Origin: Amycolatopsis viridis
GTDB lineage: Bacteria; Actinomycetota; Actinomycetes; Mycobacteriales; Pseudonocardiaceae
NCBI RefSeq assembly: GCF_011758765.1
Contig: NZ_JAANOU010000001.1
Span: forward strand, 1,054,001 to 1,118,000
Direction of reading: 5' to 3'
Length of the DNA: 64,000 nucleotides
A model generated the notes under the pieces. It was given only the letters and a program-made list of their open reading frames with translations. It was not told the origin of the DNA and ran no database searches. The position numbers and the translations under genes are program-made. Positions 1 to 64,000 of this stretch are shown one piece after another (within the stretch, counting starts at the first letter, position 1; each line of letters begins with the position of its first letter).

Positions 1-120
1 CCCGGGCTCTACGGCGGGTACCTGCACCCGTGGGCGCTGGACGGACCGGACATCTACTACCTGATGTCGCAGTGGGGCCCGTACAACGTGTTCCTCATGC
101 GCAGCCGGCTAGAGCAGTAG
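1..120 (+). CDS. C-terminal fragment of a DUF4185-type protein
   Basis: The window opens inside a reading frame that stays open for 39 codons and ends at a TAG. The residues include a GGYLHPW stretch followed by YLMSQWGPYNVFLMR, which resembles the end of DUF4185 proteins, a secreted beta-propeller-like family of unknown function common in actinomycetes. Only the last 39 residues are present, so no domain can be checked. Its last 12 bases overlap the end of the convergent gene on the minus strand. Family recognition is from memory of the C-terminal motif and is moderate. Confidence 0.6.
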   Translation, partial: PGLYGGYLHPWALDGPDIYYLMSQWGPYNVFLMRSRLEQ

Positions 121-723
121 GTCGGCGAGGGTGAACGGGTAGACGAGGGCGTCCATCCCGATGGGGCCGGCCACGCCGGGCATCGGCGGCACCGAGCTGT
201 GCTCGTGCAGCGCCAGGCGCGGGTGGAACCAGCCGGGCCGGCCGGGGATGTCGTTGTGCCGCGCCACCCACAGCACGACCTCGCGATCGGCCCATTTCTC
301 CGGGTGCAGCCGGCGCAGCCAGAGCCCGTAGTCGGCGTACACGACGACCCGCTCGATACCGGCGGTCTGCCGCACGGTCTTGATCCACGCCCGCACGAAC
401 CGGTCGTCGACGCCTTCCGCCTCGACCTCCAGCGTGGGCGCGAGCGAACCCGGTCCGAACACGCCGAGCCCGCGTCCGGCCCGGACGCACAGCTCCGCCT
501 GGTCGTGCGGCGCGCCCGGCCGCGCGTAGTGCCGGATGCCGGTGCGGATACCCGCCTGCTGCGCGGCCTCGATCTGCTTGCCCGCGCCGTGGTCGAGCCA
601 GTTCGTGTTCTCGGTGACGGTGATGGAGGCGAACGAGACGGCGCCGGCGCGGACTGCGTCCCAGTCCGCCACCGTCGCGTGCAGCGCGAGGTTGATCCCG
701 CGCTCGGTGCTGCCCTCGGTCAC
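109..723 (-). CDS. GH25-like (lysozyme-fold) protein with altered catalytic motif
   Basis: About 204 residues. The pattern INLALHATVADWDAV, then SFASITVTENTNWLD, then GIRTGIRHYARPG, and a late VVLWVARHN follows the strand layout of glycoside hydrolase family 25 muramidases, which cut peptidoglycan glycan strands. In classical GH25 the first strand carries a catalytic Asp (D-V-S); here that position reads N-L-A. The TEN glutamate on the later strand is kept. No signal peptide is visible. I chose the GTG at 723, preceded by a G/A-rich stretch; a TTG at 753 would add 10 residues. The stop overlaps the convergent upstream gene by 12 bases. It may be an inactive or intracellular relative rather than a working lysozyme. 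Confidence 0.55.
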   Translation of the reverse strand: MTEGSTERGINLALHATVADWDAVRAGAVSFASITVTENTNWLDHGAGKQIEAAQQAGIRTGIRHYARPGAPHDQAELCVRAGRGLGVFGPGSLAPTLEVEAEGVDDRFVRAWIKTVRQTAGIERVVVYADYGLWLRRLHPEKWADREVVLWVARHNDIPGRPGWFHPRLALHEHSSVPPMPGVAGPIGMDALVYPFTLADLLL

Positions 724-899
724 GCCGCCGCCCTGTTCCCGAACTCTTCGCAAGAAACCGTGTGGTCACCATAAGCGCGAAGAGCCCCGGTCGCCGTGTC
801 GACGCACCACCCGAAAGCGGTGTGACCCACGCCAACCGCACCCGCCGCCCGCGGCGGTGACGACGCGGGCGGCGGACGGGGTCCAGTCCACTGTGGAGG

Positions 900-1667
900 T
901 CAGGCGTTCTCCTTCTGGAAGGTGCGGGTGCCCCAGAAGACCGCGAGCGCGGCCATCACCACCAGGATGATGGATCCGGTCGCGAGCGCGTCGATCGTGA
1001 GGTCACCGCGGAACGCGGCCCGTTCGGCGTCGACGACGTGGGTGAACGGATTGATCCGGGAAATGGTGAACAGCCAGTTCGGGGCCAGGATGCTGGTGAT
1101 CGGCAGCAGGATGCCGGACAGCAGCAGCACCGGCATCAGCACGGCGTTGAGCAGGGCCGGGAACGCCTGCTCGCTCTTCAGCGTCAGCGCCACCGCGTAC
1201 GAGGCGGATGCGAGCGTGGCCGCGACCAGCCCGACGATCACCAGGCTCAGCAGCACCCCGCCCAGCGGTGCGTCCAGTCCGAACGCGACGTAGGCCAGCA
1301 CCGTGATCAGCGCGGCCTGGAAGACCGCCTGGATCACGTTGTTCGCGACCTTGCCCAGCAGCAGCCCGGCCCGGCTGGCCGGTGTGACCCGCAACCGCTC
1401 CAGCACCCCGCTGCGGAAGTCCATGAGCAGCGAGAACCCGGCGAACGAGGAGCTGAACAGCGCCAGCTGGACGATCAGCGCCGGGGTCAGGATGGTCCAG
1501 CTGCTGCCCGGCGGGAACCCCGGCGTGCTGCTGACCACCTTCTCCATCAGCGGACCGAACAGCACCAGGTAGAGCACCGGCTGCATGATGCCGATCATGA
1601 CCCAGGCGGGGTTGCGCATGGACAGCGTCCAGTCCCGCTTGAAGATCAGCCAGGTGTCACGCAACAT
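900..1667 (-). CDS. ABC-2 type permease, DrrB-like
   Basis: 255 residues with six predicted hydrophobic helices and a hydrophilic N-terminus (MLRDTWLIFKRDW) typical of ABC-2 export permeases. The segment LLMDFRSGVLERLRVTPASR is the conserved cytoplasmic loop of DrrB/antibiotic-export permeases. It pairs with the ATPase encoded just upstream; the two genes overlap by 11 bases, so translation is probably coupled. Substrate is unknown; relatives export anthracyclines, other hydrophobic drugs or lipids. The PadR regulator upstream on the same strand suggests an inducible efflux unit. Confidence 0.9.
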   Translation of the reverse strand: MLRDTWLIFKRDWTLSMRNPAWVMIGIMQPVLYLVLFGPLMEKVVSSTPGFPPGSSWTILTPALIVQLALFSSSFAGFSLLMDFRSGVLERLRVTPASRAGLLLGKVANNVIQAVFQAALITVLAYVAFGLDAPLGGVLLSLVIVGLVAATLASASYAVALTLKSEQAFPALLNAVLMPVLLLSGILLPITSILAPNWLFTISRINPFTHVVDAERAAFRGDLTIDALATGSIILVVMAALAVFWGTRTFQKENA

Positions 1668-2643
1668 GGGCGGCCTCCGGGTGTGACTGGGTCTGCTCGG
1701 CGTCCCGCAGGGACCGGCCGGTGAGCGTGAGGAACACGTCGTCCAGCGTCGGCCGGTGCACCTGCATCGAGGTCATCGCGATGCCGTCGGCGTCCAGCCG
1801 GCGCAGCAGCTCCGGAAGCACGGTGTCCCCGCGCGGCACGCGGAAGCGCACCACGCCCTCGCCGGTGGTCACCTCGTGCGCGCCGTCGAGGCGCCCGGCG
1901 ACCTCCGCCGCGGCCACCACGAACTCCGGGGCGACGCCGATCGTGACGCCGTCCCCGGACACGCGCGCCTTGAGCGAGTCCGGTGACCCCTCGGCCACGA
2001 TCCGGCCGTTGTCGATCACCAGGATCCGGTCGCACAGCGAGTCGGCCTCGTCCAGGTAGTGCGTGGTGAGGAACAGCGTCACGCCGTGGTCGGCGCGCAG
2101 CCGCCGGATGTGTTCCCACAGGTTGGCCCGGCTCTGCGGGTCCAGGCCGGTGGTCGGTTCGTCGAAGAAGATCAGCTTCGGGTCGTGGATGAGGCTGAGC
2201 GCGATGTCCAGCCGCCTGCGCTGACCGCCGGACAGCGTCTTGGTCAGCCGCTGGTCCAGGTTTTCGAGGTCGAGCTGGGCGATCAGGTCCCGGCCGCGGC
2301 TGTGCGCGTCGGCCTTGCTCATTCCGTAGAGCCGCCCCTGGAGCTCGATCTCCTCCAGCACTTTCAACTCCGGGGTCACGCCGCCGCCCTGGGCGACGTA
2401 CCCGATCTGCCGCCGCACACCCACCGGGTCGGCGAGCAGGTCGCGCCCGGCGACCTGCGCCTCGCCGGCGGTTGGGCGCAGGAGCGTGGTCAGCATGCGC
2501 AGGGTCGTGGTCTTGCCCGCGCCGTTGGGGCCGAGGAACCCGACGAGCTCGCCCTCGGCGACGTCGATGTCGACCCCCTTCACCGCCTCCACGCTGTGGC
2601 CGCGCGCGGTGAAGGTCCGCGCGAGGCCGCGTGCCTTGATCAT
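1657..2643 (-). CDS. ABC transporter ATPase, DrrA-like
   Basis: About 328 residues from the ATG at 2643, which has AAGGGGG six bases upstream; a TTG at 2670 is possible but lies inside the operator. All nucleotide-binding motifs are intact: Walker A GPNGAGKTTT, signature LSGGQRRRLDIALSL, Walker B LIFFDEPTTGLDP and the switch His in FLTTHYLDEA. The C-terminal region (about residues 225-320) is the accessory domain seen in DrrA-type exporters. It powers the permease encoded immediately downstream. Expression is likely repressed by the PadR protein encoded upstream, through palindromes lying just before this gene. Confidence 0.92.
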   Translation of the reverse strand: MIKARGLARTFTARGHSVEAVKGVDIDVAEGELVGFLGPNGAGKTTTLRMLTTLLRPTAGEAQVAGRDLLADPVGVRRQIGYVAQGGGVTPELKVLEEIELQGRLYGMSKADAHSRGRDLIAQLDLENLDQRLTKTLSGGQRRRLDIALSLIHDPKLIFFDEPTTGLDPQSRANLWEHIRRLRADHGVTLFLTTHYLDEADSLCDRILVIDNGRIVAEGSPDSLKARVSGDGVTIGVAPEFVVAAAEVAGRLDGAHEVTTGEGVVRFRVPRGDTVLPELLRRLDADGIAMTSMQVHRPTLDDVFLTLTGRSLRDAEQTQSHPEAAHVA

Positions 2644-2663
2644 GCACATCCCCCTTGGTTCAG

Positions 2664-2679
2664 TAGTCAAACTTGACTA
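2664..2679 (-). promoter_or_regulatory. PadR operator 1 (perfect palindrome)
   Basis: TAGTCAA-AC-TTGACTA is a perfect 7-bp inverted repeat placed about 7 bases upstream of the ribosome-binding site of the ABC ATPase gene. PadR repressors bind dyads of this size, so this is the likely main operator of the exporter. Confidence 0.7.
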
Positions 2680-2714
2680 GTGACAGCGGGCACTCTGCCT
2701 CAACTATCGCCCGC

Positions 2715-2730
2715 TAGTCAAATTTGATTA
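2715..2730 (-). promoter_or_regulatory. PadR operator 2
   Basis: TAGTCAA-AT-TTGATTA repeats operator 1 with one mismatch in the second arm. Start-to-start distance between the two sites is 51 bp. This copy overlaps the stop codon of padR, so the intergenic gap is essentially all regulatory DNA. Confidence 0.65.
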
Positions 2731-3333
2731 CTTGATCTCGGGGGGAGCGCCGAAGTGGTGCCCGGGGTCGTCCGCCATCACGTACGCGCCCTCTTCCAGG
2801 CGCTTGATCAGCCCGCGCAGCCACTCGGTGGTCGCCTCGACGTTCACGCCCCACAACCGGTACAGCTCGCTCACGTGCGCCGGGTTCGCCCAGCACGACG
2901 TGCCCTCCAGCGTGTCCCGGACCAGGCCGAGCTCGCTCTCCAGGCGGGCGAGCCGCTGGCGCAGCAAGGACACCGCCCGTTCCCTCGGCAGGCAGGGCAG
3001 GAAGGTCAGCGCGGCGGCGAAGGCGAAGGCGTTCTGCGCGCCGTCCGCCTCGGTGTCCGCGATCATCTCGGCGAGCCCGGCCTGGAACTCGGCCTCGCCG
3101 TCCGCGGTCAACCGGTAGGCGACGCGGTCCGGGCCCCGCCCCTCCGGTTCGTCCGCCGCGGCCTCCAGCAGGCCCTCGGCCGCCATCTTCTTCAGCGCGT
3201 GGTAGATCGACCCCGGCTGGACGTTGGCCCAGCGATCGGCCGACCAGGTCAGCAGCTCACGCCGCACCTGATAGCCGTGCGCCTTGCCGTACATCCGTAC
3301 GACGCCGAGCACCAGCAGCCGCGTGGGCGACAC
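2728..3333 (-). CDS. PadR-family transcriptional regulator
   Basis: 201 residues. The N-terminal winged helix contains LLVLGVVRMYGKAHGYQVRREL and the wing-associated QPGSIYHALKKMAAEGLLEA, both diagnostic of PadR. The C-terminal helical part (residues about 100-190) is the usual dimerisation region of the longer PadR subfamily. The GTG start has AAGGAGGT four bases upstream, a near-perfect site. The gene precedes a DrrAB-type exporter on the same strand, the usual setting for PadR proteins that sense drugs. Two matching palindromes lie between it and the exporter. Confidence 0.9.
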   Translation of the reverse strand: MSPTRLLVLGVVRMYGKAHGYQVRRELLTWSADRWANVQPGSIYHALKKMAAEGLLEAAADEPEGRGPDRVAYRLTADGEAEFQAGLAEMIADTEADGAQNAFAFAAALTFLPCLPRERAVSLLRQRLARLESELGLVRDTLEGTSCWANPAHVSELYRLWGVNVEATTEWLRGLIKRLEEGAYVMADDPGHHFGAPPEIK

Positions 3334-3395
3334 CGGACCTCCTTAAGCCTTCCCAGGTAACAATGCACGAGACGGCATCCGTACGCTAAACAGGC

Positions 3396-5201
3396 ATGAG
3401 CATCCCTGTGTTGACGGCGGTGGCCTGGCCTTATGCCAACGGGCCCCGTCACATCGGCCACGTCTCCGGATTCGGCGTCCCGTCGGACGTGTTCTCGCGC
3501 TACCAGCGAATGGCCGGCAACCGGGTGCTCATGGTCTCCGGCACCGACGAGCACGGCACCCCGATCACGGTGCAGGCGGACAAGGAGGGCCTGACCTCCC
3601 AGCAGACCGCCGACAAGTACACCCGCCAGATCGGCCAGGACCTGCAGGGCCTCGGGCTGACCTACGACCTGTTCACCCGCACCAGCACCGGCAACCACGC
3701 CGAGGTCACGCAGCAGATCTTCCTCGCGCTGCACCGCAACGGCTACGTCGTGCCCAAGACGACCACCGGCGCGATCAGCCCGTCCACCGGCCGGACGCTG
3801 CCGGACCGCTACATCGAGGGCACCTGCCCGATCTGCGGGTACGACGGCGCACGCGGCGACCAGTGCGACAACTGCGGCAACCAGCTCGACGCGGCCGAGC
3901 TGATCAACCCGCGGTCGCGGATCAACGGCGAGAAGCCGAAGTTCGTCGAGACCGAGCACCTGTTCCTCGACCTGCCCGCGTTCACCGAGAGCCTCGGCAA
4001 GTGGCTGGCCACGAAGACCGACTGGCGGCCCAACGTCGTCAACTTCACCAAGAACCTGCTCGACGACATGCGGCCCCGGCCGATCACCCGCGACCTGGAC
4101 TGGGGCGTGAAGATCCCGCTGGACGGGTGGCGCGACCAGCCGATGAAGCGGTTCTACGTGTGGTTCGACGCGGTGATCGGCTACTTCTCGGCCAGCGTGG
4201 AGTGGGCGCGCCGCAGTGGTGACCCGGACGCGTGGCAGGAGTTCTGGAACAACCCGGACGCGCGCGGCTACTACTTCATGGGCAAGGACAACATCACCTT
4301 CCACGCCCAGATCTGGCCCGCGCTGCTGCTCGGTCACAATGCCGCCGGCGACCGTGTCGCTCCTGGCGGTGGGGTCGGCCCGTACGGCAAGCTCAATCTG
4401 CCGGACGAGATCGTCTCCAGCGAGTTCCTGACCATGAGCGGGTCGAAGTTCTCCACCTCGCGCGGCACGGTCATCTACGTCAACGACTTCCTGCGTGAGT
4501 TCGGCCCGGACACCCTGCGCTACTTCATCGCGGTGGCCGGCCCGGAGACCCAGGACACCGACTTCACCTGGGACGAGTTCGTCCGCCGGACCAACTTCGA
4601 GCTGGCCAACGAGTGGGGCAACCTGGTCAACCGGTCGATCTCGATGGCGCACAAGAACAACGGCGCCATCCCGGCGCCCACCAAGCCGGCCCCGGCCGAC
4701 GAGGAGCTGAAGGCGTTGTCCCGCAAGGCGTTCGAGACCGTGGGCGGGCACCTGCAGCGGTCGCGGTTCAAGCTGGCCGCCACCGAGGCGATGCGCGTGG
4801 TGTCGGCGGCCAACCGGTACCTGTCCGACCAGGAGCCGTGGAAGCTCAAGGATGACCCGGACCGGCGGGACGCTGTCCTGCACACCGCGCTGCAGGTCGT
4901 GTCGGACGCGAACACGCTGCTCACCCCGTTCCTGCCGCACTCCGCGCAGCAGGTGCACGAGGCGCTGGGCGGCACTGGTGTGTGGGCGGCGCAGCCGGAG
5001 CTCAAGGAGGTCGAGGACCTCGACATCCCCGGCCGGATCAACCCGATCCTCACCGGCGACTACGCGGCCGAGCAGGCGCGCTGGGAGTCGATTCCGATCG
5101 AGCCCGGCCGTCCGCTGGCCAAGCCGACGCCGCTGTTCACCAAGCTCGACCCGAAGCTGGGCGAGACCGGGCCGGAGTGGGCCCCGATCGTCGGTGGGTG
5201 A
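3396..5201 (+). CDS. metG: methionyl-tRNA synthetase
   Basis: 601 residues, class I aminoacyl-tRNA synthetase charging tRNA-Met in the cytoplasm. The HIGH motif is at residues 19-22. The zinc knuckle has four cysteines at about 144, 147, 157 and 160. The KMSKS equivalent reads KFSTS from residue 351, the form found in many actinobacterial MetG proteins. The C-terminal half is the alpha-helical anticodon domain. Length fits the short MetG class without the extra dimerisation domain. It is divergent from padR, with 62 bp between, and is followed by tatD. Confidence 0.97.
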
Positions 5202-5217
5202 GAAGGAACGGCCACCG

Positions 5218-6024
5218 GTGCCGGAGCGCCTGCCGGTGCCGGTGGTCGACGCGCACACGCACCTGGACGCCTGTGGCGCGGTCACGGCGGCCGACGTGGC
5301 CGTGCTGGCGGACCGCGCCGAGGCGGCCGGGGTGACCCGCATGGTGACCGTCGCCGACGACCTCGCGGCTGCACGCTGGGCCGCGGAGGCGTCCACCTGG
5401 GACGACCGGGTGTGGGCGGCGGTCGCCATCCATCCCACGCGCACCAAGGATTTCGGTGATCCCGAACGGTCCGAAGTAGAGCGTCTGGCGCGGCAGGAAC
5501 GAGTGGTCGCGGTCGGCGAGACCGGTTTGGACTACTACTGGGACTACTCGCCGCCGGACGCGCAGCAGGACGCGTTCCGGTGGCACATCGACCTCGCCAA
5601 GCGCGTGGGCAAGCCGCTGATGATCCACGACCGGGACGCGCACTCCGACGTCCTGCGGATCCTGGACGAGGAGGGCGCGCCGGACACGGTGGTGTTCCAC
5701 TGCTTCTCCGGGGACGAGGACATCGCCCGCCGGTGCGTGGACGCCGGGTACGTGCTGTCGTTCGCCGGGACGGTCACGTTCCGCAACGCGCGGGCGTTGC
5801 AGGCGGCGGCGAGGCTGGTGCCGTCCGGGCAGTTCCTCGTCGAGACCGACGCTCCGTTCCTGACGCCGCACCCGTTCCGCGGCCGACCGAACGAGCCGTA
5901 CTGCGCGGCTTACACGGCCCGGTTCCTCGCCGAGCTCCGTTCGGACGACCTGGACGAACTCTGTTCGGCGGTATCGGCTACGGCGGAGCGGGTCTTCCGG
6001 CTGCCGTCCGTCACCGCGGGCTGA
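5218..6024 (+). CDS. tatD: TatD-family metal-dependent hydrolase (DNase)
   Basis: About 268 residues. The metal-binding DAHTHLD is at the N-terminus, then GETGLDYYW, HDRDAH, FHCFSG and the C-terminal VETDAPFLTP, which together cover the ligands of the TatD TIM-barrel family. Family members act as 3'-5' exonucleases or quality-control deoxyribonucleases. I chose the GTG at 5218 because GAAGGA lies ten bases upstream; an in-frame GTG at 5194 would overlap metG by 8 bases. The order metG-tatD-rpfB-ksgA is conserved across mycobacteria and relatives. Confidence 0.93.
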   Translation: MPERLPVPVVDAHTHLDACGAVTAADVAVLADRAEAAGVTRMVTVADDLAAARWAAEASTWDDRVWAAVAIHPTRTKDFGDPERSEVERLARQERVVAVGETGLDYYWDYSPPDAQQDAFRWHIDLAKRVGKPLMIHDRDAHSDVLRILDEEGAPDTVVFHCFSGDEDIARRCVDAGYVLSFAGTVTFRNARALQAAARLVPSGQFLVETDAPFLTPHPFRGRPNEPYCAAYTARFLAELRSDDLDELCSAVSATAERVFRLPSVTAG

Positions 6025-6090
6025 ACGGACTGCGACATTCGTGGACGGCAACCCCACCACTCGGCGGAGTGACGAAGGACACGTGATTCC

Positions 6091-6117
6091 CCCCGGTGTT
6101 TGCGCAACCCGCCGGGG
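6091..6117 (+). terminator. weak hairpin after tatD
   Basis: CCCCGG and CCGGGG can pair across a 15-base loop about 65 bases after the tatD stop, followed by TTCGTT. The stem is short, so this is only a possible terminator. Confidence 0.3.
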
Positions 6118-6120
6118 TTC

Positions 6121-6136
6121 GTTACTGTCCCGTGAC
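6121..6136 (+). promoter_or_regulatory. candidate MtrA box upstream of rpfB
   Basis: Two GTNAC half-sites, GTTAC and GTGAC, start 11 bases apart. This matches the direct-repeat spacing described for MtrA, and rpfB is a known MtrA target in mycobacteria. The site is about 120 bp before the rpfB start, a normal distance for a promoter-proximal activator. Confidence 0.4.
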
Positions 6137-6235
6137 CGTGCCGCATGATCGTTCGAACCGAGCGAGCGCGGGACACCCGGAGTCAAGCCAGTGCAGGTCG
6201 GGATCGGGGATGGCGACGACTTCCGGGAGCCGTAG

Positions 6236-7699
<1,464 letters not shown>

Positions 7700-7720
7700 C
7701 CCCGTCAGCACGCCCATGAT

Positions 7721-7755
7721 GCCCCCGGCCACCGGCCGGGGGCATCTGATTTTTC
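7721..7755 (+). terminator. Rho-independent terminator of rpfB
   Basis: GCCCCCGGCC and GGCCGGGGGC form a 10-bp perfect stem with a 3-base loop, followed eight bases later by TTTTT. It lies between rpfB and ksgA. Confidence 0.8.
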
Positions 7756-7776
7756 CGGCGCACTACCATCACGCGG

Positions 7777-8637
7777 GTGACCGCACTGCTCGGACCAGCC
7801 GAGATCCGTGGCTTGGCCGCCGAGCTGGATGTCCGCCCCACGAAGAAGCTCGGCCAGAATTTCGTGCACGACCCGAACACGGTCCGCCGCATCGTGGACC
7901 TCTCCGGTGTCGGCCCGGGTGATCACGTCCTCGAGGTCGGTCCCGGTCTCGGCTCGTTGACCCTCGGGCTGCTCGGCTCGGGCGCCCGGGTGACCGCCGT
8001 CGAGATCGACCCGGTCCTCGCGGGGCGCCTGCCCGCCACCGTCGTGGAGCGCGCCCCGGGGGCCGCGGAGAGGTTCACCGTCCGCACCCAGGACGCCCTG
8101 AAGCTGCGGGCCACCGACCTCGCGGACCAGCCGACGCACCTCGTCGCCAACCTGCCGTACAACGTCGCCGTCCCGGTGGTCCTGCACCTGCTGGCCGAGC
8201 TGCCGTCGCTGGCGCACGGCCTGGTGATGGTCCAGACCGAGGTCGCCGACCGGATGGCGGCCGGACCGGGCAGCCGCATCTACGGCGTGCCGAGCGTGAA
8301 GCTCGCCTGGTACGGCCCGGCCCGCAAGGTCGCGCCGGTGCCGCGCGCGGTGTTCTGGCCGGTGCCCAACGTCGATTCCGCGCTCGTCGCGTTCGAGCGG
8401 TCGGCGGAACCGGCGTCCGGCGCGGACCGGGACGAGGTGTTCGCGGTCGTCGACGCCGCCTTCGCGCAGCGCCGCAAGACCCTGCGGGCCGCGTTGTCGT
8501 CCTGGGCCGGGTCCGCCGAGCGGGCCGAGGCGATCCTGCGCGCCGCGGGTGTCGATCCGCGCACCCGCGGTGAGCAGCTGGGGGTGCGGGACTTCGCGAA
8601 GATCGTGGAGAGCAAGTCCTTACCACCGTTGGTGTGA
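7777..8637 (+). CDS. ksgA: 16S rRNA dimethyladenosine transferase (KsgA/RsmA)
   Basis: 286 residues. It dimethylates two adjacent adenines near the 3' end of 16S rRNA during small-subunit maturation, using SAM. The KLGQNFVHD motif opens the Rossmann fold, [12 protein letters not shown] is the SAM-binding loop (about residue 51), and the target-base motif NLPYN begins at residue 125. The C-terminal helical domain with [12 protein letters not shown] is complete. The GTG start lies 21 bases after the rpfB terminator tail, so the gene has its own promoter. Confidence 0.96.
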
Positions 8638-8664
8638 TCTCGCACCCTGATCCCGACCTGGGAC

Positions 8665-8694
8665 TTGCCAAGGACACACGAGGTCCGCTGTACT
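8665..8694 (+). promoter_or_regulatory. promoter of the SAM-riboswitch transcript
   Basis: TTGCCA and TGTACT are separated by 18 bp and sit directly upstream of the riboswitch, so the transcript would begin close to its first stem. The assignment is by pattern only. Confidence 0.5.
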
Positions 8695-8701
8695 CTTTGA
8701 G

Positions 8702-8796
8702 GTATCCATCCCGAGCGGCTGAGAGACCTGGCTCGCCGAAGCCGCAGCAACCACCCCAACCGGGGGGCAGGTGCTAACGCCAGGACCGATGGAGGA
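8702..8796 (+). ncRNA. SAM riboswitch (SAM-I/SAM-IV clan)
   Basis: The core carries the conserved SAM-aptamer blocks: CTGAGAGACCTGGCTCG, GAAGCCGCAGCAACC and GGTGCTAACGCC. The outer stem P1 is TCCATC (8705-8710) with GATGGA (8788-8793). The region after the GCTAA block lacks the P4 hairpin of SAM-I, which suggests the actinomycete SAM-IV variant, but I cannot fold it here. P1's 3' strand overlaps the GGAGGA ribosome-binding site (8791-8796) of the leader peptide. SAM binding should therefore hide that site and stop translation of the leader. Confidence 0.85.
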
Positions 8797-8801
8797 TTCC
8801 T

Positions 8802-8876
8802 GTGTATCGCATGCTGCTCACGAGGCGCCGCGTCGTCGACGAATGTCGTCGCACGGTCTGTGCGTGTCGTCGCTGA
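8802..8876 (+). CDS. 24-aa Cys/Arg-rich leader peptide (uORF)
   Basis: GTG start with GGAGGA five bases upstream, 24 codons, TGA stop. The peptide begins VYRMLLTRRRVVDEC and ends with TVCACRR, giving three Cys codons in the last ten. Short leader peptides with an Arg-Arg block and C-terminal cysteines precede many actinobacterial sulfur-metabolism genes and act as cysteine-responsive attenuators. The site sits directly behind a SAM riboswitch. A 7-bp hairpin GACCGTC/GACGGTC follows at 8914-8934, before the downstream ATPase gene. Confidence 0.7.
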   Translation: MYRMLLTRRRVVDECRRTVCACRR

Positions 8877-8983
8877 CCGCTTCTCCTTTCCTCACCGTTT
8901 CCTGACTTCGCTTGACCGTCCTCTGTAGACGGTCGCCTTGGTGTGCGGTCGGCGCGTTCGCGCCCGTTGTGCTGGAGCCCTTC

Positions 8984-9997
8984 GTGATCACTGTCGAAAA
9001 CCTGACCAAGTCCTTCCCCGGTGCCGCCAAGCCCGTTCACGCCCTGCGGGACGTGAGCGTCGAGGTGCCCGCCGGCGCCCTGTTCGGCGTCGTCGGTCCC
9101 GCCGGGTCCGGCAAGTCCACCCTGACCCGGTGCATCGCCCTGCAGGAGAGACCCGACCGCGGAACCGTCCGCCTGGACGGGCTGAACACCACCGGCCTGG
9201 ACGGGCGGAAACTGCGCGAGGTGCGCCGCCAGGTGGCGGTGCTGGACGCGCAGCCGGTGCTGCACGCCGACCGCACGGTCGCCGGCAACGTCGCGGCCCC
9301 GCTGGAGCAGCTGGGCCTGGAGGGCCCGCAACGCCGGAGCCGCGTCGGCCGTCTGCTCGACCTGGCCGGTCTCACGCAGCGCGCGGCGCAGCGCCCGGTC
9401 GAACTGACCCCCGGCCAGCGCCGCCGGGTCGCGCTCGCGCGGTCGCTGGCCGCCGGCCCGGCCGTGCTGCTGGCTGACGACCCGACCGCGGGTGTCGGCG
9501 CCGAGGAGGCCGGTTCCGTGCTGGCGGTCCTCGACCGCGCGCGTGCGGAGCTGGGCGTCACCGTGCTGCTCGCCACCCAGGACGGCGCCGCGGTGCGGCG
9601 GGTCTGCGACGGGGTGGCCGTGCTGGAGGACGGGCGGCTCGTCGAGCAGGGCACCGTGCTCGAACTGCTGTCCACGCCCGGCAGCAAGGTCGCGCAGACC
9701 CTGCTGCCCGCGATCGACACGCCGCGGACCCAGTCGTCGCGGTACGACCGGTCGGTCGACGTGGTGCTGATCGGGTTCGCAGCCGTCGGGGCGCTGCTGC
9801 CGGAGGCTGCCGCCCGGTTCGACGTCGAGCTGGCCACCATCGGCGGCGGGCTGACCCGCGTCGGCGACACCCCGGTGGCCCGGTTCCGCGTCGGCGTCAA
9901 CGGCAGCCAGGCCGACGCGGCGCTGGCGTGGATCGCCGACCGCGGCGCCCACGTGGTGCACCCCAAGGAGGGCCCGAAGAGCATCGTCGCGGCCTGA
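8984..9997 (+). CDS. MetN-like ABC ATPase with degenerate catalytic motifs and NIL domain
   Basis: 337 residues from the GTG at 8984 (GGAG seven bases upstream). The fold and C-terminal NIL domain (about residues 260-330) match MetN, the ATPase of the methionine importer. Walker A is intact (GPAGSGKST), but the other motifs are altered. The signature LSGGQ reads LTPGQ, the Walker B catalytic Glu is Asp (ADDPT), the switch His is Gln (LATQDG), the D-loop is lost, and the Q-loop glutamine appears displaced. No MetI permease or MetQ binding protein is adjacent; a strong terminator follows. It sits under a SAM riboswitch and leader peptide. It could be a weak ATPase for an unlinked permease, or a sulfur-amino-acid sensor. 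Confidence 0.8.
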   Translation: MITVENLTKSFPGAAKPVHALRDVSVEVPAGALFGVVGPAGSGKSTLTRCIALQERPDRGTVRLDGLNTTGLDGRKLREVRRQVAVLDAQPVLHADRTVAGNVAAPLEQLGLEGPQRRSRVGRLLDLAGLTQRAAQRPVELTPGQRRRVALARSLAAGPAVLLADDPTAGVGAEEAGSVLAVLDRARAELGVTVLLATQDGAAVRRVCDGVAVLEDGRLVEQGTVLELLSTPGSKVAQTLLPAIDTPRTQSSRYDRSVDVVLIGFAAVGALLPEAAARFDVELATIGGGLTRVGDTPVARFRVGVNGSQADAALAWIADRGAHVVHPKEGPKSIVAA

Positions 9998-10013
9998 CCC
10001 GGCAGGCGGCAAC

Positions 10014-10047
10014 GGGGGCGTCCCGCGTGACGGGACGCCCCCTTCTT
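10014..10047. terminator. strong bidirectional terminator
   Basis: GGGGGCGTCCCG and CGGGACGCCCCC form a perfect 12-bp stem with a 5-base loop, followed by TTCTT. It separates the MetN-like gene from the convergent MFS exporter gene. Confidence 0.85.
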
Positions 10048-10053
10048 CTGGAG

Positions 10054-11469
10054 TCACCTGCCGCGCGCGAGGGCGCCGGCCGCGATCGCACCCACCGCGA
10101 CGATCCCGGCGGCCCACCCGTTCGCCACCGCGTAGCCGTGCACCGTCGCAGCGGGCAGGCCGAGGCCGGCGACCGAGGCGGTCGCGCTCGCCGCGACCGT
10201 GTTCAGCGACGCGGTGCCCAGCGAGGCACCCACCTGCTGCGAGGTCGTGATGAACGCCGACGCCACCCCGGAGTCCTTCGGTGCCACGCCGGCGGTGGCG
10301 ATGTTCATCACGGTCGGCATCGCCAGCCCGGCGCCGGCCCCCAGCACCAGCTCCGCGGGCAGGATCAGGCTCCAGTACGAGGTGCCCACGGACAGCTGGG
10401 TCAGCACGGCGAGCCCGGCGGCCAGCAGCAGGAGTCCGATCACCAGCAGCGGCCGCGGCCCGGTGCGCGGGATGAGCCGCCGGGTCAGCACCGTCGAGAC
10501 GGTGATGTTGGCCAGCAGGAACGGCAGGAACGCCAGGCCCGCGCCGAACGCGCCGAACCCCATGATCCCCTGCAGCTGGTAGGTGAGGAACAGGAACATC
10601 CCGAACATCCCGAAGGCCGCGAGCGCGATCGTCAGGAAGCCGGCGGACCGGGTCCGGTCGGTCAGGATGTGCAGTGGCAGCAGCGGGTTGCCGGCTTTGG
10701 TCTGCCGGAGCACGAACGCGCCCAGCAGCACGACCGCGCCGGCGACCGAGCCGAGCACGACGGCCGAACCCCAGCCGCGCGCGGCGGCCTCGGACAGTCC
10801 GTAGACCAGCCCGGCGATTCCGGCGCTGCCCAGGAGCCCGCTGAACCAGTCCAGCCGCGCCGACCGGTGCCCGGGCACGTTGGGCAGCACGAAGGCGCCC
10901 GCGACGGCGGCGGCGATCGCGATGGGCAGGTTCACGTAGAGGCACCAGCGCCACGATGCGTACTCGGCCAGCGCGCCACCGGCCAGCAGACCGAGCGCGC
11001 CGCCGGACATCATGATCGCGCTGAAGATCCCGAACGCCTTGGCCCGTTCCCTGGCCTCGGTGAAGGTGATCGTCAGCAGCGAGAGCGTGGACGGGGCGAG
11101 CAGTGCGGCGAAGACCCCCTGGGCCGCGCGGGCGGCGATGAGCAGGCCCGGTCCGGCGGCCATCCCGCCGACCGCCGAGGCGGCGGCGAAGCCGAGTGCC
11201 CCCACGATCAGCGTGTTCTTGCGGCCCAGCCGGTCGGCCAGCCGGCCGCCGAGCAGGAGCAGGCCGCCGAACGCCAGTGTGTACGAGCTGATCGCCCACT
11301 GCCGGGCCGCATCGGTCATGCCGAGGTCGGCCTGTGCGGTGGGCAGTGCGATGTTGACGATCGTGGTGTCGATGATGACGAGGAGCTGGGCGAGCCCGAC
11401 GACGGCGAGTGCCAGCCATCTCCTGGTGTCCGGGGGTGCCGGTGCGGGCGCCGCAGTGGTAGTGGTCAT
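10054..11469 (-). CDS. MFS multidrug exporter, DHA2 (EmrB/QacA) family
   Basis: 471 residues, about 14 hydrophobic helices. Helix 1 carries the family motif LLVIIDTTIVNIALPTAQ, and loop 2-3 reads GGRLADRLGRKNTLIVG, the MFS motif A. Members expel cationic drugs or antibiotics using the proton gradient. The gene is transcribed divergently from a TetR regulator, with two related operator-like sites between, the usual arrangement for TetR-repressed efflux. The ATG at 11469 has a G/A-rich site upstream. Confidence 0.92.
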   Translation of the reverse strand: MTTTTAAPAPAPPDTRRWLALAVVGLAQLLVIIDTTIVNIALPTAQADLGMTDAARQWAISSYTLAFGGLLLLGGRLADRLGRKNTLIVGALGFAAASAVGGMAAGPGLLIAARAAQGVFAALLAPSTLSLLTITFTEARERAKAFGIFSAIMMSGGALGLLAGGALAEYASWRWCLYVNLPIAIAAAVAGAFVLPNVPGHRSARLDWFSGLLGSAGIAGLVYGLSEAAARGWGSAVVLGSVAGAVVLLGAFVLRQTKAGNPLLPLHILTDRTRSAGFLTIALAAFGMFGMFLFLTYQLQGIMGFGAFGAGLAFLPFLLANITVSTVLTRRLIPRTGPRPLLVIGLLLLAAGLAVLTQLSVGTSYWSLILPAELVLGAGAGLAMPTVMNIATAGVAPKDSGVASAFITTSQQVGASLGTASLNTVAASATASVAGLGLPAATVHGYAVANGWAAGIVAVGAIAAGALARGR

Positions 11470-11514
11470 GGGCGAAACCCCCTGGTGGAGAAGTGGGTTA
11501 GACTGAGAGGACCA

Positions 11515-11536
11515 TTGCTAGTCGGCCGACAAGTAA
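11515..11536. promoter_or_regulatory. TetR operator copy 1
   Basis: A 22-bp imperfect palindrome centred on the perfect dyad GTCGGCCGAC, flanked by TTGCTA and AAGTAA-type arms. It lies 46 bp upstream of the MFS start. Confidence 0.6.
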
Positions 11537-11561
11537 TGGCACTGACGACACTGTAGGCGTA

Positions 11562-11583
11562 TCGCTAGCCGGTCGTCAAGCAA
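11562..11583. promoter_or_regulatory. TetR operator copy 2
   Basis: This matches copy 1 at most positions (GCTAG, CGG, CG and CAAG blocks conserved) and starts 47 bp from it. It ends 28 bp before the tetR ATG, so both divergent promoters would be covered by the same regulator. Confidence 0.55.
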
Positions 11584-11611
11584 GTTTGCGGATTCCTCAG
11601 GAAGGACGGGC

Positions 11612-12181
11612 ATGGCGGGGCGGCGGACCGACACGCGCGAGCGCATTCAGCAGGTCGCGCTGGACCTGTTCGTCGAGCAGGGCTACGAGAAGACGTCGTT
11701 GCGGGAGATCGCGGAGCAGCTCGGTGTGACGAAAGCCGCGCTGTACTACCACTTCCGCACGAAGGAGGACATCGTCCAGAGCCTGATCGAGGACATCGGC
11801 ACCGCGGTGGACGAGATCATCGAGTGGGCGCGGGCGCACGACGAGCCCGCCACCGTCCGCGCCGAGGTGCTGCGCAGGTTCTCCCGGCTCGTCCAGGGGC
11901 GGTTCGGACCGATCATGCGGTTCATGCAGGACAACCAGCCCGCGCTCAAGGAGCTGCACGCCGGGCACGTGCTCGCCGAGCGGATGAAGGGCCTGTTCGC
12001 CCTCGTCGTGCCGGCCGGCGCGGGAACCGAGGACAGGCTGCGTGCGCGGCTGGCGCTGATCGCCCTCATCCTGGGCAGCAACCCGCATTTCCTCGACGAA
12101 GACCAGGCCGCGGACGCGGGCGAAGTCGCGCTGCGTGTCGCACTGGAGCTTGCTTCTCCGCGGCCCGCGGCGGGCACGTAG
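11612..12181 (+). CDS. TetR-family repressor of the divergent MFS exporter
   Basis: 189 residues. The N-terminal HTH reads ALDLFVEQGYEKTSLREIAEQ followed by GVTKAALYYHFRTKE, a textbook TetR motif. The C-terminal ligand domain is helical and not diagnostic. AGGAAGG precedes the ATG. It is divergently oriented to the efflux gene with twin operator sites between, so autoregulation and drug-induced derepression are the likely mode. Confidence 0.92.
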   Translation: MAGRRTDTRERIQQVALDLFVEQGYEKTSLREIAEQLGVTKAALYYHFRTKEDIVQSLIEDIGTAVDEIIEWARAHDEPATVRAEVLRRFSRLVQGRFGPIMRFMQDNQPALKELHAGHVLAERMKGLFALVVPAGAGTEDRLRARLALIALILGSNPHFLDEDQAADAGEVALRVALELASPRPAAGT

Positions 12182-12190
12182 TCTTGACGG

Positions 12191-13150
12191 GTGCTCGCCG
12201 TCGTACCGCCACCTGTCACCGTCAGAGTGCCCTCGAAGATCAACTTGCACCTGTCGGTCGGTGACCTGCGCCCGGACGGTTTCCACGACCTGACCACCGT
12301 CTTCCACGCGTTGTCGCTGACCGACGAGGTCACCGTCGCGCACGCCGAGGAGCCGGGCGTCGAGGTCTACGGCGAGGGTGAGCAGGTCGTGCCCACCGGC
12401 GCCAGCAACCTGGCCTGGCGCGCGGTCGAGGCGCTGGCCGCGCACGTCGGCAAGCCGGACGGGCCGGCGAACGTCCGGGTGGTCCTGCGCAAGGGGATCC
12501 CGGTTGCCGGCGGGATGGCCGGCGGCAGCGCCGACGCGGCCGGCACACTGGTCGCGCTCGCCGCGCTGTGGAAGCTCGACATCGGCCGGGACGAACTCGC
12601 CGGGCTCGCCGCGAAGCTCGGCTCGGACGTGCCGTTCGGGCTCTACGGTGGCACCGCACTCGGCACCGGCCGCGGTGAGCAGCTGGTCCCGGTGCTGTCC
12701 CGGCACACCTTCCACTGGGTGCTCGCGTTCGACCAGCGCGGGCTGGCCACCGAACGCGTCTACGCCGAGCTCGACCGGCTGCGCGAGACCGGCAACCCGC
12801 CGCGCGTCGGTTCGCACGCGCCGGTCGTCGAGGCGCTGGCCTCGGGCGACCCGCGTCAGCTGGCGCTGCTGCTCGGCAACGACCTGCAGGCCGCCGCGGT
12901 GTCGCTGCGGCCCGGCCTGCGCCGCACGTTGCGCGCCGGGGTGAACGCCGGCGCGCTGGCCGGTACCGTCTCCGGTTCCGGTCCGACCTGTGCGTTCCTG
13001 TGCGCCGACGCGGAATCCGCCCTCGAGGTGGCGGCCGAGCTGGCCGGGGCCGGCGTGTGCCGGACGGTCCGGGTCGCGCACGGCCCGGTGCCCGGTGCCC
13101 GGCTCGTCGGCGACGAACACCGACCGACTCCCCCGCAGGTGCACGCGTAG
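12191..13150 (+). CDS. ispE: 4-diphosphocytidyl-2-C-methyl-D-erythritol kinase
   Basis: 319 residues, GHMP kinase of the non-mevalonate (MEP) isoprenoid pathway. It phosphorylates CDP-methylerythritol in the cytoplasm. [22 protein letters not shown] is the N-terminal substrate motif, [15 protein letters not shown] is the ATP-binding GHMP motif 2, and [11 protein letters not shown] is motif 3. The product feeds polyprenyl phosphates for cell wall and menaquinone. The start GTG is 9 bases after tetR; its stop TAG overlaps the start of the next gene by one base. Confidence 0.95.
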
Positions 13151-14904
13151 TGGCCAATCTGATCAACCTCGAGGCCGTGTCCAAGTCCTACGGGGTCCGC
13201 CCGCTGCTGGACGACGTCTCCCTCGGCGTCGGTGAGGGCGAGCGCATCGGCGTTGTCGGTCTCAACGGCGGTGGCAAGACCACGTTGCTGGAGGTCCTGT
13301 CCGGGATTGCGGAGCCGGATTCCGGCCGGGTGAGCCGCGTGCGGGACCTGCGGATGGCCGTGGTCACGCAGCGCACCGAGCTCGCCGAGGGCAGCACGAT
13401 CCGCGAGGCGGTGCTGGCCGGTTACGACGCCGAGCACGAGTGGGCGGCCGACGCCCGGGTCCGGTCCATTGTGGAGGGGCTCGGGCTCACCGCGCTGGGG
13501 CTGGACAACCCGACCGCGACACTGTCCGGAGGGGAGCGTCGCCGCGTCGCGCTGGCTGCCGCGCTGATCGGCGACCTGGACCTGCTCGTGCTCGACGAGC
13601 CGACCAACCACCTCGACGTGGAAGGTGTCCGCTGGCTCGCCGACCACCTCCTGGCGCGGCGGTCCGCGCTCGTGGTGGTCACCCACGACCGGTGGTTCCT
13701 GGACACGGTGTGCGGCCGGACCTGGGAGGTCGCCGACGGCCGCGTCGAGCAGTACGAGGGCGGCTACGCGGACTGGATCTTCGCGCGCGCCGAGCGGGCC
13801 CGGCTCGCGGCGACCGCGGAGGAGAAGCGGCGCAACCTCGCGCGCAAGGAGCTCGCCTGGCTGCAGCGCGGTGCCAAGGCCCGCACCTCGAAACCGCGGT
13901 ACCGGATCGAGGCGGCCGAGGCGCTGATCGCGGATGTGCCGGAGCCGCGGAACACCGCCGAGCTGATGTCGTTCGCGAAGCGCCGGCTGGGCAAGACCGT
14001 GCTGGAGCTGGAGGACGTGACGCTCCTGGCCGGGGACAAGCCGGTGGTCGAGGGGCTGACGTGGCGGATCGGGCCGGGGGACCGGTTCGGGCTGGTCGGG
14101 GTGAACGGCTCCGGCAAGACCACGCTGCTCAAGCTGCTGGCGGGGGAGGTTCCGCCGGCCGCGGGCAGGCGGATCGAGGGCAAGACGGTGCGGCTGGCGC
14201 ACCTGTCGCAAGAGCTGGACGGGCTGCCCGGCCAGCTGCGCGTGCTGGAGGCCGTCGAGGAGGTCGCGGCGCGCGTCGTGCTGGGCAAGCAGGAGATGTC
14301 GGCCTCGCAGCTGGCGGAGAAGCTCGGCTTCCCGCCCGCCCGGCAGTGGACGCCGGTCGAGGACCTCTCCGGCGGTGAGCGGCGGCGGCTGCAGCTGGCG
14401 CGGTTGTTGATGGCCGAGCCGAACGTGCTGCTGCTCGACGAGCCGACGAACGACCTGGACATCGACACGCTGCAACAGCTGGAGGACCTGCTGGACTCGT
14501 GGCCGGGGACGCTGGTCGTGGTCTCGCACGACCGTTATCTCGTGGAGCGCGTGACCGACGCGGTGTACGCCCTCTTCGGTGACGGCCGGATCACGCACGT
14601 GCCCGGCGGGATCGACGAGTACCTGGCGCGCCGGTCGGCCGCCCGCATCGCCCCGGCCGCCCCGAAACCCGCGCAGAAGACGTCCAGTGCGGCCGAGTTC
14701 CGCGCCGCGCAGAAGGAACTGTCCCGTTTGGAGCGACGGCTGGACCAGCTGCACGCCCGGGAGACCACGCTGCACGAGCAGCTCGCCGAGCACGCCACCG
14801 ATCCGGGCAAGCTGGTCGAGCTGAACAGCGAGCTGAAGACGGTGCGCGCGGAGATCGAGGACGTCGAGGCGCGCTGGCTGGAGACCTCCGAGCTGGTGGA
14901 GTAG
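13150..14904 (+). CDS. ABC-F family ATPase
   Basis: 584 residues with two complete ATPase domains and no membrane segment. Domain 1 has GLNGGGKTT, LSGGERRRVAL and DEPTNHLD; domain 2 has GVNGSGKTT, LSGGERRRLQL and DEPTNDLD. A charged linker (about residues 215-275) joins them, and a C-terminal coiled coil (LSRLERRLDQL) follows. ABC-F proteins act at the ribosome E-site, in translation quality control or antibiotic protection. The Uup-like coiled coil hints at the Uup subgroup. The GTG start overlaps the ispE stop as TAGTG, so the two are co-translated. Confidence 0.92.
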   Translation: MANLINLEAVSKSYGVRPLLDDVSLGVGEGERIGVVGLNGGGKTTLLEVLSGIAEPDSGRVSRVRDLRMAVVTQRTELAEGSTIREAVLAGYDAEHEWAADARVRSIVEGLGLTALGLDNPTATLSGGERRRVALAAALIGDLDLLVLDEPTNHLDVEGVRWLADHLLARRSALVVVTHDRWFLDTVCGRTWEVADGRVEQYEGGYADWIFARAERARLAATAEEKRRNLARKELAWLQRGAKARTSKPRYRIEAAEALIADVPEPRNTAELMSFAKRRLGKTVLELEDVTLLAGDKPVVEGLTWRIGPGDRFGLVGVNGSGKTTLLKLLAGEVPPAAGRRIEGKTVRLAHLSQELDGLPGQLRVLEAVEEVAARVVLGKQEMSASQLAEKLGFPPARQWTPVEDLSGGERRRLQLARLLMAEPNVLLLDEPTNDLDIDTLQQLEDLLDSWPGTLVVVSHDRYLVERVTDAVYALFGDGRITHVPGGIDEYLARRSAARIAPAAPKPAQKTSSAAEFRAAQKELSRLERRLDQLHARETTLHEQLAEHATDPGKLVELNSELKTVRAEIEDVEARWLETSELVE

Positions 14905-14936
14905 ACCGCCGCGACCGCGACGAGGTGCCCGGACCG

Positions 14937-15566
14937 TCAGGTGCGGGCGTAGGTGCCCAGCGCGGGCTCCAGGAGAGCGAAGGTCCGCTCCGCCTCGGCG
15001 CGGACGACGGCGGCGATCTCGGCGTTGCCGCGGCCGGCCAGCGTCAGTTCCTGGATGCGCGCGAACAGCACCCGGTGCGCACCACCCAGAACCGCAGCGG
15101 CCGCGCGGGGAGTGATGTCACCCGGGGCAGCCCCGGTCGCCTCGACGAGGGCGGCCGCCAAGGCGTCCTCGCGCTGGTCGTGCAGGCCGCGCAGGCACAC
15201 CGACAGCGTCGGGCTGTTCACGATCATGCGGGTGAACTCCGGTCCGGCGAACCCGGCCACCGGGTCCTGCCGGTCCACGGCGTCCAGGAAGGCCCGCCGG
15301 AGCGCGGTCAGCGCCGGCTCGCCGGGCGCGCGGGCGGTCACCGTGCGCGCGAGGCTCGTGACGAAGTCGTCCTGGTGGTCGAACGCGAGATCCTCCTTGC
15401 GCGGGAAGTAGTTGGTCACGGTCTTCTTCGCTACGCGTGCGGCGTCCGCGATCTCGCTGATGGTGGTCTGCTCGAAGCCCTTCGCGAGAAACAGCTGCGT
15501 CGCCCGGTCGGAGATCAGCTGCCGGGTCTCGCGCTTCTTGGCCTCGCGCAGGCCGGTCGTGCTCAT
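14937..15566 (-). CDS. TetR-family regulator
   Basis: 209 residues. HTH segment AKGFEQTTISEIADAA followed by RVAKKTVTNYFPRKEDLAF identifies the family. It is divergent from a DUF5701 gene with 56 bp between, which holds a TTACTAC/GTAGTAA dyad, so it most likely controls that neighbour and itself. Ligand is unknown. Confidence 0.9.
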   Translation of the reverse strand: MSTTGLREAKKRETRQLISDRATQLFLAKGFEQTTISEIADAARVAKKTVTNYFPRKEDLAFDHQDDFVTSLARTVTARAPGEPALTALRRAFLDAVDRQDPVAGFAGPEFTRMIVNSPTLSVCLRGLHDQREDALAAALVEATGAAPGDITPRAAAAVLGGAHRVLFARIQELTLAGRGNAEIAAVVRAEAERTFALLEPALGTYART

Positions 15567-15586
15567 GGCCGCATCTTACCCCAATC

Positions 15587-15618
15587 TTACTACCGTGCTA
15601 AACTTATTCCCGTAGTAA
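15587..15618. promoter_or_regulatory. candidate TetR operator
   Basis: TTACTAC and GTAGTAA are perfect 7-bp inverted arms separated by 18 bases, in an A/T-rich patch between the divergent tetR and DUF5701 genes. The second arm ends 4 bases before the DUF5701 start. Confidence 0.5.
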
Positions 15619-15622
15619 AAAA

Positions 15623-16261
15623 ATGGAGGTGCGCGTGACCGATCCCACCGCCGAGTTCGACCGCCAGGTCGGCACCCTGCTCGCCCGCGGCTATCCGGCG
15701 CTCGCGGGTCTCGACGAGGACGCCTTCACCGGTCTGGTCGAGCCGCTGCGCGCCCAGGCGCGGGGCGGTGAGCCCGGCCCGGAGGCGGAGCGGGTCCCGT
15801 TCCTGCTGGTCGTGACGCGCAAGATCGCCCCGATCGAGGAGACGATGCCGCGCACCACGCTGCACGGCGGCCGGCTGCCCGGGTTCGTCGACCACTCCTT
15901 CGAAGCCGGGTCGCTGGAGTGGTTCGTGGCCACCCCGGAGCTGCCCGCGCCGGAGGCGTACCTGCTGTTCGACGTCGAACGCGGCGAGGAGTTCTGCGGG
16001 GTCGTCCCGAAAGACGCCATGCGGGTGGTCGCCGACCGTGGCCGCACGCTCCTCACCATCGACGAGGGCGTTGCCCTGATCACGCAGTTCCCGCAGGTGC
16101 TGGTCAAGAACAAGTGCTTCTCGCTGGGCGGATCACGCTGCGGTGACCGCCGGGTCCCGGCGATCTGGATCAGCAAGCGGGCGCCGAAGCTCGGCTGGTG
16201 CTGGGAAGGCAACCCGCACACCTGGCTGGGCATGGCTTCCGCCGGGTCCCGCGCCGCCTGA
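15623..16261 (+). CDS. DUF5701-family protein
   Basis: 212 residues, no signal peptide or membrane helix. The C-terminal block RVPAIWISKRAPKLGWCW followed by NPHTWLG is characteristic of DUF5701, a family of unknown function in actinomycetes. A preceding VKNKCFSLGGSRCGDRR adds two cysteines that could bind a metal or form a structural pair. The ATG at 15623 follows a run of A; the in-frame GTG at 15635 (after GGAGG at 15625) is an alternative and better-spaced start. It is divergent from, and probably controlled by, the TetR gene. Confidence 0.7.
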   Translation: MEVRVTDPTAEFDRQVGTLLARGYPALAGLDEDAFTGLVEPLRAQARGGEPGPEAERVPFLLVVTRKIAPIEETMPRTTLHGGRLPGFVDHSFEAGSLEWFVATPELPAPEAYLLFDVERGEEFCGVVPKDAMRVVADRGRTLLTIDEGVALITQFPQVLVKNKCFSLGGSRCGDRRVPAIWISKRAPKLGWCWEGNPHTWLGMASAGSRAA

Positions 16262-16265
16262 GGAC

Positions 16266-16297
16266 CCGGCGCCGGGCGGGTCCCGCCCGGCGCCGGA
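16266..16297. terminator. bidirectional terminator hairpin
   Basis: CCGGCGCCGGGCGGG pairs with CCCGCCCGGCGCCGG around a tiny loop, a 14-15 bp stem between convergent genes. There is no T-tract, as is usual in high-GC actinomycetes. Confidence 0.65.
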
Positions 16298-16300
16298 CCG

Positions 16301-16669
16301 TCACATCTCCTGGCCGGCCGAGAACATCACCGGCCGGACCTCGATACCCAGCCCCTCGACGCTGGCGTCCGGGATCATCGCAGCCAGTTCGAGTGCCCGT
16401 TCCCGGCTCTCGACGTCGACCAGGTAGTACCCGCCGAGGTACTCCTTCGCCTCCAGGTACGGGCCGTCGGTCACCACCGGTGCGCCGTCGCGCACGCGGA
16501 CCACCGCGCTGTTGGACGGATCGGCCAGCGCCTGCGTGCTGATCATCTCGCCGGACTCGCGGATCGCGTCGATGAACGCGCCGTGGCCGGTCATCACCGC
16601 GTTCCGGTCCTCCTCGGTCAGCGACTCCCACACGGCCGGGTTCATGTGCATGATCAACAGGTACTTCAC
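16301..16669 (-). CDS. YCII-related (DGPF) domain protein
   Basis: 122 residues. The sequence KYLLIMHMNPAVW, then VVRVRDGAPVVTDGPYLEAKEYLGGYYLVD, matches the DGPF/YCII family, dimeric alpha-beta-barrel proteins often encoded near ECF sigma factors; none is present here. The GTG start has AGGAGG six bases upstream. Function is unknown. It is convergent with the DUF5701 gene and divergent from the acyl-AMP ligase gene. Confidence 0.85.
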   Translation of the reverse strand: MKYLLIMHMNPAVWESLTEEDRNAVMTGHGAFIDAIRESGEMISTQALADPSNSAVVRVRDGAPVVTDGPYLEAKEYLGGYYLVDVESRERALELAAMIPDASVEGLGIEVRPVMFSAGQEM

Positions 16670-16769
16670 CGGTGCCTCCTCATCGGCTGTCTGCACCAGG
16701 AGATCGGAGCCGCGGCCCGGTTCTCGACATGCGCGCCGGCCCCGCGCGGCCCCCGATAAGGTGAGCGCC

Positions 16770-18458
16770 ATGAGTCGGTTCGTGGAGACGCTCGTCCGCA
16801 CCGCGGCGGAGGGTGGTCGGTTGCGTGGCATGGTCACCGGTGAGCCCACGGAGCCGGTCCGCCGGACCTGGGCCGAGGTGCACGAGCAGGCCCGGCGCAT
16901 GGCCGGGGCGCTCGTCGCCGGGGGTCTGGAGCCGGGCAGCGCCGTCGCCGTCCTGGCCGGGGCGCCGGCCCTGATCGCACCCACCGTGCAGGCGGTGTGG
17001 CTCGCCGGCGGCAGCGTGACGATGCTGCACCAGCCGACCCCGCGCACCGACCTGGCGCTGTGGGCCGAGGACACCGTCAAGGTGCTGGGCATGATCGACG
17101 CGAAGCTCGTCGTCCTCGGCGAGCCGTTCGACGCGCTCGCGCCGGTGCTCACCGAGCACGAGATCGGGTTCCGGATGATCAGCGACCTGTTCGACGGGGA
17201 GCCGATCAGCGAGCCGGTGCGGCGCGACGAGGACGACCTGGCGCTGCTTCAGCTCACCAGCGGCTCGACCGCCGACCCCAAGGCCGTGCGGATCACCCAC
17301 GGCAACCTCTACACCAACGTCAAGGCCATGGTCGAGCGGGCCGAGTTCGACTTCACCCACGACGTCATGGTGTCCTGGCTGCCCACCTTCCACGACATGG
17401 GGATGGTCGGGTTCCTCACCGTACCGATGACGTTCGGGGTCGAGCTGATCAAGATCACCCCCGCGGAGTTCCTCAGTGGACCACTGATCTGGCCCGAGCT
17501 GATCAGCAAGTACCGGGCCACCACCACCGCGGCCCCGAACTTCGCCTACGCGATCGTGGGCCGGCGGCTGCAACGCGTCGAGGACGAGAACGCCTACGAC
17601 CTGTCCACCCTGCGCATCGCGCTCAACGGCGCGGAGCCGATCGACGAGTCCGCGGTGCGGGCGTTCGTCGAGGGTGGCGCCCGGTTCAAGATGCCGGAGG
17701 AGTGCGTCTTCCCCGCCTACGGCATGGCCGAGGCGACGCTCGCGGTCTCGTTCGCGCCGCTGTTCACCGGTCTCACGCTCGACATCATCGAGGCCGACGC
17801 GCTCGAGGCGGACAACCGTGCGGTGCCGGTGCCCGAGGGCGACCCGCGCCGCGGCACCGAGGAGGTGCGGTCGTTCGCCGTGCTGGGCCGGCCGCTGGAC
17901 GGGCTCGAGGCGCGCATCGTCGACGACCACGGCACGGTGCTGGGTGAGCGCGAGGTCGGCGAGATCCAGCTGAGCGGGCCGGCCGTGACCCCGGGCTACC
18001 TCACGATGGCGGGCCCGAAGCCCACCCAGGATGCCGACGGCTGGCTCGCCACCGGTGATCTCGGGTACCTGGTGGACGGTCAGATCGTGATCTGCGGGCG
18101 ACGCAAGGACGTCATCATCATGGGCGGCCGCAACATCTACCCGACCGACATCGAGCGGGCCGCGACCGCCGTGGACGGGGTGCGCGCGGGCAACGCGGTG
18201 GCGGTGCGGATCGACGCCGGAACCCGGCGCGAGCGGTTCGCGGTGGTGCTGGAGTCGAAGCTGGCCGGCGACGCCGAGGCGGAGCGGCGGCTGCAGAAGG
18301 AGGTCGCGGCCCGGGTGCGGGACGCGGTGGACGCCCGCCCGTACGCGGTGGTCGTCCTGCCCGCCGGCAGCCTGCCGAAGACGCCGTCCGGCAAGGTCAA
18401 GCGCGCCGCGACGGCGGTGCAGTTCGCCGACGCGATCGCCCGGCACGCCGCCTCCTGA
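16770..18458 (+). CDS. fatty-acyl-AMP ligase (FadD32/FAAL-like)
   Basis: 562 residues. ANL-superfamily motifs are LLQLTSGSTADPKAVRITHGN (P-loop-like A3), YGMAEATLAVSFAP (A5), TGDLGYLVDGQIVICGRRKD (A7-A8) and the C-terminal Lys in KTPSGKVKR. The adenylate is normally passed to an acyl carrier protein or PKS. Its position after ispE/ABC-F and before pth matches Rv1013 (Pks16) in M. tuberculosis, so it is probably the orthologue of that conserved gene rather than part of a biosynthetic cluster. The ATG at 16770 is preceded by AAGGTGAG. Confidence 0.88.
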   Translation: MSRFVETLVRTAAEGGRLRGMVTGEPTEPVRRTWAEVHEQARRMAGALVAGGLEPGSAVAVLAGAPALIAPTVQAVWLAGGSVTMLHQPTPRTDLALWAEDTVKVLGMIDAKLVVLGEPFDALAPVLTEHEIGFRMISDLFDGEPISEPVRRDEDDLALLQLTSGSTADPKAVRITHGNLYTNVKAMVERAEFDFTHDVMVSWLPTFHDMGMVGFLTVPMTFGVELIKITPAEFLSGPLIWPELISKYRATTTAAPNFAYAIVGRRLQRVEDENAYDLSTLRIALNGAEPIDESAVRAFVEGGARFKMPEECVFPAYGMAEATLAVSFAPLFTGLTLDIIEADALEADNRAVPVPEGDPRRGTEEVRSFAVLGRPLDGLEARIVDDHGTVLGEREVGEIQLSGPAVTPGYLTMAGPKPTQDADGWLATGDLGYLVDGQIVICGRRKDVIIMGGRNIYPTDIERAATAVDGVRAGNAVAVRIDAGTRRERFAVVLESKLAGDAEAERRLQKEVAARVRDAVDARPYAVVVLPAGSLPKTPSGKVKRAATAVQFADAIARHAAS

Positions 18459-18465
18459 CCTGCCC

Positions 18466-18503
18466 GGGGAGGGGCTCGCGGACACGTCCACGAGCCCCTC
18501 CCC
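18466..18503. terminator. bidirectional terminator
   Basis: GGGGAGGGGCTCG and CGAGCCCCTCCCC form a perfect 13-bp stem around a 12-base loop, between the convergent acyl-AMP ligase and DivIVA-domain genes. Confidence 0.75.
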
Positions 18504-18528
18504 TGGGGCGCGAATTCCGCGCGAGGCG

Positions 18529-18885
18529 TTACTCGGGAAGTGTCACCTTCGGGGTTTCCGCCGGGGCCGCGGTCCGTGGCGCCGTCGCCTCGGTCACCGA
18601 TCGCGCCTCCGGCACGGCGTAGGGCAGGCCACCGCGGCGGGCGAACTCGTCCTCGACCTGGTCGAGGAACTCGTCGACCGCGCGTTCGTCGTAGCCCCGC
18701 TTACCGAGCAGCGGCTTGCTGAACATGACGTGATGCACCTCGGCGGCCGTCAGGTCGTCCTCACCCGCCAGGGTCCTGGCGATGCGCTCGACGAACTCGT
18801 CGACCTCGTGCTTGGCGTACCCGCGCCGGCCGATGGGGGCGTTACCGAACTCGACTCGATACACGTCGTCGGCGGAAAGGGACAT
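18529..18885 (-). CDS. small protein with two DivIVA-type domains
   Basis: 118 residues. Two tandem copies of the DivIVA N-terminal element are visible: [29 protein letters not shown] at the start and [29 protein letters not shown] from about residue 48. Each holds the G-x-R-G-Y turn and a short coiled coil. A Pro/Ala tail ends the protein. DivIVA/Wag31 proteins mark curved membrane at growing poles; this short double-domain form lacks the long coiled coil and may be an accessory polar or septal factor. The ATG start is in a clear gap after a 133-bp spacer. Confidence 0.85.
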
Positions 18886-19018
18886 GCAGTACTCCAGTTC
18901 AGCGTGGACGGGATGTTCCCTGATCCCGTCCTAGCTGCCGGGCCACACCTCCGGAAGCCCCCACCAGCCGCTGGAACTCGATCGAGCAGGGTGCGGCACA
19001 CCTGTGGGTGACTACTGA

Positions 19019-19612
19019 TCACCCAGCGTGGAAGTCGTTCTGGGCCGCCGTCAGCCCTTTGCCGATCAGCGCTTCCACGGCGTCGGCGCACCGGTCCAGC
19101 TCCAGCGGGAGGTCCTTGCGCTCGGCCGTGGAGAAGTCCTTGAGCACGAAATCGGCCGGGTCCATGCGGCCCGGCGGCCGCCCGATGCCGAAGCGCACGC
19201 GGTAGTAGTCACGCGTGCCGAGGGACTTGCTGATCGACCGCAGCCCGTTGTGGCCGCCCTCGCCGCCGCCCAGCTTGAGCTTCAGCGCCCCGAAGGGCAG
19301 GTCCAGCTCGTCGTGCACGACGACGACCCCGGCCGGGCCGACCTTGTAGAACTTCGCCGCCCCGGCCACCGGACCGCCCGAGACGTTCATGAACGATCGC
19401 GGTTTGACCAGGATGACGCGCCGGCCGGCGAGGCGGCTCTCCAGCACCTCGGCGCCGGACTTGTGGGCCTTGAACCTGCCGCCCAGCCGGGCGGCCAGCT
19501 CGTCGAGCACCAGGAAGCCCACGTTGTGCCGATTGCCGGCATAACGCGGGCCGGGATTACCGAGGCCGACGAGCAACACCTGCTCGCCGGCCCCGGGGAC
19601 GTCCGAACTCAC
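19019..19612 (-). CDS. pth: peptidyl-tRNA hydrolase
   Basis: 197 residues. The enzyme releases tRNA from stalled peptidyl-tRNAs. [21 protein letters not shown] contains the catalytic His of the RHN motif; [23 protein letters not shown] and [12 protein letters not shown] are the remaining family motifs. The GTG start immediately abuts the TAA stop of rplY, so the two form a conserved rplY-pth operon. Confidence 0.96.
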
Positions 19613-20221
19613 TTACTCGTCGGTGCCGGCCCCGGCCGGCTCCTCGCGGGTCTCGTCCGCGGGCTCCTCGCCGCCGGTGGCCTGCGCCTCGTTCACCGCG
19701 ACGACCAGGCTGTCCGGGTCGGTCACCAGGGTCACGCCGGAGGGCAGGGCGACCTGGGAGGCGAGGATCTGGGTGCCGGCCTCGGCGCCCGCGATGGACA
19801 CCTCGACCTGCTCCGGGATGTGCAGCGCCTCGGCCTCGACCGACAGCGAGTCCAGCTCCTGGACCTGGAGGGTGCCCGGGGCCGGGTCACCGGTCAGCAC
19901 GACCGGCACGTCCACGGTGACCTTCTCGCCGCGCTGCACGACCAGCAGGTCGACGTGCTCGATGTAGTTCTTGATCGGGTGCACGGTGACGGTCTTGGTC
20001 AGCGCGAGCTGGGTGTCACCGTCGAGGTTCAGGGTGAGGACGGCGTTGCTGCCGTTCTCACGGATGACCCGGGCGAACTCCAGAGCGGGCAGGGCCAGGT
20101 GACGGGGGTCGGTACCGTGGCCGTACAGCACGGCGGGAACCTTGCCGGCGCGGCGGGTGCGGCGCGCGGCGCCCTTGCCGAACTCGGTGCGGGGCTCGGC
20201 GGACAGACGTACCTCGGACAC
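19613..20221 (-). CDS. rplY: 50S ribosomal protein L25 (general stress protein Ctc form)
   Basis: About 202 residues from the GTG at 20221, which has GAAGGAG nine bases upstream. The N-terminal 95 residues ([30 protein letters not shown]) are the 5S-rRNA-binding L25 domain; the rest is the Ctc beta domain plus an acidic tail ([15 protein letters not shown]), usual for actinobacteria. It binds 5S rRNA on the large subunit and has stress roles. The stop is contiguous with the pth start. Confidence 0.95.
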
Positions 20222-20644
20222 GGTGTAGCACTCCTTCAAACAATTGCGTGGCGGCGCAGATGGCGGGCGGTCGTCCCCGGCGGCGAGTTCCACGGACGTG
20301 CTCGAGCAGCGGACCTCAAGCCGCCGCGTCGATCACGTCGGGCACCGGGTGCAGCATGGAGCCCGCCTCGCCGAGACAACCTGTTCAGTGTAATCACCGC
20401 GGAAACCGCCGCGCCCCTGGGGTCGTTCCCAGGATCGGCACGGCCGGCACGGTGGTCGTCCCCGGCCCCGCGGGGGCATCGGGAATTCCGGTGAACTGGG
20501 CTTTCTCCTGGGGTGGCGATAGCCGGCTGGGCGGACGGTCCGCGTGCACGATCGGATGACTGGCGCGCCGGGCAGGAACTCCGGAACATGAATGTGCATC
20601 TGATTCACAAATGTTGTTCCGGGTGGGTGAGCGAGGGGTGCGGA
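20222..20644. other. 423-bp intergenic region with nested dyad
   Basis: No open frame with coding character was found. The left part presumably holds the rplY promoter. At 20581-20622 an A/T-rich island has outer arms CCGGAAC and GTTCCGG and inner arms TGAAT and ATTCA, which could be an operator for the divergent lipoprotein gene. Confidence 0.4.
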
Positions 20645-21634
20645 ATGCGGCTGCGCGGTCTCGCGGTGCTCCTGTTGGCCGTGCTCGCCGCCTGTGAGGC
20701 GCCCCAGCATCCCGCCGCGCCGGACCCGCGTGCCGTGGTCGAGTCCGCCCTCGGGGCGCTCGCCGCCGAACCGGCCGTCGCGTACGGCGTCGCCGGCGCC
20801 ACCCTCTCGGTCACCCGCGGCGGCCTCGCCGAGGGGCGGTTCCTGCTGCGGGACGAACCGATCTCGGCCCTGCGGGTGGGTGGTGCGCTGTACGTGCGGG
20901 CCTCCGCCCGCTACTGGCAGGGCCAGGGCATGTCCGCGTCCCGCGCCGAGCTGTTCGGCGCGCAGTGGACGCGGGCCGACCGCGGCCTGCCGTTCGATCC
21001 GGGCCGCGTCCTCGCCCCGCCGGTGCTCGCCGTCGCGATCCGCGCCGCGCTGCCGGCCGATGCGGTGCCCGTGCCGGCCGGGGACGCGCTCGACGTCGCC
21101 GGCCTGCGGGTCAGCACCACCCCGCCCTACCGGGTCCTCAGCTTCCCGGTCGCCTTCCTCGGACCGGCCGCCGCGCAGCTCGGACCCCGGCAGATCACCC
21201 TGGGCGACGTCCGCCTCGCCGACCTGCGCTCCCGCCTCGACGACGGCGTCGCCGGGCTGGGACAGCCGCTGATCGCCGGCCCGGTGGTCGCCGCGGAGGT
21301 CACCGACCACACGCTGCGCTGCACGTCCCGCGGCGCCTGCACCGACTCCGTCCGCGTCGGCAACCGGCTGCTCGGCGCCGCGCCCGGTGCCGCCGCCCGC
21401 GTCACGTTCACCTCGGACGTCACCTCCGGTGCCCTCGGCACGCGCACCTGCCGGCGGGAAGTCGTGCTCCCGCTGGACACCTCCGCCGACGTGTCCTGCT
21501 CCGTCCGGTTCACGCTGCCCCGCACCGACGGCGCGACGAAACTCCACGCCGCGCCGTCGGTGACCGCCGAACCCGTCGCGATCGTCGACCCGGGCGCGCT
21601 CAGCCGGGACGTCGCCGCCGAGCTAGGACCGTAG
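20645..21634 (+). CDS. putative secreted lipoprotein of unknown function
   Basis: 329 residues from the ATG at 20645, with GAGGGG six bases upstream. A signal peptide with lipobox (LLLAVLAACEAP) predicts lipidation at Cys19. The mature part has three further cysteine-containing stretches near the C-terminus (LRCTSRGAC, RTCRREV, VSCSVRF), likely disulphides outside the membrane. I do not recognise the family. It occupies the place of lpqT (Rv1016c) between rplY and prs in mycobacteria but on the opposite strand, so orthology is doubtful. Its end overlaps the convergent oxidoreductase gene by 12 bases. Confidence 0.7.
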   Translation: MRLRGLAVLLLAVLAACEAPQHPAAPDPRAVVESALGALAAEPAVAYGVAGATLSVTRGGLAEGRFLLRDEPISALRVGGALYVRASARYWQGQGMSASRAELFGAQWTRADRGLPFDPGRVLAPPVLAVAIRAALPADAVPVPAGDALDVAGLRVSTTPPYRVLSFPVAFLGPAAAQLGPRQITLGDVRLADLRSRLDDGVAGLGQPLIAGPVVAAEVTDHTLRCTSRGACTDSVRVGNRLLGAAPGAAARVTFTSDVTSGALGTRTCRREVVLPLDTSADVSCSVRFTLPRTDGATKLHAAPSVTAEPVAIVDPGALSRDVAAELGP

Positions 21635-22477
21635 GAGCGCGATCACCGGCGCGAACTCCTCCAGGAACGGTTCGAACACCGTGAAGTAGGTGAAGCCGAA
21701 CCGGTCCCGCATGGCGCGGACCTTCGCCGCGACCTGCTCGACGGTGCCGGCCAGGATCTGCGGGGCGCTCACCAGCTCGTCCACCGACCGCCGCAGCGCC
21801 GGCGGCACGCCGCCCCACGCTTTCTCCAGCGTCTCGGACGGGTCGTCGGCCACCACGACCTGCTGGATCAGCATGTTGAACTCCAGCGGCCGCGACCCGG
21901 CCCGCTCCCGCACGAACCCGACGCGCTCGTCCAGCTCCTCCGGTCCGGCGATGTCGAACGTGCCCGGCGGGAAGCCCTTCGCGTGCTTCAGCCCGGCGAA
22001 CCCGACGATGTCGGCGTGCTCCGCGGCCAGCCGCAGCACCCCGTCGCTGTTACCCGCGATCAGCAGCGGCGGCACGTCGTCCAGCCGGGCGCGCAGCACG
22101 TCGATCGTCCGCGCCAGGTGCTCGATGCGTTCCTTCGGCGGCGCGAAGGGCAGGCCGGCGTCGTCGAACTCGGACTTCATGTGCCCCGCGCCGAGACCCA
22201 CGTCGAGGCGGCCGCCGGTGAGCACCGCCGTCGACTCGACCTCGCGGGCCAGCAGCACCGGGTTGTAGAACGGTGCGTTGAGGACCAGGTGGCCCACCCG
22301 GACGCGTTCGGTGGCCTGGGCGGCGGCGACGAGCGCCGGGAACGGCGCGGGCATCCCGAGGTGGTCGGGGATGGTGATGGTGTCGTACCCCAGCTCCTCG
22401 GCGCGACGGCACCGCGCCGCCCAGTCGTCGCGTCCGGTCAGGAACGGCAGGGACACCCCGAAACGAAGATCGTCCAT
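21623..22477 (-). CDS. LLM-class F420-dependent oxidoreductase
   Basis: 284 residues, luciferase-like TIM barrel. The N-terminal GVSLPFLTGRDDWAARCRRAEELGYDTITIPDHLG, the TERVRVGHLVLNAPFYNPVLLAREV strand and GRLDVGLGAGHMKSEF fit the F420-using branch named after MSMEG_2516 (TIGR03621). Substrate is unknown. The downstream neighbour on this strand is a convergent lipoprotein gene. Actinomycete origin makes F420 as cofactor plausible, but FMN cannot be excluded. Confidence 0.85.
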   Translation of the reverse strand: MDDLRFGVSLPFLTGRDDWAARCRRAEELGYDTITIPDHLGMPAPFPALVAAAQATERVRVGHLVLNAPFYNPVLLAREVESTAVLTGGRLDVGLGAGHMKSEFDDAGLPFAPPKERIEHLARTIDVLRARLDDVPPLLIAGNSDGVLRLAAEHADIVGFAGLKHAKGFPPGTFDIAGPEELDERVGFVRERAGSRPLEFNMLIQQVVVADDPSETLEKAWGGVPPALRRSVDELVSAPQILAGTVEQVAAKVRAMRDRFGFTYFTVFEPFLEEFAPVIALLRS

Positions 22478-22500
22478 GACCGCGACGGTACAAAACCGGA

Positions 22501-22541
22501 CGGGCCGCCCGCCGCTGGTTTCGCCAGCAGCGGACGGCCCG
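22501..22541 (-). terminator. terminator after prs
   Basis: CGGGCCG/CGGCCCG outer arms and CCGCTG/CAGCGG-type inner arms form a long hairpin just after the prs stop on the minus strand, followed on that strand by GGTTTTG. Confidence 0.65.
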
Positions 22542-22553
22542 TTCCGGTGGGAC

Positions 22554-23534
22554 TCAGGCGTTGCCGTCGAACAGGCTGGTCACCGAGCCGTCCTCGAACA
22601 CCTGCTGGATCGCCTCGGCCAGCATCGGCGCGATCGACAGGACGGTCAGGTTCGGGAACCGCTTCTCCGGCGCGATCGGCAGCGAGTTCGTGACGATGAC
22701 CTCGCGCGCCTTGCAGTTGGACAGCCGCTCGGTGGCGGGGTCGGACAGGATCCCGTGCGTGGTGGCGATGACGACGTCCGCGGCACCCTCGGCGAGCAGC
22801 GCGTCGGTGGCCTTCACGATCGTGCCGCCGGTGTCGATCATGTCGTCCACCAGGATGCACAGCTTGCCCTCGACCTGGCCGACGACGCGGTTGGCCACGG
22901 CCTGGTTCGGCTTGTCCGGGTCACGCGTCTTGTGGATGAACGCGATCGGCCGGTCGCCCAGCTGGGCGGCCCACTTCTCGGCCAGCCGCACGCGCCCGGA
23001 GTCCGGGGAGACCACGGTGATGTCGGCGCCGCCGTAGGTCTTCTTGATGTGGTCGGCGAGCAAGGTCTGCGCGAACAGGTGGTCCACCGGGCCGTCGAAA
23101 AAGCCCTGGATCTGCGCGGTGTGCAGGTCGACCGTCATGATCCGGTCGGCGCCCGCCGTCTTGAACAGGTCGGCGATCAGCCGGGCCGAGATCGGCTCGC
23201 GGCCCTTGTGCTTCTTGTCCTGCCGGGCGTACGGGTAGAACGGCATGACCACGGTGATGCGCTTGGCGCTGGCGCGCTTGAGCGCGTCAACCATGATCAG
23301 CTGCTCCATCACCCACTCGTTGATCGGGTCGGTGTGGCTCTGGATGACGAAGGCGTCCGTGCCGCGGACCGATTCCTCGAAACGCACGAACAGCTCGCCG
23401 TTGGCGAACGTGTGCGCCGTCTGCGGGGTGATCGTCACGTTGAGGTGCTGCGCAACCTCATCCGCGAGTTCCCGGTGTGCGCGGCCGGAGAAGAGCATCA
23501 GGTTCTTCTTCGGCGTGCCGGACTTAGGACTCAT
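22554..23534 (-). CDS. prs: ribose-phosphate pyrophosphokinase
   Basis: 326 residues. Makes PRPP from ribose-5-phosphate and ATP for nucleotides, His and Trp, and decaprenyl-phosphoribose. The PRPP loop [14 protein letters not shown], the catalytic flexible-loop region [16 protein letters not shown] and the divalent-metal site [12 protein letters not shown] are all present. The ATG overlaps the glmU end by 11 bases, so glmU-prs are translationally coupled. This order matches Rv1018c-Rv1017c. Confidence 0.97.
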
Positions 23535-25005
23535 CAGACGACTCCCGCTCGGTCTCTTCCGTGTTTTCCTGGGCGGCGAGAGCGGCCTGCGCCGCTTCCG
23601 CCGCTGGGGTACCCGGCCTGCGGCGCGGCACCCAGCCTTCAATATTGCGCTGTGGTCCAGTCGACACCGCCAGCGCCCCCGGCGGCACGTCCCGCCTGAT
23701 CACAGTGCCAGCGCCCGAGTACGCACCGTCACCAACCGTGACCGGCGCAACGAACATGTTGTCCGAACCGGTCTTGACGTGGGAGCCGATCGTGGTGTGG
23801 TGCTTGCGCACGCCGTCGTAGTTGACGAAGACGCTGGAGGCGCCGATGTTGCTGTACTCGCCGATCGTCGCATCCCCGACATAGGTCAGGTGCGGCACCT
23901 TCGTGCCGGTGCCGATGTCGGCGTTCTTCGTCTCGACGAACGTGCCGATCTTGCCCTTCGGGCCGAGTCTGGTGCCCGGCCGCAGGTAGGCGAACGGGCC
24001 GACGTTGGCGCCGGCGCCGATCTCCGAGTCGTACCCGTGTGTGCGGATCACCTGGGCACCGGCGCCGACGGTGACGCCGGTCAGCGTGGTGTCCGGCCCG
24101 ATCACCGCGCCCTCGCCGATCTTCGTCGCGCCCTTGAGCTGTACGCCGGGTTCGAGCACCACGTCCCGGGCCAGTTCGACGTCCACGTCCAGCCACACCG
24201 ACGTGGGGTCGACGACGGTGACGCCCGCCCGCTGCCAGCGCTGCACCAGCCGCCGGTTCAGCTCGGCGCCGAGCGCCGCCAGCTGCACGCGGTCGTTGAC
24301 GCCCTCGGTCAGCCACGGGTCGTCCACCACGAGCGCGCCGACCCGTCGGCCGTCGGCGCGGGCGATGGACAGCACGTCGGTGAGGTACAGCTCGCCCTGC
24401 GCGTTGTCGGTGGACAACCGGGACAGCGCCTCGGCGAGCACGGCCGCGTCGAACGCGTACACGCCGGAGTTGATCTCGTCGATCTCCAGCTGCTCCGGCG
24501 TTGCGTCCTTCTGCTCGACGATCCCGGTGACCGCGCCGGTGGCGTCGCGCACGATCCGGCCGTACCCGGTCGGATCGGCGACCACCGACGTCAGCACGGT
24601 GACCGCGGCAGCGTTCTCGCGGTGCTCGGCCAGCAGCGCGGCCAGGGTTCCGGTGTCCAGCAGCGGAACGTCGCCGTAGCTGACCAGTACCGTGCCGGCC
24701 GGCCCCGCCGGCAGGACGGACAGGGCGCACGAAACCGCGTCACCGGTGCCGTTCTGCTTCTCCTGCACCGCCGTCAGCACCGGGCGCCCGAGCGCTGCGC
24801 CGACGCCGCCGAGGTGCTCGGCGACGGCGTTCCGGCCGTGCCCCACGACGACGACCAGGTGGTCCGGGGCGAGCCCGGCCGCGGCCCGGACGGCGTGCTC
24901 GACCAGCGGCCGCCCGGCCAGTGGGTGCAGCACCTTCGGGGTGTTCGAACGCATCCGGGTGCCCTCGCCCGCGGCGAGGACGACAGTGCTCAGCGGGCCG
25001 GTCAC
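23524..25005 (-). CDS. glmU: bifunctional GlmU: GlcNAc-1-P uridyltransferase / GlcN-1-P acetyltransferase
   Basis: 493 residues. The N-terminal uridyltransferase has [22 protein letters not shown] and the NSGVYAFD stretch. The C-terminal left-handed beta-helix acetyltransferase starts at about residue 255 with hexapeptide repeats, and the catalytic region reads [11 protein letters not shown]. Produces UDP-GlcNAc for peptidoglycan and mycothiol. The Arg/Glu/Ser-rich tail is typical of actinobacterial GlmU. The GTG start at 25005 lies 44 bases after the diguanylate cyclase stop. Confidence 0.96.
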
Positions 25006-25049
25006 GGCACTCCCAACGAATCCGGGACGGGTGGTGGCGGGCCCCGATC

Positions 25050-26690
25050 CTACGTGTCCTCCCCGGCCGCCGGCCGTGGGTCGCCTTCCGAGTCCAGCTC
25101 CACCTCTGCGGTAGGGGACTCGGCCGCACCGGACCGCGCGGCCGCCACCTGGTTGCCGCCACCGCGTTTCGCCTGGTACATCGCCGCGTCGGCACGGGCC
25201 AGCACCTGGTCGGCGCGCTCCTGCGGCCGCAGCGACACCAGCCCCACCGACAGGGTCACCCCGTGCGAGAGGTGGTGGGGCAGCGAGTCGACCGCGGTGA
25301 CCGCCCGGCCGAGGGCCTGCTTCGCCGCCGACACCGGCGCACCGGGCAGCAGGGCGACGAACTCGTCGCCGCCGTAGCGGGCCACGATGTCGTCACCGCG
25401 CAGCGCGTCCCGCACCGTCGAGGCCACCACCCGCAGCACGTCGTCGCCCTCGGCGTGCGAGTGCTGGTCGTTGACGTTCTTGAACCCGTCCAGGTCGATC
25501 AGGGCGACCGCGAGGGGCTGTGCCGTGGTCGACGCCGACAGGGTGCGCAGGTGCTCGTCCAGCGCGCGGCGGTTGGGCAGGCCGGTCAGCGGGTCCTGCA
25601 ACGCCTGCTGGCTGATCGCGCCGTGCTGCGCGGACAGCCGCTCGTGCTCACGCCGGGTGTCCAGGGTTGCCAGCTGCGACTCCCGCATGTGCCACAACTC
25701 GACCTCCAGCGCGGCCGAATAGTCCGCCAGCGCGCGGGACGCCTCGCTGTCGGCCTCGCTGTCCAGCCGCGCGATCTCCCGCAGCAGGTGCAGGCGCATC
25801 GACGGCATCGAGTTGTCCTCGGCCAGGTTGAGCTTGGTCGCGTGCAGTGTCTTGAGCGCGTCGTCGTGCTGGCCGGCCTGCTCCAGGCAGCGGGCCAGGG
25901 CGATCGCGACGATGACCTGCTGGTGCGGGTAGCCCGGTTCGATCAGCAGGCGCTGCAGCCGCTCGATGTGCGATCCGTCCGGGGCGGCCAGCGCGAGGGC
26001 CGCCGCGAGCACTCCGACCTGGTCGACGGCCGGCACCCCGATCCGGCGGGGGAACAGCGACTCGGCGAACGGGGCCTCGACCGCGACGGCCATCGACGCG
26101 GCCGTGCTGAACTTCGCGGCGGCCTCCTCGTGCCGCTCGACCCGTTCCAGCCGCAGGCCCCAGCCCAGCAGCATCTTGACGCGGTTCATCAGCTGCAGGG
26201 TGATCTCGTGCGGACCGGCGGTCTCCCGGATCGCCTGGTGGGCGCGGGCGATGACCTCCTCGGCCGCTTCGTACACGCCCAGCTGGTTCAGCACGATCCA
26301 GCAGTCCACCAGCGCGCTGGATTGCGTCTTGGCCCATTCCCGCCGCGACATGTGCATGTCCGGGGAGGTGGAGTCGTCGAGGACCGCCAGCGCGCGGGCT
26401 ATCTCGGTGAGCGCCGCGTCCTCCTGCTTGGCCAGCACCAGGCGGCGGCCGCGCAGGGCGTGGGCGTCGGCGCGGAAGAGCGCGAGACCGTGGCGGCGGG
26501 TGTGGGCCAGCATCTCGTCCAGCAGCGGCTCGGCCTCGGCCGCGAGACCGCGGGTGACCAGCCGGGCCAGCGACGTGGCGCGCAACAGTTGCGAGACCAG
26601 GACCGGTTCGCCCCGGCGCTGGGCCTCCTCGAGCAGCTCGTCGAGGGTGCGCACGATCTCCAGCTGCTCGCCGTGCTCGGTGTGCTGCAC
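25050..26690 (-). CDS. diguanylate cyclase (GGDEF) with TPR-like sensor region
   Basis: 546 residues from GTG 26690. The C-terminal GGDEF domain (about residues 360-520) holds [14 protein letters not shown], so the active site is intact and the protein should make c-di-GMP. A possible allosteric I-site (RxxD) is not obvious. Residues 1-340 are helical repeats resembling a TPR/adaptor sensor; no membrane helix is present. Upstream in-frame codons encode a further coding-like stretch (residues ALAELSDAWLAGRAREL) back to a CTG at 26786 that has AAGGGGG nine bases before it, so the true protein may be about 32 residues longer. Confidence 0.88.
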
Positions 26691-26830
26691 GGCGGCGATC
26701 AGTTCCCGGGCGCGCCCGGCCAGCCAGGCATCGGAGAGCTCGGCCAGCGCCGGCCGCCTGGTCTTCTGTTCGCTCTCGCCTCGCAGCGTGGCGCACCCCC
26801 TTCGGGCACGTCGGGGCAGGGCACGGCAGC

Positions 26831-26901
26831 TCCGCCGCCAGGATTCGAACCTGAACTATCAGAACCAAAATCTGAGGTGCTGCCAATTACACCACGGCGG
26901 A
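26831..26901 (-). tRNA. tRNA-Gln (TTG anticodon)
   Basis: Read on the minus strand, acceptor arms TCCGCCG and CGGCGGA pair. The D-arm contains AATTGGCAGCAC, the anticodon loop TTTTGGT gives anticodon TTG, and the T-loop is GGTTCGAATCC. CCA is not encoded. It lies between the diguanylate cyclase and desaturase genes. Confidence 0.95.
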
Positions 26902-26998
26902 TCGTGCCTGGTCAGGATAGCGACGTCGAAAAATCGCGCCAGTCCAGGGGTTCGAGTCCGATGTTTGGACGCCTCCCCAGCGGGCAAAACCTCCTGTA

Positions 26999-27018
26999 CC
27001 GTAACTTACGGAAACGTA
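26999..27018. promoter_or_regulatory. candidate TetR-type operator before the desaturase
   Basis: CCGTAA-C-TTACGG is a perfect 6-bp dyad at 26999-27011, overlapping a second one, TACG-GAAA-CGTA. Overlapping half-sites of this kind are typical of TetR regulators of fatty-acid desaturases; a TetR gene lies just downstream of the desaturase. Confidence 0.5.
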
Positions 27019-27070
27019 GGTAAGGTCGCCCTTTCCCGAGGGTTTGCCCAGGTAGGAAGAAGTGTTGCGC

Positions 27071-28015
27071 ATGACATCCACTCCGGTCATGGAACCACCC
27101 CAGACCAAAGGCCCGAAGCCGGTCATCGCCGGCCAGCGGGGCGCCGGTGTGCAGTTCTCGGTCTATCTCGGCGTGATCCTCCCGCTGGCCGCGCTCATCG
27201 CTGCCGTGCCGTTCGCCTGGGGGTGGGGCCTGAGCTGGGTGGACGTCGGGTTGTTCGTCGCCTTCTACGCCATCAGCGGCCTCGGGATCACGGTTTCGTA
27301 CCACCGCTACTTCACGCACGGCTCGTTCAAGGCGAAGCCGTGGCTGCGGGTCCTGCTGGCCATCGCCGGCAGCTTCGCCGTGCAGGGGCCGGTGATCACC
27401 TGGGTCGCCGACCACCGCCGGCACCACGCCTTCTCCGACCGCGACGGCGACCCGCACTCGCCGTGGGCGTTCGGCACCTCGCCGCTGGCCATCGCCAAGG
27501 GCTTCTGGCACGCGCACATGGGCTGGCTGTTCGAGCGGGACACGAGCAACGCCGAGCGCTTCGCCCCGGACCTGCTCAAGGACCCGGCCATCAAGAAGGT
27601 CGACGAGCTGTTCTGGCTGTGGACCCTGCTCACGCTGACCCTGCCCGCCCTGCTCGGCGGCCTGATCACCTGGTCGTTCTGGGGCGCGGTCACCGCGTTC
27701 TTCTGGGCCGGCCTGGTCCGGGTGTGCGTGTTGCACCACGTCACGTGGTCGGTCAACTCGGTGTGCCACATGATCGGTGAGCGCCCGTTCGCGGCGCGGG
27801 ACAAGTCGGCCAACTTCTGGCCGCTGGCGATCCTGTCCTTCGGCGAGTCCTGGCACAACCTGCACCACGCCGACCCGACCTCGGCGCGGCACGGCGTCAA
27901 GCGCGGCCAGATCGATATCTCGGCCCGCGTGATCTGGGTGTTCGAGAAGCTCGGGTGGGTGCACAACGTGCGCTGGCCCACCCCGCAGCGCCTCGAGCGG
28001 CTGGCGAACGAGTAG
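27071..28015 (+). CDS. acyl-CoA desaturase (membrane fatty-acid desaturase)
   Basis: About 314 residues. The three histidine boxes of the di-iron desaturases are present: HRYFTH, HRRHHAFSD and HNLHHADPT. Four hydrophobic segments place it in the membrane. It introduces a double bond into long acyl chains with electrons from an oxidoreductase partner, none of which is adjacent. The start is uncertain: ATG 27071 is preferred, while GTG 27062 and TTG 27065 are in frame after AGGAAG. An operator dyad lies 50-70 bp upstream. Confidence 0.92.
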   Translation: MTSTPVMEPPQTKGPKPVIAGQRGAGVQFSVYLGVILPLAALIAAVPFAWGWGLSWVDVGLFVAFYAISGLGITVSYHRYFTHGSFKAKPWLRVLLAIAGSFAVQGPVITWVADHRRHHAFSDRDGDPHSPWAFGTSPLAIAKGFWHAHMGWLFERDTSNAERFAPDLLKDPAIKKVDELFWLWTLLTLTLPALLGGLITWSFWGAVTAFFWAGLVRVCVLHHVTWSVNSVCHMIGERPFAARDKSANFWPLAILSFGESWHNLHHADPTSARHGVKRGQIDISARVIWVFEKLGWVHNVRWPTPQRLERLANE

Positions 28016-28040
28016 GGGCCTGCCCCTCGCCCACCACCAC

Positions 28041-28067
28041 CCGCAACGGAAACGCATCGCGTTGCGG
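28041..28067. promoter_or_regulatory. dyad at the tetR promoter
   Basis: CCGCAACG and CGTTGCGG are perfect 8-bp arms 11 bases apart, overlapping the position expected for the -35 region. TACTCT at 28069-28074 is a plausible -10 element and lies only 6 bases before the GTG, which suggests a leaderless, autoregulated mRNA. Confidence 0.5.
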
Positions 28068-28080
28068 CTACTCTCGATGG

Positions 28081-28746
28081 GTGGCGGGACGACGTCGAGC
28101 AAAACGTGAGGTCATCGGGGTGCGCCCGACGGGTTCGGTCCCGCGGGTCCGGATGACCGGCGCGGAACGGCGCCAGCAGTTGCTCGACGTCGCCCGCAAG
28201 CTCTTCGCGGAGAAGGGCTTCGACGGCACGTCGATCGAGGAGATCGCCCAGCGGGCGAACGTCTCCAAACCGGTCGTCTACGAGCACTTCGGCGGCAAGG
28301 AAGGCATCTACGCCGTCGTCGTCGACCGCGAGACCCAGTCCCTGCTCGACCGCATGGTGTCCACTTTGCACGGTGGGCACCCGCGGGCGATGCTCGAGCA
28401 GGCGGCCAGCGCGCTGCTGGCCTACGTCGAGGAGTCGCGCGACGGCTTCCGCATCCTGGTGCGGGACTCGCCGGTGGCCAGCGCATCCGGCACGTTCTCC
28501 ACCCTGCTCAACGACATCGCCATGCAGGTCGAGCACATCCTGGCGCGGCAGTTCGACGCCCGCGGCTACGACGACAAGCTGGCCCCGCTGTACGCGCAGG
28601 CGCTCGTCGGCATGGTCGCGCTGTCCGGTCAGTGGTGGCTCGACGCGCGCCGCCCCAAGCGTGACGAGGTGGCCGCCCACCTCGTCAACCTGGCCTGGAA
28701 CGGTCTGTCGCACCTGGAGCACAAGCCCAAGCTGTGGCTGAACTGA
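28081..28746 (+). CDS. TetR-family regulator, probably Rv1019-like
   Basis: 221 residues from GTG 28081. The long N-terminal arm (RPTGSVPRVRMTGAERR) precedes an HTH reading LFAEKGFDGTSIEEIAQRANVSKPVVYEHFGGKE. It lies between glmU and mfd, the place of Rv1019 in M. tuberculosis, and directly follows the desaturase gene, so control of fatty-acid desaturation or of itself are both possible. There is no ribosome-binding site but a well-placed -10 element, so the transcript may be leaderless. Confidence 0.88.
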   Translation: MAGRRRAKREVIGVRPTGSVPRVRMTGAERRQQLLDVARKLFAEKGFDGTSIEEIAQRANVSKPVVYEHFGGKEGIYAVVVDRETQSLLDRMVSTLHGGHPRAMLEQAASALLAYVEESRDGFRILVRDSPVASASGTFSTLLNDIAMQVEHILARQFDARGYDDKLAPLYAQALVGMVALSGQWWLDARRPKRDEVAAHLVNLAWNGLSHLEHKPKLWLN

Positions 28747-28768
28747 CCGAGCCGCCGCAGGCCGCGGG

Positions 28769-29128
28769 TCAGCCGACCCGGCTGGGCAGGGCCGTTTCGT
28801 TGCGGAGCGCCCGCAGGATGTCGAGCTCGCGGTCGAGGTCGCGCCGCTTGGCTTCCAGACGCTCGACCTGCTCGGCGAGCAGCTGCTCCAGCACGCCGGT
28901 CCGCTCCTCCGGTGGCGCTTCGAGGCAGGGGAGCAGCTCGTAGATCGTCGCGCTGCACACGCCGGCGGCGAACAGGTGCTGGATCATGACGACCCGCTCG
29001 ACCATGCTGCTTTCGAAGTCGCGCCACCCGCCCGGCGTGCGGGCGGAGCGGATGAGCCCCTGCTCCTCGTAGTACCGCAGGGACCGGGTGCTGACCCCGG
29101 TGGCGTCAGCCAGTTCACCGATGCGCAT
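28769..29128 (-). CDS. MerR-family regulator
   Basis: 119 residues from ATG 29128 with GGAGGT four bases upstream. The HTH reads MRIGELADATGVSTRSLRYYEEQGLI, followed by the dimerisation coiled coil LLAEQVERLEAKRRDLDRELDIL. No metal-binding Cys cluster at the end, so an organic ligand is more likely than a metal. It is divergent from two small multidrug pumps, its probable targets. Confidence 0.9.
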   Translation of the reverse strand: MRIGELADATGVSTRSLRYYEEQGLIRSARTPGGWRDFESSMVERVVMIQHLFAAGVCSATIYELLPCLEAPPEERTGVLEQLLAEQVERLEAKRRDLDRELDILRALRNETALPSRVG

Positions 29129-29175
29129 CTGACCTCCGGAGAACGTCCACGCTCCCATTCTTGCAGTTCTTGCAG

Positions 29176-29206
29176 TTGACACCGGTGTGAAGTTTCACGA
29201 TGTGGT
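29176..29206 (+). promoter_or_regulatory. MerR-type promoter for the SMR pair
   Basis: TTGACA at 29176-29181 is followed by a dyad GTGAA-GT-TTCAC at 29187-29198 inside the spacer, the position where MerR proteins bind and twist overlong promoters. The -10 box is not clear. Confidence 0.5.
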
Positions 29207-29244
29207 GGACAACGTTCCCCGAGTCCGCGAAAGGACATCCACCC

Positions 29245-29565
29245 ATGCACTGGCTCTACCTCGGCGTCGCGGTCGTCTTCGAGATCGCCGTCGCCGTCTC
29301 CGCGGGTAAGGCCCAAGGGTTCACCCGGCCCGGGTGGACCGCCGCCACGCTGGTCAGCGGTGCTGTCGGCACCTACCTCCTCAGCCTGGCGCTGCTGACC
29401 TTCGACGTCGGCGTCGGCTACGCGATCTGGACCTCCGTCGCCGGTGTCGGCATCGTCATCCTCGGTGCCCTCCTCTTCGGCCAGCGCCTCGACTGGCGCA
29501 AGGTCGTCGGGATCGGCGCCGTCATCGTCGGCGTCGTCGGCCTCCAGCTCAGCGGAGCGGCCTGA
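29245..29565 (+). CDS. SMR-family multidrug transporter subunit 1
   Basis: 106 residues, four membrane helices. Glu13 in VVFEIAVAVS is the essential proton/drug-binding residue of the SMR (EmrE/SugE) family. AAAGGA lies nine bases before the ATG. Its stop overlaps the ATG of the second SMR gene (TGATG), a sign of a two-component heterodimeric pump. Confidence 0.9.
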   Translation: MHWLYLGVAVVFEIAVAVSAGKAQGFTRPGWTAATLVSGAVGTYLLSLALLTFDVGVGYAIWTSVAGVGIVILGALLFGQRLDWRKVVGIGAVIVGVVGLQLSGAA

Positions 29566-29987
29566 TGTCGCGCACACCGGTCTCCCGCCCCGCTGCGTGG
29601 CTCGTACTCCTCCTCGCCGGCGTGTTCGAAGTGGGCTACGCCCTCTCCGTCGGAGGGAGCCACGGCTTCACCGTGCTCTCGTGGTCGCTCGTCGCCGTGG
29701 TCTTCTTCTTGCTGACGCTCTTCGCGCTCAGCGTCGCCCTGCGCACGATCGACGTCGGCATCGGCTACGCGGTCTGGGCCGGCATCGGCGCGGCCGGAGC
29801 CGCGCTGCTCGGCCCGGTCTTCTTCGACGAGACCCTCACCCCGGTCAAGGCGGTGTGGCTCGCGGTGATCATCGCCGGTGTCGTCTGGATCAAGCTCGCC
29901 GACCGGCCGCGTCCGGAGGCCGAGGTCCCGAGCGGGGACCGCGCCGCCGGTTCGCGCGACCCGCGGGGCCGGCCGGTCACGTCGTGA
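29565..29987 (+). CDS. SMR-family multidrug transporter subunit 2
   Basis: 140 residues, four helices, with the family Glu at position 22 (GVFEVGYALS) and an added hydrophilic tail of about 30 residues. Paired SMR genes usually encode obligate heterodimers with opposite membrane topology, or guanidinium exporters. The tail overlaps the convergent glycosidase gene by 11 bases, which explains the C-terminal extension. Confidence 0.88.
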   Translation: MSRTPVSRPAAWLVLLLAGVFEVGYALSVGGSHGFTVLSWSLVAVVFFLLTLFALSVALRTIDVGIGYAVWAGIGAAGAALLGPVFFDETLTPVKAVWLAVIIAGVVWIKLADRPRPEAEVPSGDRAAGSRDPRGRPVTS

Positions 29988-30921
29988 GTTCGGCGATCAG
30001 GTCGCGATACACGCCGAACGCCGGTTTCGGCGTGTAATCGTCGGTCATCAGCCCGAACCGGTGGAACAGGCCGGCCTGGGTGCTGTCCGCGTCGCGCAGG
30101 GCGAAGTGCGTGTAGCAGACGGCACCCGCGGCCACCACGGCCCGGACGACCGTGTCCACCACCTCGGCCTGCCGCGCGGGCGGCCGGTCCGGGCCGGTGG
30201 GCCAGCCGTGCTCGGTGATGTGCACCGGGATACCGGCTAGGCCCGCCGGCACCAGGACGTTCTCGCGGTGGTGGTGCAGCAGGCCCGCCACCGCCGCCCC
30301 CAGCTCGTCCGGTTCGACCGGCCGGAAGACGTCCGGGAAGAAGTCCAGGCCCACGTAGTCCAGGTCGCGCACGAACTCCGCGCCGCCTGCCGCCACCAGG
30401 TCCGCGATGAACGACGCGCCCGGACCGAACAGCGGCGTGGTGTTGAACCCGACGCGCAGGTGATCGTGTCCCAGTTCCCGGGCGCGTTCCTTGGCTGCCG
30501 CCACTCCCGCGATGATCGCCTCGATCACCTTCGGGTAGTAGCCGTCCAGCGTGGGATTGCCCGGTACGTTCGGCTCTTCGGTGATCTGCAGCGTGCTGGT
30601 GATCGCGCCGTACTGCTCTACCAGCCGCCGCACGAACGCGCAGTACCCGGAGACGTCGCCGCTCGGCGACTGGTACTGCGCCACCAGGTCCAGTGAGCGG
30701 CCGTCACCGGCGTACCGGGACGCGCCGGCGGGTGTGGCCGTCTCGTGTGGACCGTCCGATGTGGAGTCGTCGAACCCGAGGTAGGCCCGGACGAGGAACG
30801 GGCGAGCCCCGTGCAGTTCGGTGAGCGCGCCGAGGATCCGCGCCGGGTCGTCGGGTGGGCCGGCGGTGAGGTCGCCGGAGTCCGTGCCGGTGACACCACC
30901 GGGGTAGATGCCGAAGAGCAT
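29977..30921 (-). CDS. TIM-barrel glycosidase-like protein
   Basis: 314 residues, no signal peptide. Two glutamates sit where clan GH-A retaining glycosidases place theirs: LQITEEPNVPG (acid/base, strand 4) and VHITEHGWPTG (nucleophile, strand 7). The family within the clan is not clear; the second motif recalls GH17/GH39/GH53-type enzymes. It is encoded nine bases after padR on the same strand, so it is probably induced with it. Cytoplasmic location suggests action on an imported glycoside or a self-made one. Confidence 0.65.
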   Translation of the reverse strand: MLFGIYPGGVTGTDSGDLTAGPPDDPARILGALTELHGARPFLVRAYLGFDDSTSDGPHETATPAGASRYAGDGRSLDLVAQYQSPSGDVSGYCAFVRRLVEQYGAITSTLQITEEPNVPGNPTLDGYYPKVIEAIIAGVAAAKERARELGHDHLRVGFNTTPLFGPGASFIADLVAAGGAEFVRDLDYVGLDFFPDVFRPVEPDELGAAVAGLLHHHRENVLVPAGLAGIPVHITEHGWPTGPDRPPARQAEVVDTVVRAVVAAGAVCYTHFALRDADSTQAGLFHRFGLMTDDYTPKPAFGVYRDLIAELTT

Positions 30922-30930
30922 GTCGTCCTC

Positions 30931-31488
30931 TCAGGGCCAGGGCAGGGAGCCGTCGCGGATTTCGGTGATCAGGTCCTCGACCCACGTGATCTCGGCGCGG
31001 GTCTGGTGGAGCGCGTACTCCGCCTCGATGACGTGCAGCCGCGGCACGCCGTCGCGCAGCACCGCGCTCAGCCGCTCCTGGTCGGCGTCAGCGCGTTCGC
31101 GCAGCCGCCGGGCGCGTTCGGTCAGCGCGGCGATCGCACCGCCGGGGCCGAGTGCGCCCAGGTACGCGATCGCGCCCAGGAACTCGGGGTACTCCCGCCT
31201 CGGCTCCCGGATGCGGCTGTCCAGCCGGCGCACCAGCTCGTCCCGGCCGGACCCGGTGAGCGCGTACACGGTGCGTTCCGGCCGGTTGCCGCTGCGCTCG
31301 GTGCCCTGCGGAGCGACCCATCGCGCCGCGACGAGGGCCTCCACGACGTCGTAGAGCGTGCCCCGGTTGATCGCGCTCGCGCTACGGGCACGCAGTTCGG
31401 TGAACACCTGGTACGGGTGCATCGGCGATTCGAGCAACAAGCCCAGGATCCCGAGGACCAGGGGGTTGTCCAGCGCGCGTCGTGGCAT
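30931..31488 (-). CDS. PadR-family regulator
   Basis: 185 residues. GLLLESPMHPYQVFTELRAR and INRGTLYDVVEALVAARWV are the PadR winged-helix motifs; the C-terminal half contains the helical dimerisation part (ALTERARRLRERAD). A perfect operator abuts its start codon, so autoregulation is likely, and the glycosidase gene follows in the same operon. Confidence 0.9.
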   Translation of the reverse strand: MPRRALDNPLVLGILGLLLESPMHPYQVFTELRARSASAINRGTLYDVVEALVAARWVAPQGTERSGNRPERTVYALTGSGRDELVRRLDSRIREPRREYPEFLGAIAYLGALGPGGAIAALTERARRLRERADADQERLSAVLRDGVPRLHVIEAEYALHQTRAEITWVEDLITEIRDGSLPWP

Positions 31489-31516
31489 GGTCGAAATCTA
31501 CCATCAGATTTCGACC
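31489..31516 (-). promoter_or_regulatory. perfect PadR operator over a leaderless promoter
   Basis: GGTCGAAATCT and AGATTTCGACC are identical 11-bp inverted arms with a 6-bp spacer, directly touching the padR ATG. On the minus strand TAGATT lies six bases before the ATG and serves as a -10 box, so the mRNA is probably leaderless and the repressor sits on the start site. Confidence 0.75.
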
Positions 31517-31583
31517 AGATGCCACCCTAGGCTCCGCCGGAAAGCCACGTTAAGGTCTGGACCGGCCGGAGGAGGAGAGAGTC

Positions 31584-32963
31584 ATGAGCAACGAGGCAAC
31601 TGACGAGGGCTACGCCCGGGGCCTGAAGAACCGCCAGATCAGCATGATGGCGATCGGCGGCGCGATCGGCACCGGACTGTTCCTGGGCGCCGGCGCCGCG
31701 ATCGAGACGTCCGGGCCGGCCCTGATCGTCTCCTACGCCGTCGCGGGCGCCGTCATCTTCCTGATCATGCGCGCGCTCGGCGAGCTGCTGATGTACCGGC
31801 CGGTGTCGCGCAGCTTCGTGGACTACGCCGAGGAGTTCGTCGGCCGCTTCGCCGGGTTCGCCACCGGCTGGGTGTACTGGCTGATGTGGGTGGTCACCGC
31901 GATGGCCGAGATCACCGCGGCCGGCATCTACGTGCAGTACTGGTTCCCGGCGATCCCGCAGTGGGTGACCGCCGCGGTCGTGCTGGGGGTGCTGTTCCTG
32001 GCCAACCTGATCTCGGTGAAGGTGTTCGGCGAGTTCGAGTTCTGGTTCTCGATGATCAAGGTCGTGACGATCGTCGGCGCGATCGTGCTCGGCCTCGCGG
32101 TCATCGTGTTCGGCATCGGGCCTGCCGGCGAGCACGCCACGTTCGCGCACCTGGTCAGCGACGGCGGCTTCCTCCCGCACGGCGCGGGCAGCGCGCTGCT
32201 GGCGCTGCAGAGCGTCATGTTCGCCTACCTCGGCGTCGAGCTGATCGGCCTCACCGCGGGCGAGGCGGAGAACCCGCGGGTCGTGCTGCCGAAGGCGATC
32301 AACAGCGTCATGATCCGGATCGGCGTGTTCTACGTCGGCGCGCTGGTGGTGCTGCTGTCGCTGGTCCCGTGGACCGAGTTCCACGCCGGCAAGAGCCCGT
32401 TCGTGCGCGCCTTCGACGCGGTCGGCATCCACGGTGCCGCCGGGATCATCCAGTTCGTCGTGCTGACCGCGGCACTGTCCTCGTGCAACTCGGGCATCTA
32501 CTCGACCGGCCGGATGCTGCGCACCCTCGCGATCCACCGCGCCGCGCCCGCCAAGTTCACCCGCCTGTCGAAGCGGCAGGTGCCGGCGGCGAGCATCACC
32601 GTGTCGGCGATCGTCATGGCGCTCGGCATCCTGATCAACGCCGTGGTGCCGGAGAAGGCGTTCGCCTACATCACCAGCGTCGCGACCGTCGGGGTGCTGT
32701 GGACGTGGGGGATCGTCGTGGTCTGCCAGATGCGGTACCGCCGCCGCAGCGACCGCGGCGAGCTGCCGGTGTCGCAGTTCCGGATGCCCGGCGCACCGTG
32801 GACCGGTTACCTCGCGCTGGCCTTCCTCGCTCTGGTGGTGGTGCTGCTCGGATTCGGCGAGGACACCCGGGTGGCCCTGTACGTCACGCCGGTCGTGGCG
32901 GTGGTGATCGGGGCGGGCTACCTGCTCAGCCGCCGGTCGCCGGAGGTCAAGGAGCCGGTGTGA
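31584..32963 (+). CDS. amino-acid permease, AAT (APC) family
   Basis: 459 residues, about 12 helices. GLKNRQISMMAIGGAIGTGLFLGAG is the N-terminal motif of the AAT family (AroP, CycA, AnsP, GabP). The loop VELIGLTAGEAENPRVVLPKAIN is likewise conserved. It imports an amino acid with protons across the cytoplasmic membrane; which one cannot be told. GGAGGAG lies seven bases before the ATG. The end overlaps the convergent lipoprotein gene by 17 bases. Confidence 0.92.
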   Translation: MSNEATDEGYARGLKNRQISMMAIGGAIGTGLFLGAGAAIETSGPALIVSYAVAGAVIFLIMRALGELLMYRPVSRSFVDYAEEFVGRFAGFATGWVYWLMWVVTAMAEITAAGIYVQYWFPAIPQWVTAAVVLGVLFLANLISVKVFGEFEFWFSMIKVVTIVGAIVLGLAVIVFGIGPAGEHATFAHLVSDGGFLPHGAGSALLALQSVMFAYLGVELIGLTAGEAENPRVVLPKAINSVMIRIGVFYVGALVVLLSLVPWTEFHAGKSPFVRAFDAVGIHGAAGIIQFVVLTAALSSCNSGIYSTGRMLRTLAIHRAAPAKFTRLSKRQVPAASITVSAIVMALGILINAVVPEKAFAYITSVATVGVLWTWGIVVVCQMRYRRRSDRGELPVSQFRMPGAPWTGYLALAFLALVVVLLGFGEDTRVALYVTPVVAVVIGAGYLLSRRSPEVKEPV

Positions 32964-34134
32964 CCCGCAGGACCTTGTCGTCGGTGCCGTCGGACGTCGT
33001 CACGTACAGGGCGCCGTCCGGCCCGCTGCGCACCGCCCGCAGCCTGCCGTAGGTGGCGTCGAACTCCGCGGGCAGGTACACCTCGGTGACCGCGCCCGCG
33101 GGGTTCAGCGTGAACATCAGCATCTTCTGGCCCTTGAGCGCGACGACGGCGAGCCGGCCGTCCAGCGGGCCCCACTGCGGCCCGGAAACGAACGCGGCAC
33201 CGCAGATCGCCTCGGTGATCGTCCCGGACGTCCACACCGCCTGGACGGCGTCCGGGAACCGCTGCAGGTCGGTCATCGGCACGCTCTCGTCGTAGGTGCC
33301 GGACGTGCCGCCGCGGGACGGGTCCCAGCCGTAGTTGCCGCCCGGCCGGATCAGGTTGATCTCGTCGTCGAACGCCGGGCCGTGCTCGGCGGTGAAGACC
33401 TGCCCGGTCCCCGGCCGCACGGCCACGCCCTGGATGTTGCGGTGGCCGTAGGTGTAGATCCGTTGCTCGTTCGGGTCCGGCGAGGACAGGAACGGGTTCC
33501 CGGGCAGCGGCCCGCCGGTGTTCAGGTCGATGCGCAGCACCTTGCCGCCGAGGCTGTGCCGGTCCTGCGACACGTCCGGCTGTGCGGTGTCGCCGGTCCC
33601 CACGAGCAGCGCGCCGTCCGCGGCGATCTGCGGGCGGCAGCCGGAGTGCCGGCCGCTGTCGTTCACCGGCAGGCCGGTCAGCAGGTCACGGACCTTCGTC
33701 GCGGCGCGCTCGTCCGGCGACAGCGACCAGGTGACCAGCCGGATGTCCACCGCACGTCCGTTCTCCTGGTGCGTCTGACAGGTGGTGAACCGGCGGCTGG
33801 TGGCGAAGTCCGGGTGCACCACCAAGCCCATCAAGCCGCCCTCGCCGCGCGCCCACACGTCGGAGAAGTCGGCGGCCACCTGGCTGACCGTGCCGTGGTC
33901 GACGAGCGTGAGCCGTCCGGGCCGCTGGGTGACCAGCATCGAGCCGTCGGGCAGGAAGCCGACGTCCCACCCGTGCTGCAGTCCGCTCGCCACCACGTCC
34001 ACCTTCAGCGCCGGACCACGCCCGGCGACGGTGACGGGTGCGGTGGGCGGGGTGGACGGCCGTGGCTGGGCGGGTGAGGGCGTGCAGGCCGCGAAGGCCA
34101 GGACGGCGAGCACAACGGCCCCGATGCGGCGCAT
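32947..34134 (-). CDS. PQQ-dependent sugar (glucose/sorbosone) dehydrogenase-like lipoprotein
   Basis: 395 residues. The signal peptide has a lipobox (AVLAFAACTPS), followed by a Pro-rich linker. The six-bladed beta-propeller of the soluble glucose/sorbosone dehydrogenase family follows: GLQHGWDVGFLPDGSMLVTQRPGRL, GLMGLVVHPDF, HSGCRPQIAADGALLVGTGD, GHRNIQGVAVRPGTGQVFTAEHGP, NYGW. These include the strands that bind PQQ and calcium in the soluble glucose dehydrogenase. Substrate is unknown. It is anchored to the outer face of the membrane. Confidence 0.88.
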   Translation of the reverse strand: MRRIGAVVLAVLAFAACTPSPAQPRPSTPPTAPVTVAGRGPALKVDVVASGLQHGWDVGFLPDGSMLVTQRPGRLTLVDHGTVSQVAADFSDVWARGEGGLMGLVVHPDFATSRRFTTCQTHQENGRAVDIRLVTWSLSPDERAATKVRDLLTGLPVNDSGRHSGCRPQIAADGALLVGTGDTAQPDVSQDRHSLGGKVLRIDLNTGGPLPGNPFLSSPDPNEQRIYTYGHRNIQGVAVRPGTGQVFTAEHGPAFDDEINLIRPGGNYGWDPSRGGTSGTYDESVPMTDLQRFPDAVQAVWTSGTITEAICGAAFVSGPQWGPLDGRLAVVALKGQKMLMFTLNPAGAVTEVYLPAEFDATYGRLRAVRSGPDGALYVTTSDGTDDKVLRVTPAP

Positions 34135-34190
34135 GCGGTCATTGTGCCCCTGCCGCCGCGCGATCCGGGTCTGTTCGTTCCCGATCGGGT

Positions 34191-34838
34191 TCAGCCGCCC
34201 GGGCGCACCAGCCCCGTCTCGTAGGCGGTCACCACCGCGTGCACCCGGTCGCGCAGGCCCAGCTTGCGCAGGACGTGCCCGACGTGCGTCTTCACCGTCG
34301 TCTCGCCGATGTAGAGCCGGCCCGCGATCTCGCGGTTGGTCAGGCCCCGCCCGATCAGCGCCAGCACGTCCCGCTCCCGGTCGGTGAGCACGTCCAGCGG
34401 TCGCGCGTCCACCGGGCCGTCCAGGAACCGGTCCAGCAGCCGCCGGGTGACCGACGGGGACACCATCGCGTCGCCGCGCAGCACGCCGCGGATCGCGACC
34501 AGGAGCTCGTCCGCCGGGGCGTCCTTGACCACGAACCCGCTGGCCCCGGCGCGCAGACCGGCGTAGGCGTACTCGTCCAGGTCGAACGTCGTGATGATCA
34601 GGACACGTGTCCCGGGCAGCCGGGCGCAGATCCGCCCGGTGGCCGCGACACCGTCCAGCACCGGCATCCGCACGTCCATCAGCACCAGGTCCGGCCGCAG
34701 CGCCACGGCCTGTTCCACCGCGGCCGCGCCGTCGCCCGCCTCCCCGGCCACCGCCAGGTCCGCCTGGCTGTCCACGATCATCCGCAGCCCGGTGCGCGCC
34801 AGCTCCTGGTCGTCGCAGATCAGCACCCGCGCCGTCAC
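34191..34838 (-). CDS. LuxR/NarL-type response regulator
   Basis: 215 residues. Receiver domain with phospho-acceptor Asp in VLMDVRMPVLDG (about D55), then the LuxR HTH: LTDRERDVLALIGRGLTNREIAGRLYIGETTVKTHVGHVLRKLG. The start ATG overlaps the end of the histidine-kinase gene by 4 bases, so kinase and regulator are co-translated. Target genes are not evident nearby. Confidence 0.94.
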   Translation of the reverse strand: MTARVLICDDQELARTGLRMIVDSQADLAVAGEAGDGAAAVEQAVALRPDLVLMDVRMPVLDGVAATGRICARLPGTRVLIITTFDLDEYAYAGLRAGASGFVVKDAPADELLVAIRGVLRGDAMVSPSVTRRLLDRFLDGPVDARPLDVLTDRERDVLALIGRGLTNREIAGRLYIGETTVKTHVGHVLRKLGLRDRVHAVVTAYETGLVRPGG

Positions 34839-35989
34839 GACGCCGCCCGCAGGGTCGCGGCCAGGCGGTAGCCGCCGTCCGGTGTCGGTCCGGTGTGGAG
34901 GGTGCCGCCGAACATCTCGACCCGCTGCGCGACGCCGGCCAGCCCCCGCCCGGAGGAGGGGAGCGCCGGTGGCTTCCCGGTGCCACCGCTGTTGACGACC
35001 TCGATGCGCACCTGGTCGCCGAACTCCACCAGCACGAACGTCTCGGCATCGGGCGGCGCGTGTTTCAGCACGTTCGTGAGGCCCTCCTGCACGATGCGAT
35101 AGGCCTGCAGCGCCGCGCTCGCCGGCAGCGCACCGCCGTCGCCGCGGACCTCCAGCCGCACCGGCCGCCGTCCCACGCTCGACCGCGCGGCCAGGTCGCG
35201 CAGGTCACCGATCCCGGGGTGTGGCTCGGTGCCGTGCAGCACCCCGAGCAGCCGCCGCAGCTCACCGAGCGCACCGCGCCCGGTGCCGCCGATGGTCTCC
35301 AGCGCCTGCGCCGCGCGGTCGGGGTCCCGGTGCGCCAGCAGTTTCGCGCCCTCGGCCTGCAACACCATCACGCTCACGCTGTGCGCCACGACGTCGTGCA
35401 GCTCGCGGGCGATCCGCGACCGTTCCTCGGCCAGCACGCGCCGCTGCGACTCCGCGGCGACCGCGCGCCGGGCGCGCACGAACTCGCCCAGCGCCCACGC
35501 GGTGATGTGCAGCGGCAAGGTCCCCAGGATCGCGGTCCACGGGCTGATCGCGGTGCCCGCCGACCAGGTGCACGCCCACCACACGTCGAGGACGACCACC
35601 CCGGCCGCGGTGACCGCCGCCGCCCGCCGCCTGCCCAGCACCACCAGCGTGTAGAGCACGACGGCCATCGCGATCTCGCTGCGGCCCCGGTCGTAGGTCT
35701 GCACCTCGGCCGCGTAGTGCACCGCGACCGCGGCCAGCACCACCGCCGCGACCAGCCCCGGGGCGCGGCGCCGCCACAGCAGCGGCAGCACCATCCCGGC
35801 GAGCACCAGCGCCTGCACCCACACCGGCCGCCAGTCCGGCCGGTCCTGCACCAGGGGCGGGAACAGAAAATAGGCGTAGAGCGGGAGGTCGGCCAGCCAC
35901 GGGTGGCCGCGCAACCACTGGAGCAGCCGGTGCACCCACCCGACGGTAGCGACCGGGTGCCCGCGCGCGCGTCCTCCCGAGGTATGCAC
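34835..35989 (-). CDS. NarL-type sensor histidine kinase (HisKA_3)
   Basis: 384 residues. Several hydrophobic helices (about residues 35-170) form a membrane sensor. The dimerisation/phosphoacceptor box is RIARELHDVVAHSVSVMVLQAEG and the ATPase ends with GRGLAGVAQRVEMFGGTL. The GTG start has GGAGG six bases upstream. Partner regulator follows directly. The sensor has no extracellular domain of size, so the signal is probably in the membrane. Confidence 0.93.
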   Translation of the reverse strand: MHTSGGRARGHPVATVGWVHRLLQWLRGHPWLADLPLYAYFLFPPLVQDRPDWRPVWVQALVLAGMVLPLLWRRRAPGLVAAVVLAAVAVHYAAEVQTYDRGRSEIAMAVVLYTLVVLGRRRAAAVTAAGVVVLDVWWACTWSAGTAISPWTAILGTLPLHITAWALGEFVRARRAVAAESQRRVLAEERSRIARELHDVVAHSVSVMVLQAEGAKLLAHRDPDRAAQALETIGGTGRGALGELRRLLGVLHGTEPHPGIGDLRDLAARSSVGRRPVRLEVRGDGGALPASAALQAYRIVQEGLTNVLKHAPPDAETFVLVEFGDQVRIEVVNSGGTGKPPALPSSGRGLAGVAQRVEMFGGTLHTGPTPDGGYRLAATLRAAS

Positions 35990-36066
35990 TGTGTCCTCCC
36001 GGCGGAGGAGATGGTGCGGCCACGAGACGGACGCGTGACGAGATCGGCGTTCCTAGCGTCGGGATC

Positions 36067-36624
36067 ATGTCCATCACCAGGGAATTCCTCCGCAACCCCG
36101 GCTGCACCGGCGCGATCGCGGCCAGCTCACGGCGGCTGGCTGCGGCCATGGTCGCGGGCGTCGGTGCCGACCGCGCGGCCCGCGTCGTCGAGCTCGGGCC
36201 GGGCACCGGGGTGTTCACCGAAGCCCTGCTCGCCCGGCTGCGCCCTGGCGCGCGGCTGACCGCGATCGAGGTGAACCCGCGACTGGCCGGCGACCTCGCC
36301 CGGAGCCACCCGGACATCGAGGTGATCACCGGATCCGCGGAGCGCCTCGCCGAGTACGTGCCGGCCGCGGACGTCGTGGTGTCCGGGCTGCCCTGGGCGC
36401 TGTTCCCGCGCGAGCGGCAGGAGCGCATCCTGGACCAGATCGGCGAAGTGCTGGCGCCCGGCGGGCGGTTCGCCACGTTCGCCTACCTGCACGCAGCCTG
36501 GCTGCCCGCCGCCCGGCGGTTCGAGGCCGCGCTGGCCCGGCGGTTCGGGTTCGTCGGCCGCAGCCGGGTGGTGTGGGGCAACCTGCCACCCGCCTTCGTG
36601 CACCGCGCGGCCGTGACGTCGTGA
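36067..36624 (+). CDS. class I SAM-dependent methyltransferase (PmtA/KsgA-like)
   Basis: 185 residues. [18 protein letters not shown] is the SAM-binding loop, and [14 protein letters not shown] and [10 protein letters not shown] follow the pattern of phospholipid N-methyltransferases and rRNA adenine dimethylases (COG3963). It lacks the C-terminal domain of KsgA, so a lipid or small-molecule substrate is more likely. Start at ATG 36067. It is divergent from the two-component system genes. Confidence 0.82.
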
Positions 36625-36692
36625 TCGGCGCCCCTCGCCACCCTCCCACCCGCGCTGGTCTACCTCGCGGCGGCGGCGGTGATCGCCGCGAC

Positions 36693-36734
36693 GTGTCGGC
36701 TGTTCCGGGCGTCGTGTTGGCTGTTCCGGGACGG
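36693..36734 (-). repeat. 21-bp repeat cluster A, two reverse units
   Basis: Two tandem units beginning GTGTCGGCTG and GTGTTGGCTG with ends TTCCGGGCGTC and TTCCGGGACGG. They are reverse-orientation members of the 21-bp family found at 36818, 41068, 52324 and 63765. Confidence 0.7.
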
Positions 36735-36817
36735 AACGCGGACACGGACCCCCCGGGGGATCGCCGAGCGGCGAACTGCTCGCCAAGGTCGCGCCCGAGC
36801 CGTGCGGCGTCGCCGAC

Positions 36818-36984
36818 CGGCAAACACGCCGCCCGGAGCGGCAAACACGCTGCCCGGAGCGGCAAACACGCTGCCCGGAGCGGCCGACACGCCGCCCCGA
36901 GTGGTGAACACGCCGCCCCGAGTGGTGAACACGCCGCCCGGAGTGGCAGACACGGCGCCCCGAGTGGTGAACACGGCGCCGGAG
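36818..36984 (+). repeat. 21-bp repeat cluster A, eight forward units
   Basis: Eight head-to-tail units with no spacers: starts at 36818, 36839, 36860, 36881, 36902, 36923, 36944 and 36965 (last one 20 bp). Each has CGGCAAACAC or TGGTGAACAC followed by a G/C half ending CCCGGAG or CCCCGAG. Units 2 and 3 are identical; drift increases to the right. The period is a multiple of three, so several frames remain open across the array. Confidence 0.9.
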
Positions 36985-37110
36985 TGGGAGGCGCGGCACA
37001 TCCTGCTGCGCGTCGCCGCCCTCGACCCGCACCTCATCGACCAGCAGCTCGCGGGACTCGCCGAAATTTTGTCGCCCCTGCGACGTACTCTGGAACCCGA
37101 GAACCCCTGA
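36985..37110 (+). pseudogene. 3' remnant of an unidentified gene fused to the repeat array
   Basis: The frame running out of the array reads [20 protein letters not shown] then [22 protein letters not shown] to a TGA, with almost every third base G or C, as in real genes here. In the array the same frame gives 7-residue repeats (ANTLPGA). Upstream of the array coding character fades. It looks like the tail of a small gene whose front was replaced or expanded by repeats. A start at GTG 36679 would make a 143-aa protein, which may still be expressed. Confidence 0.4.
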
Positions 37111-37163
37111 GCCCGCCGACCGGGGCAGGGGTGTGCCCGCGCGTGCCCGAGGAGTTCCGTTCC

Positions 37164-40100
37164 GTGACCGACCCGCAGCTCTCCGGCCTGCTCACCGCCG
37201 TCCTGCCCGATCCCGCCCTGCGCGCGGTGATCGAGCGCGCCGGTGCACCCCAGCTGGAACTGGAGGGTGCCACCGCCACCCGTCAGCTGGTGGTCGCCGC
37301 GCTGGCCGCCGACGCCGGGGCGGGCCGCCCGGTGCTGGCCGTCACCGCCACCGGCCGTGAGGCCGAGGAGCTGACGGCCGCGCTGGCGAGTCTGATCGGC
37401 GAGGACGCGGTGGCCGCCTTCCCGTCCTGGGAGACGCTGCCGCACGAGCGCCTCTCACCGCGGGCGGACACCGTGGGCCGCCGGCTGGACGTGCTGCACC
37501 GCCTGCGCACCGACCACGCGCCGCGCGTGGTGGTGGCCACGGTGCGCAGCCTGATCCAGCCGATGGCGCCGGGCCTGGGCAGTCTCGCGCCGGTGGAGCT
37601 GACGGTCGGCGAGGAGGAGGAGTTCGAGGGCCTGCTGGACCGGCTCGTCGAGCTGGCCTACACCCGCGTCGACATGGTCGAGAAGCGCGGCGAGTTCGCG
37701 GTGCGCGGCGGCATCCTGGACATCTTCCCGCCGACCGCCGACCACCCGTACCGCATCGAGTTCTGGGGCGACGAGGTCAGCGAGGTCCGTGCGTTCGCGG
37801 TGGCGGACCAGCGATCCCTGCCCGGCGAACTGTCCTCCGTGTACGCTCCGCCGTGCCGCGAGCTGCTGCTCACCCCGGACGTGAAGGCCCGCGCCGGCGA
37901 GCTCGCCGAGACCTACGCGGCCGACGCGCAGCTGGCGGAGATGCTGACCAAACTGGCCGGCGGCATCCCGGTCGAGGGCATGGAGGCCCTCATCCCGGTG
38001 TTGTGCGAGGGCGAGCTGGAGCTGCTCACCGACGCGATGCCCGAGGGCACCCACGTCGTGCTGGCCGACCCGGAGAAGATCCGCGCCCGCGCCGCCGACC
38101 TGGTGCGCACCGGGCAGGAGTTCCTCGAGGCGTCCTGGATGTCCGCGGCCGGTGGTGGCCAGGCGCCGATCGACCTGGGCGCCTCGGCCTACCGCAACCT
38201 GGAAGAGGTCGCCAAGCACGCCGGCGAGACCGGCCGGGCGTGGTGGACGCTGTCGCAGCTGACCAGCGAGGACGCCGACGTGCTGCACGTCGGCATCGAC
38301 GCCTCGCCCGGCTACCGCGGCGACCTGGATCGCGCGGTGCGGGACCTGCACGCCCACCTGGCCGCGGGCGGCACCGCGGTGCTGGTGGTGGCCGGGCACG
38401 GCACCGCGACGCGCGCGGTCGAGCAGCTGTCCACGGCCGGGGTGTCGGCCGCGCACGCCGCGGACGGGCTGCGCGAGCAGCTGCGGCCCGGGATCGTCAC
38501 GGTCGCCTGCGGTGGTCTCGCCGAAGGGTTCGTGGCCCCCGAGCTGCGGCTGGTCGTCCTCACCGAGGCCGACCTGACCGGCCGGGGCGCCACCGCCGGG
38601 TCGGCGACCCGCGACCTGGGCGCGAAGATGCCGTCGCGCCGCCGCAACGCCGTCGACCCGCTGGCGCTCAAGCCGGGTGACTACGTGGTGCACGACCAGC
38701 ACGGCATCGGCCGGTTCGTGGAGATGGTGCAGCGCACCGTCGGTGGTGCCACCCGCGAGTACCTGGTGCTGGAGTACGCGTCGTCCAAGCGCGGTCACCC
38801 CGGCGACCGGCTGTACGTGCCGAGCGATCAGCTCGACGAGGTGTCCCGCTACGTCGGCGGCGAGCTGCCGACGTTGAACAAGCTGGGCGGGTCGGACTGG
38901 AAGAACACCAAGGCCAAGGCCCGCAAGGCGGTCAAGGAGATCGCCGCCGAGCTGGTGCAGCTCTACGCCGCGCGCCAGGCGTCGCCGGGTCACCCGTTCG
39001 GCCCGGACACGCCGTGGCAGCGGGAGCTGGAGGACGCGTTCCCGTTCACCGAGACCAACGATCAGCTCGCCGCGATCGACGAGGTCAAGGCGGACATGGA
39101 GCGGGGCGTCCCGATGGACCGCGTGATCTGCGGCGACGTCGGGTACGGCAAGACCGAGATCGCGGTGCGCGCCGCGTTCAAGGCGGTGCAGGACGGCAAG
39201 CAGGTGGCGGTGCTGGTGCCCACCACGCTGCTGGCCCAGCAGCACCTCAACACGTTCAGCCAGCGCATGGCCTCGTTCCCGGTGAAGATCAAGGGCTTGT
39301 CCCGGTTCACCGACAAGACCGAGTCGGACGCGACCCTGGCGGGCCTGGCCGACGGCACGGTGGACATCGTGATCGGCACGCACCGGCTGTTGCAGACCGG
39401 TATCCGCTACAAGGACCTCGGCCTGGTCATCGTCGACGAGGAGCAGCGGTTCGGTGTCGAGCACAAGGAGCACATCAAGGCGCTGCGCACGCACGTCGAC
39501 GTGCTGACCATGTCGGCCACGCCGATCCCGCGGACGTTGGAGATGTCGCTGGCCGGGATCCGGGAGATGTCCACGATCCTGACCCCGCCGGAGGACCGGC
39601 ACCCGATCCTGACCTACGTGGGCGCCTACGACGACAAGCAGGTCGCCGCGGCCATCCGGCGGGAGCTGCTGCGCGACGGCCAGGTGTTCTACGTGCACAA
39701 CCGGGTGTCCTCGATCGAGAAGGCGGCGCGCCGCATCCGTGAGCTGGTGCCCGAGGCGCGGGTGGTCACCGCGCACGGCCAGATGAACGAGGAGAAGCTC
39801 GAGAAGATCATCCAGGGCTTCTGGGAGCGCGAGTACGACGTGCTGGTCTGCACCACGATCGTGGAGACCGGCCTGGACATCTCCAACGCCAACACGTTGA
39901 TCGTCGAGCGCGGTGACCTGCTCGGCCTGGCGCAACTGCACCAGTTGCGCGGCCGGGTCGGGCGCGGGCGGGAGCGTGGCTACGCGTATTTCCTGTACCC
40001 GCCGGAGAGTCCGCTCACCGAGACCGCGCACGACCGGCTGGCGACCATCGCGCAGAACACCGAGCTGGGTGCGGGCATGGCGGTGGCGATGAAGGACCTG

Positions 40101-40733
40101 GAGATCCGCGGCGCCGGCAACATCCTCGGCGCCGAGCAGTCGGGGCACATCGCCGGTGTCGGGTTCGACCTGTACGTGCGGCTGGTCGGTGAGGCGGTGG
40201 ACGTGTTCCGTCGCAGCGCTGGGGACGCGCCCGCCGAGGAGGAGGAGCTCCGCGAGGTACGGGTGGACCTGCCGGTCGACGCGCACATCCCGCACGACTA
40301 CGTGCCGGGCGAGCGGCTGCGCCTGGAGGCGTACCGCAAGATCGCGGCGGCGGTGGACGACGACGAGCTGCGCGCGGTCGAGGAGGAGCTCATCGACCGC
40401 TACGGCCAGCCGCCCGCACCGGTGCAGCGGCTGCTCGCGGTCGCGCGGTTCCGGCACGTGTGCCGCTCGGTGGGTGTCACCGAGGTTTCCGCGCAGGGCA
40501 ACAACATCCGCTTCGCGCCCCTGGAGCTGATGGACTCGCAGATGGTGCGGCTCAAGCGCCTGTACCCGAAGGCCACCTACAAGGCCGCGATGCGGACGGT
40601 GTCGGTGCCGAAGCCGACCGAGGGTCCGGCCGGCGGCCGGATGGGCGCGCCGCAGCTGCGCGATGATGCGCTGCTGGATTGGTGCACCAAGCTCCTGGTC
40701 AACCTGACCAAGAAACCCGCCCCAGTCGGTTAA
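37164..40733 (+). CDS. mfd: transcription-repair coupling factor
   Basis: 1189 residues, usual Mfd length. UvrB-homology region at the N-terminus (about 30-350), RNA-polymerase-interaction (CarD-like) domain at about 495-570 ([20 protein letters not shown]), superfamily 2 translocase motifs [17 protein letters not shown] and [18 protein letters not shown] motif region, and the TRCF C-terminal domain. It removes RNA polymerase stalled at lesions and recruits UvrA. GTG 37164 is the start: GAGGAG lies nine bases before it. The open frame extends upstream through the repeat array, but that part is not Mfd sequence. Confidence 0.96.
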
Positions 40734-40743
40734 GGAGAAGCCC

Positions 40744-41022
40744 GTGGTCAGCCGCAACGACGAGAAGCACCGCTACGAGATCCACGTCGGTGGAAAGCTC
40801 GGCGGGTTCGCCGAGTACCGCGAGCGTGGTGACGACGTGATCTTCACGCACACCGAGGTCGACGACGCGTTTTCCGGGCAGGGCCTGGGTTCGCGCCTGG
40901 CGGCGGGAGCGATCGACGACGCCGTGCAGCGCGGCCGGACGATCGTGCCGCTGTGCCCGTTCATCGGGGCCTACCTGCGCAAGCACCCGGAGCACGACGC
41001 CAGCGTCCGGTGGCCGGACTGA
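40744..41022 (+). CDS. small GNAT-family N-acetyltransferase (NATD1/YjdJ type)
   Basis: 92 residues. The sequence RYEIHVGGKLGGFAEYRERGDDVIFTHTEVDDAFSGQGLGSRLA followed by PLCPFIGAYLRKHPEH matches the short GCN5-related family containing human NATD1 and bacterial YjdJ. The QGLGSRL loop binds acetyl-CoA; the cysteine in LCPF is conserved. Substrate is unknown. AAGGAGAA lies six bases before the GTG; it starts ten bases after mfd, so the two are probably co-transcribed. Confidence 0.9.
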   Translation: MVSRNDEKHRYEIHVGGKLGGFAEYRERGDDVIFTHTEVDDAFSGQGLGSRLAAGAIDDAVQRGRTIVPLCPFIGAYLRKHPEHDASVRWPD

Positions 41023-41067
41023 ACTCCGGAATTCCCGGGCCCGGGTCAGCGGTGATCGCGGAAGCCC

Positions 41068-41171
41068 GTGTTTGCCCCTCCGGGCAGCGTGTCTGCCCCT
41101 CCCGGTGGCCTGTTTGCCCTTCCGGGCAGGGTGTTCGTCCCTCCGGGCAGCGAGTTTGCCGCTGCGGCGGC
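41068..41171 (-). repeat. 21-bp repeat cluster B, five reverse units
   Basis: Units start at 41068, 41089, 41110, 41131 and 41152. Each opens with GTGTTTGCC or a variant and ends near CCGGGCAGC. Read on the minus strand they match cluster A. They lie after the GNAT stop, in the 263-bp gap before the secreted-protein genes. Confidence 0.85.
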
Positions 41172-41285
41172 TGACGATTCCGCCGTCCGTCTGGCATTCT
41201 CCCGGCCGGAGGGGCGGGCGAACACATGGGCGTGCGGTGGCCGGAAGGACGGTGAACTCCCGAACTCCCGGCCACCGAACACGGA

Positions 41286-41687
41286 TCAGCGGTTGTTGAG
41301 GAACTTCTGGTGGGTCAGGTTGTCGCGGCCTTTCCCGGTGCCGAAATAGAGGTGAATCTCTTTTCCTTCCGGAAGGTTGTACTTGCCTCCGTCCGGCTCC
41401 CAGTGGATGGCGCATTGCGAGGTGGTCATGGTGTACACGGGCTTGGTCGCCTTCTCGATGTACACCTCCAAGCGAGCGGAGCGACCATCCTTCTTCACAT
41501 CGCACACCGAGATGTTGTCCTTGTACCTGTTGACGTAGACCTCTGCGCCGCCATCGCGCGAGGTCCAGACGTGGTCCCAGCCACCCGGCGGGCTGGTGGT
41601 GGCCGCGGCCGTGCCGGTGGTGGTCAGTGCTGATGCCGCGGTGACCGCGAGTGTGGCGGCGGTGAGCATGGTCTTGCGGAGCTTCAT
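41286..41687 (-). CDS. small secreted protein, paralogue 1
   Basis: 133 residues. A Sec signal peptide (MKLRKTMLTAATLAVTAASA) is cleaved near residue 28-30. The mature domain of about 100 residues has two cysteines (VCDVKKDG and SQCAIHW), which could form one disulphide, and ends FGTGKGRDNLTHQKFLNNR. I do not recognise the family. It is the last of three tandem minus-strand paralogues. AGGA lies upstream of the ATG. Confidence 0.75.
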   Translation of the reverse strand: MKLRKTMLTAATLAVTAASALTTTGTAAATTSPPGGWDHVWTSRDGGAEVYVNRYKDNISVCDVKKDGRSARLEVYIEKATKPVYTMTTSQCAIHWEPDGGKYNLPEGKEIHLYFGTGKGRDNLTHQKFLNNR

Positions 41688-41751
41688 GGTTCCTCCCCAG
41701 TGGACACGATCGGGGGGAAAGTACCAGACCCGTCAGGCCACCGACGCCGGT

Positions 41752-42147
41752 TCAGCGAGCGTTGAGGAAGCGGCCGACGTGGTGCGGACCGTTACCGGTA
41801 CCGAACTCGACCTCGATCTCCCGGCCTTCGATCAGGTCGTACACGCCCTTGTCCTTCTCGCTGCGCTCGGCGCAGCTCCCCAAGCCGCCCTTGGCCCACA
41901 CGGTGTACTTCCACTGCCCTCCGGAGCTGACCTTCACGTACACCGGTTGACCATCTGCCTTCGTGTCGCACACCTTGATCACGTCCCCCGTTTCCTCGGC
42001 GTACACCGTTGCGTCGCCCCCGGCCCAGACGTGGTCCCAGCCGCCGGCCGGGCTGGTGGTGGCGGTGGCCGTGCCGGTGATGGTCAGTGCCGATGCCGCG
42101 GTGACCGTGAGTGTGGCGGCGGTGAGCATCATCTTGCGGAACTTCAT
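41752..42147 (-). CDS. small secreted protein, paralogue 2
   Basis: 131 residues. Signal peptide MKFRKMMLTAATLTVTAASA, then GGWDHVWAGGDATVYAEETGD; cysteines in VCDTKADG and GGLGSCAERS; end FGTGNGPHHVGRFLNAR. The layout is the same as its neighbours: an Asp-Gly after the first Cys, GGLGSC for the second, and a final basic FLNxR. Mature-part identity to paralogue 1 is low while the signal peptides are nearly the same. Confidence 0.75.
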   Translation of the reverse strand: MKFRKMMLTAATLTVTAASALTITGTATATTSPAGGWDHVWAGGDATVYAEETGDVIKVCDTKADGQPVYVKVSSGGQWKYTVWAKGGLGSCAERSEKDKGVYDLIEGREIEVEFGTGNGPHHVGRFLNAR

Positions 42148-42335
42148 GCTTCCTCCAAGTGGACACGATTGGGCCGAGAGTGCCGGGGTTCGCCACCGGA
42201 CACCGGGTCGGCGGTTGTTGAGTTCCGGGAGTTACGTGGACGTTCGCCGTGGTGGTGTCGTGAACGAGCACGACGCGCCGGCGTGCGGTGGACGGAAGGG
42301 CCGGGAAGTCCGCACCCCGGCCGGCTTGCGCCGGA

Positions 42336-42746
42336 TCAGCGGCTGGTGAAGCTCACCGAGGTGCCGTCTGGCGCGGTGCCCCAGAAGTGCAGGTAGACTC
42401 GCCTCCCTTTGGGGAGGATGTACGGCTTCCCCTGGGATGCGCTGTGCGTGACGCAGCTCCCCAGGCCGCCTTTCACGTCTACGGTGTAGACGGGATTGCG
42501 CGATGATCCCTCGACAAACACGTCCATGTGTGCGGGTTTTCCATTTGCCCTGATGTCGCACAACTTGATCACGTCATTGCGTTCCTGGACGTAGATCTGT
42601 GCGGCGTGGTCCTCCGCGGTGTAGACGTGGTCGTAACTGCCGCCGGGCGGGTCGGTGGTGGCGGTGGCCGTGCCGGTGATGGTCAGTGCCGATGCCGCGG
42701 TGACCGCAAGTGTGGCCGCGGTGAGCATCGTCTTGCGGAGCTTCAT
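42336..42746 (-). CDS. small secreted protein, paralogue 3
   Basis: 136 residues from ATG 42746 with GGAGGG three bases upstream. Signal peptide identical to paralogue 1 in its first 20 residues. The mature part begins GGSYDHVYTAEDHAAQIYVQ, with cysteines in LCDIRANG and GGLGSCVTHS; the end (FWGTAPDGTSVSF) differs from the FLNxR tail of the other two. It is first in the tandem on this strand and is divergent from the SurA-like gene. Confidence 0.75.
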   Translation of the reverse strand: MKLRKTMLTAATLAVTAASALTITGTATATTDPPGGSYDHVYTAEDHAAQIYVQERNDVIKLCDIRANGKPAHMDVFVEGSSRNPVYTVDVKGGLGSCVTHSASQGKPYILPKGRRVYLHFWGTAPDGTSVSFTSR

Positions 42747-42885
42747 GGTCCCTCCAGTGAAAACGATACGGCTGAAGCTAGCGGACCCGGGAACAATCCG
42801 ACAAGAGGATCGTTCAACAACTTCGCGTCCCGCCTCCGCGAGGAGTCCCCTCAGGCGCGCCGGATGTGAGAGGGTTAGGCCTGTG

Positions 42886-43863
42886 ATGCGGATCATGGGT
42901 CGCTCCCAGTCGCTGCTCGCCGCGTTAACCGCCTGCCTGGTCCTCGCGGGGTGCGGTTCCGGGCCGAGCCAGGTGGGCGCCGCCGTCCTCTTCGCCGACC
43001 ACGAGATCACCGTCGACCAGGTGCAGGACCTGCTGGACAAGGCGGTGCGCGAACAGCCGGCCGCCCAGCAGCTGGCCCAGCAGCACAAGCTGGACCTGGT
43101 CGGCCGCGAGATCGTGCGTCAGGTGGTGCTGCACGACGTGCTCGCCCGCGTCGCGCAGCGCGAGGGTCTGGTGCCCGACCAGCAGGCGCTGGACCAGTTC
43201 CTCGCCGACGACCCGCTGGCCGAGCCGGTGTCCGGCACGGGCGCCGATCCGTCACAGCTGGCGCCGCAGGTCGTCAACCGGGTGCGCGACCACCGCGAGG
43301 TGATCATCGACAGCCTGCTGTTGCAGGCGCTCGGGCAGAAGTACTTCGACCGCACGAGCGTCACCTTCGACTACACCTCGGTGACCTCGGACGGCGGTGT
43401 GGACCGGCGCGCGAAGGCCATCGACAAGGCCGAGCAGATGGCGGCGGGCCCGGCCGCGGCCGCCGACGTGATCCGCGCCGACGCGGCTGCGGGGGAGCGG
43501 ACCAGCGTCGGCGAGGTGGTGCCCGCCGCGCAGGCACCGGATCTGGCCACGCTCGTCCTGTTCGGCGTCCCGCCCGGCACGGTGGTGGCGTTCCAGCCGA
43601 GCCAGGAACAGCAGGTGTGGATCGTCGCGATCGTTCGGGCGCGCGACCTGAACGCGCCGCCCTCCGGTGAGCAGGCGATGCAACCGTCGCCGGCTCAGCT
43701 CGCCGCGATCGGGCGGCGACTGCTCCAGCCCGACGTCGACCAGGCCGGCGTGCGCATCAATCCGCGCTACGGCGTGTGGGATCCTGTGGCCATGAACCTC
43801 GCCCCGAGCAGCGCCGAGACCACCGGGGCCGTCCTGCCGGTGAAGGGTGCCGCGCAGCCGTGA
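42886..43863 (+). CDS. SurA-N-like lipoprotein (putative folding factor)
   Basis: 325 residues. Lipobox LTACLVLAGCGSG predicts a lipid-anchored extracytoplasmic protein. The N-terminal 150 residues (VGAAVLFADHEITVDQVQDLL, then the helices around LARVAQREGL) resemble the SurA N-terminal chaperone domain; no rotamase (PPIase) domain is evident. GTG 42883 is an alternative start. Its stop overlaps the mazG start as GTGA, so both are co-translated, a conserved pair in this order. Confidence 0.8.
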   Translation: MRIMGRSQSLLAALTACLVLAGCGSGPSQVGAAVLFADHEITVDQVQDLLDKAVREQPAAQQLAQQHKLDLVGREIVRQVVLHDVLARVAQREGLVPDQQALDQFLADDPLAEPVSGTGADPSQLAPQVVNRVRDHREVIIDSLLLQALGQKYFDRTSVTFDYTSVTSDGGVDRRAKAIDKAEQMAAGPAAAADVIRADAAAGERTSVGEVVPAAQAPDLATLVLFGVPPGTVVAFQPSQEQQVWIVAIVRARDLNAPPSGEQAMQPSPAQLAAIGRRLLQPDVDQAGVRINPRYGVWDPVAMNLAPSSAETTGAVLPVKGAAQP

Positions 43864-44816
43864 CGGTCGTGCTCCTGCCGTACCCGGACGCCGGGATCCC
43901 GCCGGCCGCCGTGCCGTTCCTGCGCAGCGCCCAGGCGGTCTACGCGTCGGGCATCGACGGCGGGCTGGCCGATCTGCTGGGCGCGAAGCCCGCGCCGGAC
44001 GACCTGACCGCGGAGCCTGGGCCGATCGTGCTGATCGCGGCGGACGAGACCGATCCCGCGGTGGTCGCGCTGGTGCGCGCCGGGTCGCGGGTGATCGCGC
44101 AGCCCGCCGGGTCGGGCCTGGTCGAAGCGGCGCAGGTGATGGACCGGCTGCGCTCGCCGGGCGGCTGCCCGTGGGACGCCGAGCAGACCCACGACTCGCT
44201 GCGGCAGTACCTCGTCGAGGAGACCTACGAACTGCTGGACGCGATCGAGGAGCGTGACCGCGCCGCGCTGCGCGAGGAGCTGGGCGACGTTCTGCTCCAG
44301 GTGCTCTTCCACGCCCGCGTCGCGGCGGAGGACACCGGCGACCCGTTCGACATCGACGCGGTGGCGTCCGGGCTGGTGGCGAAGCTCGTCGGGCGGCACC
44401 CGCACGTGTTCACCGACGCCGAGCGCGTGCACACCGCCGCGCACCAGCAGGTGCGCTGGGAAGAGCTCAAGCAGGCCGAGAAACAGCGCGAGTCCAGTGT
44501 GGACGGTGTGGCGCTGGGGCAGCCGGCGGTGGCGCTGGCCGGGAAGCTCGGGCAGCGCACCGGCCGGGCCGGGGTGCCCGCGGACCTGTTCCCCGGCGGC
44601 GACTCGCCCGCCGAGCAGGTGTTCCGGCTGGCCGCGCAGGCGCGCCGGGACGGGGTCGACCCCGAGGGTGAGCTGCGCGCGGTGGCGAAGCGGTTCGCGG
44701 CGGACGTGCGGGCGGCGGAGCGGTCGGCCCGTGCCGCCGGTCTCGATCCGGCGGCGATGGACGCCGGCGCGTGGCGGGCTCACTGGCCTCAGCCGAACAG
44801 CGACTCGCCCCAGTAG
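43860..44816 (+). CDS. mazG: nucleoside triphosphate pyrophosphohydrolase MazG
   Basis: 318 residues. MazG core at about 95-210: LRSPGGCPWDAEQTHDSLRQYLVEETYELLDAIEERD, and EELGDVLLQVLFHARVAAE, carrying the acidic EExxE/ExxD metal ligands. It hydrolyses (d)NTPs, removing oxidised nucleotides. The N-terminal 90 residues form the extra domain also seen in mycobacterial MazG. The second MazG repeat of E. coli is reduced. It overlaps the convergent efeB gene by 28 bases. Confidence 0.94.
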   Translation: MTVVLLPYPDAGIPPAAVPFLRSAQAVYASGIDGGLADLLGAKPAPDDLTAEPGPIVLIAADETDPAVVALVRAGSRVIAQPAGSGLVEAAQVMDRLRSPGGCPWDAEQTHDSLRQYLVEETYELLDAIEERDRAALREELGDVLLQVLFHARVAAEDTGDPFDIDAVASGLVAKLVGRHPHVFTDAERVHTAAHQQVRWEELKQAEKQRESSVDGVALGQPAVALAGKLGQRTGRAGVPADLFPGGDSPAEQVFRLAAQARRDGVDPEGELRAVAKRFAADVRAAERSARAAGLDPAAMDAGAWRAHWPQPNSDSPQ

Positions 44817-46036
44817 CCGGTCTCGGTCACGCCCGGCGGCACCGCGAACAGGGCCGAGCCGGTGTGCTCCAGGTACTCCATCATCGCGTCCTTGGCCGAG
44901 AGCACCTTCTGCATCGGCACGAACTGGGTGCGCGGATCGCGGTTGAAGCAGATGAAGAACAACCCCGCCTCGAGGTGCCCGACCCCGTCGGACCCGTCCA
45001 CGAAGTTGTAGCCACGCCGCAGGATCCGGACACCGTTCAGGTTCTCCGCGGACGCCAGCCGGATGTGGGCGTCGGCCGGGACCAGCGGTTCGCCGTTCGC
45101 GCCGCCGACGTGCAGGTCGACCGGGTCGAACTCGGCCGACTGGCCCAGCGGTGCGCCGGTGCCCTTCGTCCGGCCGACGATCTGTTCCTGCTCACGCAGC
45201 GGCGAGCGGTCCCACGTCTCGATGTGCATCCGGATGCGGCGGGTGACCAGGTAGCTGCCGCCGGCCATCCAGTCCGGGCCGTCGCCCGGCGCGACCCACA
45301 CGTGCTGCGCGAGTGCGTCGGTGTCCTCGGCCTTGAGGTTGTTGGTGCCGTCCTTGAAACCGAACAGGTTCCGCGGGGTCACCTGTGAGCGCGAGGTCGA
45401 CGCGCTGCGCCCGAACCCGAGCTGCGACCAGCGCACCTCGGTGGTGCCGAAGCCGAGCCGCACCAGGTTGCGCACCGCGTGCACGGCCACCTGGGGGTCG
45501 TTGGCGCACGCCTGGATGCACAGGTCACCGCCGCTGCGGGCGGGGTCCAGGTTGTCCTTCGGGAACGCCGGCAGGTCGGCCAGCGCCGGCGGGCGCCGGT
45601 CCGCGAGCCCGAACCGGTCGTCGAACAACGACGGCCCGAACCCGATCGTCAGCGTCAGCGACGCGGCGGGCAGGTCCAGGGCCTCACCGGTGTCCCCGGG
45701 CGGGGCCGCGGCCGAACCGCCGACCGCACCGTTCGGCACGACCTCCTGGCCGCCAGTCATCCGGCGGGCTGCGTCGGTCCACTTGCGCAGCAACGACACC
45801 AGCTTCGCCCGGTCCTTCGTCGTCACGTCGAGCGCCGCGAAGTGCAGGTGTTCCTGGGTGGGCGTGACGATGCCGGCCTGGTGCACGCCGTGGAACGGCA
45901 CGAGGTCCGGGGCGGCGTGCGCCTCGGGACCGGACAGTGCGTGGTCCAGCCCGGCGCCGGCCGCCGCGCCGGCGCCGGCGAGGGCGACGCCGGCACCCGC
46001 GAACCCCAGCAGACGACGGCGGGACACCTGGGTCAT
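44789..46036 (-). CDS. efeB: DyP-type haem peroxidase EfeB (deferrochelatase)
   Basis: 415 residues with a Tat signal (SRRRLLGFAGAG) and a Gly/Ala-rich h-region. The DyP fingerprint GFKDGTNN carries the catalytic Asp; the proximal haem His lies further downstream. It acts outside the membrane with EfeO and EfeU. Last gene of the efeUOB operon; its start overlaps the efeO end by 4 bases. Confidence 0.94.
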   Translation of the reverse strand: MTQVSRRRLLGFAGAGVALAGAGAAAGAGLDHALSGPEAHAAPDLVPFHGVHQAGIVTPTQEHLHFAALDVTTKDRAKLVSLLRKWTDAARRMTGGQEVVPNGAVGGSAAAPPGDTGEALDLPAASLTLTIGFGPSLFDDRFGLADRRPPALADLPAFPKDNLDPARSGGDLCIQACANDPQVAVHAVRNLVRLGFGTTEVRWSQLGFGRSASTSRSQVTPRNLFGFKDGTNNLKAEDTDALAQHVWVAPGDGPDWMAGGSYLVTRRIRMHIETWDRSPLREQEQIVGRTKGTGAPLGQSAEFDPVDLHVGGANGEPLVPADAHIRLASAENLNGVRILRRGYNFVDGSDGVGHLEAGLFFICFNRDPRTQFVPMQKVLSAKDAMMEYLEHTGSALFAVPPGVTETGYWGESLFG

Positions 46037-47163
46037 TGCGCGACGACCTCCGCGACCTTGCTCAGCGGCTCGCCCAGCGCGTCCACCGCGGAGGCGAATT
46101 CCCGGATCTGGTCCTGGGTGAGCTCGGTGTAGTACTTGAACCCGTCACCGGAGCGCTGCTTGTCCAGCAGCGTCTGCACGTTCTTGACCTGGATGTCCAC
46201 TTCGGACACCAGCTGCGGGTCCCGTTCCTGCAGCACCGGGCGCAGCGACTGGATGGCAGCCTTCGAGCCGTCCAGGTTCGCCTGGAAGTCCCACAGGTCG
46301 GTGTGCGAGAAGGTTTCCTCCTCGCCGGTGATCTTGCCGGTGGCGACCTCGTCGAGCAGGCCCTTGGCGCCGTTGGCCAGGTCGAGTGCGGACAGCTGGA
46401 TCGTCTTCGCCTGGTTCACCAGGGTGGTCACGTCGGTGACCAGCTTGTCGGCGATCTGCCCGCTGTCGGGCTGCAGGCCGGTGACCCACAGGTCCTTCTC
46501 CAGCCGGTGGAAACCGGTGAACTGCTGACCCTCCTCCAGGTCGGCCTCGCGGACGTCGATGGCCGGGTCCAGCTCGCCGAACTTCTCCGCGACCGGTTCG
46601 ATGCGCTCGTAGTAGGTGCGGGTGGGCGCGTAGCGGGCCTTGGCGTCGGCGACGTTGCCGGACTTGACCGCGTCGGCGAACTTCTGCGTCTCGGTCAGCA
46701 GCGCGTCGCTCTGGCTGGCCACGTACGTCGCGTAGCTCTTCGTCGCGTCGGCGAGCTGCGTGTTCGTGTCGGTCTTCCGGCCGGCACCGCCGGTGACGGT
46801 GAACGCGCCGCGGATGCCGTCGCCGCTCATGCCGGGCTTGCACGCGGTCTGGTAGGTCCCGGCGTCGGGCACCTCGATGGTCAGCTTGCGGGTCAGGCCG
46901 GGGGCGATGTTCTCGACCTCGCCCATGATCCGGTCACCCTGGGCGTAGAGGTAGAACTCGGTGACCTTGGTGCCCTTGTTCGTCACCTCGAACGACAGGT
47001 TCCCGGCGTTCGCGGTGGTCGCCGACACCGTGCACGCGGTGTCGGTGGCCTCGACGGTGATCGGGCCGCCCGCCGCTGCCTTCTGGTCACCGCCGGAGCA
47101 GGCGGACAGGGCGAGCAGCGCGGCCGATCCCGCGACAACGAGGGGGGTCTTGCGCAAGGTCAC
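46033..47163 (-). CDS. efeO: iron-uptake lipoprotein EfeO (cupredoxin + M75)
   Basis: 376 residues from GTG 47163 with AAGGAG three bases upstream. Lipobox ALLALSACSGG, then an N-terminal cupredoxin-like domain (residues 30-130) and the M75 imelysin domain with the family HxxE motif GFHRLEKDLW. It binds iron and passes it to EfeU. The arrangement EfeU-EfeO-EfeB on one strand with 4-base overlaps is canonical. Confidence 0.94.
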   Translation of the reverse strand: MTLRKTPLVVAGSAALLALSACSGGDQKAAAGGPITVEATDTACTVSATTANAGNLSFEVTNKGTKVTEFYLYAQGDRIMGEVENIAPGLTRKLTIEVPDAGTYQTACKPGMSGDGIRGAFTVTGGAGRKTDTNTQLADATKSYATYVASQSDALLTETQKFADAVKSGNVADAKARYAPTRTYYERIEPVAEKFGELDPAIDVREADLEEGQQFTGFHRLEKDLWVTGLQPDSGQIADKLVTDVTTLVNQAKTIQLSALDLANGAKGLLDEVATGKITGEEETFSHTDLWDFQANLDGSKAAIQSLRPVLQERDPQLVSEVDIQVKNVQTLLDKQRSGDGFKYYTELTQDQIREFASAVDALGEPLSKVAEVVAQ

Positions 47164-47999
47164 TCCTTGGTACCGGCCACCACGGGGGTGGTCTTGACAG
47201 CGGGCCGCCGCAGGAACAGCGGCAGCACGATCGCGACGTAGGCGACCCAGGCGACCGCCTGGAGCACCGTGGTCTGTTGCGAGTAGTTGAAGATGCCCTT
47301 GAGCAGCGCGCCGTACCACGAGGTCTCGGGGATGGCGGCGGACGCGTCGAAGGCGAGGGTGTGCAGGCCGGGCAGGAAGCCGGCTTCCTGCAGGTCGTGC
47401 AGGCCGTAGCCGAGCACACCGGCGGCGACGAACACGAGCAGCACGCCCGTGATGGTGAAGAACTTGCCCAGGTTGAACCGGATCGCCCCGCGGTAGAGGC
47501 CGTAGGCGAGGGCGATTGCGACGGCGATGCCGACGGCGAACCCGATCAGCGGCTCCGTGGTGCCGCCCTGTGCGGACTGCACGGCGGCGTAGAAGAAGAC
47601 GGCGGTCTCCAGCCCTTCGCGGCCGACGGCGAGGAACGACAGGAGCAGGACCGCGAGCGGACCGATCGCGAGCGCGTTGTCCATCTTGCCGCGCAGCTCG
47701 GCGGCGATGCTCTTGGACGCCTTGCGCATCCAGAAGATCATCGCGGTGACGAACCCGACGGCCACGATCGACAGGCTGCCGCCGAGCAGCTCCTGCTGTT
47801 CGAACGACAGCTGGGCCGTGGTGAAGGTCAGGACCGCGCCGACGCCGACCGAGAGGACGACGGCCGCCGCGATGCCCGGCCACACCCAGCGCAGCGCCGA
47901 GCGCCGGTCGGTCCGGACGAGGAACGCGACCAGGATGCTCACCACCAGGGCGGCCTCCAGGCCCTCCCGGAGGCCGATGAGCAGGCTGGAGAACAACAA
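47160..47999 (-). CDS. efeU: high-affinity iron permease EfeU (FTR1 family)
   Basis: 279 residues, about seven helices. Two REGLE motifs, REGLEAAL near the N-terminus and REGLETAV at about residue 117, are the iron-coordinating REXXE signatures of FTR1. The start is a TTG with AAGGAGG about nine bases upstream. First gene of the operon; an iron box lies 38-56 bp before the start. Confidence 0.94.
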   Translation of the reverse strand: MLFSSLLIGLREGLEAALVVSILVAFLVRTDRRSALRWVWPGIAAAVVLSVGVGAVLTFTTAQLSFEQQELLGGSLSIVAVGFVTAMIFWMRKASKSIAAELRGKMDNALAIGPLAVLLLSFLAVGREGLETAVFFYAAVQSAQGGTTEPLIGFAVGIAVAIALAYGLYRGAIRFNLGKFFTITGVLLVFVAAGVLGYGLHDLQEAGFLPGLHTLAFDASAAIPETSWYGALLKGIFNYSQQTTVLQAVAWVAYVAIVLPLFLRRPAVKTTPVVAGTKE

Positions 48000-48036
48000 C
48001 GGACGGCCTCCTTGGACGCATCGGACCGGTCTAGGT

Positions 48037-48055
48037 TTAGGTAAGCCTTGCCTGA
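48037..48055 (-). promoter_or_regulatory. iron box (IdeR/DmdR/DtxR site) before efeU
   Basis: The 19-mer TTAGGTAAGCCTTGCCTGA matches 14 of 19 positions of the known DtxR-family box TTAGGTTAGGCTAACCTAA and is itself a near-palindrome. It predicts iron repression of efeUOB. Confidence 0.8.
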
Positions 48056-48202
48056 AAGTCCAGCCCGACCATCCTCGCTTGATCGGGGTAACCGGTCAAA
48101 TCGGGCGTCACTCCGCGCATTTTCGCAGTTCAGGGCGCGGCAAGGGGCTCCATAACGAAGTGGTGTGATCCGTCCGTCAGGAAGTCTGGATAACCTGTTC
48201 GG

Positions 48203-48874
48203 GTGGCAGAACCCACTCAGCCGGGGGACGCCCGGATCCGGCGCTTCTCGTCCCGGTTGCTCCTCGGGGCGGCGGTGACCGGCACCGGGCTGGTGCTCAT
48301 CCTGACCATCGGCGTGACCCGTCCCGCGGAGGCCCCGCGGCCGGTCGTCTCCCAACCGGCCGTGGCCACGGGGACGCTCGAAGCGCCGCCCGGCGCGACC
48401 GCCCCACGCCCCGCCAGGGCCGCGCCGCAGGACCGGCCGCGTGAGTCCGACCGCAAGGCGCTCGACGCCTGGTCGACCGAAGTGGCCGGCGCGACCGGGC
48501 TGCCGCCGCGGGTGCTCACCGGCTACGGCCGGGCGGAGATGTGGATGCGCGGGGAGTGGCCGGGATGCCACCTGTCCTGGGCCACGCTCGCCGCGATCGG
48601 CGAGGCGTCCGCGGTCGGCTCCGGCCCGCTGCGCGTGCCCGAGGAGACCTGGAAGCAGTGGGCGGCGCGCGCCACGCGCGACGGCAGGCAGGCGGACCCG
48701 GCGGACATCGACGACGCGGCACTGACCACGGCCCGCTCGCTGTGCTCGACGGGCGCCGACCTGGCCACCGCGCCCGGCTGGTGGGCCGCGATCACCGGCG
48801 CACCCGCCCTCGCCCCGGCCGCCCGGCACGTCTTCGACATCGCCACGAACCTCGCCGGCGCCGCCCCCCGCTAG
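48203..48874 (+). CDS. LpqU-like protein, degenerate lytic-transglycosylase fold
   Basis: 223 residues with one N-terminal membrane helix (about 20-40), not a lipobox. The mature part CHLSWATLAAIGEASAVGSG then ITGAPALAPAARHV aligns in layout with the intact transglycosylase at 52605, where the same region reads CHLDWALVASIGRIESNHARGG. Two residues around the catalytic glutamate are missing and the FIPSTW substrate segment is replaced by VPEETW, so activity is doubtful. It sits between mazG and eno, exactly where lpqU (Rv1022) is in mycobacteria. Confidence 0.75.
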   Translation: MAEPTQPGDARIRRFSSRLLLGAAVTGTGLVLILTIGVTRPAEAPRPVVSQPAVATGTLEAPPGATAPRPARAAPQDRPRESDRKALDAWSTEVAGATGLPPRVLTGYGRAEMWMRGEWPGCHLSWATLAAIGEASAVGSGPLRVPEETWKQWAARATRDGRQADPADIDDAALTTARSLCSTGADLATAPGWWAAITGAPALAPAARHVFDIATNLAGAAPR

Positions 48875-48895
48875 TGGACGGCCCGAGCCGCGCGA

Positions 48896-49300
48896 TCAGC
48901 TCTCCTGCAACCGAACCCGGGCATTGACCTCGGACAACGCGTCCTGGTACTCGGGCACCGGGTTCATCGCCCAGGCCATGCGCAGCTGTCCCAGCGCTTC
49001 GACCAGCCGGCCCAGCCGTTGCAGCGTGCGGCCCAGCACGAAGCGGGCGTAGTGGTCGGACGGATCGAGTTCCAGCACCCGCGTCAACGCCTGCTCGGCG
49101 CGGTTGAGCTGGGCGGAGTGGAAGTAGGCGCGCCCGGCGAGCAGCTGGACGCTGGGCTTGTCCGGTTCGCTCTCCAGCACCGGCTGCAGCGCCTTGAGGG
49201 CGTCCAGCGGACGCCGCTTCTCGACGAGATCCTCCGCCTCGCGAAACGCGTGCAGCGGGTGCAGGCCTGCTGGTCCCCGCGGGGTTTCTGCCTCATCCAT
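48896..49300 (-). CDS. tetratricopeptide-repeat protein
   Basis: 134 residues from ATG 49300. Two to three TPR units are visible: PLDALKALQPVLESEPDKP, AEQALTRVLELDPSDHYARF and LVEALGQLRMAWAMNPV. Cytoplasmic, no catalytic motif; likely a scaffold. It is divergent from the VOC gene. Confidence 0.85.
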   Translation of the reverse strand: MDEAETPRGPAGLHPLHAFREAEDLVEKRRPLDALKALQPVLESEPDKPSVQLLAGRAYFHSAQLNRAEQALTRVLELDPSDHYARFVLGRTLQRLGRLVEALGQLRMAWAMNPVPEYQDALSEVNARVRLQES

Positions 49301-49384
49301 CTTCTGATCGACGTTACCCCCGGCGCGCCCGTTTCGGCAGGGGCGATCAGGGTGGCCGGCGGCGGCATGATGCACTAACCGGTC

Positions 49385-49837
49385 ATGAGCGAAGAACCGC
49401 GGTATCTCGGACTCTCGCCCTACCTGTACTACACCGACGCCACGGAGGCGCTGGACTGGCTGGTGCGCGTGTTCGGCTTCACGGAGAAGGTCCGGTACGT
49501 CGACGCGTCCGGCCACGTCTTCCAGGCCGTGGTGGCCGCCGGTGACGCCGAGATCGTGCTCGCCGCGGTCGGCGCCGACTACTGGGAGACCAAGGGCGTC
49601 GACCGGCCGGTCGGGCAGCTCAACGTCGTGTACGTGCCCGACGCCGACGCGCAGTACGAGCACGTGTGCACGGCCCTGGGGGAGGGGTGCGACGTACCGC
49701 CACCGCAGGACCAGCCCTACGGCGCGCGGGTGTTCACGGTGCTGGACTGCGGGGGCAACAGCTGGACGTTCTGGCAGCAGATCTCCGACACCGCCGACCT
49801 GCCGTCGGGATGGCAGGAGGTCCGCGCCGGCCAGTGA
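49385..49837 (+). CDS. VOC/glyoxalase-fold protein
   Basis: 150 residues with the paired beta-alpha-beta-beta-beta modules of the VOC superfamily (SPYLYYTDATEALDWLVRVFGF and a second half ending ARVFTVLDCGGNSWTFWQ). Members are dioxygenases, isomerases or drug-binding proteins. The metal ligands are incomplete, so a binding role is as likely as catalysis. Single gene between two divergent neighbours. Confidence 0.85.
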   Translation: MSEEPRYLGLSPYLYYTDATEALDWLVRVFGFTEKVRYVDASGHVFQAVVAAGDAEIVLAAVGADYWETKGVDRPVGQLNVVYVPDADAQYEHVCTALGEGCDVPPPQDQPYGARVFTVLDCGGNSWTFWQQISDTADLPSGWQEVRAGQ

Positions 49838-49906
49838 CGCGTGCCTCCACCGGGTGAACGGCGATGGCCGCTACGCTGGTCGCGTCTTCGCTGGACAAAC
49901 CGATGA

Positions 49907-51202
<1,296 letters not shown>

Positions 51203-51211
51203 CCGGGGTAG

Positions 51212-51754
51212 ATGACGCAACGCGGAACCCAGCGCGCGCGGCGCCCCCGCCGCACGGAGGGCTCACCGGCCCGACGTGCGGAGGGGGCGCCCGCGCGCCG
51301 TCCGCAACTGGCCCGGCGGGTGGCCGCCGGGAAGGCGCGGCTGCGCCGCGGCCCGGGCGGCCAGGGCGCCGCCGCAGCGCGCGTGCTCGGCATGTCCACC
51401 ACGCGCCGGGCCGCGGTGCTCGCGATCGTGGTGTGCGCGCTGGCGTTCACCGTCGCCGTGCCGTTGCGCACCTATCTCGCGCAACGGGCCGAGGTCGCCG
51501 AGCAGGAGCAGCGGCAGGCAGAGCTGAAGCACGACGTGGCGCTGCTGGAGCAACGCAAGGCCGCGGTGTCGGATCCGGCGCAGGTCGAGGCGGAGGCCCG
51601 GCGGCGGCTGCGGTACGTCATGCCGGGCGAGACGCCCTACGTCGTGCAGCTGCCGGAGGACGCGCCGAAACCGCAGGAGCCGGCGAAGCCCGATCCGGTG
51701 GTCTCCGGCGGTGGGGCGTGGTACCAGCAGTTGTGGAGCACCGTCGGCGGCTGA
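51212..51754 (+). CDS. FtsB/DivIC-type septum-formation protein
   Basis: 180 residues. A very basic, Arg-rich cytoplasmic N-terminus (about 60 residues), one membrane helix (AAVLAIVVCALAFTVAVPL) and a periplasmic coiled coil (EVAEQEQRQAELKHDVALLEQRK) ending in a Pro-rich tail. This is the architecture of the FtsB/DivIC divisome family; position after eno matches Rv1024. It stabilises the FtsQLB complex at the septum. Confidence 0.9.
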   Translation: MTQRGTQRARRPRRTEGSPARRAEGAPARRPQLARRVAAGKARLRRGPGGQGAAAARVLGMSTTRRAAVLAIVVCALAFTVAVPLRTYLAQRAEVAEQEQRQAELKHDVALLEQRKAAVSDPAQVEAEARRRLRYVMPGETPYVVQLPEDAPKPQEPAKPDPVVSGGGAWYQQLWSTVGG

Positions 51755-51781
51755 CCGGGTGGCGCTTGCGACAATGGGGCG

Positions 51782-52288
51782 GTGAGCAAGACGGACCTGC
51801 CCTCGTTCGAACCGGTCACCGAGTCCGACCGGCTCATCATCTCCGAGCAGCTCGGCCGTCCCGCGCGTGCGCTGCGGGCGGTCGCGGCGCGCTGTCCGAG
51901 CGGGCACCCGTCCGTCGTGCAGACCAACCCGCGGCTGGAGAACGGCACCCCGTTCCCGACCCTGTACTACCTGACCTGCCCGCGGCTGACTTCGCTGGTC
52001 GGGCGCCTCGAGGCGTCCGGGATCATGAAGGAGATGACCGACCGGCTGGCGGTGGACGAGGAGCTGGCCGCGGCCTACCGCCGTGCGCACGAGTCGTACC
52101 TGGCACAGCGGGACGCCCTCGAGCCGCTCGGACACCAGGTGACCGCGGGCGGCATGCCCGGACGGGTGAAGTGCCTGCACGTGCATCTCGCGCACACCCT
52201 CGCGATGGGACCGGGCGTCAACCCGTTCGGCGACGAAACCCTCGAACTGCTCAAACCCGATTGGCCCAGCGGCGACTGCGCCGCCTGA
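51782..52288 (+). CDS. DUF501-family protein
   Basis: 168 residues, cytoplasmic. Conserved features of the family are RCPSGHPSVVQTNPRLENGTPFPTLYYLTCPRL and GGMPGRVKCLHVHLAHTLAMGPGVNPFG, with four cysteines that may bind a metal. Always found between the FtsB-like gene and ppx in actinobacteria (Rv1025 position). Role is unknown. Confidence 0.9.
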   Translation: MSKTDLPSFEPVTESDRLIISEQLGRPARALRAVAARCPSGHPSVVQTNPRLENGTPFPTLYYLTCPRLTSLVGRLEASGIMKEMTDRLAVDEELAAAYRRAHESYLAQRDALEPLGHQVTAGGMPGRVKCLHVHLAHTLAMGPGVNPFGDETLELLKPDWPSGDCAA

Positions 52289-52323
52289 CGCCACCCGCCC
52301 CACTCACCCACCGCCACCAGGAC

Positions 52324-52470
52324 CAGCAAACACGCCGCCCGGAGCGGCAAACACGCCGGCGGGAGCGGCAAACACGAAGTGGGCCGCGTGTTTGCCGTTC
52401 CGCGCGCTGTGTTTGCCTGTGCGGGCGGTGTGTTGGCTGGCGCGGGCGGCGTGTTGGCTCGTCCGGGACA
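52324..52470. repeat. 21-bp repeat cluster C, forward then reverse
   Basis: Three forward units (52324, 52345, 52366) reading CAGCAAACAC or CGGCAAACAC, then four reverse units (52388, 52409, 52430, 52451) reading GTGTTTGCC or GTGTTGGC. The two arms face each other around a short centre near 52380, so the whole block can pair into a long imperfect hairpin. It fills most of the 316-bp gap between DUF501 and the transglycosylase gene. Confidence 0.85.
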
Positions 52471-52537
52471 CCCACATCGGCTACGCGCTGAACTATCGGC
52501 TAACACTTCCGCCCCAACGCAGCGATACCACCTCTCG

Positions 52538-52553
52538 GTAACACGGGCTTCAC
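52538..52553 (+). promoter_or_regulatory. candidate MtrA-like box before the transglycosylase gene
   Basis: GTAAC and TTCAC half-sites start 11 bases apart, the same spacing as the site before rpfB. It is about 55 bp from the start codon. Tentative: the second half-site deviates from GTNAC. Confidence 0.25.
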
Positions 52554-52604
52554 ACCGCGCGGTTCAGCATCGGATGTGACGCCCGCTCGGGGAGGGAAGT
52601 GGAT

Positions 52605-53801
52605 GTGCGCCGGATCCGTCTGAAGGTCACCAACCGCAAGGCGCGCAGAGCCGGGCTGGCCAACAAAGCGACGCTTGCCGCCATGGGCGGCGTGTTCGCC
52701 GTGCTCCCGGCCGCGCTGGCCGGGAGCGGCACCCAAACCTGGACCGGCACCGCGCCCACCGAGCAGAACCGCCCGGTCGGCCTCGTGCAGGGCGTGCCGC
52801 CGGAGATGCTCCAGATCAGCGTCGACGGGCAGCTCCCGCAGCCGCCGCAGCCGGTGCTGCCCGAGGCGTTGCCTTCCGGACCGCTCGGCATCCCCGGTAG
52901 CGCGCTGAAGGCGTACCGCAACGCCGCCGACCTGATGCGGCCCGAGCGCCCGGGTTGCCACCTGGACTGGGCGCTGGTCGCGAGCATCGGCCGCATCGAG
53001 TCCAACCACGCGCGCGGCGGCTACGTCGACGCGAACGGGACCACCCGCGAGCCGATCCTCGGCCCGGAGCTCAACGGTGTCGGCCCGGTGGCCGCGATCC
53101 GGGACACCGACCACGGCCGCTGGGACCACGACACCGTGTGGGACCGCGCGGTCGGGCCCACCCAGTTCATCCCCAGCACCTGGGTTTTCTACGGTGCGGA
53201 CGGCAACCACGACCGGGTCGCCGACCCGAACAACATCTACGACGCCACTCTCGCCACCGCGGGCTACCTGTGCTCCGGTGGTCTGGACCTCGCGAACCCG
53301 GCCCAGCTGCGCGCCGCGGTCTACCGCTACAACAACTCCGGCGCCTACGTGGAAACGGTGATCCGCTGGGCCGAGGCGTACCGCAGCGGCGTCGCCCTGC
53401 TGCCGGACAGCAAGGTGCCGGTCGGCGCGCCGAGCGTCCCGGTGGCCCCGGTCGCGCCCGCGGTCGCGCCACCGCCACCGCCGACGGTCCTCGCCGCGCC
53501 ACCGGCGGCGCCGTCGCCGTCGCCGTCGCAGACGGCGGCCCGGTCGGACGGCAGCAGCACCACCACGACGACCCCCTCGACCACCCCGACCACACCGGCC
53601 ACCACCACTACGACCACCACTACGACGACGACCACCACGACGACCACCACGACCGTGCCGCCGACGTGCGCGACCAGCACCACGCCGACGTCGACGACAA
53701 CCACCACGACCACACCCACCTCGACGACGCCGCCGTGCGAACCTCCGGTCACCGGCCCGGCGACCTCCACCACGGGATCGACGACCGGGCACACCCCGTA
53801 G
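52605..53801 (+). CDS. secreted lytic transglycosylase with Thr-rich C-terminal tail
   Basis: 398 residues from GTG 52605 (GGAGGG eight bases upstream; GTG 52599 is too close). A basic N-terminus and one hydrophobic stretch give a secretion signal. The MltB/SLT-like catalytic part has CHLDWALVASIGRIESNHARGG, whose glutamate is catalytic, then FIPSTWVFYGADGNHDRVADPNNIYDATLATAGYLCSGG. From about residue 320 a linker of Pro/Ala turns into nearly pure threonine with two cysteine-bearing breaks. Such tails are O-mannosylation targets and can bind or span the wall. It sits between DUF501 and ppx. Confidence 0.92.
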   Translation: MRRIRLKVTNRKARRAGLANKATLAAMGGVFAVLPAALAGSGTQTWTGTAPTEQNRPVGLVQGVPPEMLQISVDGQLPQPPQPVLPEALPSGPLGIPGSALKAYRNAADLMRPERPGCHLDWALVASIGRIESNHARGGYVDANGTTREPILGPELNGVGPVAAIRDTDHGRWDHDTVWDRAVGPTQFIPSTWVFYGADGNHDRVADPNNIYDATLATAGYLCSGGLDLANPAQLRAAVYRYNNSGAYVETVIRWAEAYRSGVALLPDSKVPVGAPSVPVAPVAPAVAPPPPPTVLAAPPAAPSPSPSQTAARSDGSSTTTTTPSTTPTTPATTTTTTTTTTTTTTTTTTVPPTCATSTTPTSTTTTTTTPTSTTPPCEPPVTGPATSTTGSTTGHTP

Positions 53802-53810
53802 GGTGGGCGC

Positions 53811-54764
53811 ATGCCCCGTGTTGCCGCGATCGACTGTGGAACCAACTCCATCCGCCTGCTGGTGGCCGAGCTGACCGAGCGTCACGACGGCACCGTCGAC
53901 CTGCGTGACCTGCATCGGGAGATGCGGGTCGTGCGGCTCGGGCAGGGTGTGGACGCGACCGGCCGGCTCGCCCCGGAGGCGCTGGAGCGCACCCGCGCCG
54001 CGCTGGCCGACTACACGATCGCTGCCCGGCGCAAGGGTGTGGAGAGGGTGCGCATGGTCGCCACCTCGGCGACCCGTGACGCGAGCAACCGCGACGAGTT
54101 CTTCGCGATGACGCGCGAGGTGCTGGGCACCGAGGCCGAGGTGATCACCGGCGACGAGGAGGCCCGGCTGTCGTTCACCGGTGCGGTCGGCGAGCAGGAC
54201 CCGGACGACGGCCCGTTCCTGGTGGTCGACGTCGGCGGCGGCTCCACCGAGCTGGTACTGGGCGACTGGGACGGCCGGCGCGCTTCGGTGACGGCGGCCA
54301 GGTCGGTGGACGTGGGCTGCGTGCGGATCACCGAGCGCGCCCTGAAGTCGGATCCGCCGACCTCGAACGAGATCGTCGCGGCACGCGAGTTCGCCACCGG
54401 TGTGCTGGCGGAGGCGTTCGACGCGGTGGACGTGTCGAAGGCCCGCACCTGGATCGGCGTGGCCGGCACCGTCACCACGTTGTCCGCGGTGGCCCAGGAG
54501 CTGCCGGAGTACGACTCGGAACGCACCCACCTGTCGCGCCTGACGCCGGCCGACATCACGCGGGTGTCCGGGCAGCTGCTGGAGGCCGACCACGCGGCGC
54601 GCGCCGCGAACCCGGTGATCCACCCCGGCCGGGTCGACGTGATCGGCGGTGGCGGGCTGATCGTGCAGATCCTCGCCGAGCAGATCGGCCTGCGCGGCGG
54701 CCCCGCCGAGCTGGTGGTCAGCGAGCACGACATCCTCGACGGCATCGCGCTCTCGCTCGCCTGA
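53811..54764 (+). CDS. ppx: exopolyphosphatase / pppGpp phosphohydrolase (Ppx/GppA)
   Basis: 317 residues, ASKHA fold. AIDCGTNSIRLLVAELTE is phosphate-1, VDVGGGSTELVLGD is phosphate-2, and IGVAGTVTTLSAV the adenosine-like loop. It lacks the long C-terminal HD domain, as do actinobacterial Ppx2 proteins (Rv1026 position). It removes terminal phosphate from polyphosphate or from pppGpp. Confidence 0.94.
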   Translation: MPRVAAIDCGTNSIRLLVAELTERHDGTVDLRDLHREMRVVRLGQGVDATGRLAPEALERTRAALADYTIAARRKGVERVRMVATSATRDASNRDEFFAMTREVLGTEAEVITGDEEARLSFTGAVGEQDPDDGPFLVVDVGGGSTELVLGDWDGRRASVTAARSVDVGCVRITERALKSDPPTSNEIVAAREFATGVLAEAFDAVDVSKARTWIGVAGTVTTLSAVAQELPEYDSERTHLSRLTPADITRVSGQLLEADHAARAANPVIHPGRVDVIGGGGLIVQILAEQIGLRGGPAELVVSEHDILDGIALSLA

Positions 54765-54821
54765 GCTGCGGGTACGCCGGATCGGGCTTACGCTGGCCGC
54801 GCGGGACGCGGGGAGGCCGGC

Positions 54822-56324
54822 ATGGGCGAGGCGCAGGACATCGCGGCGGGGTACGCCACCGGCGGCCGCGCGCTCGAACTCGGTGCCGTGCTGGTCGACG
54901 GCGCCGCCGACCCCACCGCGGCGGTGCGGTTGCCGCTGGCGATGGTCAACCGGCACGGCCTGGTCGCCGGTGCGACCGGCACCGGCAAGACCAAGACGCT
55001 CCAGCTGCTCGCCGAGCAGTTGTCCGCGGCCGGGGTGCCGGTGGTGCTCGCCGACGTCAAGGGCGATCTGTCCGGCCTCGCCGAACCCGGCACCGCCTCG
55101 GAGCGGACCGCGCGCCGCGCGGAGCAGACCGGCGACGACTGGCGGCCCGAGGGGTTCCCGGTCCAGTTCCTCTCGCTGGGCACCGGCGGCAAGGGGGTGC
55201 CGATCCGCGCCACGATCACCAGCTTCGGCCCGATCCTGCTGTCGAAGGTGCTCGGCCTCAACCCCACGCAGGAGTCGACGCTCGGGCTGATCTTCGCCTG
55301 GGCCGACCAGCGCGGCCTGGCGTTGCTCGACCTCAAGGACCTGCGCGCCGTGATCACCCACCTGACCAGCGACGAGGGCAAGGCCGACCTGACGGGCATC
55401 GGCGGTGTCGCGCCGGCCACCGCGGGGGTGATCCTGCGTGCGTTGTCCAACCTGGAGGCGCAGGGCGGCGCGGAGTTCTTCGGCGAGCCCGAACTGGACG
55501 TGCGGGACCTGACCCGCCAGGTCGACGGCCGTGGCGTGCTCAACCTGCTGGAGCTGGACGAATTGCAGGACAAGCCGGCGCTGTTCTCGACGTTTCTGAT
55601 GTGGCTGCTCGCGGAGCTGTTCGAGGAGTTCCCCGAGGAGGGCGACCTGGACGCGCCCAAGCTGGTGTTCTTCTTCGACGAGGCGCACCTGCTGTTCGAC
55701 GGCGCGTCCAAGGCGTTCCTGGAGCGGATCGAGCAGACGGTGAAGCTGATCCGGTCGAAAGGCGTCGGCGTCTTCTTCTGCACCCAGCTGCCCACCGACG
55801 TGCCGAACGCGGTGCTGTCGCAGCTCGGCGCCCGCGTCCAGCACGCCCTGCGGGCCTTCACCCCGGATGATCAGAAGGCGCTGAGCCGGACCGTCAAGAC
55901 CTTCCCGGTCACCGCTGCGTACGACCTGGAGAAGGCGTTGACCAGCCTCGGGATCGGTGAGGCGATCGTGACCGTGCTGTCCGAGCGCGGGGTGCCGACG
56001 CCGGTCGCGTGGACCCTGTTGCGCGCGCCGCGGTCGAAGATGGGATCGATCGGGGCCGACGCGATCCGGGCCGCCGCCGGGGCTTCGGAGCTGCACGGGA
56101 AGTACGGGGAGACGATCGACCGCGAGTCGGCCTACGAACGGCTCGCGGCCCGGGTCGCACCACCCGCCCGCGATGAAGCCGGGCCGGCGCCGGAGGCGAA
56201 GCCCGCGCCCGGGTTCTTCCAGCAGGCGATGGAGAACCCGGCCGTCCGGTCGTTCGTCCGTTCGGCGGCCAGTTCGCTCGGACGGGAGATCACGCGCGGG
56301 CTCTTCGGCACCCGACGAAGGTAG
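54822..56324 (+). CDS. HerA-like ATPase, DUF853 family
   Basis: 500 residues. Walker A GATGTGKTKTL (about residue 50) and Walker B LVFFFDEAHLLF mark a HerA/FtsK-type P-loop motor; the DUF853 C-terminal part follows. Related proteins translocate along DNA. No nuclease (NurA) gene is next to it. The C-terminal 40 residues are a poorly conserved tail ending in basic residues. Start ATG at 54822. Confidence 0.85.
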   Translation: MGEAQDIAAGYATGGRALELGAVLVDGAADPTAAVRLPLAMVNRHGLVAGATGTGKTKTLQLLAEQLSAAGVPVVLADVKGDLSGLAEPGTASERTARRAEQTGDDWRPEGFPVQFLSLGTGGKGVPIRATITSFGPILLSKVLGLNPTQESTLGLIFAWADQRGLALLDLKDLRAVITHLTSDEGKADLTGIGGVAPATAGVILRALSNLEAQGGAEFFGEPELDVRDLTRQVDGRGVLNLLELDELQDKPALFSTFLMWLLAELFEEFPEEGDLDAPKLVFFFDEAHLLFDGASKAFLERIEQTVKLIRSKGVGVFFCTQLPTDVPNAVLSQLGARVQHALRAFTPDDQKALSRTVKTFPVTAAYDLEKALTSLGIGEAIVTVLSERGVPTPVAWTLLRAPRSKMGSIGADAIRAAAGASELHGKYGETIDRESAYERLAARVAPPARDEAGPAPEAKPAPGFFQQAMENPAVRSFVRSAASSLGREITRGLFGTRRR

Positions 56325-56390
56325 GGATTTCGTACCGGTTCGCCCGGTCGTGGCGGTAACTTCCTCTTCACCCTGATGAGGAGGAATTCC

Positions 56391-58112
56391 TTGAGACCTA
56401 CCAGGTTGCTCATCGCGGCTCTCGCGGTCCCGCTGATCGGCGCGGCCGTCGCGGTGCCCAGCGCCGGAGCCCAGCCCACCACACCCACCGGGCCGGCCAC
56501 CGAGTTCACCGTGCTCGCCGCGGGCGGGCAGGACGTCACCGCCGCTGAGCAGGCCGTCCGCACGGCCGGTGGCACCGTGCTGCGCACCAACACCGCGGTC
56601 GGCCTGATCACGGCCGCCGCCCCGGCGGACGGGTTCGTCCAGCGCGTGTCGGCCGATCCCGCCGTGTACGGTGCGGCCAGGGCGATCGCGATCGGCCGGA
56701 CACCGACCGGTAGGGTCGCGCCGAAACGGTCCGACGTGGAGAAGGAGGGCCGTCAGGCGCCGCGGAGCGGCGCCGCCAAGAAGGGCGCGACCGGCACCGA
56801 CCCGTTGGACGACCAGCTCTGGGGCCTGAAGTCGGTGCGGTCGGACCTGGCGCGCACCGTGCAGCCCGGCGACAAGCGCGTGCGGGTCGGCATCATCGAC
56901 ACCGGTGTCGACGGTTCGCACCCCGACATCGCGCCCAACTTCGACCGGGCCGCCTCCCGCAACTTCACCCGGGACATCCCCACCGACCCGACCGGTGCGG
57001 TGGTGGACGGGCCGTGCGAGTACCGCGGTTGCGTCGACCCCGCTGACCACGACGACAACGGGCACGGCACGCACGTCGCCGGCACGATCGCGGCGGCCGC
57101 CGACGGGTTCGGCATCTCCGGCGTGGCGCCGAACGTGTCGATCGTGAACCTGCGCGCGGGCCAGGACGCCGGGTACTTCTTCCTCCAGCCGGTCGTCGAC
57201 GCGCTGACCTACGCCGGCGACGCCGGTGTCGACGTGGTCAACATGTCGTTCTACGTGGACCCGTGGCTCTACAACTGCGCCGCGAACCCGGCCGACTCGC
57301 CGGAGCAGCAGCTGGAGCAGCGCACGGTCACCGAGGCCATGACGCGCGCGATGAACTACGCCTACCGCAAGGGCGTCACTCAGGTCGCGGCGCTCGGCAA
57401 CGAGCACTCCGACCTCGGGGCGCCGCAGCCGGACACGAAGAGCCCGGACTACCCGGCGTCGTCGAACCACCCGCGCACCATCGACAACGCGACCTGCCTG
57501 TCACTGCCGGTCGAGGGCCCGCACACCATCGGGATCTCCGCATTCGGCCCGTCCGGCGCCAAGGCGGACTACTCGAACTACGGGCTCGAGCAGATCTCGG
57601 TGTCCGCACCGGGCGGCTACTTCCGCGACGGCTTCGGCACCGATTGGTATCGCACGAACGAAAACATGATCCTCTCCGCGTACCCGCGCAACGTCGGCGT
57701 CGCGGAGGGCACGATCGACGCGGACGGCGACATCACGCCGGACGGGCAGGCGGCCGGCGTGCAGAAGGCGGTCACCAAGGACGGCCGGGTCGGGTACTAC
57801 CAGTTCCTGCAGGGCACCTCGATGGCCACCCCGCACGCCGCGGGCGTCGCCGCGCTGATCGTGTCCGAGTACGGACGGCCCGGCCGCGGCGGGATCACGA
57901 TGGACCCGGACGCGGTGCAGCGCGTCATCGAGGGCACGGCCGCACGGATCCCCTGCCCGGTGCCGGCCACCGTCGACTACCTCGACGAGGGCCGGGACGC
58001 CTCGTTCACCGCGACCTGCCAGGGCACGCCGTCGTTCAACGGCTTCTACGGGCATGGTGCCGTGGACGCCTACGCGGCGGTGACCCGCGGGGCCGGTTAC
58101 CTGCGCGGCTGA
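56391..58112 (+). CDS. secreted subtilisin-family (S8) serine peptidase
   Basis: About 573 residues from TTG 56391, where AGGAGG sits six bases upstream; ATG 56376 is in frame but lies over that site. Signal peptide AALAVPLIGAAVAVPSAGA, a propeptide of about 100 residues, then the catalytic triad Asp in IIDTGVDGSHPD, His in DNGHGTHVAGT and Ser in GTSMATPHAAG. Extra cysteines (CEYRGCVDP, YNCAAN, TCLSL, CPVPATV, TCQGT) suggest disulphides. Exported protease; specificity is unknown. Confidence 0.93.
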   Translation: MRPTRLLIAALAVPLIGAAVAVPSAGAQPTTPTGPATEFTVLAAGGQDVTAAEQAVRTAGGTVLRTNTAVGLITAAAPADGFVQRVSADPAVYGAARAIAIGRTPTGRVAPKRSDVEKEGRQAPRSGAAKKGATGTDPLDDQLWGLKSVRSDLARTVQPGDKRVRVGIIDTGVDGSHPDIAPNFDRAASRNFTRDIPTDPTGAVVDGPCEYRGCVDPADHDDNGHGTHVAGTIAAAADGFGISGVAPNVSIVNLRAGQDAGYFFLQPVVDALTYAGDAGVDVVNMSFYVDPWLYNCAANPADSPEQQLEQRTVTEAMTRAMNYAYRKGVTQVAALGNEHSDLGAPQPDTKSPDYPASSNHPRTIDNATCLSLPVEGPHTIGISAFGPSGAKADYSNYGLEQISVSAPGGYFRDGFGTDWYRTNENMILSAYPRNVGVAEGTIDADGDITPDGQAAGVQKAVTKDGRVGYYQFLQGTSMATPHAAGVAALIVSEYGRPGRGGITMDPDAVQRVIEGTAARIPCPVPATVDYLDEGRDASFTATCQGTPSFNGFYGHGAVDAYAAVTRGAGYLRG

Positions 58113-58210
58113 GTTCCCGCCCGATCGGGTGACCCGGGGAACCCGGCCCGGCGCCGGCGCGACCCGCACTTCGGACGGCGCACGGCCGGCCAGGTCAACG
58201 GGAGGTAGCT

Positions 58211-58285
58211 GTGAACGCGGAGACGCCGGGCAACTGCAACTGCGGCAACTGCTGTGACTGCGGCGGTGAGTACGGCCGCAACTGA
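58211..58285 (+). CDS. 24-aa Cys-rich peptide
   Basis: GTG start with GGGAGGT four bases upstream, 24 codons, TGA. The sequence holds five cysteines in ten residues (CNCGNCCDC) between an N-terminal NAETPGN and a C-terminal GGEYGRN. No signal peptide. A perfect 15-bp terminator follows 8 bases later, so it is a self-contained gene. Cys spacing (C-x-C-x2-CC-x-C) suits metal thiolate binding or a modified peptide; there is no nearby modification enzyme, only a subtilase upstream and an S10 peptidase convergent downstream. Function cannot be assigned. Confidence 0.6.
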   Translation: MNAETPGNCNCGNCCDCGGEYGRN

Positions 58286-58293
58286 CGCCGGCC

Positions 58294-58327
58294 GGCGGAC
58301 GTGGTGCCAGCGGGCACCACGTCCGCC
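58294..58327. terminator. strong bidirectional terminator
   Basis: GGCGGACGTGGTGCC and GGCACCACGTCCGCC form a perfect 15-bp stem with a 4-base loop. It ends the Cys-rich peptide gene and the convergent S10 peptidase gene. Confidence 0.85.
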
Positions 58328-58372
58328 CTGCCACCCGTCGCTCCGGACGGATCGCAGCGCCGGACCCGGCGC

Positions 58373-59845
58373 CTACCGGTTCGAACTGGAGCGGACGAAC
58401 TCCGCCAGGTCCTTCGACTGCTGGACACGGGACGGTTCGTGCACGTACATCATGTGCCCCGCCTCGTAGTAGGCCGACTCGATGTTGCTCCGCAGGTCGT
58501 CCGGGATCTGCAGGTGCGCCAGCACGTGTTCGGCCGCGTAGTACGGCGTCGCGCCGTCGTAGTAGCCGAGGGCGACGTGCACCTTCAGGTGCGGGTTGGC
58601 GCGCATCGCCGCGCTGAGCGCCTCCACCGCCGACACCGCGCGGCCCTCGAACTCCGAGTACGACCAGTTGCGCACCACGTCCATGGACAGCACCTCGTAC
58701 GGCAGGTCGTTCTGGTAGCCCAGCTCCGAGCGGACGTAGTGGTTGAAGCCGGCCGAGTAGGCGCCGATGATCCGCGACACCGACGCGTCGTCGCTCATCA
58801 GTTCGCGCCCGCCGTCCGGCTCCCACGTGGTGAACCGGCCGTCCATCCGGCCGGTGGTCAGGCCGCGGTCCCGCAACAACTCGGTGAAGAACCGCACGTG
58901 CTCGATGCGCAGGCCGACGCGGTCCACATAGGACTCGTCGAGGCCGGTCAGCGATGCGAGCTTCCGCACCGCGGCCGCCTTTTCCTCCGGCGTGAGCCGT
59001 GCACCCCGCTGCAGCGCCCACGGCAGTTCACGCGCCGCGAACTCCTCGGCCTCGGCCAGCACGTCCGCCAGCTTCCGCTTGCCGTGCTTGCCGTGGTAGT
59101 GCGCGATCGCCGCGTAGGTCGGCACGAACAGCGGGTACGGCTGGTCGTTGCCCTCGGTGAACCGGATCGTGCCCATGTCCAGCACGCTCGAGATCAGCAT
59201 CAGGCCGTTGAGGTAGAACCCGTGCCGCTCCTGCAGGTGACCGGCCAGCGCGGCGGCGCGCAGCGTGCCGTACGACTCGCCGGCCAGGTACTTGGGCGAC
59301 AGCCAGCGGCCGTTGCGGGACGTCCACAGCCGGATGATCTCCGCGACTGCCTCCACGTCCGCCGTGAACCCGTGGAAGTCCTTGGGGCTCTCGCCCTTCT
59401 TCGGCCGCGAGTAGCCGGTGGACACCGGATCGATGAACACCAGGTCGCTGTGCACCAGCAGCGTCTCGGGGTTGTCGACGACCCGGTAGGGCGGCGGCTC
59501 GGGCGAGTCGACGTCACCGGACACCACCCGCCGCGGCCCGAGCACGCCCATGTGCAACCACACGCTGGCCGAGCCCGGCCCGCCGTTGAACGCGAACGTC
59601 ACCGGCCGGGATCCCGGCTCCGCGCCGTCGAGCGTGTAGGAGGTGAGGAACACCTCGGCCTTGGCGGCGTGCCCGTCGAACTTGCCGTCGGTGTGCACCT
59701 CCTTGCGCAGCACGATCCGGCCGGTCTGGGCGGCGTAGGCCAGCTTGCGCCGCCTGACGGTGAGCGTGTGCTGGGTGGTGACGAGGTCGTCGCTCGGTTC
59801 GGGCGCGGCCTCGGTCTTCGTCTCCTCTTCGGGGGTTTCCGGCAT
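58373..59845 (-). CDS. S10-like serine carboxypeptidase, cytoplasmic
   Basis: 490 residues from ATG 59845. The alpha/beta-hydrolase S10 motifs are present: oxyanion NGGPGSAS, nucleophile GESYG, Asp in YYDGATPY and His in AGHMMYVHEP. The acidic N-terminus (MPETPEEETKTEAAPEP) is not a signal peptide, so unlike most S10 enzymes it should be cytoplasmic. It removes C-terminal residues from peptides. Convergent with the Cys-rich peptide gene and divergent from the UDG gene. Confidence 0.88.
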   Translation of the reverse strand: MPETPEEETKTEAAPEPSDDLVTTQHTLTVRRRKLAYAAQTGRIVLRKEVHTDGKFDGHAAKAEVFLTSYTLDGAEPGSRPVTFAFNGGPGSASVWLHMGVLGPRRVVSGDVDSPEPPPYRVVDNPETLLVHSDLVFIDPVSTGYSRPKKGESPKDFHGFTADVEAVAEIIRLWTSRNGRWLSPKYLAGESYGTLRAAALAGHLQERHGFYLNGLMLISSVLDMGTIRFTEGNDQPYPLFVPTYAAIAHYHGKHGKRKLADVLAEAEEFAARELPWALQRGARLTPEEKAAAVRKLASLTGLDESYVDRVGLRIEHVRFFTELLRDRGLTTGRMDGRFTTWEPDGGRELMSDDASVSRIIGAYSAGFNHYVRSELGYQNDLPYEVLSMDVVRNWSYSEFEGRAVSAVEALSAAMRANPHLKVHVALGYYDGATPYYAAEHVLAHLQIPDDLRSNIESAYYEAGHMMYVHEPSRVQQSKDLAEFVRSSSNR

Positions 59846-59876
59846 GGTCGTCAACCTAGCGGAGCACACTGACGGC

Positions 59877-60584
59877 GTGCCCCGACCGAAGCCCCGCGCC
59901 CTGACCGAACTCGACGCCGCGGTCGCCGAGTGCCGCCGATGCCCGCGCCTGGTCGCGTGGCGGGAGGAGGTCGCCGCGACCAAACGCGCCGCGTTCGCGG
60001 ACTGGACCTACTGGGGGCGGCCGGTGCCCGGGTTCGGCCCGGCGGACGCGTCGCTGGCGATCGTGGGGCTGGCGCCGGCCGCGCACGGCGCCAACCGGAC
60101 CGGCCGGATGTTCACCGGCGACCGCTCCGGGGACTTCCTCTACCAGGCCCTCTACGACATCGGGCTGGCGTCGCAGCCGACGTCCACGCACCTCGGCGAC
60201 GGCCTCGAGCTGCGCGGGGTGCGGATCACGGCGCCGGTCAAGTGCGCACCGCCGGCCAACAAGCCGCTGCCGTCGGAGCGGGACAACTGCCGGCCCTGGC
60301 TGGTGCGGGAGTTCGAGCTGTTACTTCCGACACTTCGCGCCGTGGTCGTACTCGGCGCGTTCGGCTGGCAGGCGCTGCTGCCGGTCGTCGCCCAGACCTG
60401 GACGGTGCCCCGACCGGCGCCGAAGTTCGGCCACGGCGCGCACTTCGTCCTGCCGGGGACCCCGGATCTCCACCTTTTTGGGTCATTTCACGTCTCGCAG
60501 CAGAACACTTTCACCGGACGCCTCACCCCGGCGATGCTGCGCGACGTGCTGAGCCGCGCGGCCGCGGTGGCGGGACTCCTCTGA
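59877..60584 (+). CDS. uracil-DNA glycosylase, type 5 (UdgB)
   Basis: 235 residues from GTG 59877. Iron-sulfur ligands include CRRCPRL and PVKCAPP followed by a C further on. The uracil-pocket motifs are GLAPAAHGANRTGRMFTGD and, at the end, GSFHVSQQNTFTG. Family 5 enzymes excise uracil and hypoxanthine and lack the usual Asp/Asn nucleophile. It starts 31 bp from the divergent peptidase gene. Confidence 0.92.
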   Translation: MPRPKPRALTELDAAVAECRRCPRLVAWREEVAATKRAAFADWTYWGRPVPGFGPADASLAIVGLAPAAHGANRTGRMFTGDRSGDFLYQALYDIGLASQPTSTHLGDGLELRGVRITAPVKCAPPANKPLPSERDNCRPWLVREFELLLPTLRAVVVLGAFGWQALLPVVAQTWTVPRPAPKFGHGAHFVLPGTPDLHLFGSFHVSQQNTFTGRLTPAMLRDVLSRAAAVAGLL

Positions 60585-60669
60585 ATCGTTTCGCCCTGGA
60601 CCGGCGACCCCCGTCACAGGTGACGAGGGTCTACGAGCGGCCCCGCAGTGGGGGTGGGAAGATGGGTGC

Positions 60670-61995
60670 ATGGCCGCAGCGAAGTCGGAACCGACTCGGA
60701 TCCTCATTCTGGGTGGCGGGTACGTCGGGCTTTACACCGCGTTGGGACTCCAGAAGAAGCTCCGCGCCAACGAAGCCTCCGTGACGATCGTCGACCCTCA
60801 GCCGCACATGACCTATCAGCCGTTCCTGCCGGAAGCGGCGGCTGGGGCCATCGAACCGCGCCACGTCGTGGTGCCGCTGCGGCGAGTGCTCAAGCGCTGC
60901 CACGTGCTCACGGCGCGGGTGAACAAGATCGAGCACGAGCGCAAGACCGTCACCGTGGAGGCCGCCGACGGCCACATCGAGCAGCTGAACTACGACGTGC
61001 TCGTGGTCGCGCTCGGCGCCGTCGCGCGGCTGCTGCCGATCCCCGGCCTCGCCGAGGAGGGCATCGGCATCAAGACCATCGGTGAGGCCATCTACCTGCG
61101 CAACCACGTGCTGACCAAGCTCGACCAGGCGGCCAGCACCCTCGACCCGGAGCTGCGCAAGCGCCTGCTGACGTTCACCGTCGTCGGTGGCGGCTTCGCG
61201 GGCATCGAGGCGCTCGCCGAGCTCGAGGACATGACCCGGTTCGCGACGCGGTACTACGAGAACATCGCACCGGAGGACATCCGGTGGGTGCTCGTCGAGG
61301 CCGCCGGCCGGATCCTGCCCGAGGTCCGCGAGACGCTCGGCGTGTGGACGGTCGAGCAGCTGGAGAAGCGCGGCATCGAGGTGTACCTGTCGACGGCGGC
61401 GAAGTCGTTCGAGAACGGGCACGTGGTGCTCTCCGACGGCACCGAGTTCGACAGCGACACGATCATCTGGACCGCCGGTGTGAAGGCCAACCCGGTGCTG
61501 GCCAACTCGGACCTGCCGATCGACAAGCGCGGCCGGGTCGAGGCGACGGCCGCCCTGCAGGTCGTGGGCCACCCGGACGTCTGGACCGCCGGGGACAACG
61601 CGGCCGTCCCGGACCTCTCGCGCACCGAGTCCGACCCGACGGCCACCTGCCCGCCCAACGCGCAGCACGCCGTCCGGCAGGCGCGGCACCTGGCGAACAA
61701 CATCATCAAGGTGCTGCGCGGCGGCCAGCCGACGGACTACTTCCACAAGAACCTCGGCGCGGTGGCCGGCCTGGGCCTGCACAAGGGTGTCGCCGACGCG
61801 CTGAACATGAAGATCAAGGGCTTCCCGGCCTGGCTCTTCCACCGCGGCTACCACCTCAAGGCGATGCCCACCTTCAACCGCAAGGTGCGCATCCTGCTGG
61901 ACTGGATGCTGGGCGGTCTGTTCCGCCGCGAGGTCGTGTCGCTGGGGCAGATCAACAACCCGAAGGAAGAGTTCACGCGGGCGTCGAAGTCCTGA
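60670..61995 (+). CDS. ndh: type II NADH dehydrogenase (NDH-2)
   Basis: 441 residues. FAD-binding ILILGGGYVGLYTALGL at the N-terminus, NAD-binding FTVVGGGFAGIEALAELED at about 172, and the quinone-site region AQHAVRQARHLANNI. A C-terminal amphipathic helix anchors it to the membrane. It passes electrons from NADH to menaquinone without pumping protons. The ATG at 60670 follows a weak site. Gene stands alone before the tRNA gene. Confidence 0.94.
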   Translation: MAAAKSEPTRILILGGGYVGLYTALGLQKKLRANEASVTIVDPQPHMTYQPFLPEAAAGAIEPRHVVVPLRRVLKRCHVLTARVNKIEHERKTVTVEAADGHIEQLNYDVLVVALGAVARLLPIPGLAEEGIGIKTIGEAIYLRNHVLTKLDQAASTLDPELRKRLLTFTVVGGGFAGIEALAELEDMTRFATRYYENIAPEDIRWVLVEAAGRILPEVRETLGVWTVEQLEKRGIEVYLSTAAKSFENGHVVLSDGTEFDSDTIIWTAGVKANPVLANSDLPIDKRGRVEATAALQVVGHPDVWTAGDNAAVPDLSRTESDPTATCPPNAQHAVRQARHLANNIIKVLRGGQPTDYFHKNLGAVAGLGLHKGVADALNMKIKGFPAWLFHRGYHLKAMPTFNRKVRILLDWMLGGLFRREVVSLGQINNPKEEFTRASKS

Positions 61996-62037
61996 CCTCC
62001 GCTGGGGACGGAGGCACCGTTCGCTTAGGCTGGCGGT

Positions 62038-62111
62038 GCCCCCGTAGCCCAACCGGCAGAGGCAGTCGACTTAAAATCGATTCAGTGCGGGTTCGAACCC
62101 CGTCGGGGGCA
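62038..62111 (+). tRNA. tRNA-like gene, class I shape, TAA anticodon
   Basis: Acceptor arms GCCCCCG and CGGGGGC pair perfectly; the D-arm (GCCCAACCGGCAGAGGC), anticodon arm and T-arm (GCGGGTTCGAACCCCGT) are all formed. The 7-base anticodon loop CTTAAAA gives TAA, decoding Leu UUA, but the variable region is only five bases (TCAGT). Bacterial tRNA-Leu always has a long variable arm, so it is either a mis-assigned tRNA or an unusual one. No CCA is encoded. Length is 74 bases. Confidence 0.75.
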
Positions 62112-62125
62112 CTGAACCGCAGGTC

Positions 62126-62241
62126 AGTGGCTTGAGGTAGGGATCGTCATGATCATCTGCCCCACTTTTACCCCACTATTCCGCTGACCCTCACAAGATG
62201 TCCTCCAAGGCTGCGGCGTAAGGCGCTGCGCGCCGGGCCCT
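62126..62241 (-). pseudogene. possible integrase C-terminal remnant beside the tRNA
   Basis: On the minus strand two short frames read AAPYAAALEDIL then stop, and GVKVGQMIMTIPTSS then stop, followed at once by the tRNA. Such tails, and the run GTAAAAGTGGGG, resemble the ends of tyrosine integrases that use a tRNA as attachment site. No other part of an integrase is present. Weak: it could be chance. Confidence 0.25.
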
Positions 62242-63336
62242 TCACGTGGTTGCCCGGCGGCGCCGGGAGGAGCGGCGGCGGGGGCGCGGAGGCGGGCGCA
62301 GCCGGTCTTCCGCCCGCACCGGGACCAGGTACGGGCGCTTGCCGTAGTCCCGCTCGACCAGCATGACCATCGGCCAGGCCTCGCCGCCGATCCAGGCTCG
62401 GCGCGGCTCGCCGGCGACGCGGCTGGCCCGGCGGATCGACACCACGCCGCCCAGTTCCATGGTGCTCCGGTCCGGGTAGGTCACGAAGATCCGTCCGACA
62501 TCGTCGACCACGACCGAGGCCGGGTGCCAGCCGGTGCGCCGCACCGCCGCGTACCGCCGGAGCCAGCTCACCGACGCCACCCCGGCGATCAGGACACCGA
62601 TCAGCCCGACCGGGAGCGGCACGCCGCCCAGCCATGTCTCGAAGTTGGTGAGGTTCTCGTCCTCGGGTGTGCGGACCCGCGCGGGATCCGCGGGATCGTA
62701 GATGACGGTGACGGGGTCGCCCACCGCGAGCAGCTTCGGCTCGTCGAGCTTGATCCTCGCCGTCCGGGACGTGTCGCCGAGCGGGTAGCGCACGTAGATC
62801 GACCAGCTGCCCTTGCCCGGTGTGTACGTTCCGACCACCGTGCCGGTGACCCTCGTCCCGTGGTCGAGCCGGTCCTGCGAGTCCCGCGTGAGCTGGCCGA
62901 TCGCCACCCAGCCGATGACCAACGGCACGAGGAAGATCACGGCTATCGCGGCGTTCCGCGCCGCGAACAGCAGGACGCGCCTCGTCTGCAGGCCCATGAT
63001 GGGGTCGGCGGGAGTGGACGGCAGCCACTTCACCGGTTCCACGGCCGGGCGGCCGGCCGCCCAGGCCGCCGCGACTCGCCGCCGCCGGTCTCGTGCCTGC
63101 TGGTGCCAGTAGCGAGCCTGCATCCCGATGACGACAGCGAGCGCGCCGACCAACACGGCGATAGCCGTAAAGATGCCCAGGTCGCGCGACACACCGCCCT
63201 CGACCACCCCGGCGATCGCGCCGGCGACGAACACGCACACCACGGCGGAGGCGAGCGTGCAAGCGGCAAGGAACCAGTTCCTGGTGCGCCGGAATCTTCG
63301 TACGTCGTCGTCCTGGCCGGGGTCGCCTAGATCCAC
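62242..63336 (-). CDS. DUF3592-type membrane protein
   Basis: 364 residues. Four or five hydrophobic segments (AACTLASAVVCVFVAGAIAGV, LGIFTAIAVLVGALAVVIG, AAIAVIFLVPLVIGWVAIG and one near residue 240), with an extracytoplasmic beta domain carrying TGTVVGTYTPGKGSWSIYV and the diagnostic VGDPVTVIYDPADP of DUF3592. The tail is very Arg/Pro-rich (RPPPRPRRRSSRRRR). Function is unknown. GTG start at 63336. Confidence 0.8.
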   Translation of the reverse strand: MDLGDPGQDDDVRRFRRTRNWFLAACTLASAVVCVFVAGAIAGVVEGGVSRDLGIFTAIAVLVGALAVVIGMQARYWHQQARDRRRRVAAAWAAGRPAVEPVKWLPSTPADPIMGLQTRRVLLFAARNAAIAVIFLVPLVIGWVAIGQLTRDSQDRLDHGTRVTGTVVGTYTPGKGSWSIYVRYPLGDTSRTARIKLDEPKLLAVGDPVTVIYDPADPARVRTPEDENLTNFETWLGGVPLPVGLIGVLIAGVASVSWLRRYAAVRRTGWHPASVVVDDVGRIFVTYPDRSTMELGGVVSIRRASRVAGEPRRAWIGGEAWPMVMLVERDYGKRPYLVPVRAEDRLRPPPRPRRRSSRRRRATT

Positions 63337-63764
63337 AACTTCGACGTTACCGCGTTTTCACAACTGAAGTGCCACGTCAGCGGCCGGCGAAAGTCCGCCC
63401 GTACCAGGCCGGACAACTCGTCACCGGTCACCAGACGGTGACTGGATCGGGAAGGGCGAGCCTTCGGCGCCGCCGGGCGCACGATCGGCTGCGGCGACCG
63501 GGAAGCGCGTTCCGGCCGGGACGACGCTGTTCGTCGCGGTGCGGGTGGGCGGTGTGGCCGGGCGCCCGGTCCACCGGAGCGCGGACGGGCACCTGAACTC
63601 GGCCGGGGTCCGCCGGCCTTGCGCGCCTGCCGACTGTTCGTGCACGTCCGGCTGGAGGACTGCACCACGCCCCGGTCACGCGCGGCGAAGCTCACCCAGG
63701 CGCCACGGCGGCGCGAGGACTCGGACCTCAAGTCCTGCGGTTCACCGGCCAACCCACCGCCAGC
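63337..63764. other. intergenic region, no confident gene
   Basis: The 428 bases between the DUF3592 gene and repeat cluster D contain no frame with a convincing start and family match. A plus-strand stretch around 63430-63660 reads coding-like (G/C at third positions, residues VPAGTTLFVAVRVGG) but lacks a clear start; it could be a decayed gene. Confidence 0.35.
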
Positions 63765-63937
63765 AGGAGCAAACACAGCACCCGCAGGAGCAAACACGGC
63801 GCCCGCAGGAGCAAACACGGCGCGACGACCGGCGAACACGCCGGTGCGTCGGCGTGTTCGCCGCTCCCGGCGGCGTGTTGGCCCGTTCGGGCGGCGTGTT
63901 TGCCGGTGCGGGCGGCGTGTTGGCCGCTCGGGCGATG
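63765..63937. repeat. 21-bp repeat cluster D, forward then reverse
   Basis: Four forward units (63765, 63786, 63807, 63828) reading AGGAGCAAACAC or ACCGGCGAACAC, then four reverse units (63854, 63875, 63896, 63917) reading GTGTTCGCC, GTGTTGGCC, GTGTTTGCC and GTGTTGGCC. Like cluster C the two halves face each other and could form a long hairpin. Confidence 0.85.
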
Positions 63938-64000
63938 GGAACACAGCTGCTGGGGCGCGTCGGGCATCCCCCGCCCGGGTGAGGCCGAACGGAGGCGCCG

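What the first reader, a model, noticed from the sequence alone, without database searches (positions are those of the whole stretch)
36693..63937. A 21-bp repeat family occupies four intergenic clusters in this window
Clusters at 36693-36984, 41068-41171, 52324-52470 and 63765-63937 share a unit with core GGCAAACAC and a G/C-rich half, in tandem without spacers and in both orientations. The period is exactly two turns of B-DNA, so equivalent positions lie on one face of the helix, which suits cooperative binding of a protein. No known mobile element explains them. There are about 30 units in 27 kb.
Basis: seen in the sequence. Interest (0 to 1): 0.75.

Follow-up and report, generated by a model that had tools for sequence, protein, structure and literature searches.

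The report
Phased 21-bp repeats at gene ends
A soil bacterium related to antibiotic producers carries dozens of clusters of a short repeat spaced 21 bases apart, mostly just behind the ends of genes and where an ordinary transcription stop signal is usually missing, which suggests a so far undescribed kind of gene-end marker.

Summary
Confirmed, and genome-wide. The window lies in a 5.68-Mb genome close to Amycolatopsis tucumanensis. The 21-mer occurs 266 times at up to 3 mismatches, against 2 for a reversed control.

The unit is a 10-bp core, GGC[ACG]AACACG, plus a variable 11-bp spacer of nearly fixed length: 422 of 442 same-strand core steps are 21, 42 or 63 bp. Arrays sit behind stop codons: of 56, 32 lie between convergent genes and 1 between divergent genes; 20 of 20 co-directional ones are nearer the upstream stop. 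Facing (> <) junctions outnumber (< >) 39 to 6. Ordinary terminator hairpins stand beside 2 of 32 convergent arrays, against 56 of 95 array-free convergent gaps.

Arrays stay at the same junctions in a sister species with different copy number. Core pairs occur in 23 of 297 family genomes and 0 of 244 from other families of the order.

Best reading: phased, oriented binding-site arrays that stop or insulate transcription at gene ends. No binding protein or transcript data were available. REP/BIME elements are the nearest known kind, but three defining features are not met.

The parts
36681..36722 (-). cluster 1a: two minus-oriented 21-bp units
36819..36986 (+). cluster 1b: eight plus-oriented units, in a 539-bp gap between two plus genes, fused on the right to the C-terminal remnant of a gene intact in A. 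tucumanensis; no array at this site in the sister genome G092
36067..36624 (+). gene upstream of cluster 1 (methyltransferase, Pfam PF13649)
37164..40733 (+). mfd (TRCF, Pfam PF03461/PF02559), gene downstream of cluster 1
41067..41160 (-). cluster 2: five minus-oriented cores between convergent genes; about two degenerate units at the same place in G092
40744..41022 (+). GNAT-type acetyltransferase gene (PF14542) ending about 45 bp before cluster 2
41286..41687 (-). called gene of 133 aa with no Pfam match, ending on the other side of cluster 2
52325..52459 (.). cluster 3: three plus cores then four minus cores, central hairpin at 52367-52396; 36 bp behind a stop codon; shared with G092 (5 cores there)
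51782..52288 (+). DUF501 gene (PF04417) ending before cluster 3
63747..63925 (.). cluster 4: five plus cores then four minus cores, central hairpin GGCGAACACGCCG-loop-CGGCGTGTTCGCC at 63831-63862; about 110 bp from the stop of a called minus gene beyond the window (window position 64037; low-scoring call, no Pfam match) and 503 bp from the start of the minus gene on its left; shared with G092

Best explanation
The clusters are gene-end boundary elements of a repeat family that, among the genomes sampled, is confined to this bacterial family. Each array is a row of oriented 10-bp sites, GGC[ACG]AACACG, two helical turns apart, placed behind stop codons. The most likely action is to stop or insulate transcription at the gene end in place of an ordinary terminator hairpin: a protein binds the sites side by side on one face of the DNA and blocks RNA polymerase arriving from the stop-codon side, and a facing (> <) array blocks from both sides between convergent genes. 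Shown here: family, phase, orientation, gene-end placement, shortage of ordinary hairpins, persistence at orthologous junctions with changing copy number. Inferred: that transcription stops there, and that a bound protein rather than RNA pairing does it.
For: Placement: in an even sample of 80 x 20 kb plus the window, 17 intergenic arrays fall 12 convergent (two of them in one junction), 5 co-directional, 0 divergent, although divergent gaps hold 31% of intergenic bases (p 1e-6 for the convergent excess, 0.003 for the divergent absence). Over all 56 arrays of 3 or more units: 32 convergent, 20 co-directional, 1 divergent, 1 in a gene, 2 at stretch edges; 20 of 20 co-directional arrays lie nearer the upstream stop than the next start. 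Sister G092: 15 of 15 co-directional arrays by the printed distances, 0 of 19 divergent. Terminator shortage: a strong ordinary hairpin (my score of 24 or more) outside the array in 2 of 32 array-bearing convergent junctions against 56 of 95 array-free ones (p 7e-8); with a flank of at least 40 bp, 2 of 17 (p 4e-4). Orientation: the unit nearest a stop is in sense in 66 of 84 cases. Phase: 422 of 442 core steps at multiples of 21; 12 period shifts against 1698 spacer substitutions in arrays, 15 indels against 129 substitutions in 19 array-free orthologous gaps; 31 of 41 facing core pairs at 19-22 bp. For binding rather than RNA pairing: other genera have arrays with the same core and step but other spacers (these searches required the core); complementarity at the centre is not above that between random partners (p 0.10); pairing within the unit is no better than shuffled; convergent arrays in one orientation only have no ordinary terminator either, 0 of 8.
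Against: No protein was identified and no transcript data were available. Shortage of hairpins may mean that arrays settled where termination does not matter. In the longest flank class (80-400 bp) the deficit is not significant (2 of 9 against 22 of 43, p 0.15), and one of the 8 one-orientation arrays has a flank hairpin of 23, just below my cut. Opposite units below the caller's threshold may exist in those 8. 18 of 84 stop-nearest units are antisense, and some arrays behind a gene run wholly antisense. The distribution is patchy: 10 of 19 genus genomes have no exact core pair, so the function cannot be essential to the genus. The two facing arrays folded here fold very well as RNA (z -5.7 and -5.2), as the hairpin rival predicts. 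Tandem-array turnover could itself remove off-phase units. The core's conservation is partly built in, because units were picked by similarity to it. In G009 and G081, 2 of 5 co-directional arrays lie nearer the next start. Gene calls come from my own simple caller, not from an annotation.
Confidence: 0.4

Rival explanations
1. RNA hairpin terminators: facing units form a long stem-loop in the transcript (10-13 bp central hairpin, then imperfect stems) that ends transcription or protects 3' ends; tandem copies are by-products of slippage.
For: 39 facing (> <) against 6 (< >) junctions; the innermost pair has 9-12 nt between two cores in 32 of 39, and the stem extends into the spacer in 25 of 39 against about 13 for shuffled spacers; clusters 3 and 4 fold with z -5.7 and -5.2; convergent position; shortage of ordinary hairpins.
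Against: No compensatory pairing beyond chance at the centre (p 0.10) and none within units; the stem extension may only reflect the unit consensus; 8 of 32 convergent arrays run in one orientation and also lack ordinary hairpins; (< >) inversions would fold too yet are rare; a hairpin gives no reason for a fixed 21-bp spacing of distant units.
Confidence: 0.25
2. Selfish or neutral repeats: small elements that spread by an unknown route and amplify by slippage, tolerated mainly at gene 3' ends because promoters and genes exclude them; no host function.
For: Patchy occurrence; in G156 11 of 20 arrays have the identical layout of four plus and three minus units, some with near-identical arms and flanks at different places, and 14 of 33 ends carry a shared CCGGCAAC-type motif against 0 of 90 in the own genome; cluster 1 lies in eroded gene remains and is absent from G092; an array sits in frame inside a gene linker; copy number differs in 13 of 13 comparable loci.
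Against: Constraint on phase but not on spacer sequence; sense orientation bias; shortage of ordinary terminators beside arrays; same core and step in other genera.
Confidence: 0.25
3. Chromosome-organising sites: binding arrays for a nucleoid or segregation protein parked in harmless convergent gaps.
For: Phased oriented arrays spread along the chromosome; majority orientation follows the replication direction in 12 of 16 untied sampled arrays, with the terminus placed at about 3.0 Mb from GC skew.
Against: The strand bias is weak (p 0.08); no clustering near origin or terminus was seen by eye, which is no formal test and rests partly on a truncated list; it does not explain sense orientation to the adjacent gene or the terminator shortage.
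Confidence: 0.1

Closest known systems
REP / BIME / REPIN elements
   Same: Short repeats in high copy, mainly between convergent and unidirectional genes and downstream of coding regions, often close together in opposite orientation, proposed to act in termination or protein binding (passages of PMC3733652; passages of PMC2817692; abstract start of PMC3116915 in the listing).
   Different: The unit shows no stem-loop of its own, the consensus holds neither GTAG nor CGTC, it repeats at a fixed 21 bp in arrays of up to 30 cores, and the own genome has no Y1_Tnp (RAYT) match.
Miniature inverted-repeat elements (MITEs; defining features recalled)
   Same: In relative G156 whole palindromic elements recur at different places, some with shared outer motifs in inverted order.
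   Different: In the own genome no such outer motif (0 of 90 ends); clean target duplications were not seen in three attempted empty-site comparisons.
Iteron arrays and Pol I terminator (Sal-box/TTF-I) arrays (recalled, from no call)
   Same: Oriented protein sites in tandem about two helical turns apart (iterons); oriented terminator boxes behind genes that stop polymerase through a bound protein (Sal boxes).
   Different: Iterons mark replication origins of single replicons; Sal boxes are eukaryotic. No binder is known here.
VNTR / MIRU-type minisatellites (recalled label)
   Same: Tandem, intergenic, copy number differs between sister genomes at the same junction.
   Different: Dispersed with the same core in several genera, facing arrangement, phase constraint, gene-end placement.

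Membership tests
REP/BIME | unit is itself a 20-40 bp palindrome (stem-loop) | tested here: not met
   the one candidate stem within the unit: none of its five pairs is paired notably more often than with shuffled partners in 491 units; all five paired in 21%
REP/BIME | GTAG or CGTC tag at one end | tested here: not met
   the consensus GGCVAACACG-CYGCCSGGAGC holds no such tag; tag definition from PMC3733652, which says it covers most, not all, REPs
REP/BIME | REP-associated tyrosine transposase (Y1_Tnp) in the genome | tested here: not met
   1 of 19 genus genomes has a match (G160, partial, no core pairs); own genome none
REP/BIME | located between convergent or unidirectional genes, downstream of coding regions | tested here: met
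MITE | terminal inverted repeats and target-site duplication | tested here: inconclusive
   own: no such shared end motif (0 of 90). G156: inward CCGGCAAC-type motif at 14 of 33 ends, both ends in few; three empty-site alignments were not clean
CRISPR array | repeats separated by unique spacers of similar length | tested here: not met
   units are head to tail; the variable 11 bp resemble each other within arrays; two orientations
DNA uptake sequence | very many single copies, many of them inside genes, far above expectation | tested here: not met
   of 180 exact cores in the sample 122 lie in arrays; 58 lie outside (49 in called genes) against 18 in the reversed control, which does not keep codon usage
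Rfam structured RNA | match to a curated family | tested here: not met
   window 36000-64000: only a tRNA at 62038-62111
Intrinsic terminator | stable hairpin at the transcript end | tested here: inconclusive
   facing arrays have a central hairpin, one-orientation arrays do not by the caller used; transcript ends not available
Protein roadblock terminator | a specific binder that stops RNA polymerase | not testable with these tools
   needs pull-down and in vitro transcription

The most novel reading that the evidence does not exclude
Bacterial protein-roadblock terminators: a family-specific DNA-binding protein polymerises on helically phased, oriented 21-bp sites behind genes and stops RNA polymerase from the stop-codon side, replacing intrinsic terminators, with copy number tuning read-through. 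This would be a bacterial counterpart of oriented Pol I terminator-box arrays.
Probability: 0.2. Interest if true: 0.85.

Novelty: new variant of a known kind. Interest (0 to 1): 0.55.

Why it matters
How high-GC actinobacteria end transcripts without T-tracts is not well settled (background knowledge, no call). A repeat family that stands where the ordinary hairpin is mostly missing gives dozens of natural test sites per genome, with a sister species that differs in copy number at the same junctions. If a protein binds the arrays it would be a new class of terminator or insulator, useful in strain engineering of antibiotic producers. If not, it is still a type of gene-end repeat for which my searches found no description, with an unexplained phase constraint and spread.

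Tried and rejected
Strand bias by replication arm seen in the list: an artefact of a truncated list. Known minus matches such as window 63874 are missing from it, so it was not used; the even sample gives only a weak bias (12 to 4, 2 ties, p 0.08).

Deletion-scar idea: cluster 1 sits on a deletion relative to A. tucumanensis, and A. acidicola has an array where the acetyltransferase gene is missing, but G092 has an eroded gene at the cluster 1 site without an array. Gene loss alone therefore does not make arrays; kept as a partial observation.

MITE idea from G156 flanks: not supported in the own genome; the empty-site alignments were poor. A count of the flank motif was close to its reversed control (66 to 41 in G156, 406 to 319 own, 96 to 74 G092) and is not used.

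Unit-internal hairpin: rejected. Compensatory changes at the centre: not significant. RAYT: no match in the own genome. No match of cluster 4 in plasmids, of cluster 1b in phages, or of window 36000-64000 in Rfam beyond a tRNA.

Single matches inside genes were set aside and not studied further. Of 61 candidate places, five with fewer than 3 units were left out of the 56 arrays.

Literature: the lists shown by searches hold no title or abstract start that describes this repeat. Most of those lists were capped: for example, on core strings, found 128 papers and listed 15. Most subscription-journal papers are not in the library. Of two papers I read passages; of the others only listings.

Limits: about 2.0 Mb of the 5.68 Mb genome was read. 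The 37 extra loci were picked mostly from the truncated one search list, so rates use the even sample only. The G092 comparison (13 of 13 shared, own copy larger) is biased, because most of the own loci in hand were chosen for strong own matches; 6 of 19 G092 arrays could not be assessed. The G156 stretches were also chosen around listed matches.

Full report
WHAT IS THERE. The four clusters are real. The unit is GGCVAACACG followed by 11 bp of looser consensus CYGCCSGGAGC. The window holds 31 cores: 2 + 8, 5, 7 and 9. Cluster 1 is two separate pieces 96 bp apart.

ORGANISM. Among named records the mfd protein beside cluster 1 is closest to that of Amycolatopsis tucumanensis (95% in the best segment; that tool may leave out the genome's own record). 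The genome is one contig of 5,684,261 bases. I take G161 and G150 for A. tucumanensis and A. acidicola because their contig lengths agree. The sister genome G092 is 99% identical in mfd.

SURVEY. I read 80 evenly spaced stretches of 20 kb and the window, plus 37 stretches of 9 kb, most of them around listed matches. Genes were called with a simple codon-usage caller written here. One search lists 61 candidate places, of which 56 have three or more units: 32 between convergent genes, 12 and 8 between co-directional plus and minus genes, 1 divergent, 1 inside a gene, 2 at stretch edges. A second caller that ignores the spacer finds 20 arrays in the even sample and none in the reversed sequence: 12 convergent (two in one junction), 5 co-directional, 0 divergent, 1 coding, 2 edge.

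GENE ENDS. 20 of 20 co-directional arrays lie nearer the upstream stop than the downstream start. The sister genome shows the same, 15 of 15 by the distances printed. In G156, 13 of 20 arrays are convergent, 5 co-directional (4 nearer the stop by the printed distances), 1 divergent, 1 at an edge. In two other genera (G009, G081) the 14 loci fetched, of 65 matches, hold 11 distinct arrays of two or more units: 5 convergent, 5 co-directional (3 nearer the stop) and 1 inside a called gene.

PHASE. Cores found without regard to spacing lie 21 bp apart in 393 of 442 same-strand steps up to 64 bp, and at 42 or 63 in 29 more. Spacers differ by 1698 substitutions over steps of 21 (513 such steps), but only 12 steps of 17-25 bp deviate from 21; 19 array-free orthologous gaps between own and G092 (2216 aligned columns) show 129 substitutions and 15 indels (p 9e-11). 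The array caller favours spacings near 21; the spacing count does not and agrees. Facing core pairs lie at 19-22 bp in 31 of 41 cases, with 5 at 12-13, 2 at 30 and 33, and 3 further apart. In A. acidicola (G150), G153 and G159, pairs with any gap of 3-30 bp number 127, 14 and 48, and pairs with the 11-bp gap 118, 13 and 47; in G009 55 and 51, in G081 14 and 14, in G125 17 and 13. Two other genomes of genus g17 behave differently: G086 107 against 7, G055 45 against 7.

STRUCTURE. Inversions are 39 (> <) against 6 (< >) (p 5e-7). The innermost pair is core, 9-12 nt, core in 32 of 39. Clusters 3 and 4 fold much better than shuffled sequence (z -5.7, -5.2). Complementarity at the centre is not above that between random partners (p 0.10), and pairing within the unit is no better than shuffled. 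Sequence and spacing are therefore the better candidates for what is kept, with the caution that units were picked by similarity to the core.

TERMINATORS. Array-free convergent gaps of 40-400 bp carry a strong hairpin (my score of 24 or more) in 56 of 95. Array-bearing ones carry one outside the array in 2 of 32 (p 7e-8), and in 2 of 17 with a flank of at least 40 bp (p 4e-4). By flank length: 40-80 bp, 0 of 8 against 34 of 52 (p 6e-4); 80-400 bp, 2 of 9 against 22 of 43 (p 0.15, not significant). The eight convergent arrays that run in one orientation only also have none outside, one of them at 23, just under the cut. The unit nearest a stop codon is in sense in 66 of 84.

EVOLUTION. Of 19 arrays in the G092 stretches, 13 have their own-genome counterpart in hand, and all 13 have an array at the same junction, with more cores in the own genome; the choice of loci favours this. 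Clusters 3 and 4 are shared, cluster 2 is reduced to about two units in G092, and cluster 1 is absent there. Cluster 1 joins the start of a gene (window 36632-36690 matches L148:7511-7569 at 90%) to the end of another gene, so it marks a deletion relative to A. tucumanensis, but G092 has an eroded gene there without an array. For three G156 arrays compared with own DNA, the own genome has none at the matching place; two others are shared. One array lies in frame in the linker of a magnesium-chelatase-like gene (my reading of the sequence, no family search): 5 units here, 4 in G092, none in G113. In G156, 11 of 20 arrays have exactly four plus and three minus units, and some share arms and flanks.

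DISTRIBUTION. Exact core pairs at 21 bp occur in 23 of 297 family genomes: own 276, G156 234, G150 118, G009 51, G159 47, G092 45, G146 17, G081 14, G153 and G125 13 each, G155 8, G055 and G086 7 each, G161 4, G041 2, eight others 1 (the reversed control matched once, in G160). 10 of 19 genus genomes have none. In a sample of the order, 0 of 244 genomes from 15 other families have any (the reversed control matched once, in G478). These searches ask for the exact core, so diverged forms would be missed.

MECHANISM AND NOVELTY. The facts fit an oriented, phased binding array that stops or insulates transcription at gene ends; the steps from placement to action and from phase to protein are inference. 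REP/BIME elements share the place and the pairing (passages of PMC3733652 and PMC2817692), but the palindromic unit, the terminal tag and the transposase are not met, so it works like them in part and is not filed as one. The literature listings named under Tried and rejected hold no account of this repeat.

Noticed in passing
G000:C1:1509653-1509757 (L051:18653-18757): Five plus units lie in frame in the linker of a 650-aa magnesium-chelatase-like gene as a G-E-H-G-x-G-x repeat; 4 units in G092, none in G113.
   Followed up: yes
G156 arrays, L268-L287: 11 of 20 arrays have exactly four plus and three minus units, and 14 of 33 inward ends carry a CCGGCAAC-type motif, in places at both ends in inverted order, as in a copied palindromic element.
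   Followed up: partly
genomes G086, G055 (genus g17): Core pairs GGCVAACACG occur mostly at spacings other than 21 (107 and 45 pairs with gaps of 3-30 bp, only 7 each at the 11-bp gap).
   Followed up: no
L206:13610-13930 (A. acidicola): An array of about 14 cores directly behind mfd, where A. tucumanensis has an acetyltransferase gene.
   Followed up: partly
G000:C1, first and last about 7 kb: The contig ends seem to overlap: the same hairpin in the same 147-bp gap appears at 1535 and 5678821, and other matches recur at the same offset, as in an untrimmed circular assembly.
   Followed up: no
G000:C1, about 3.0 Mb: GC skew changes sign, probably the replication terminus.
   Followed up: no
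window 62038-62111: A tRNA gene (Rfam RF00005), the only Rfam match in 36000-64000.
   Followed up: no
G000:C1:734792: The only own array between divergently called genes (641 and 134 bp from the two starts); the 641-bp gap may hide an uncalled gene.
   Followed up: no
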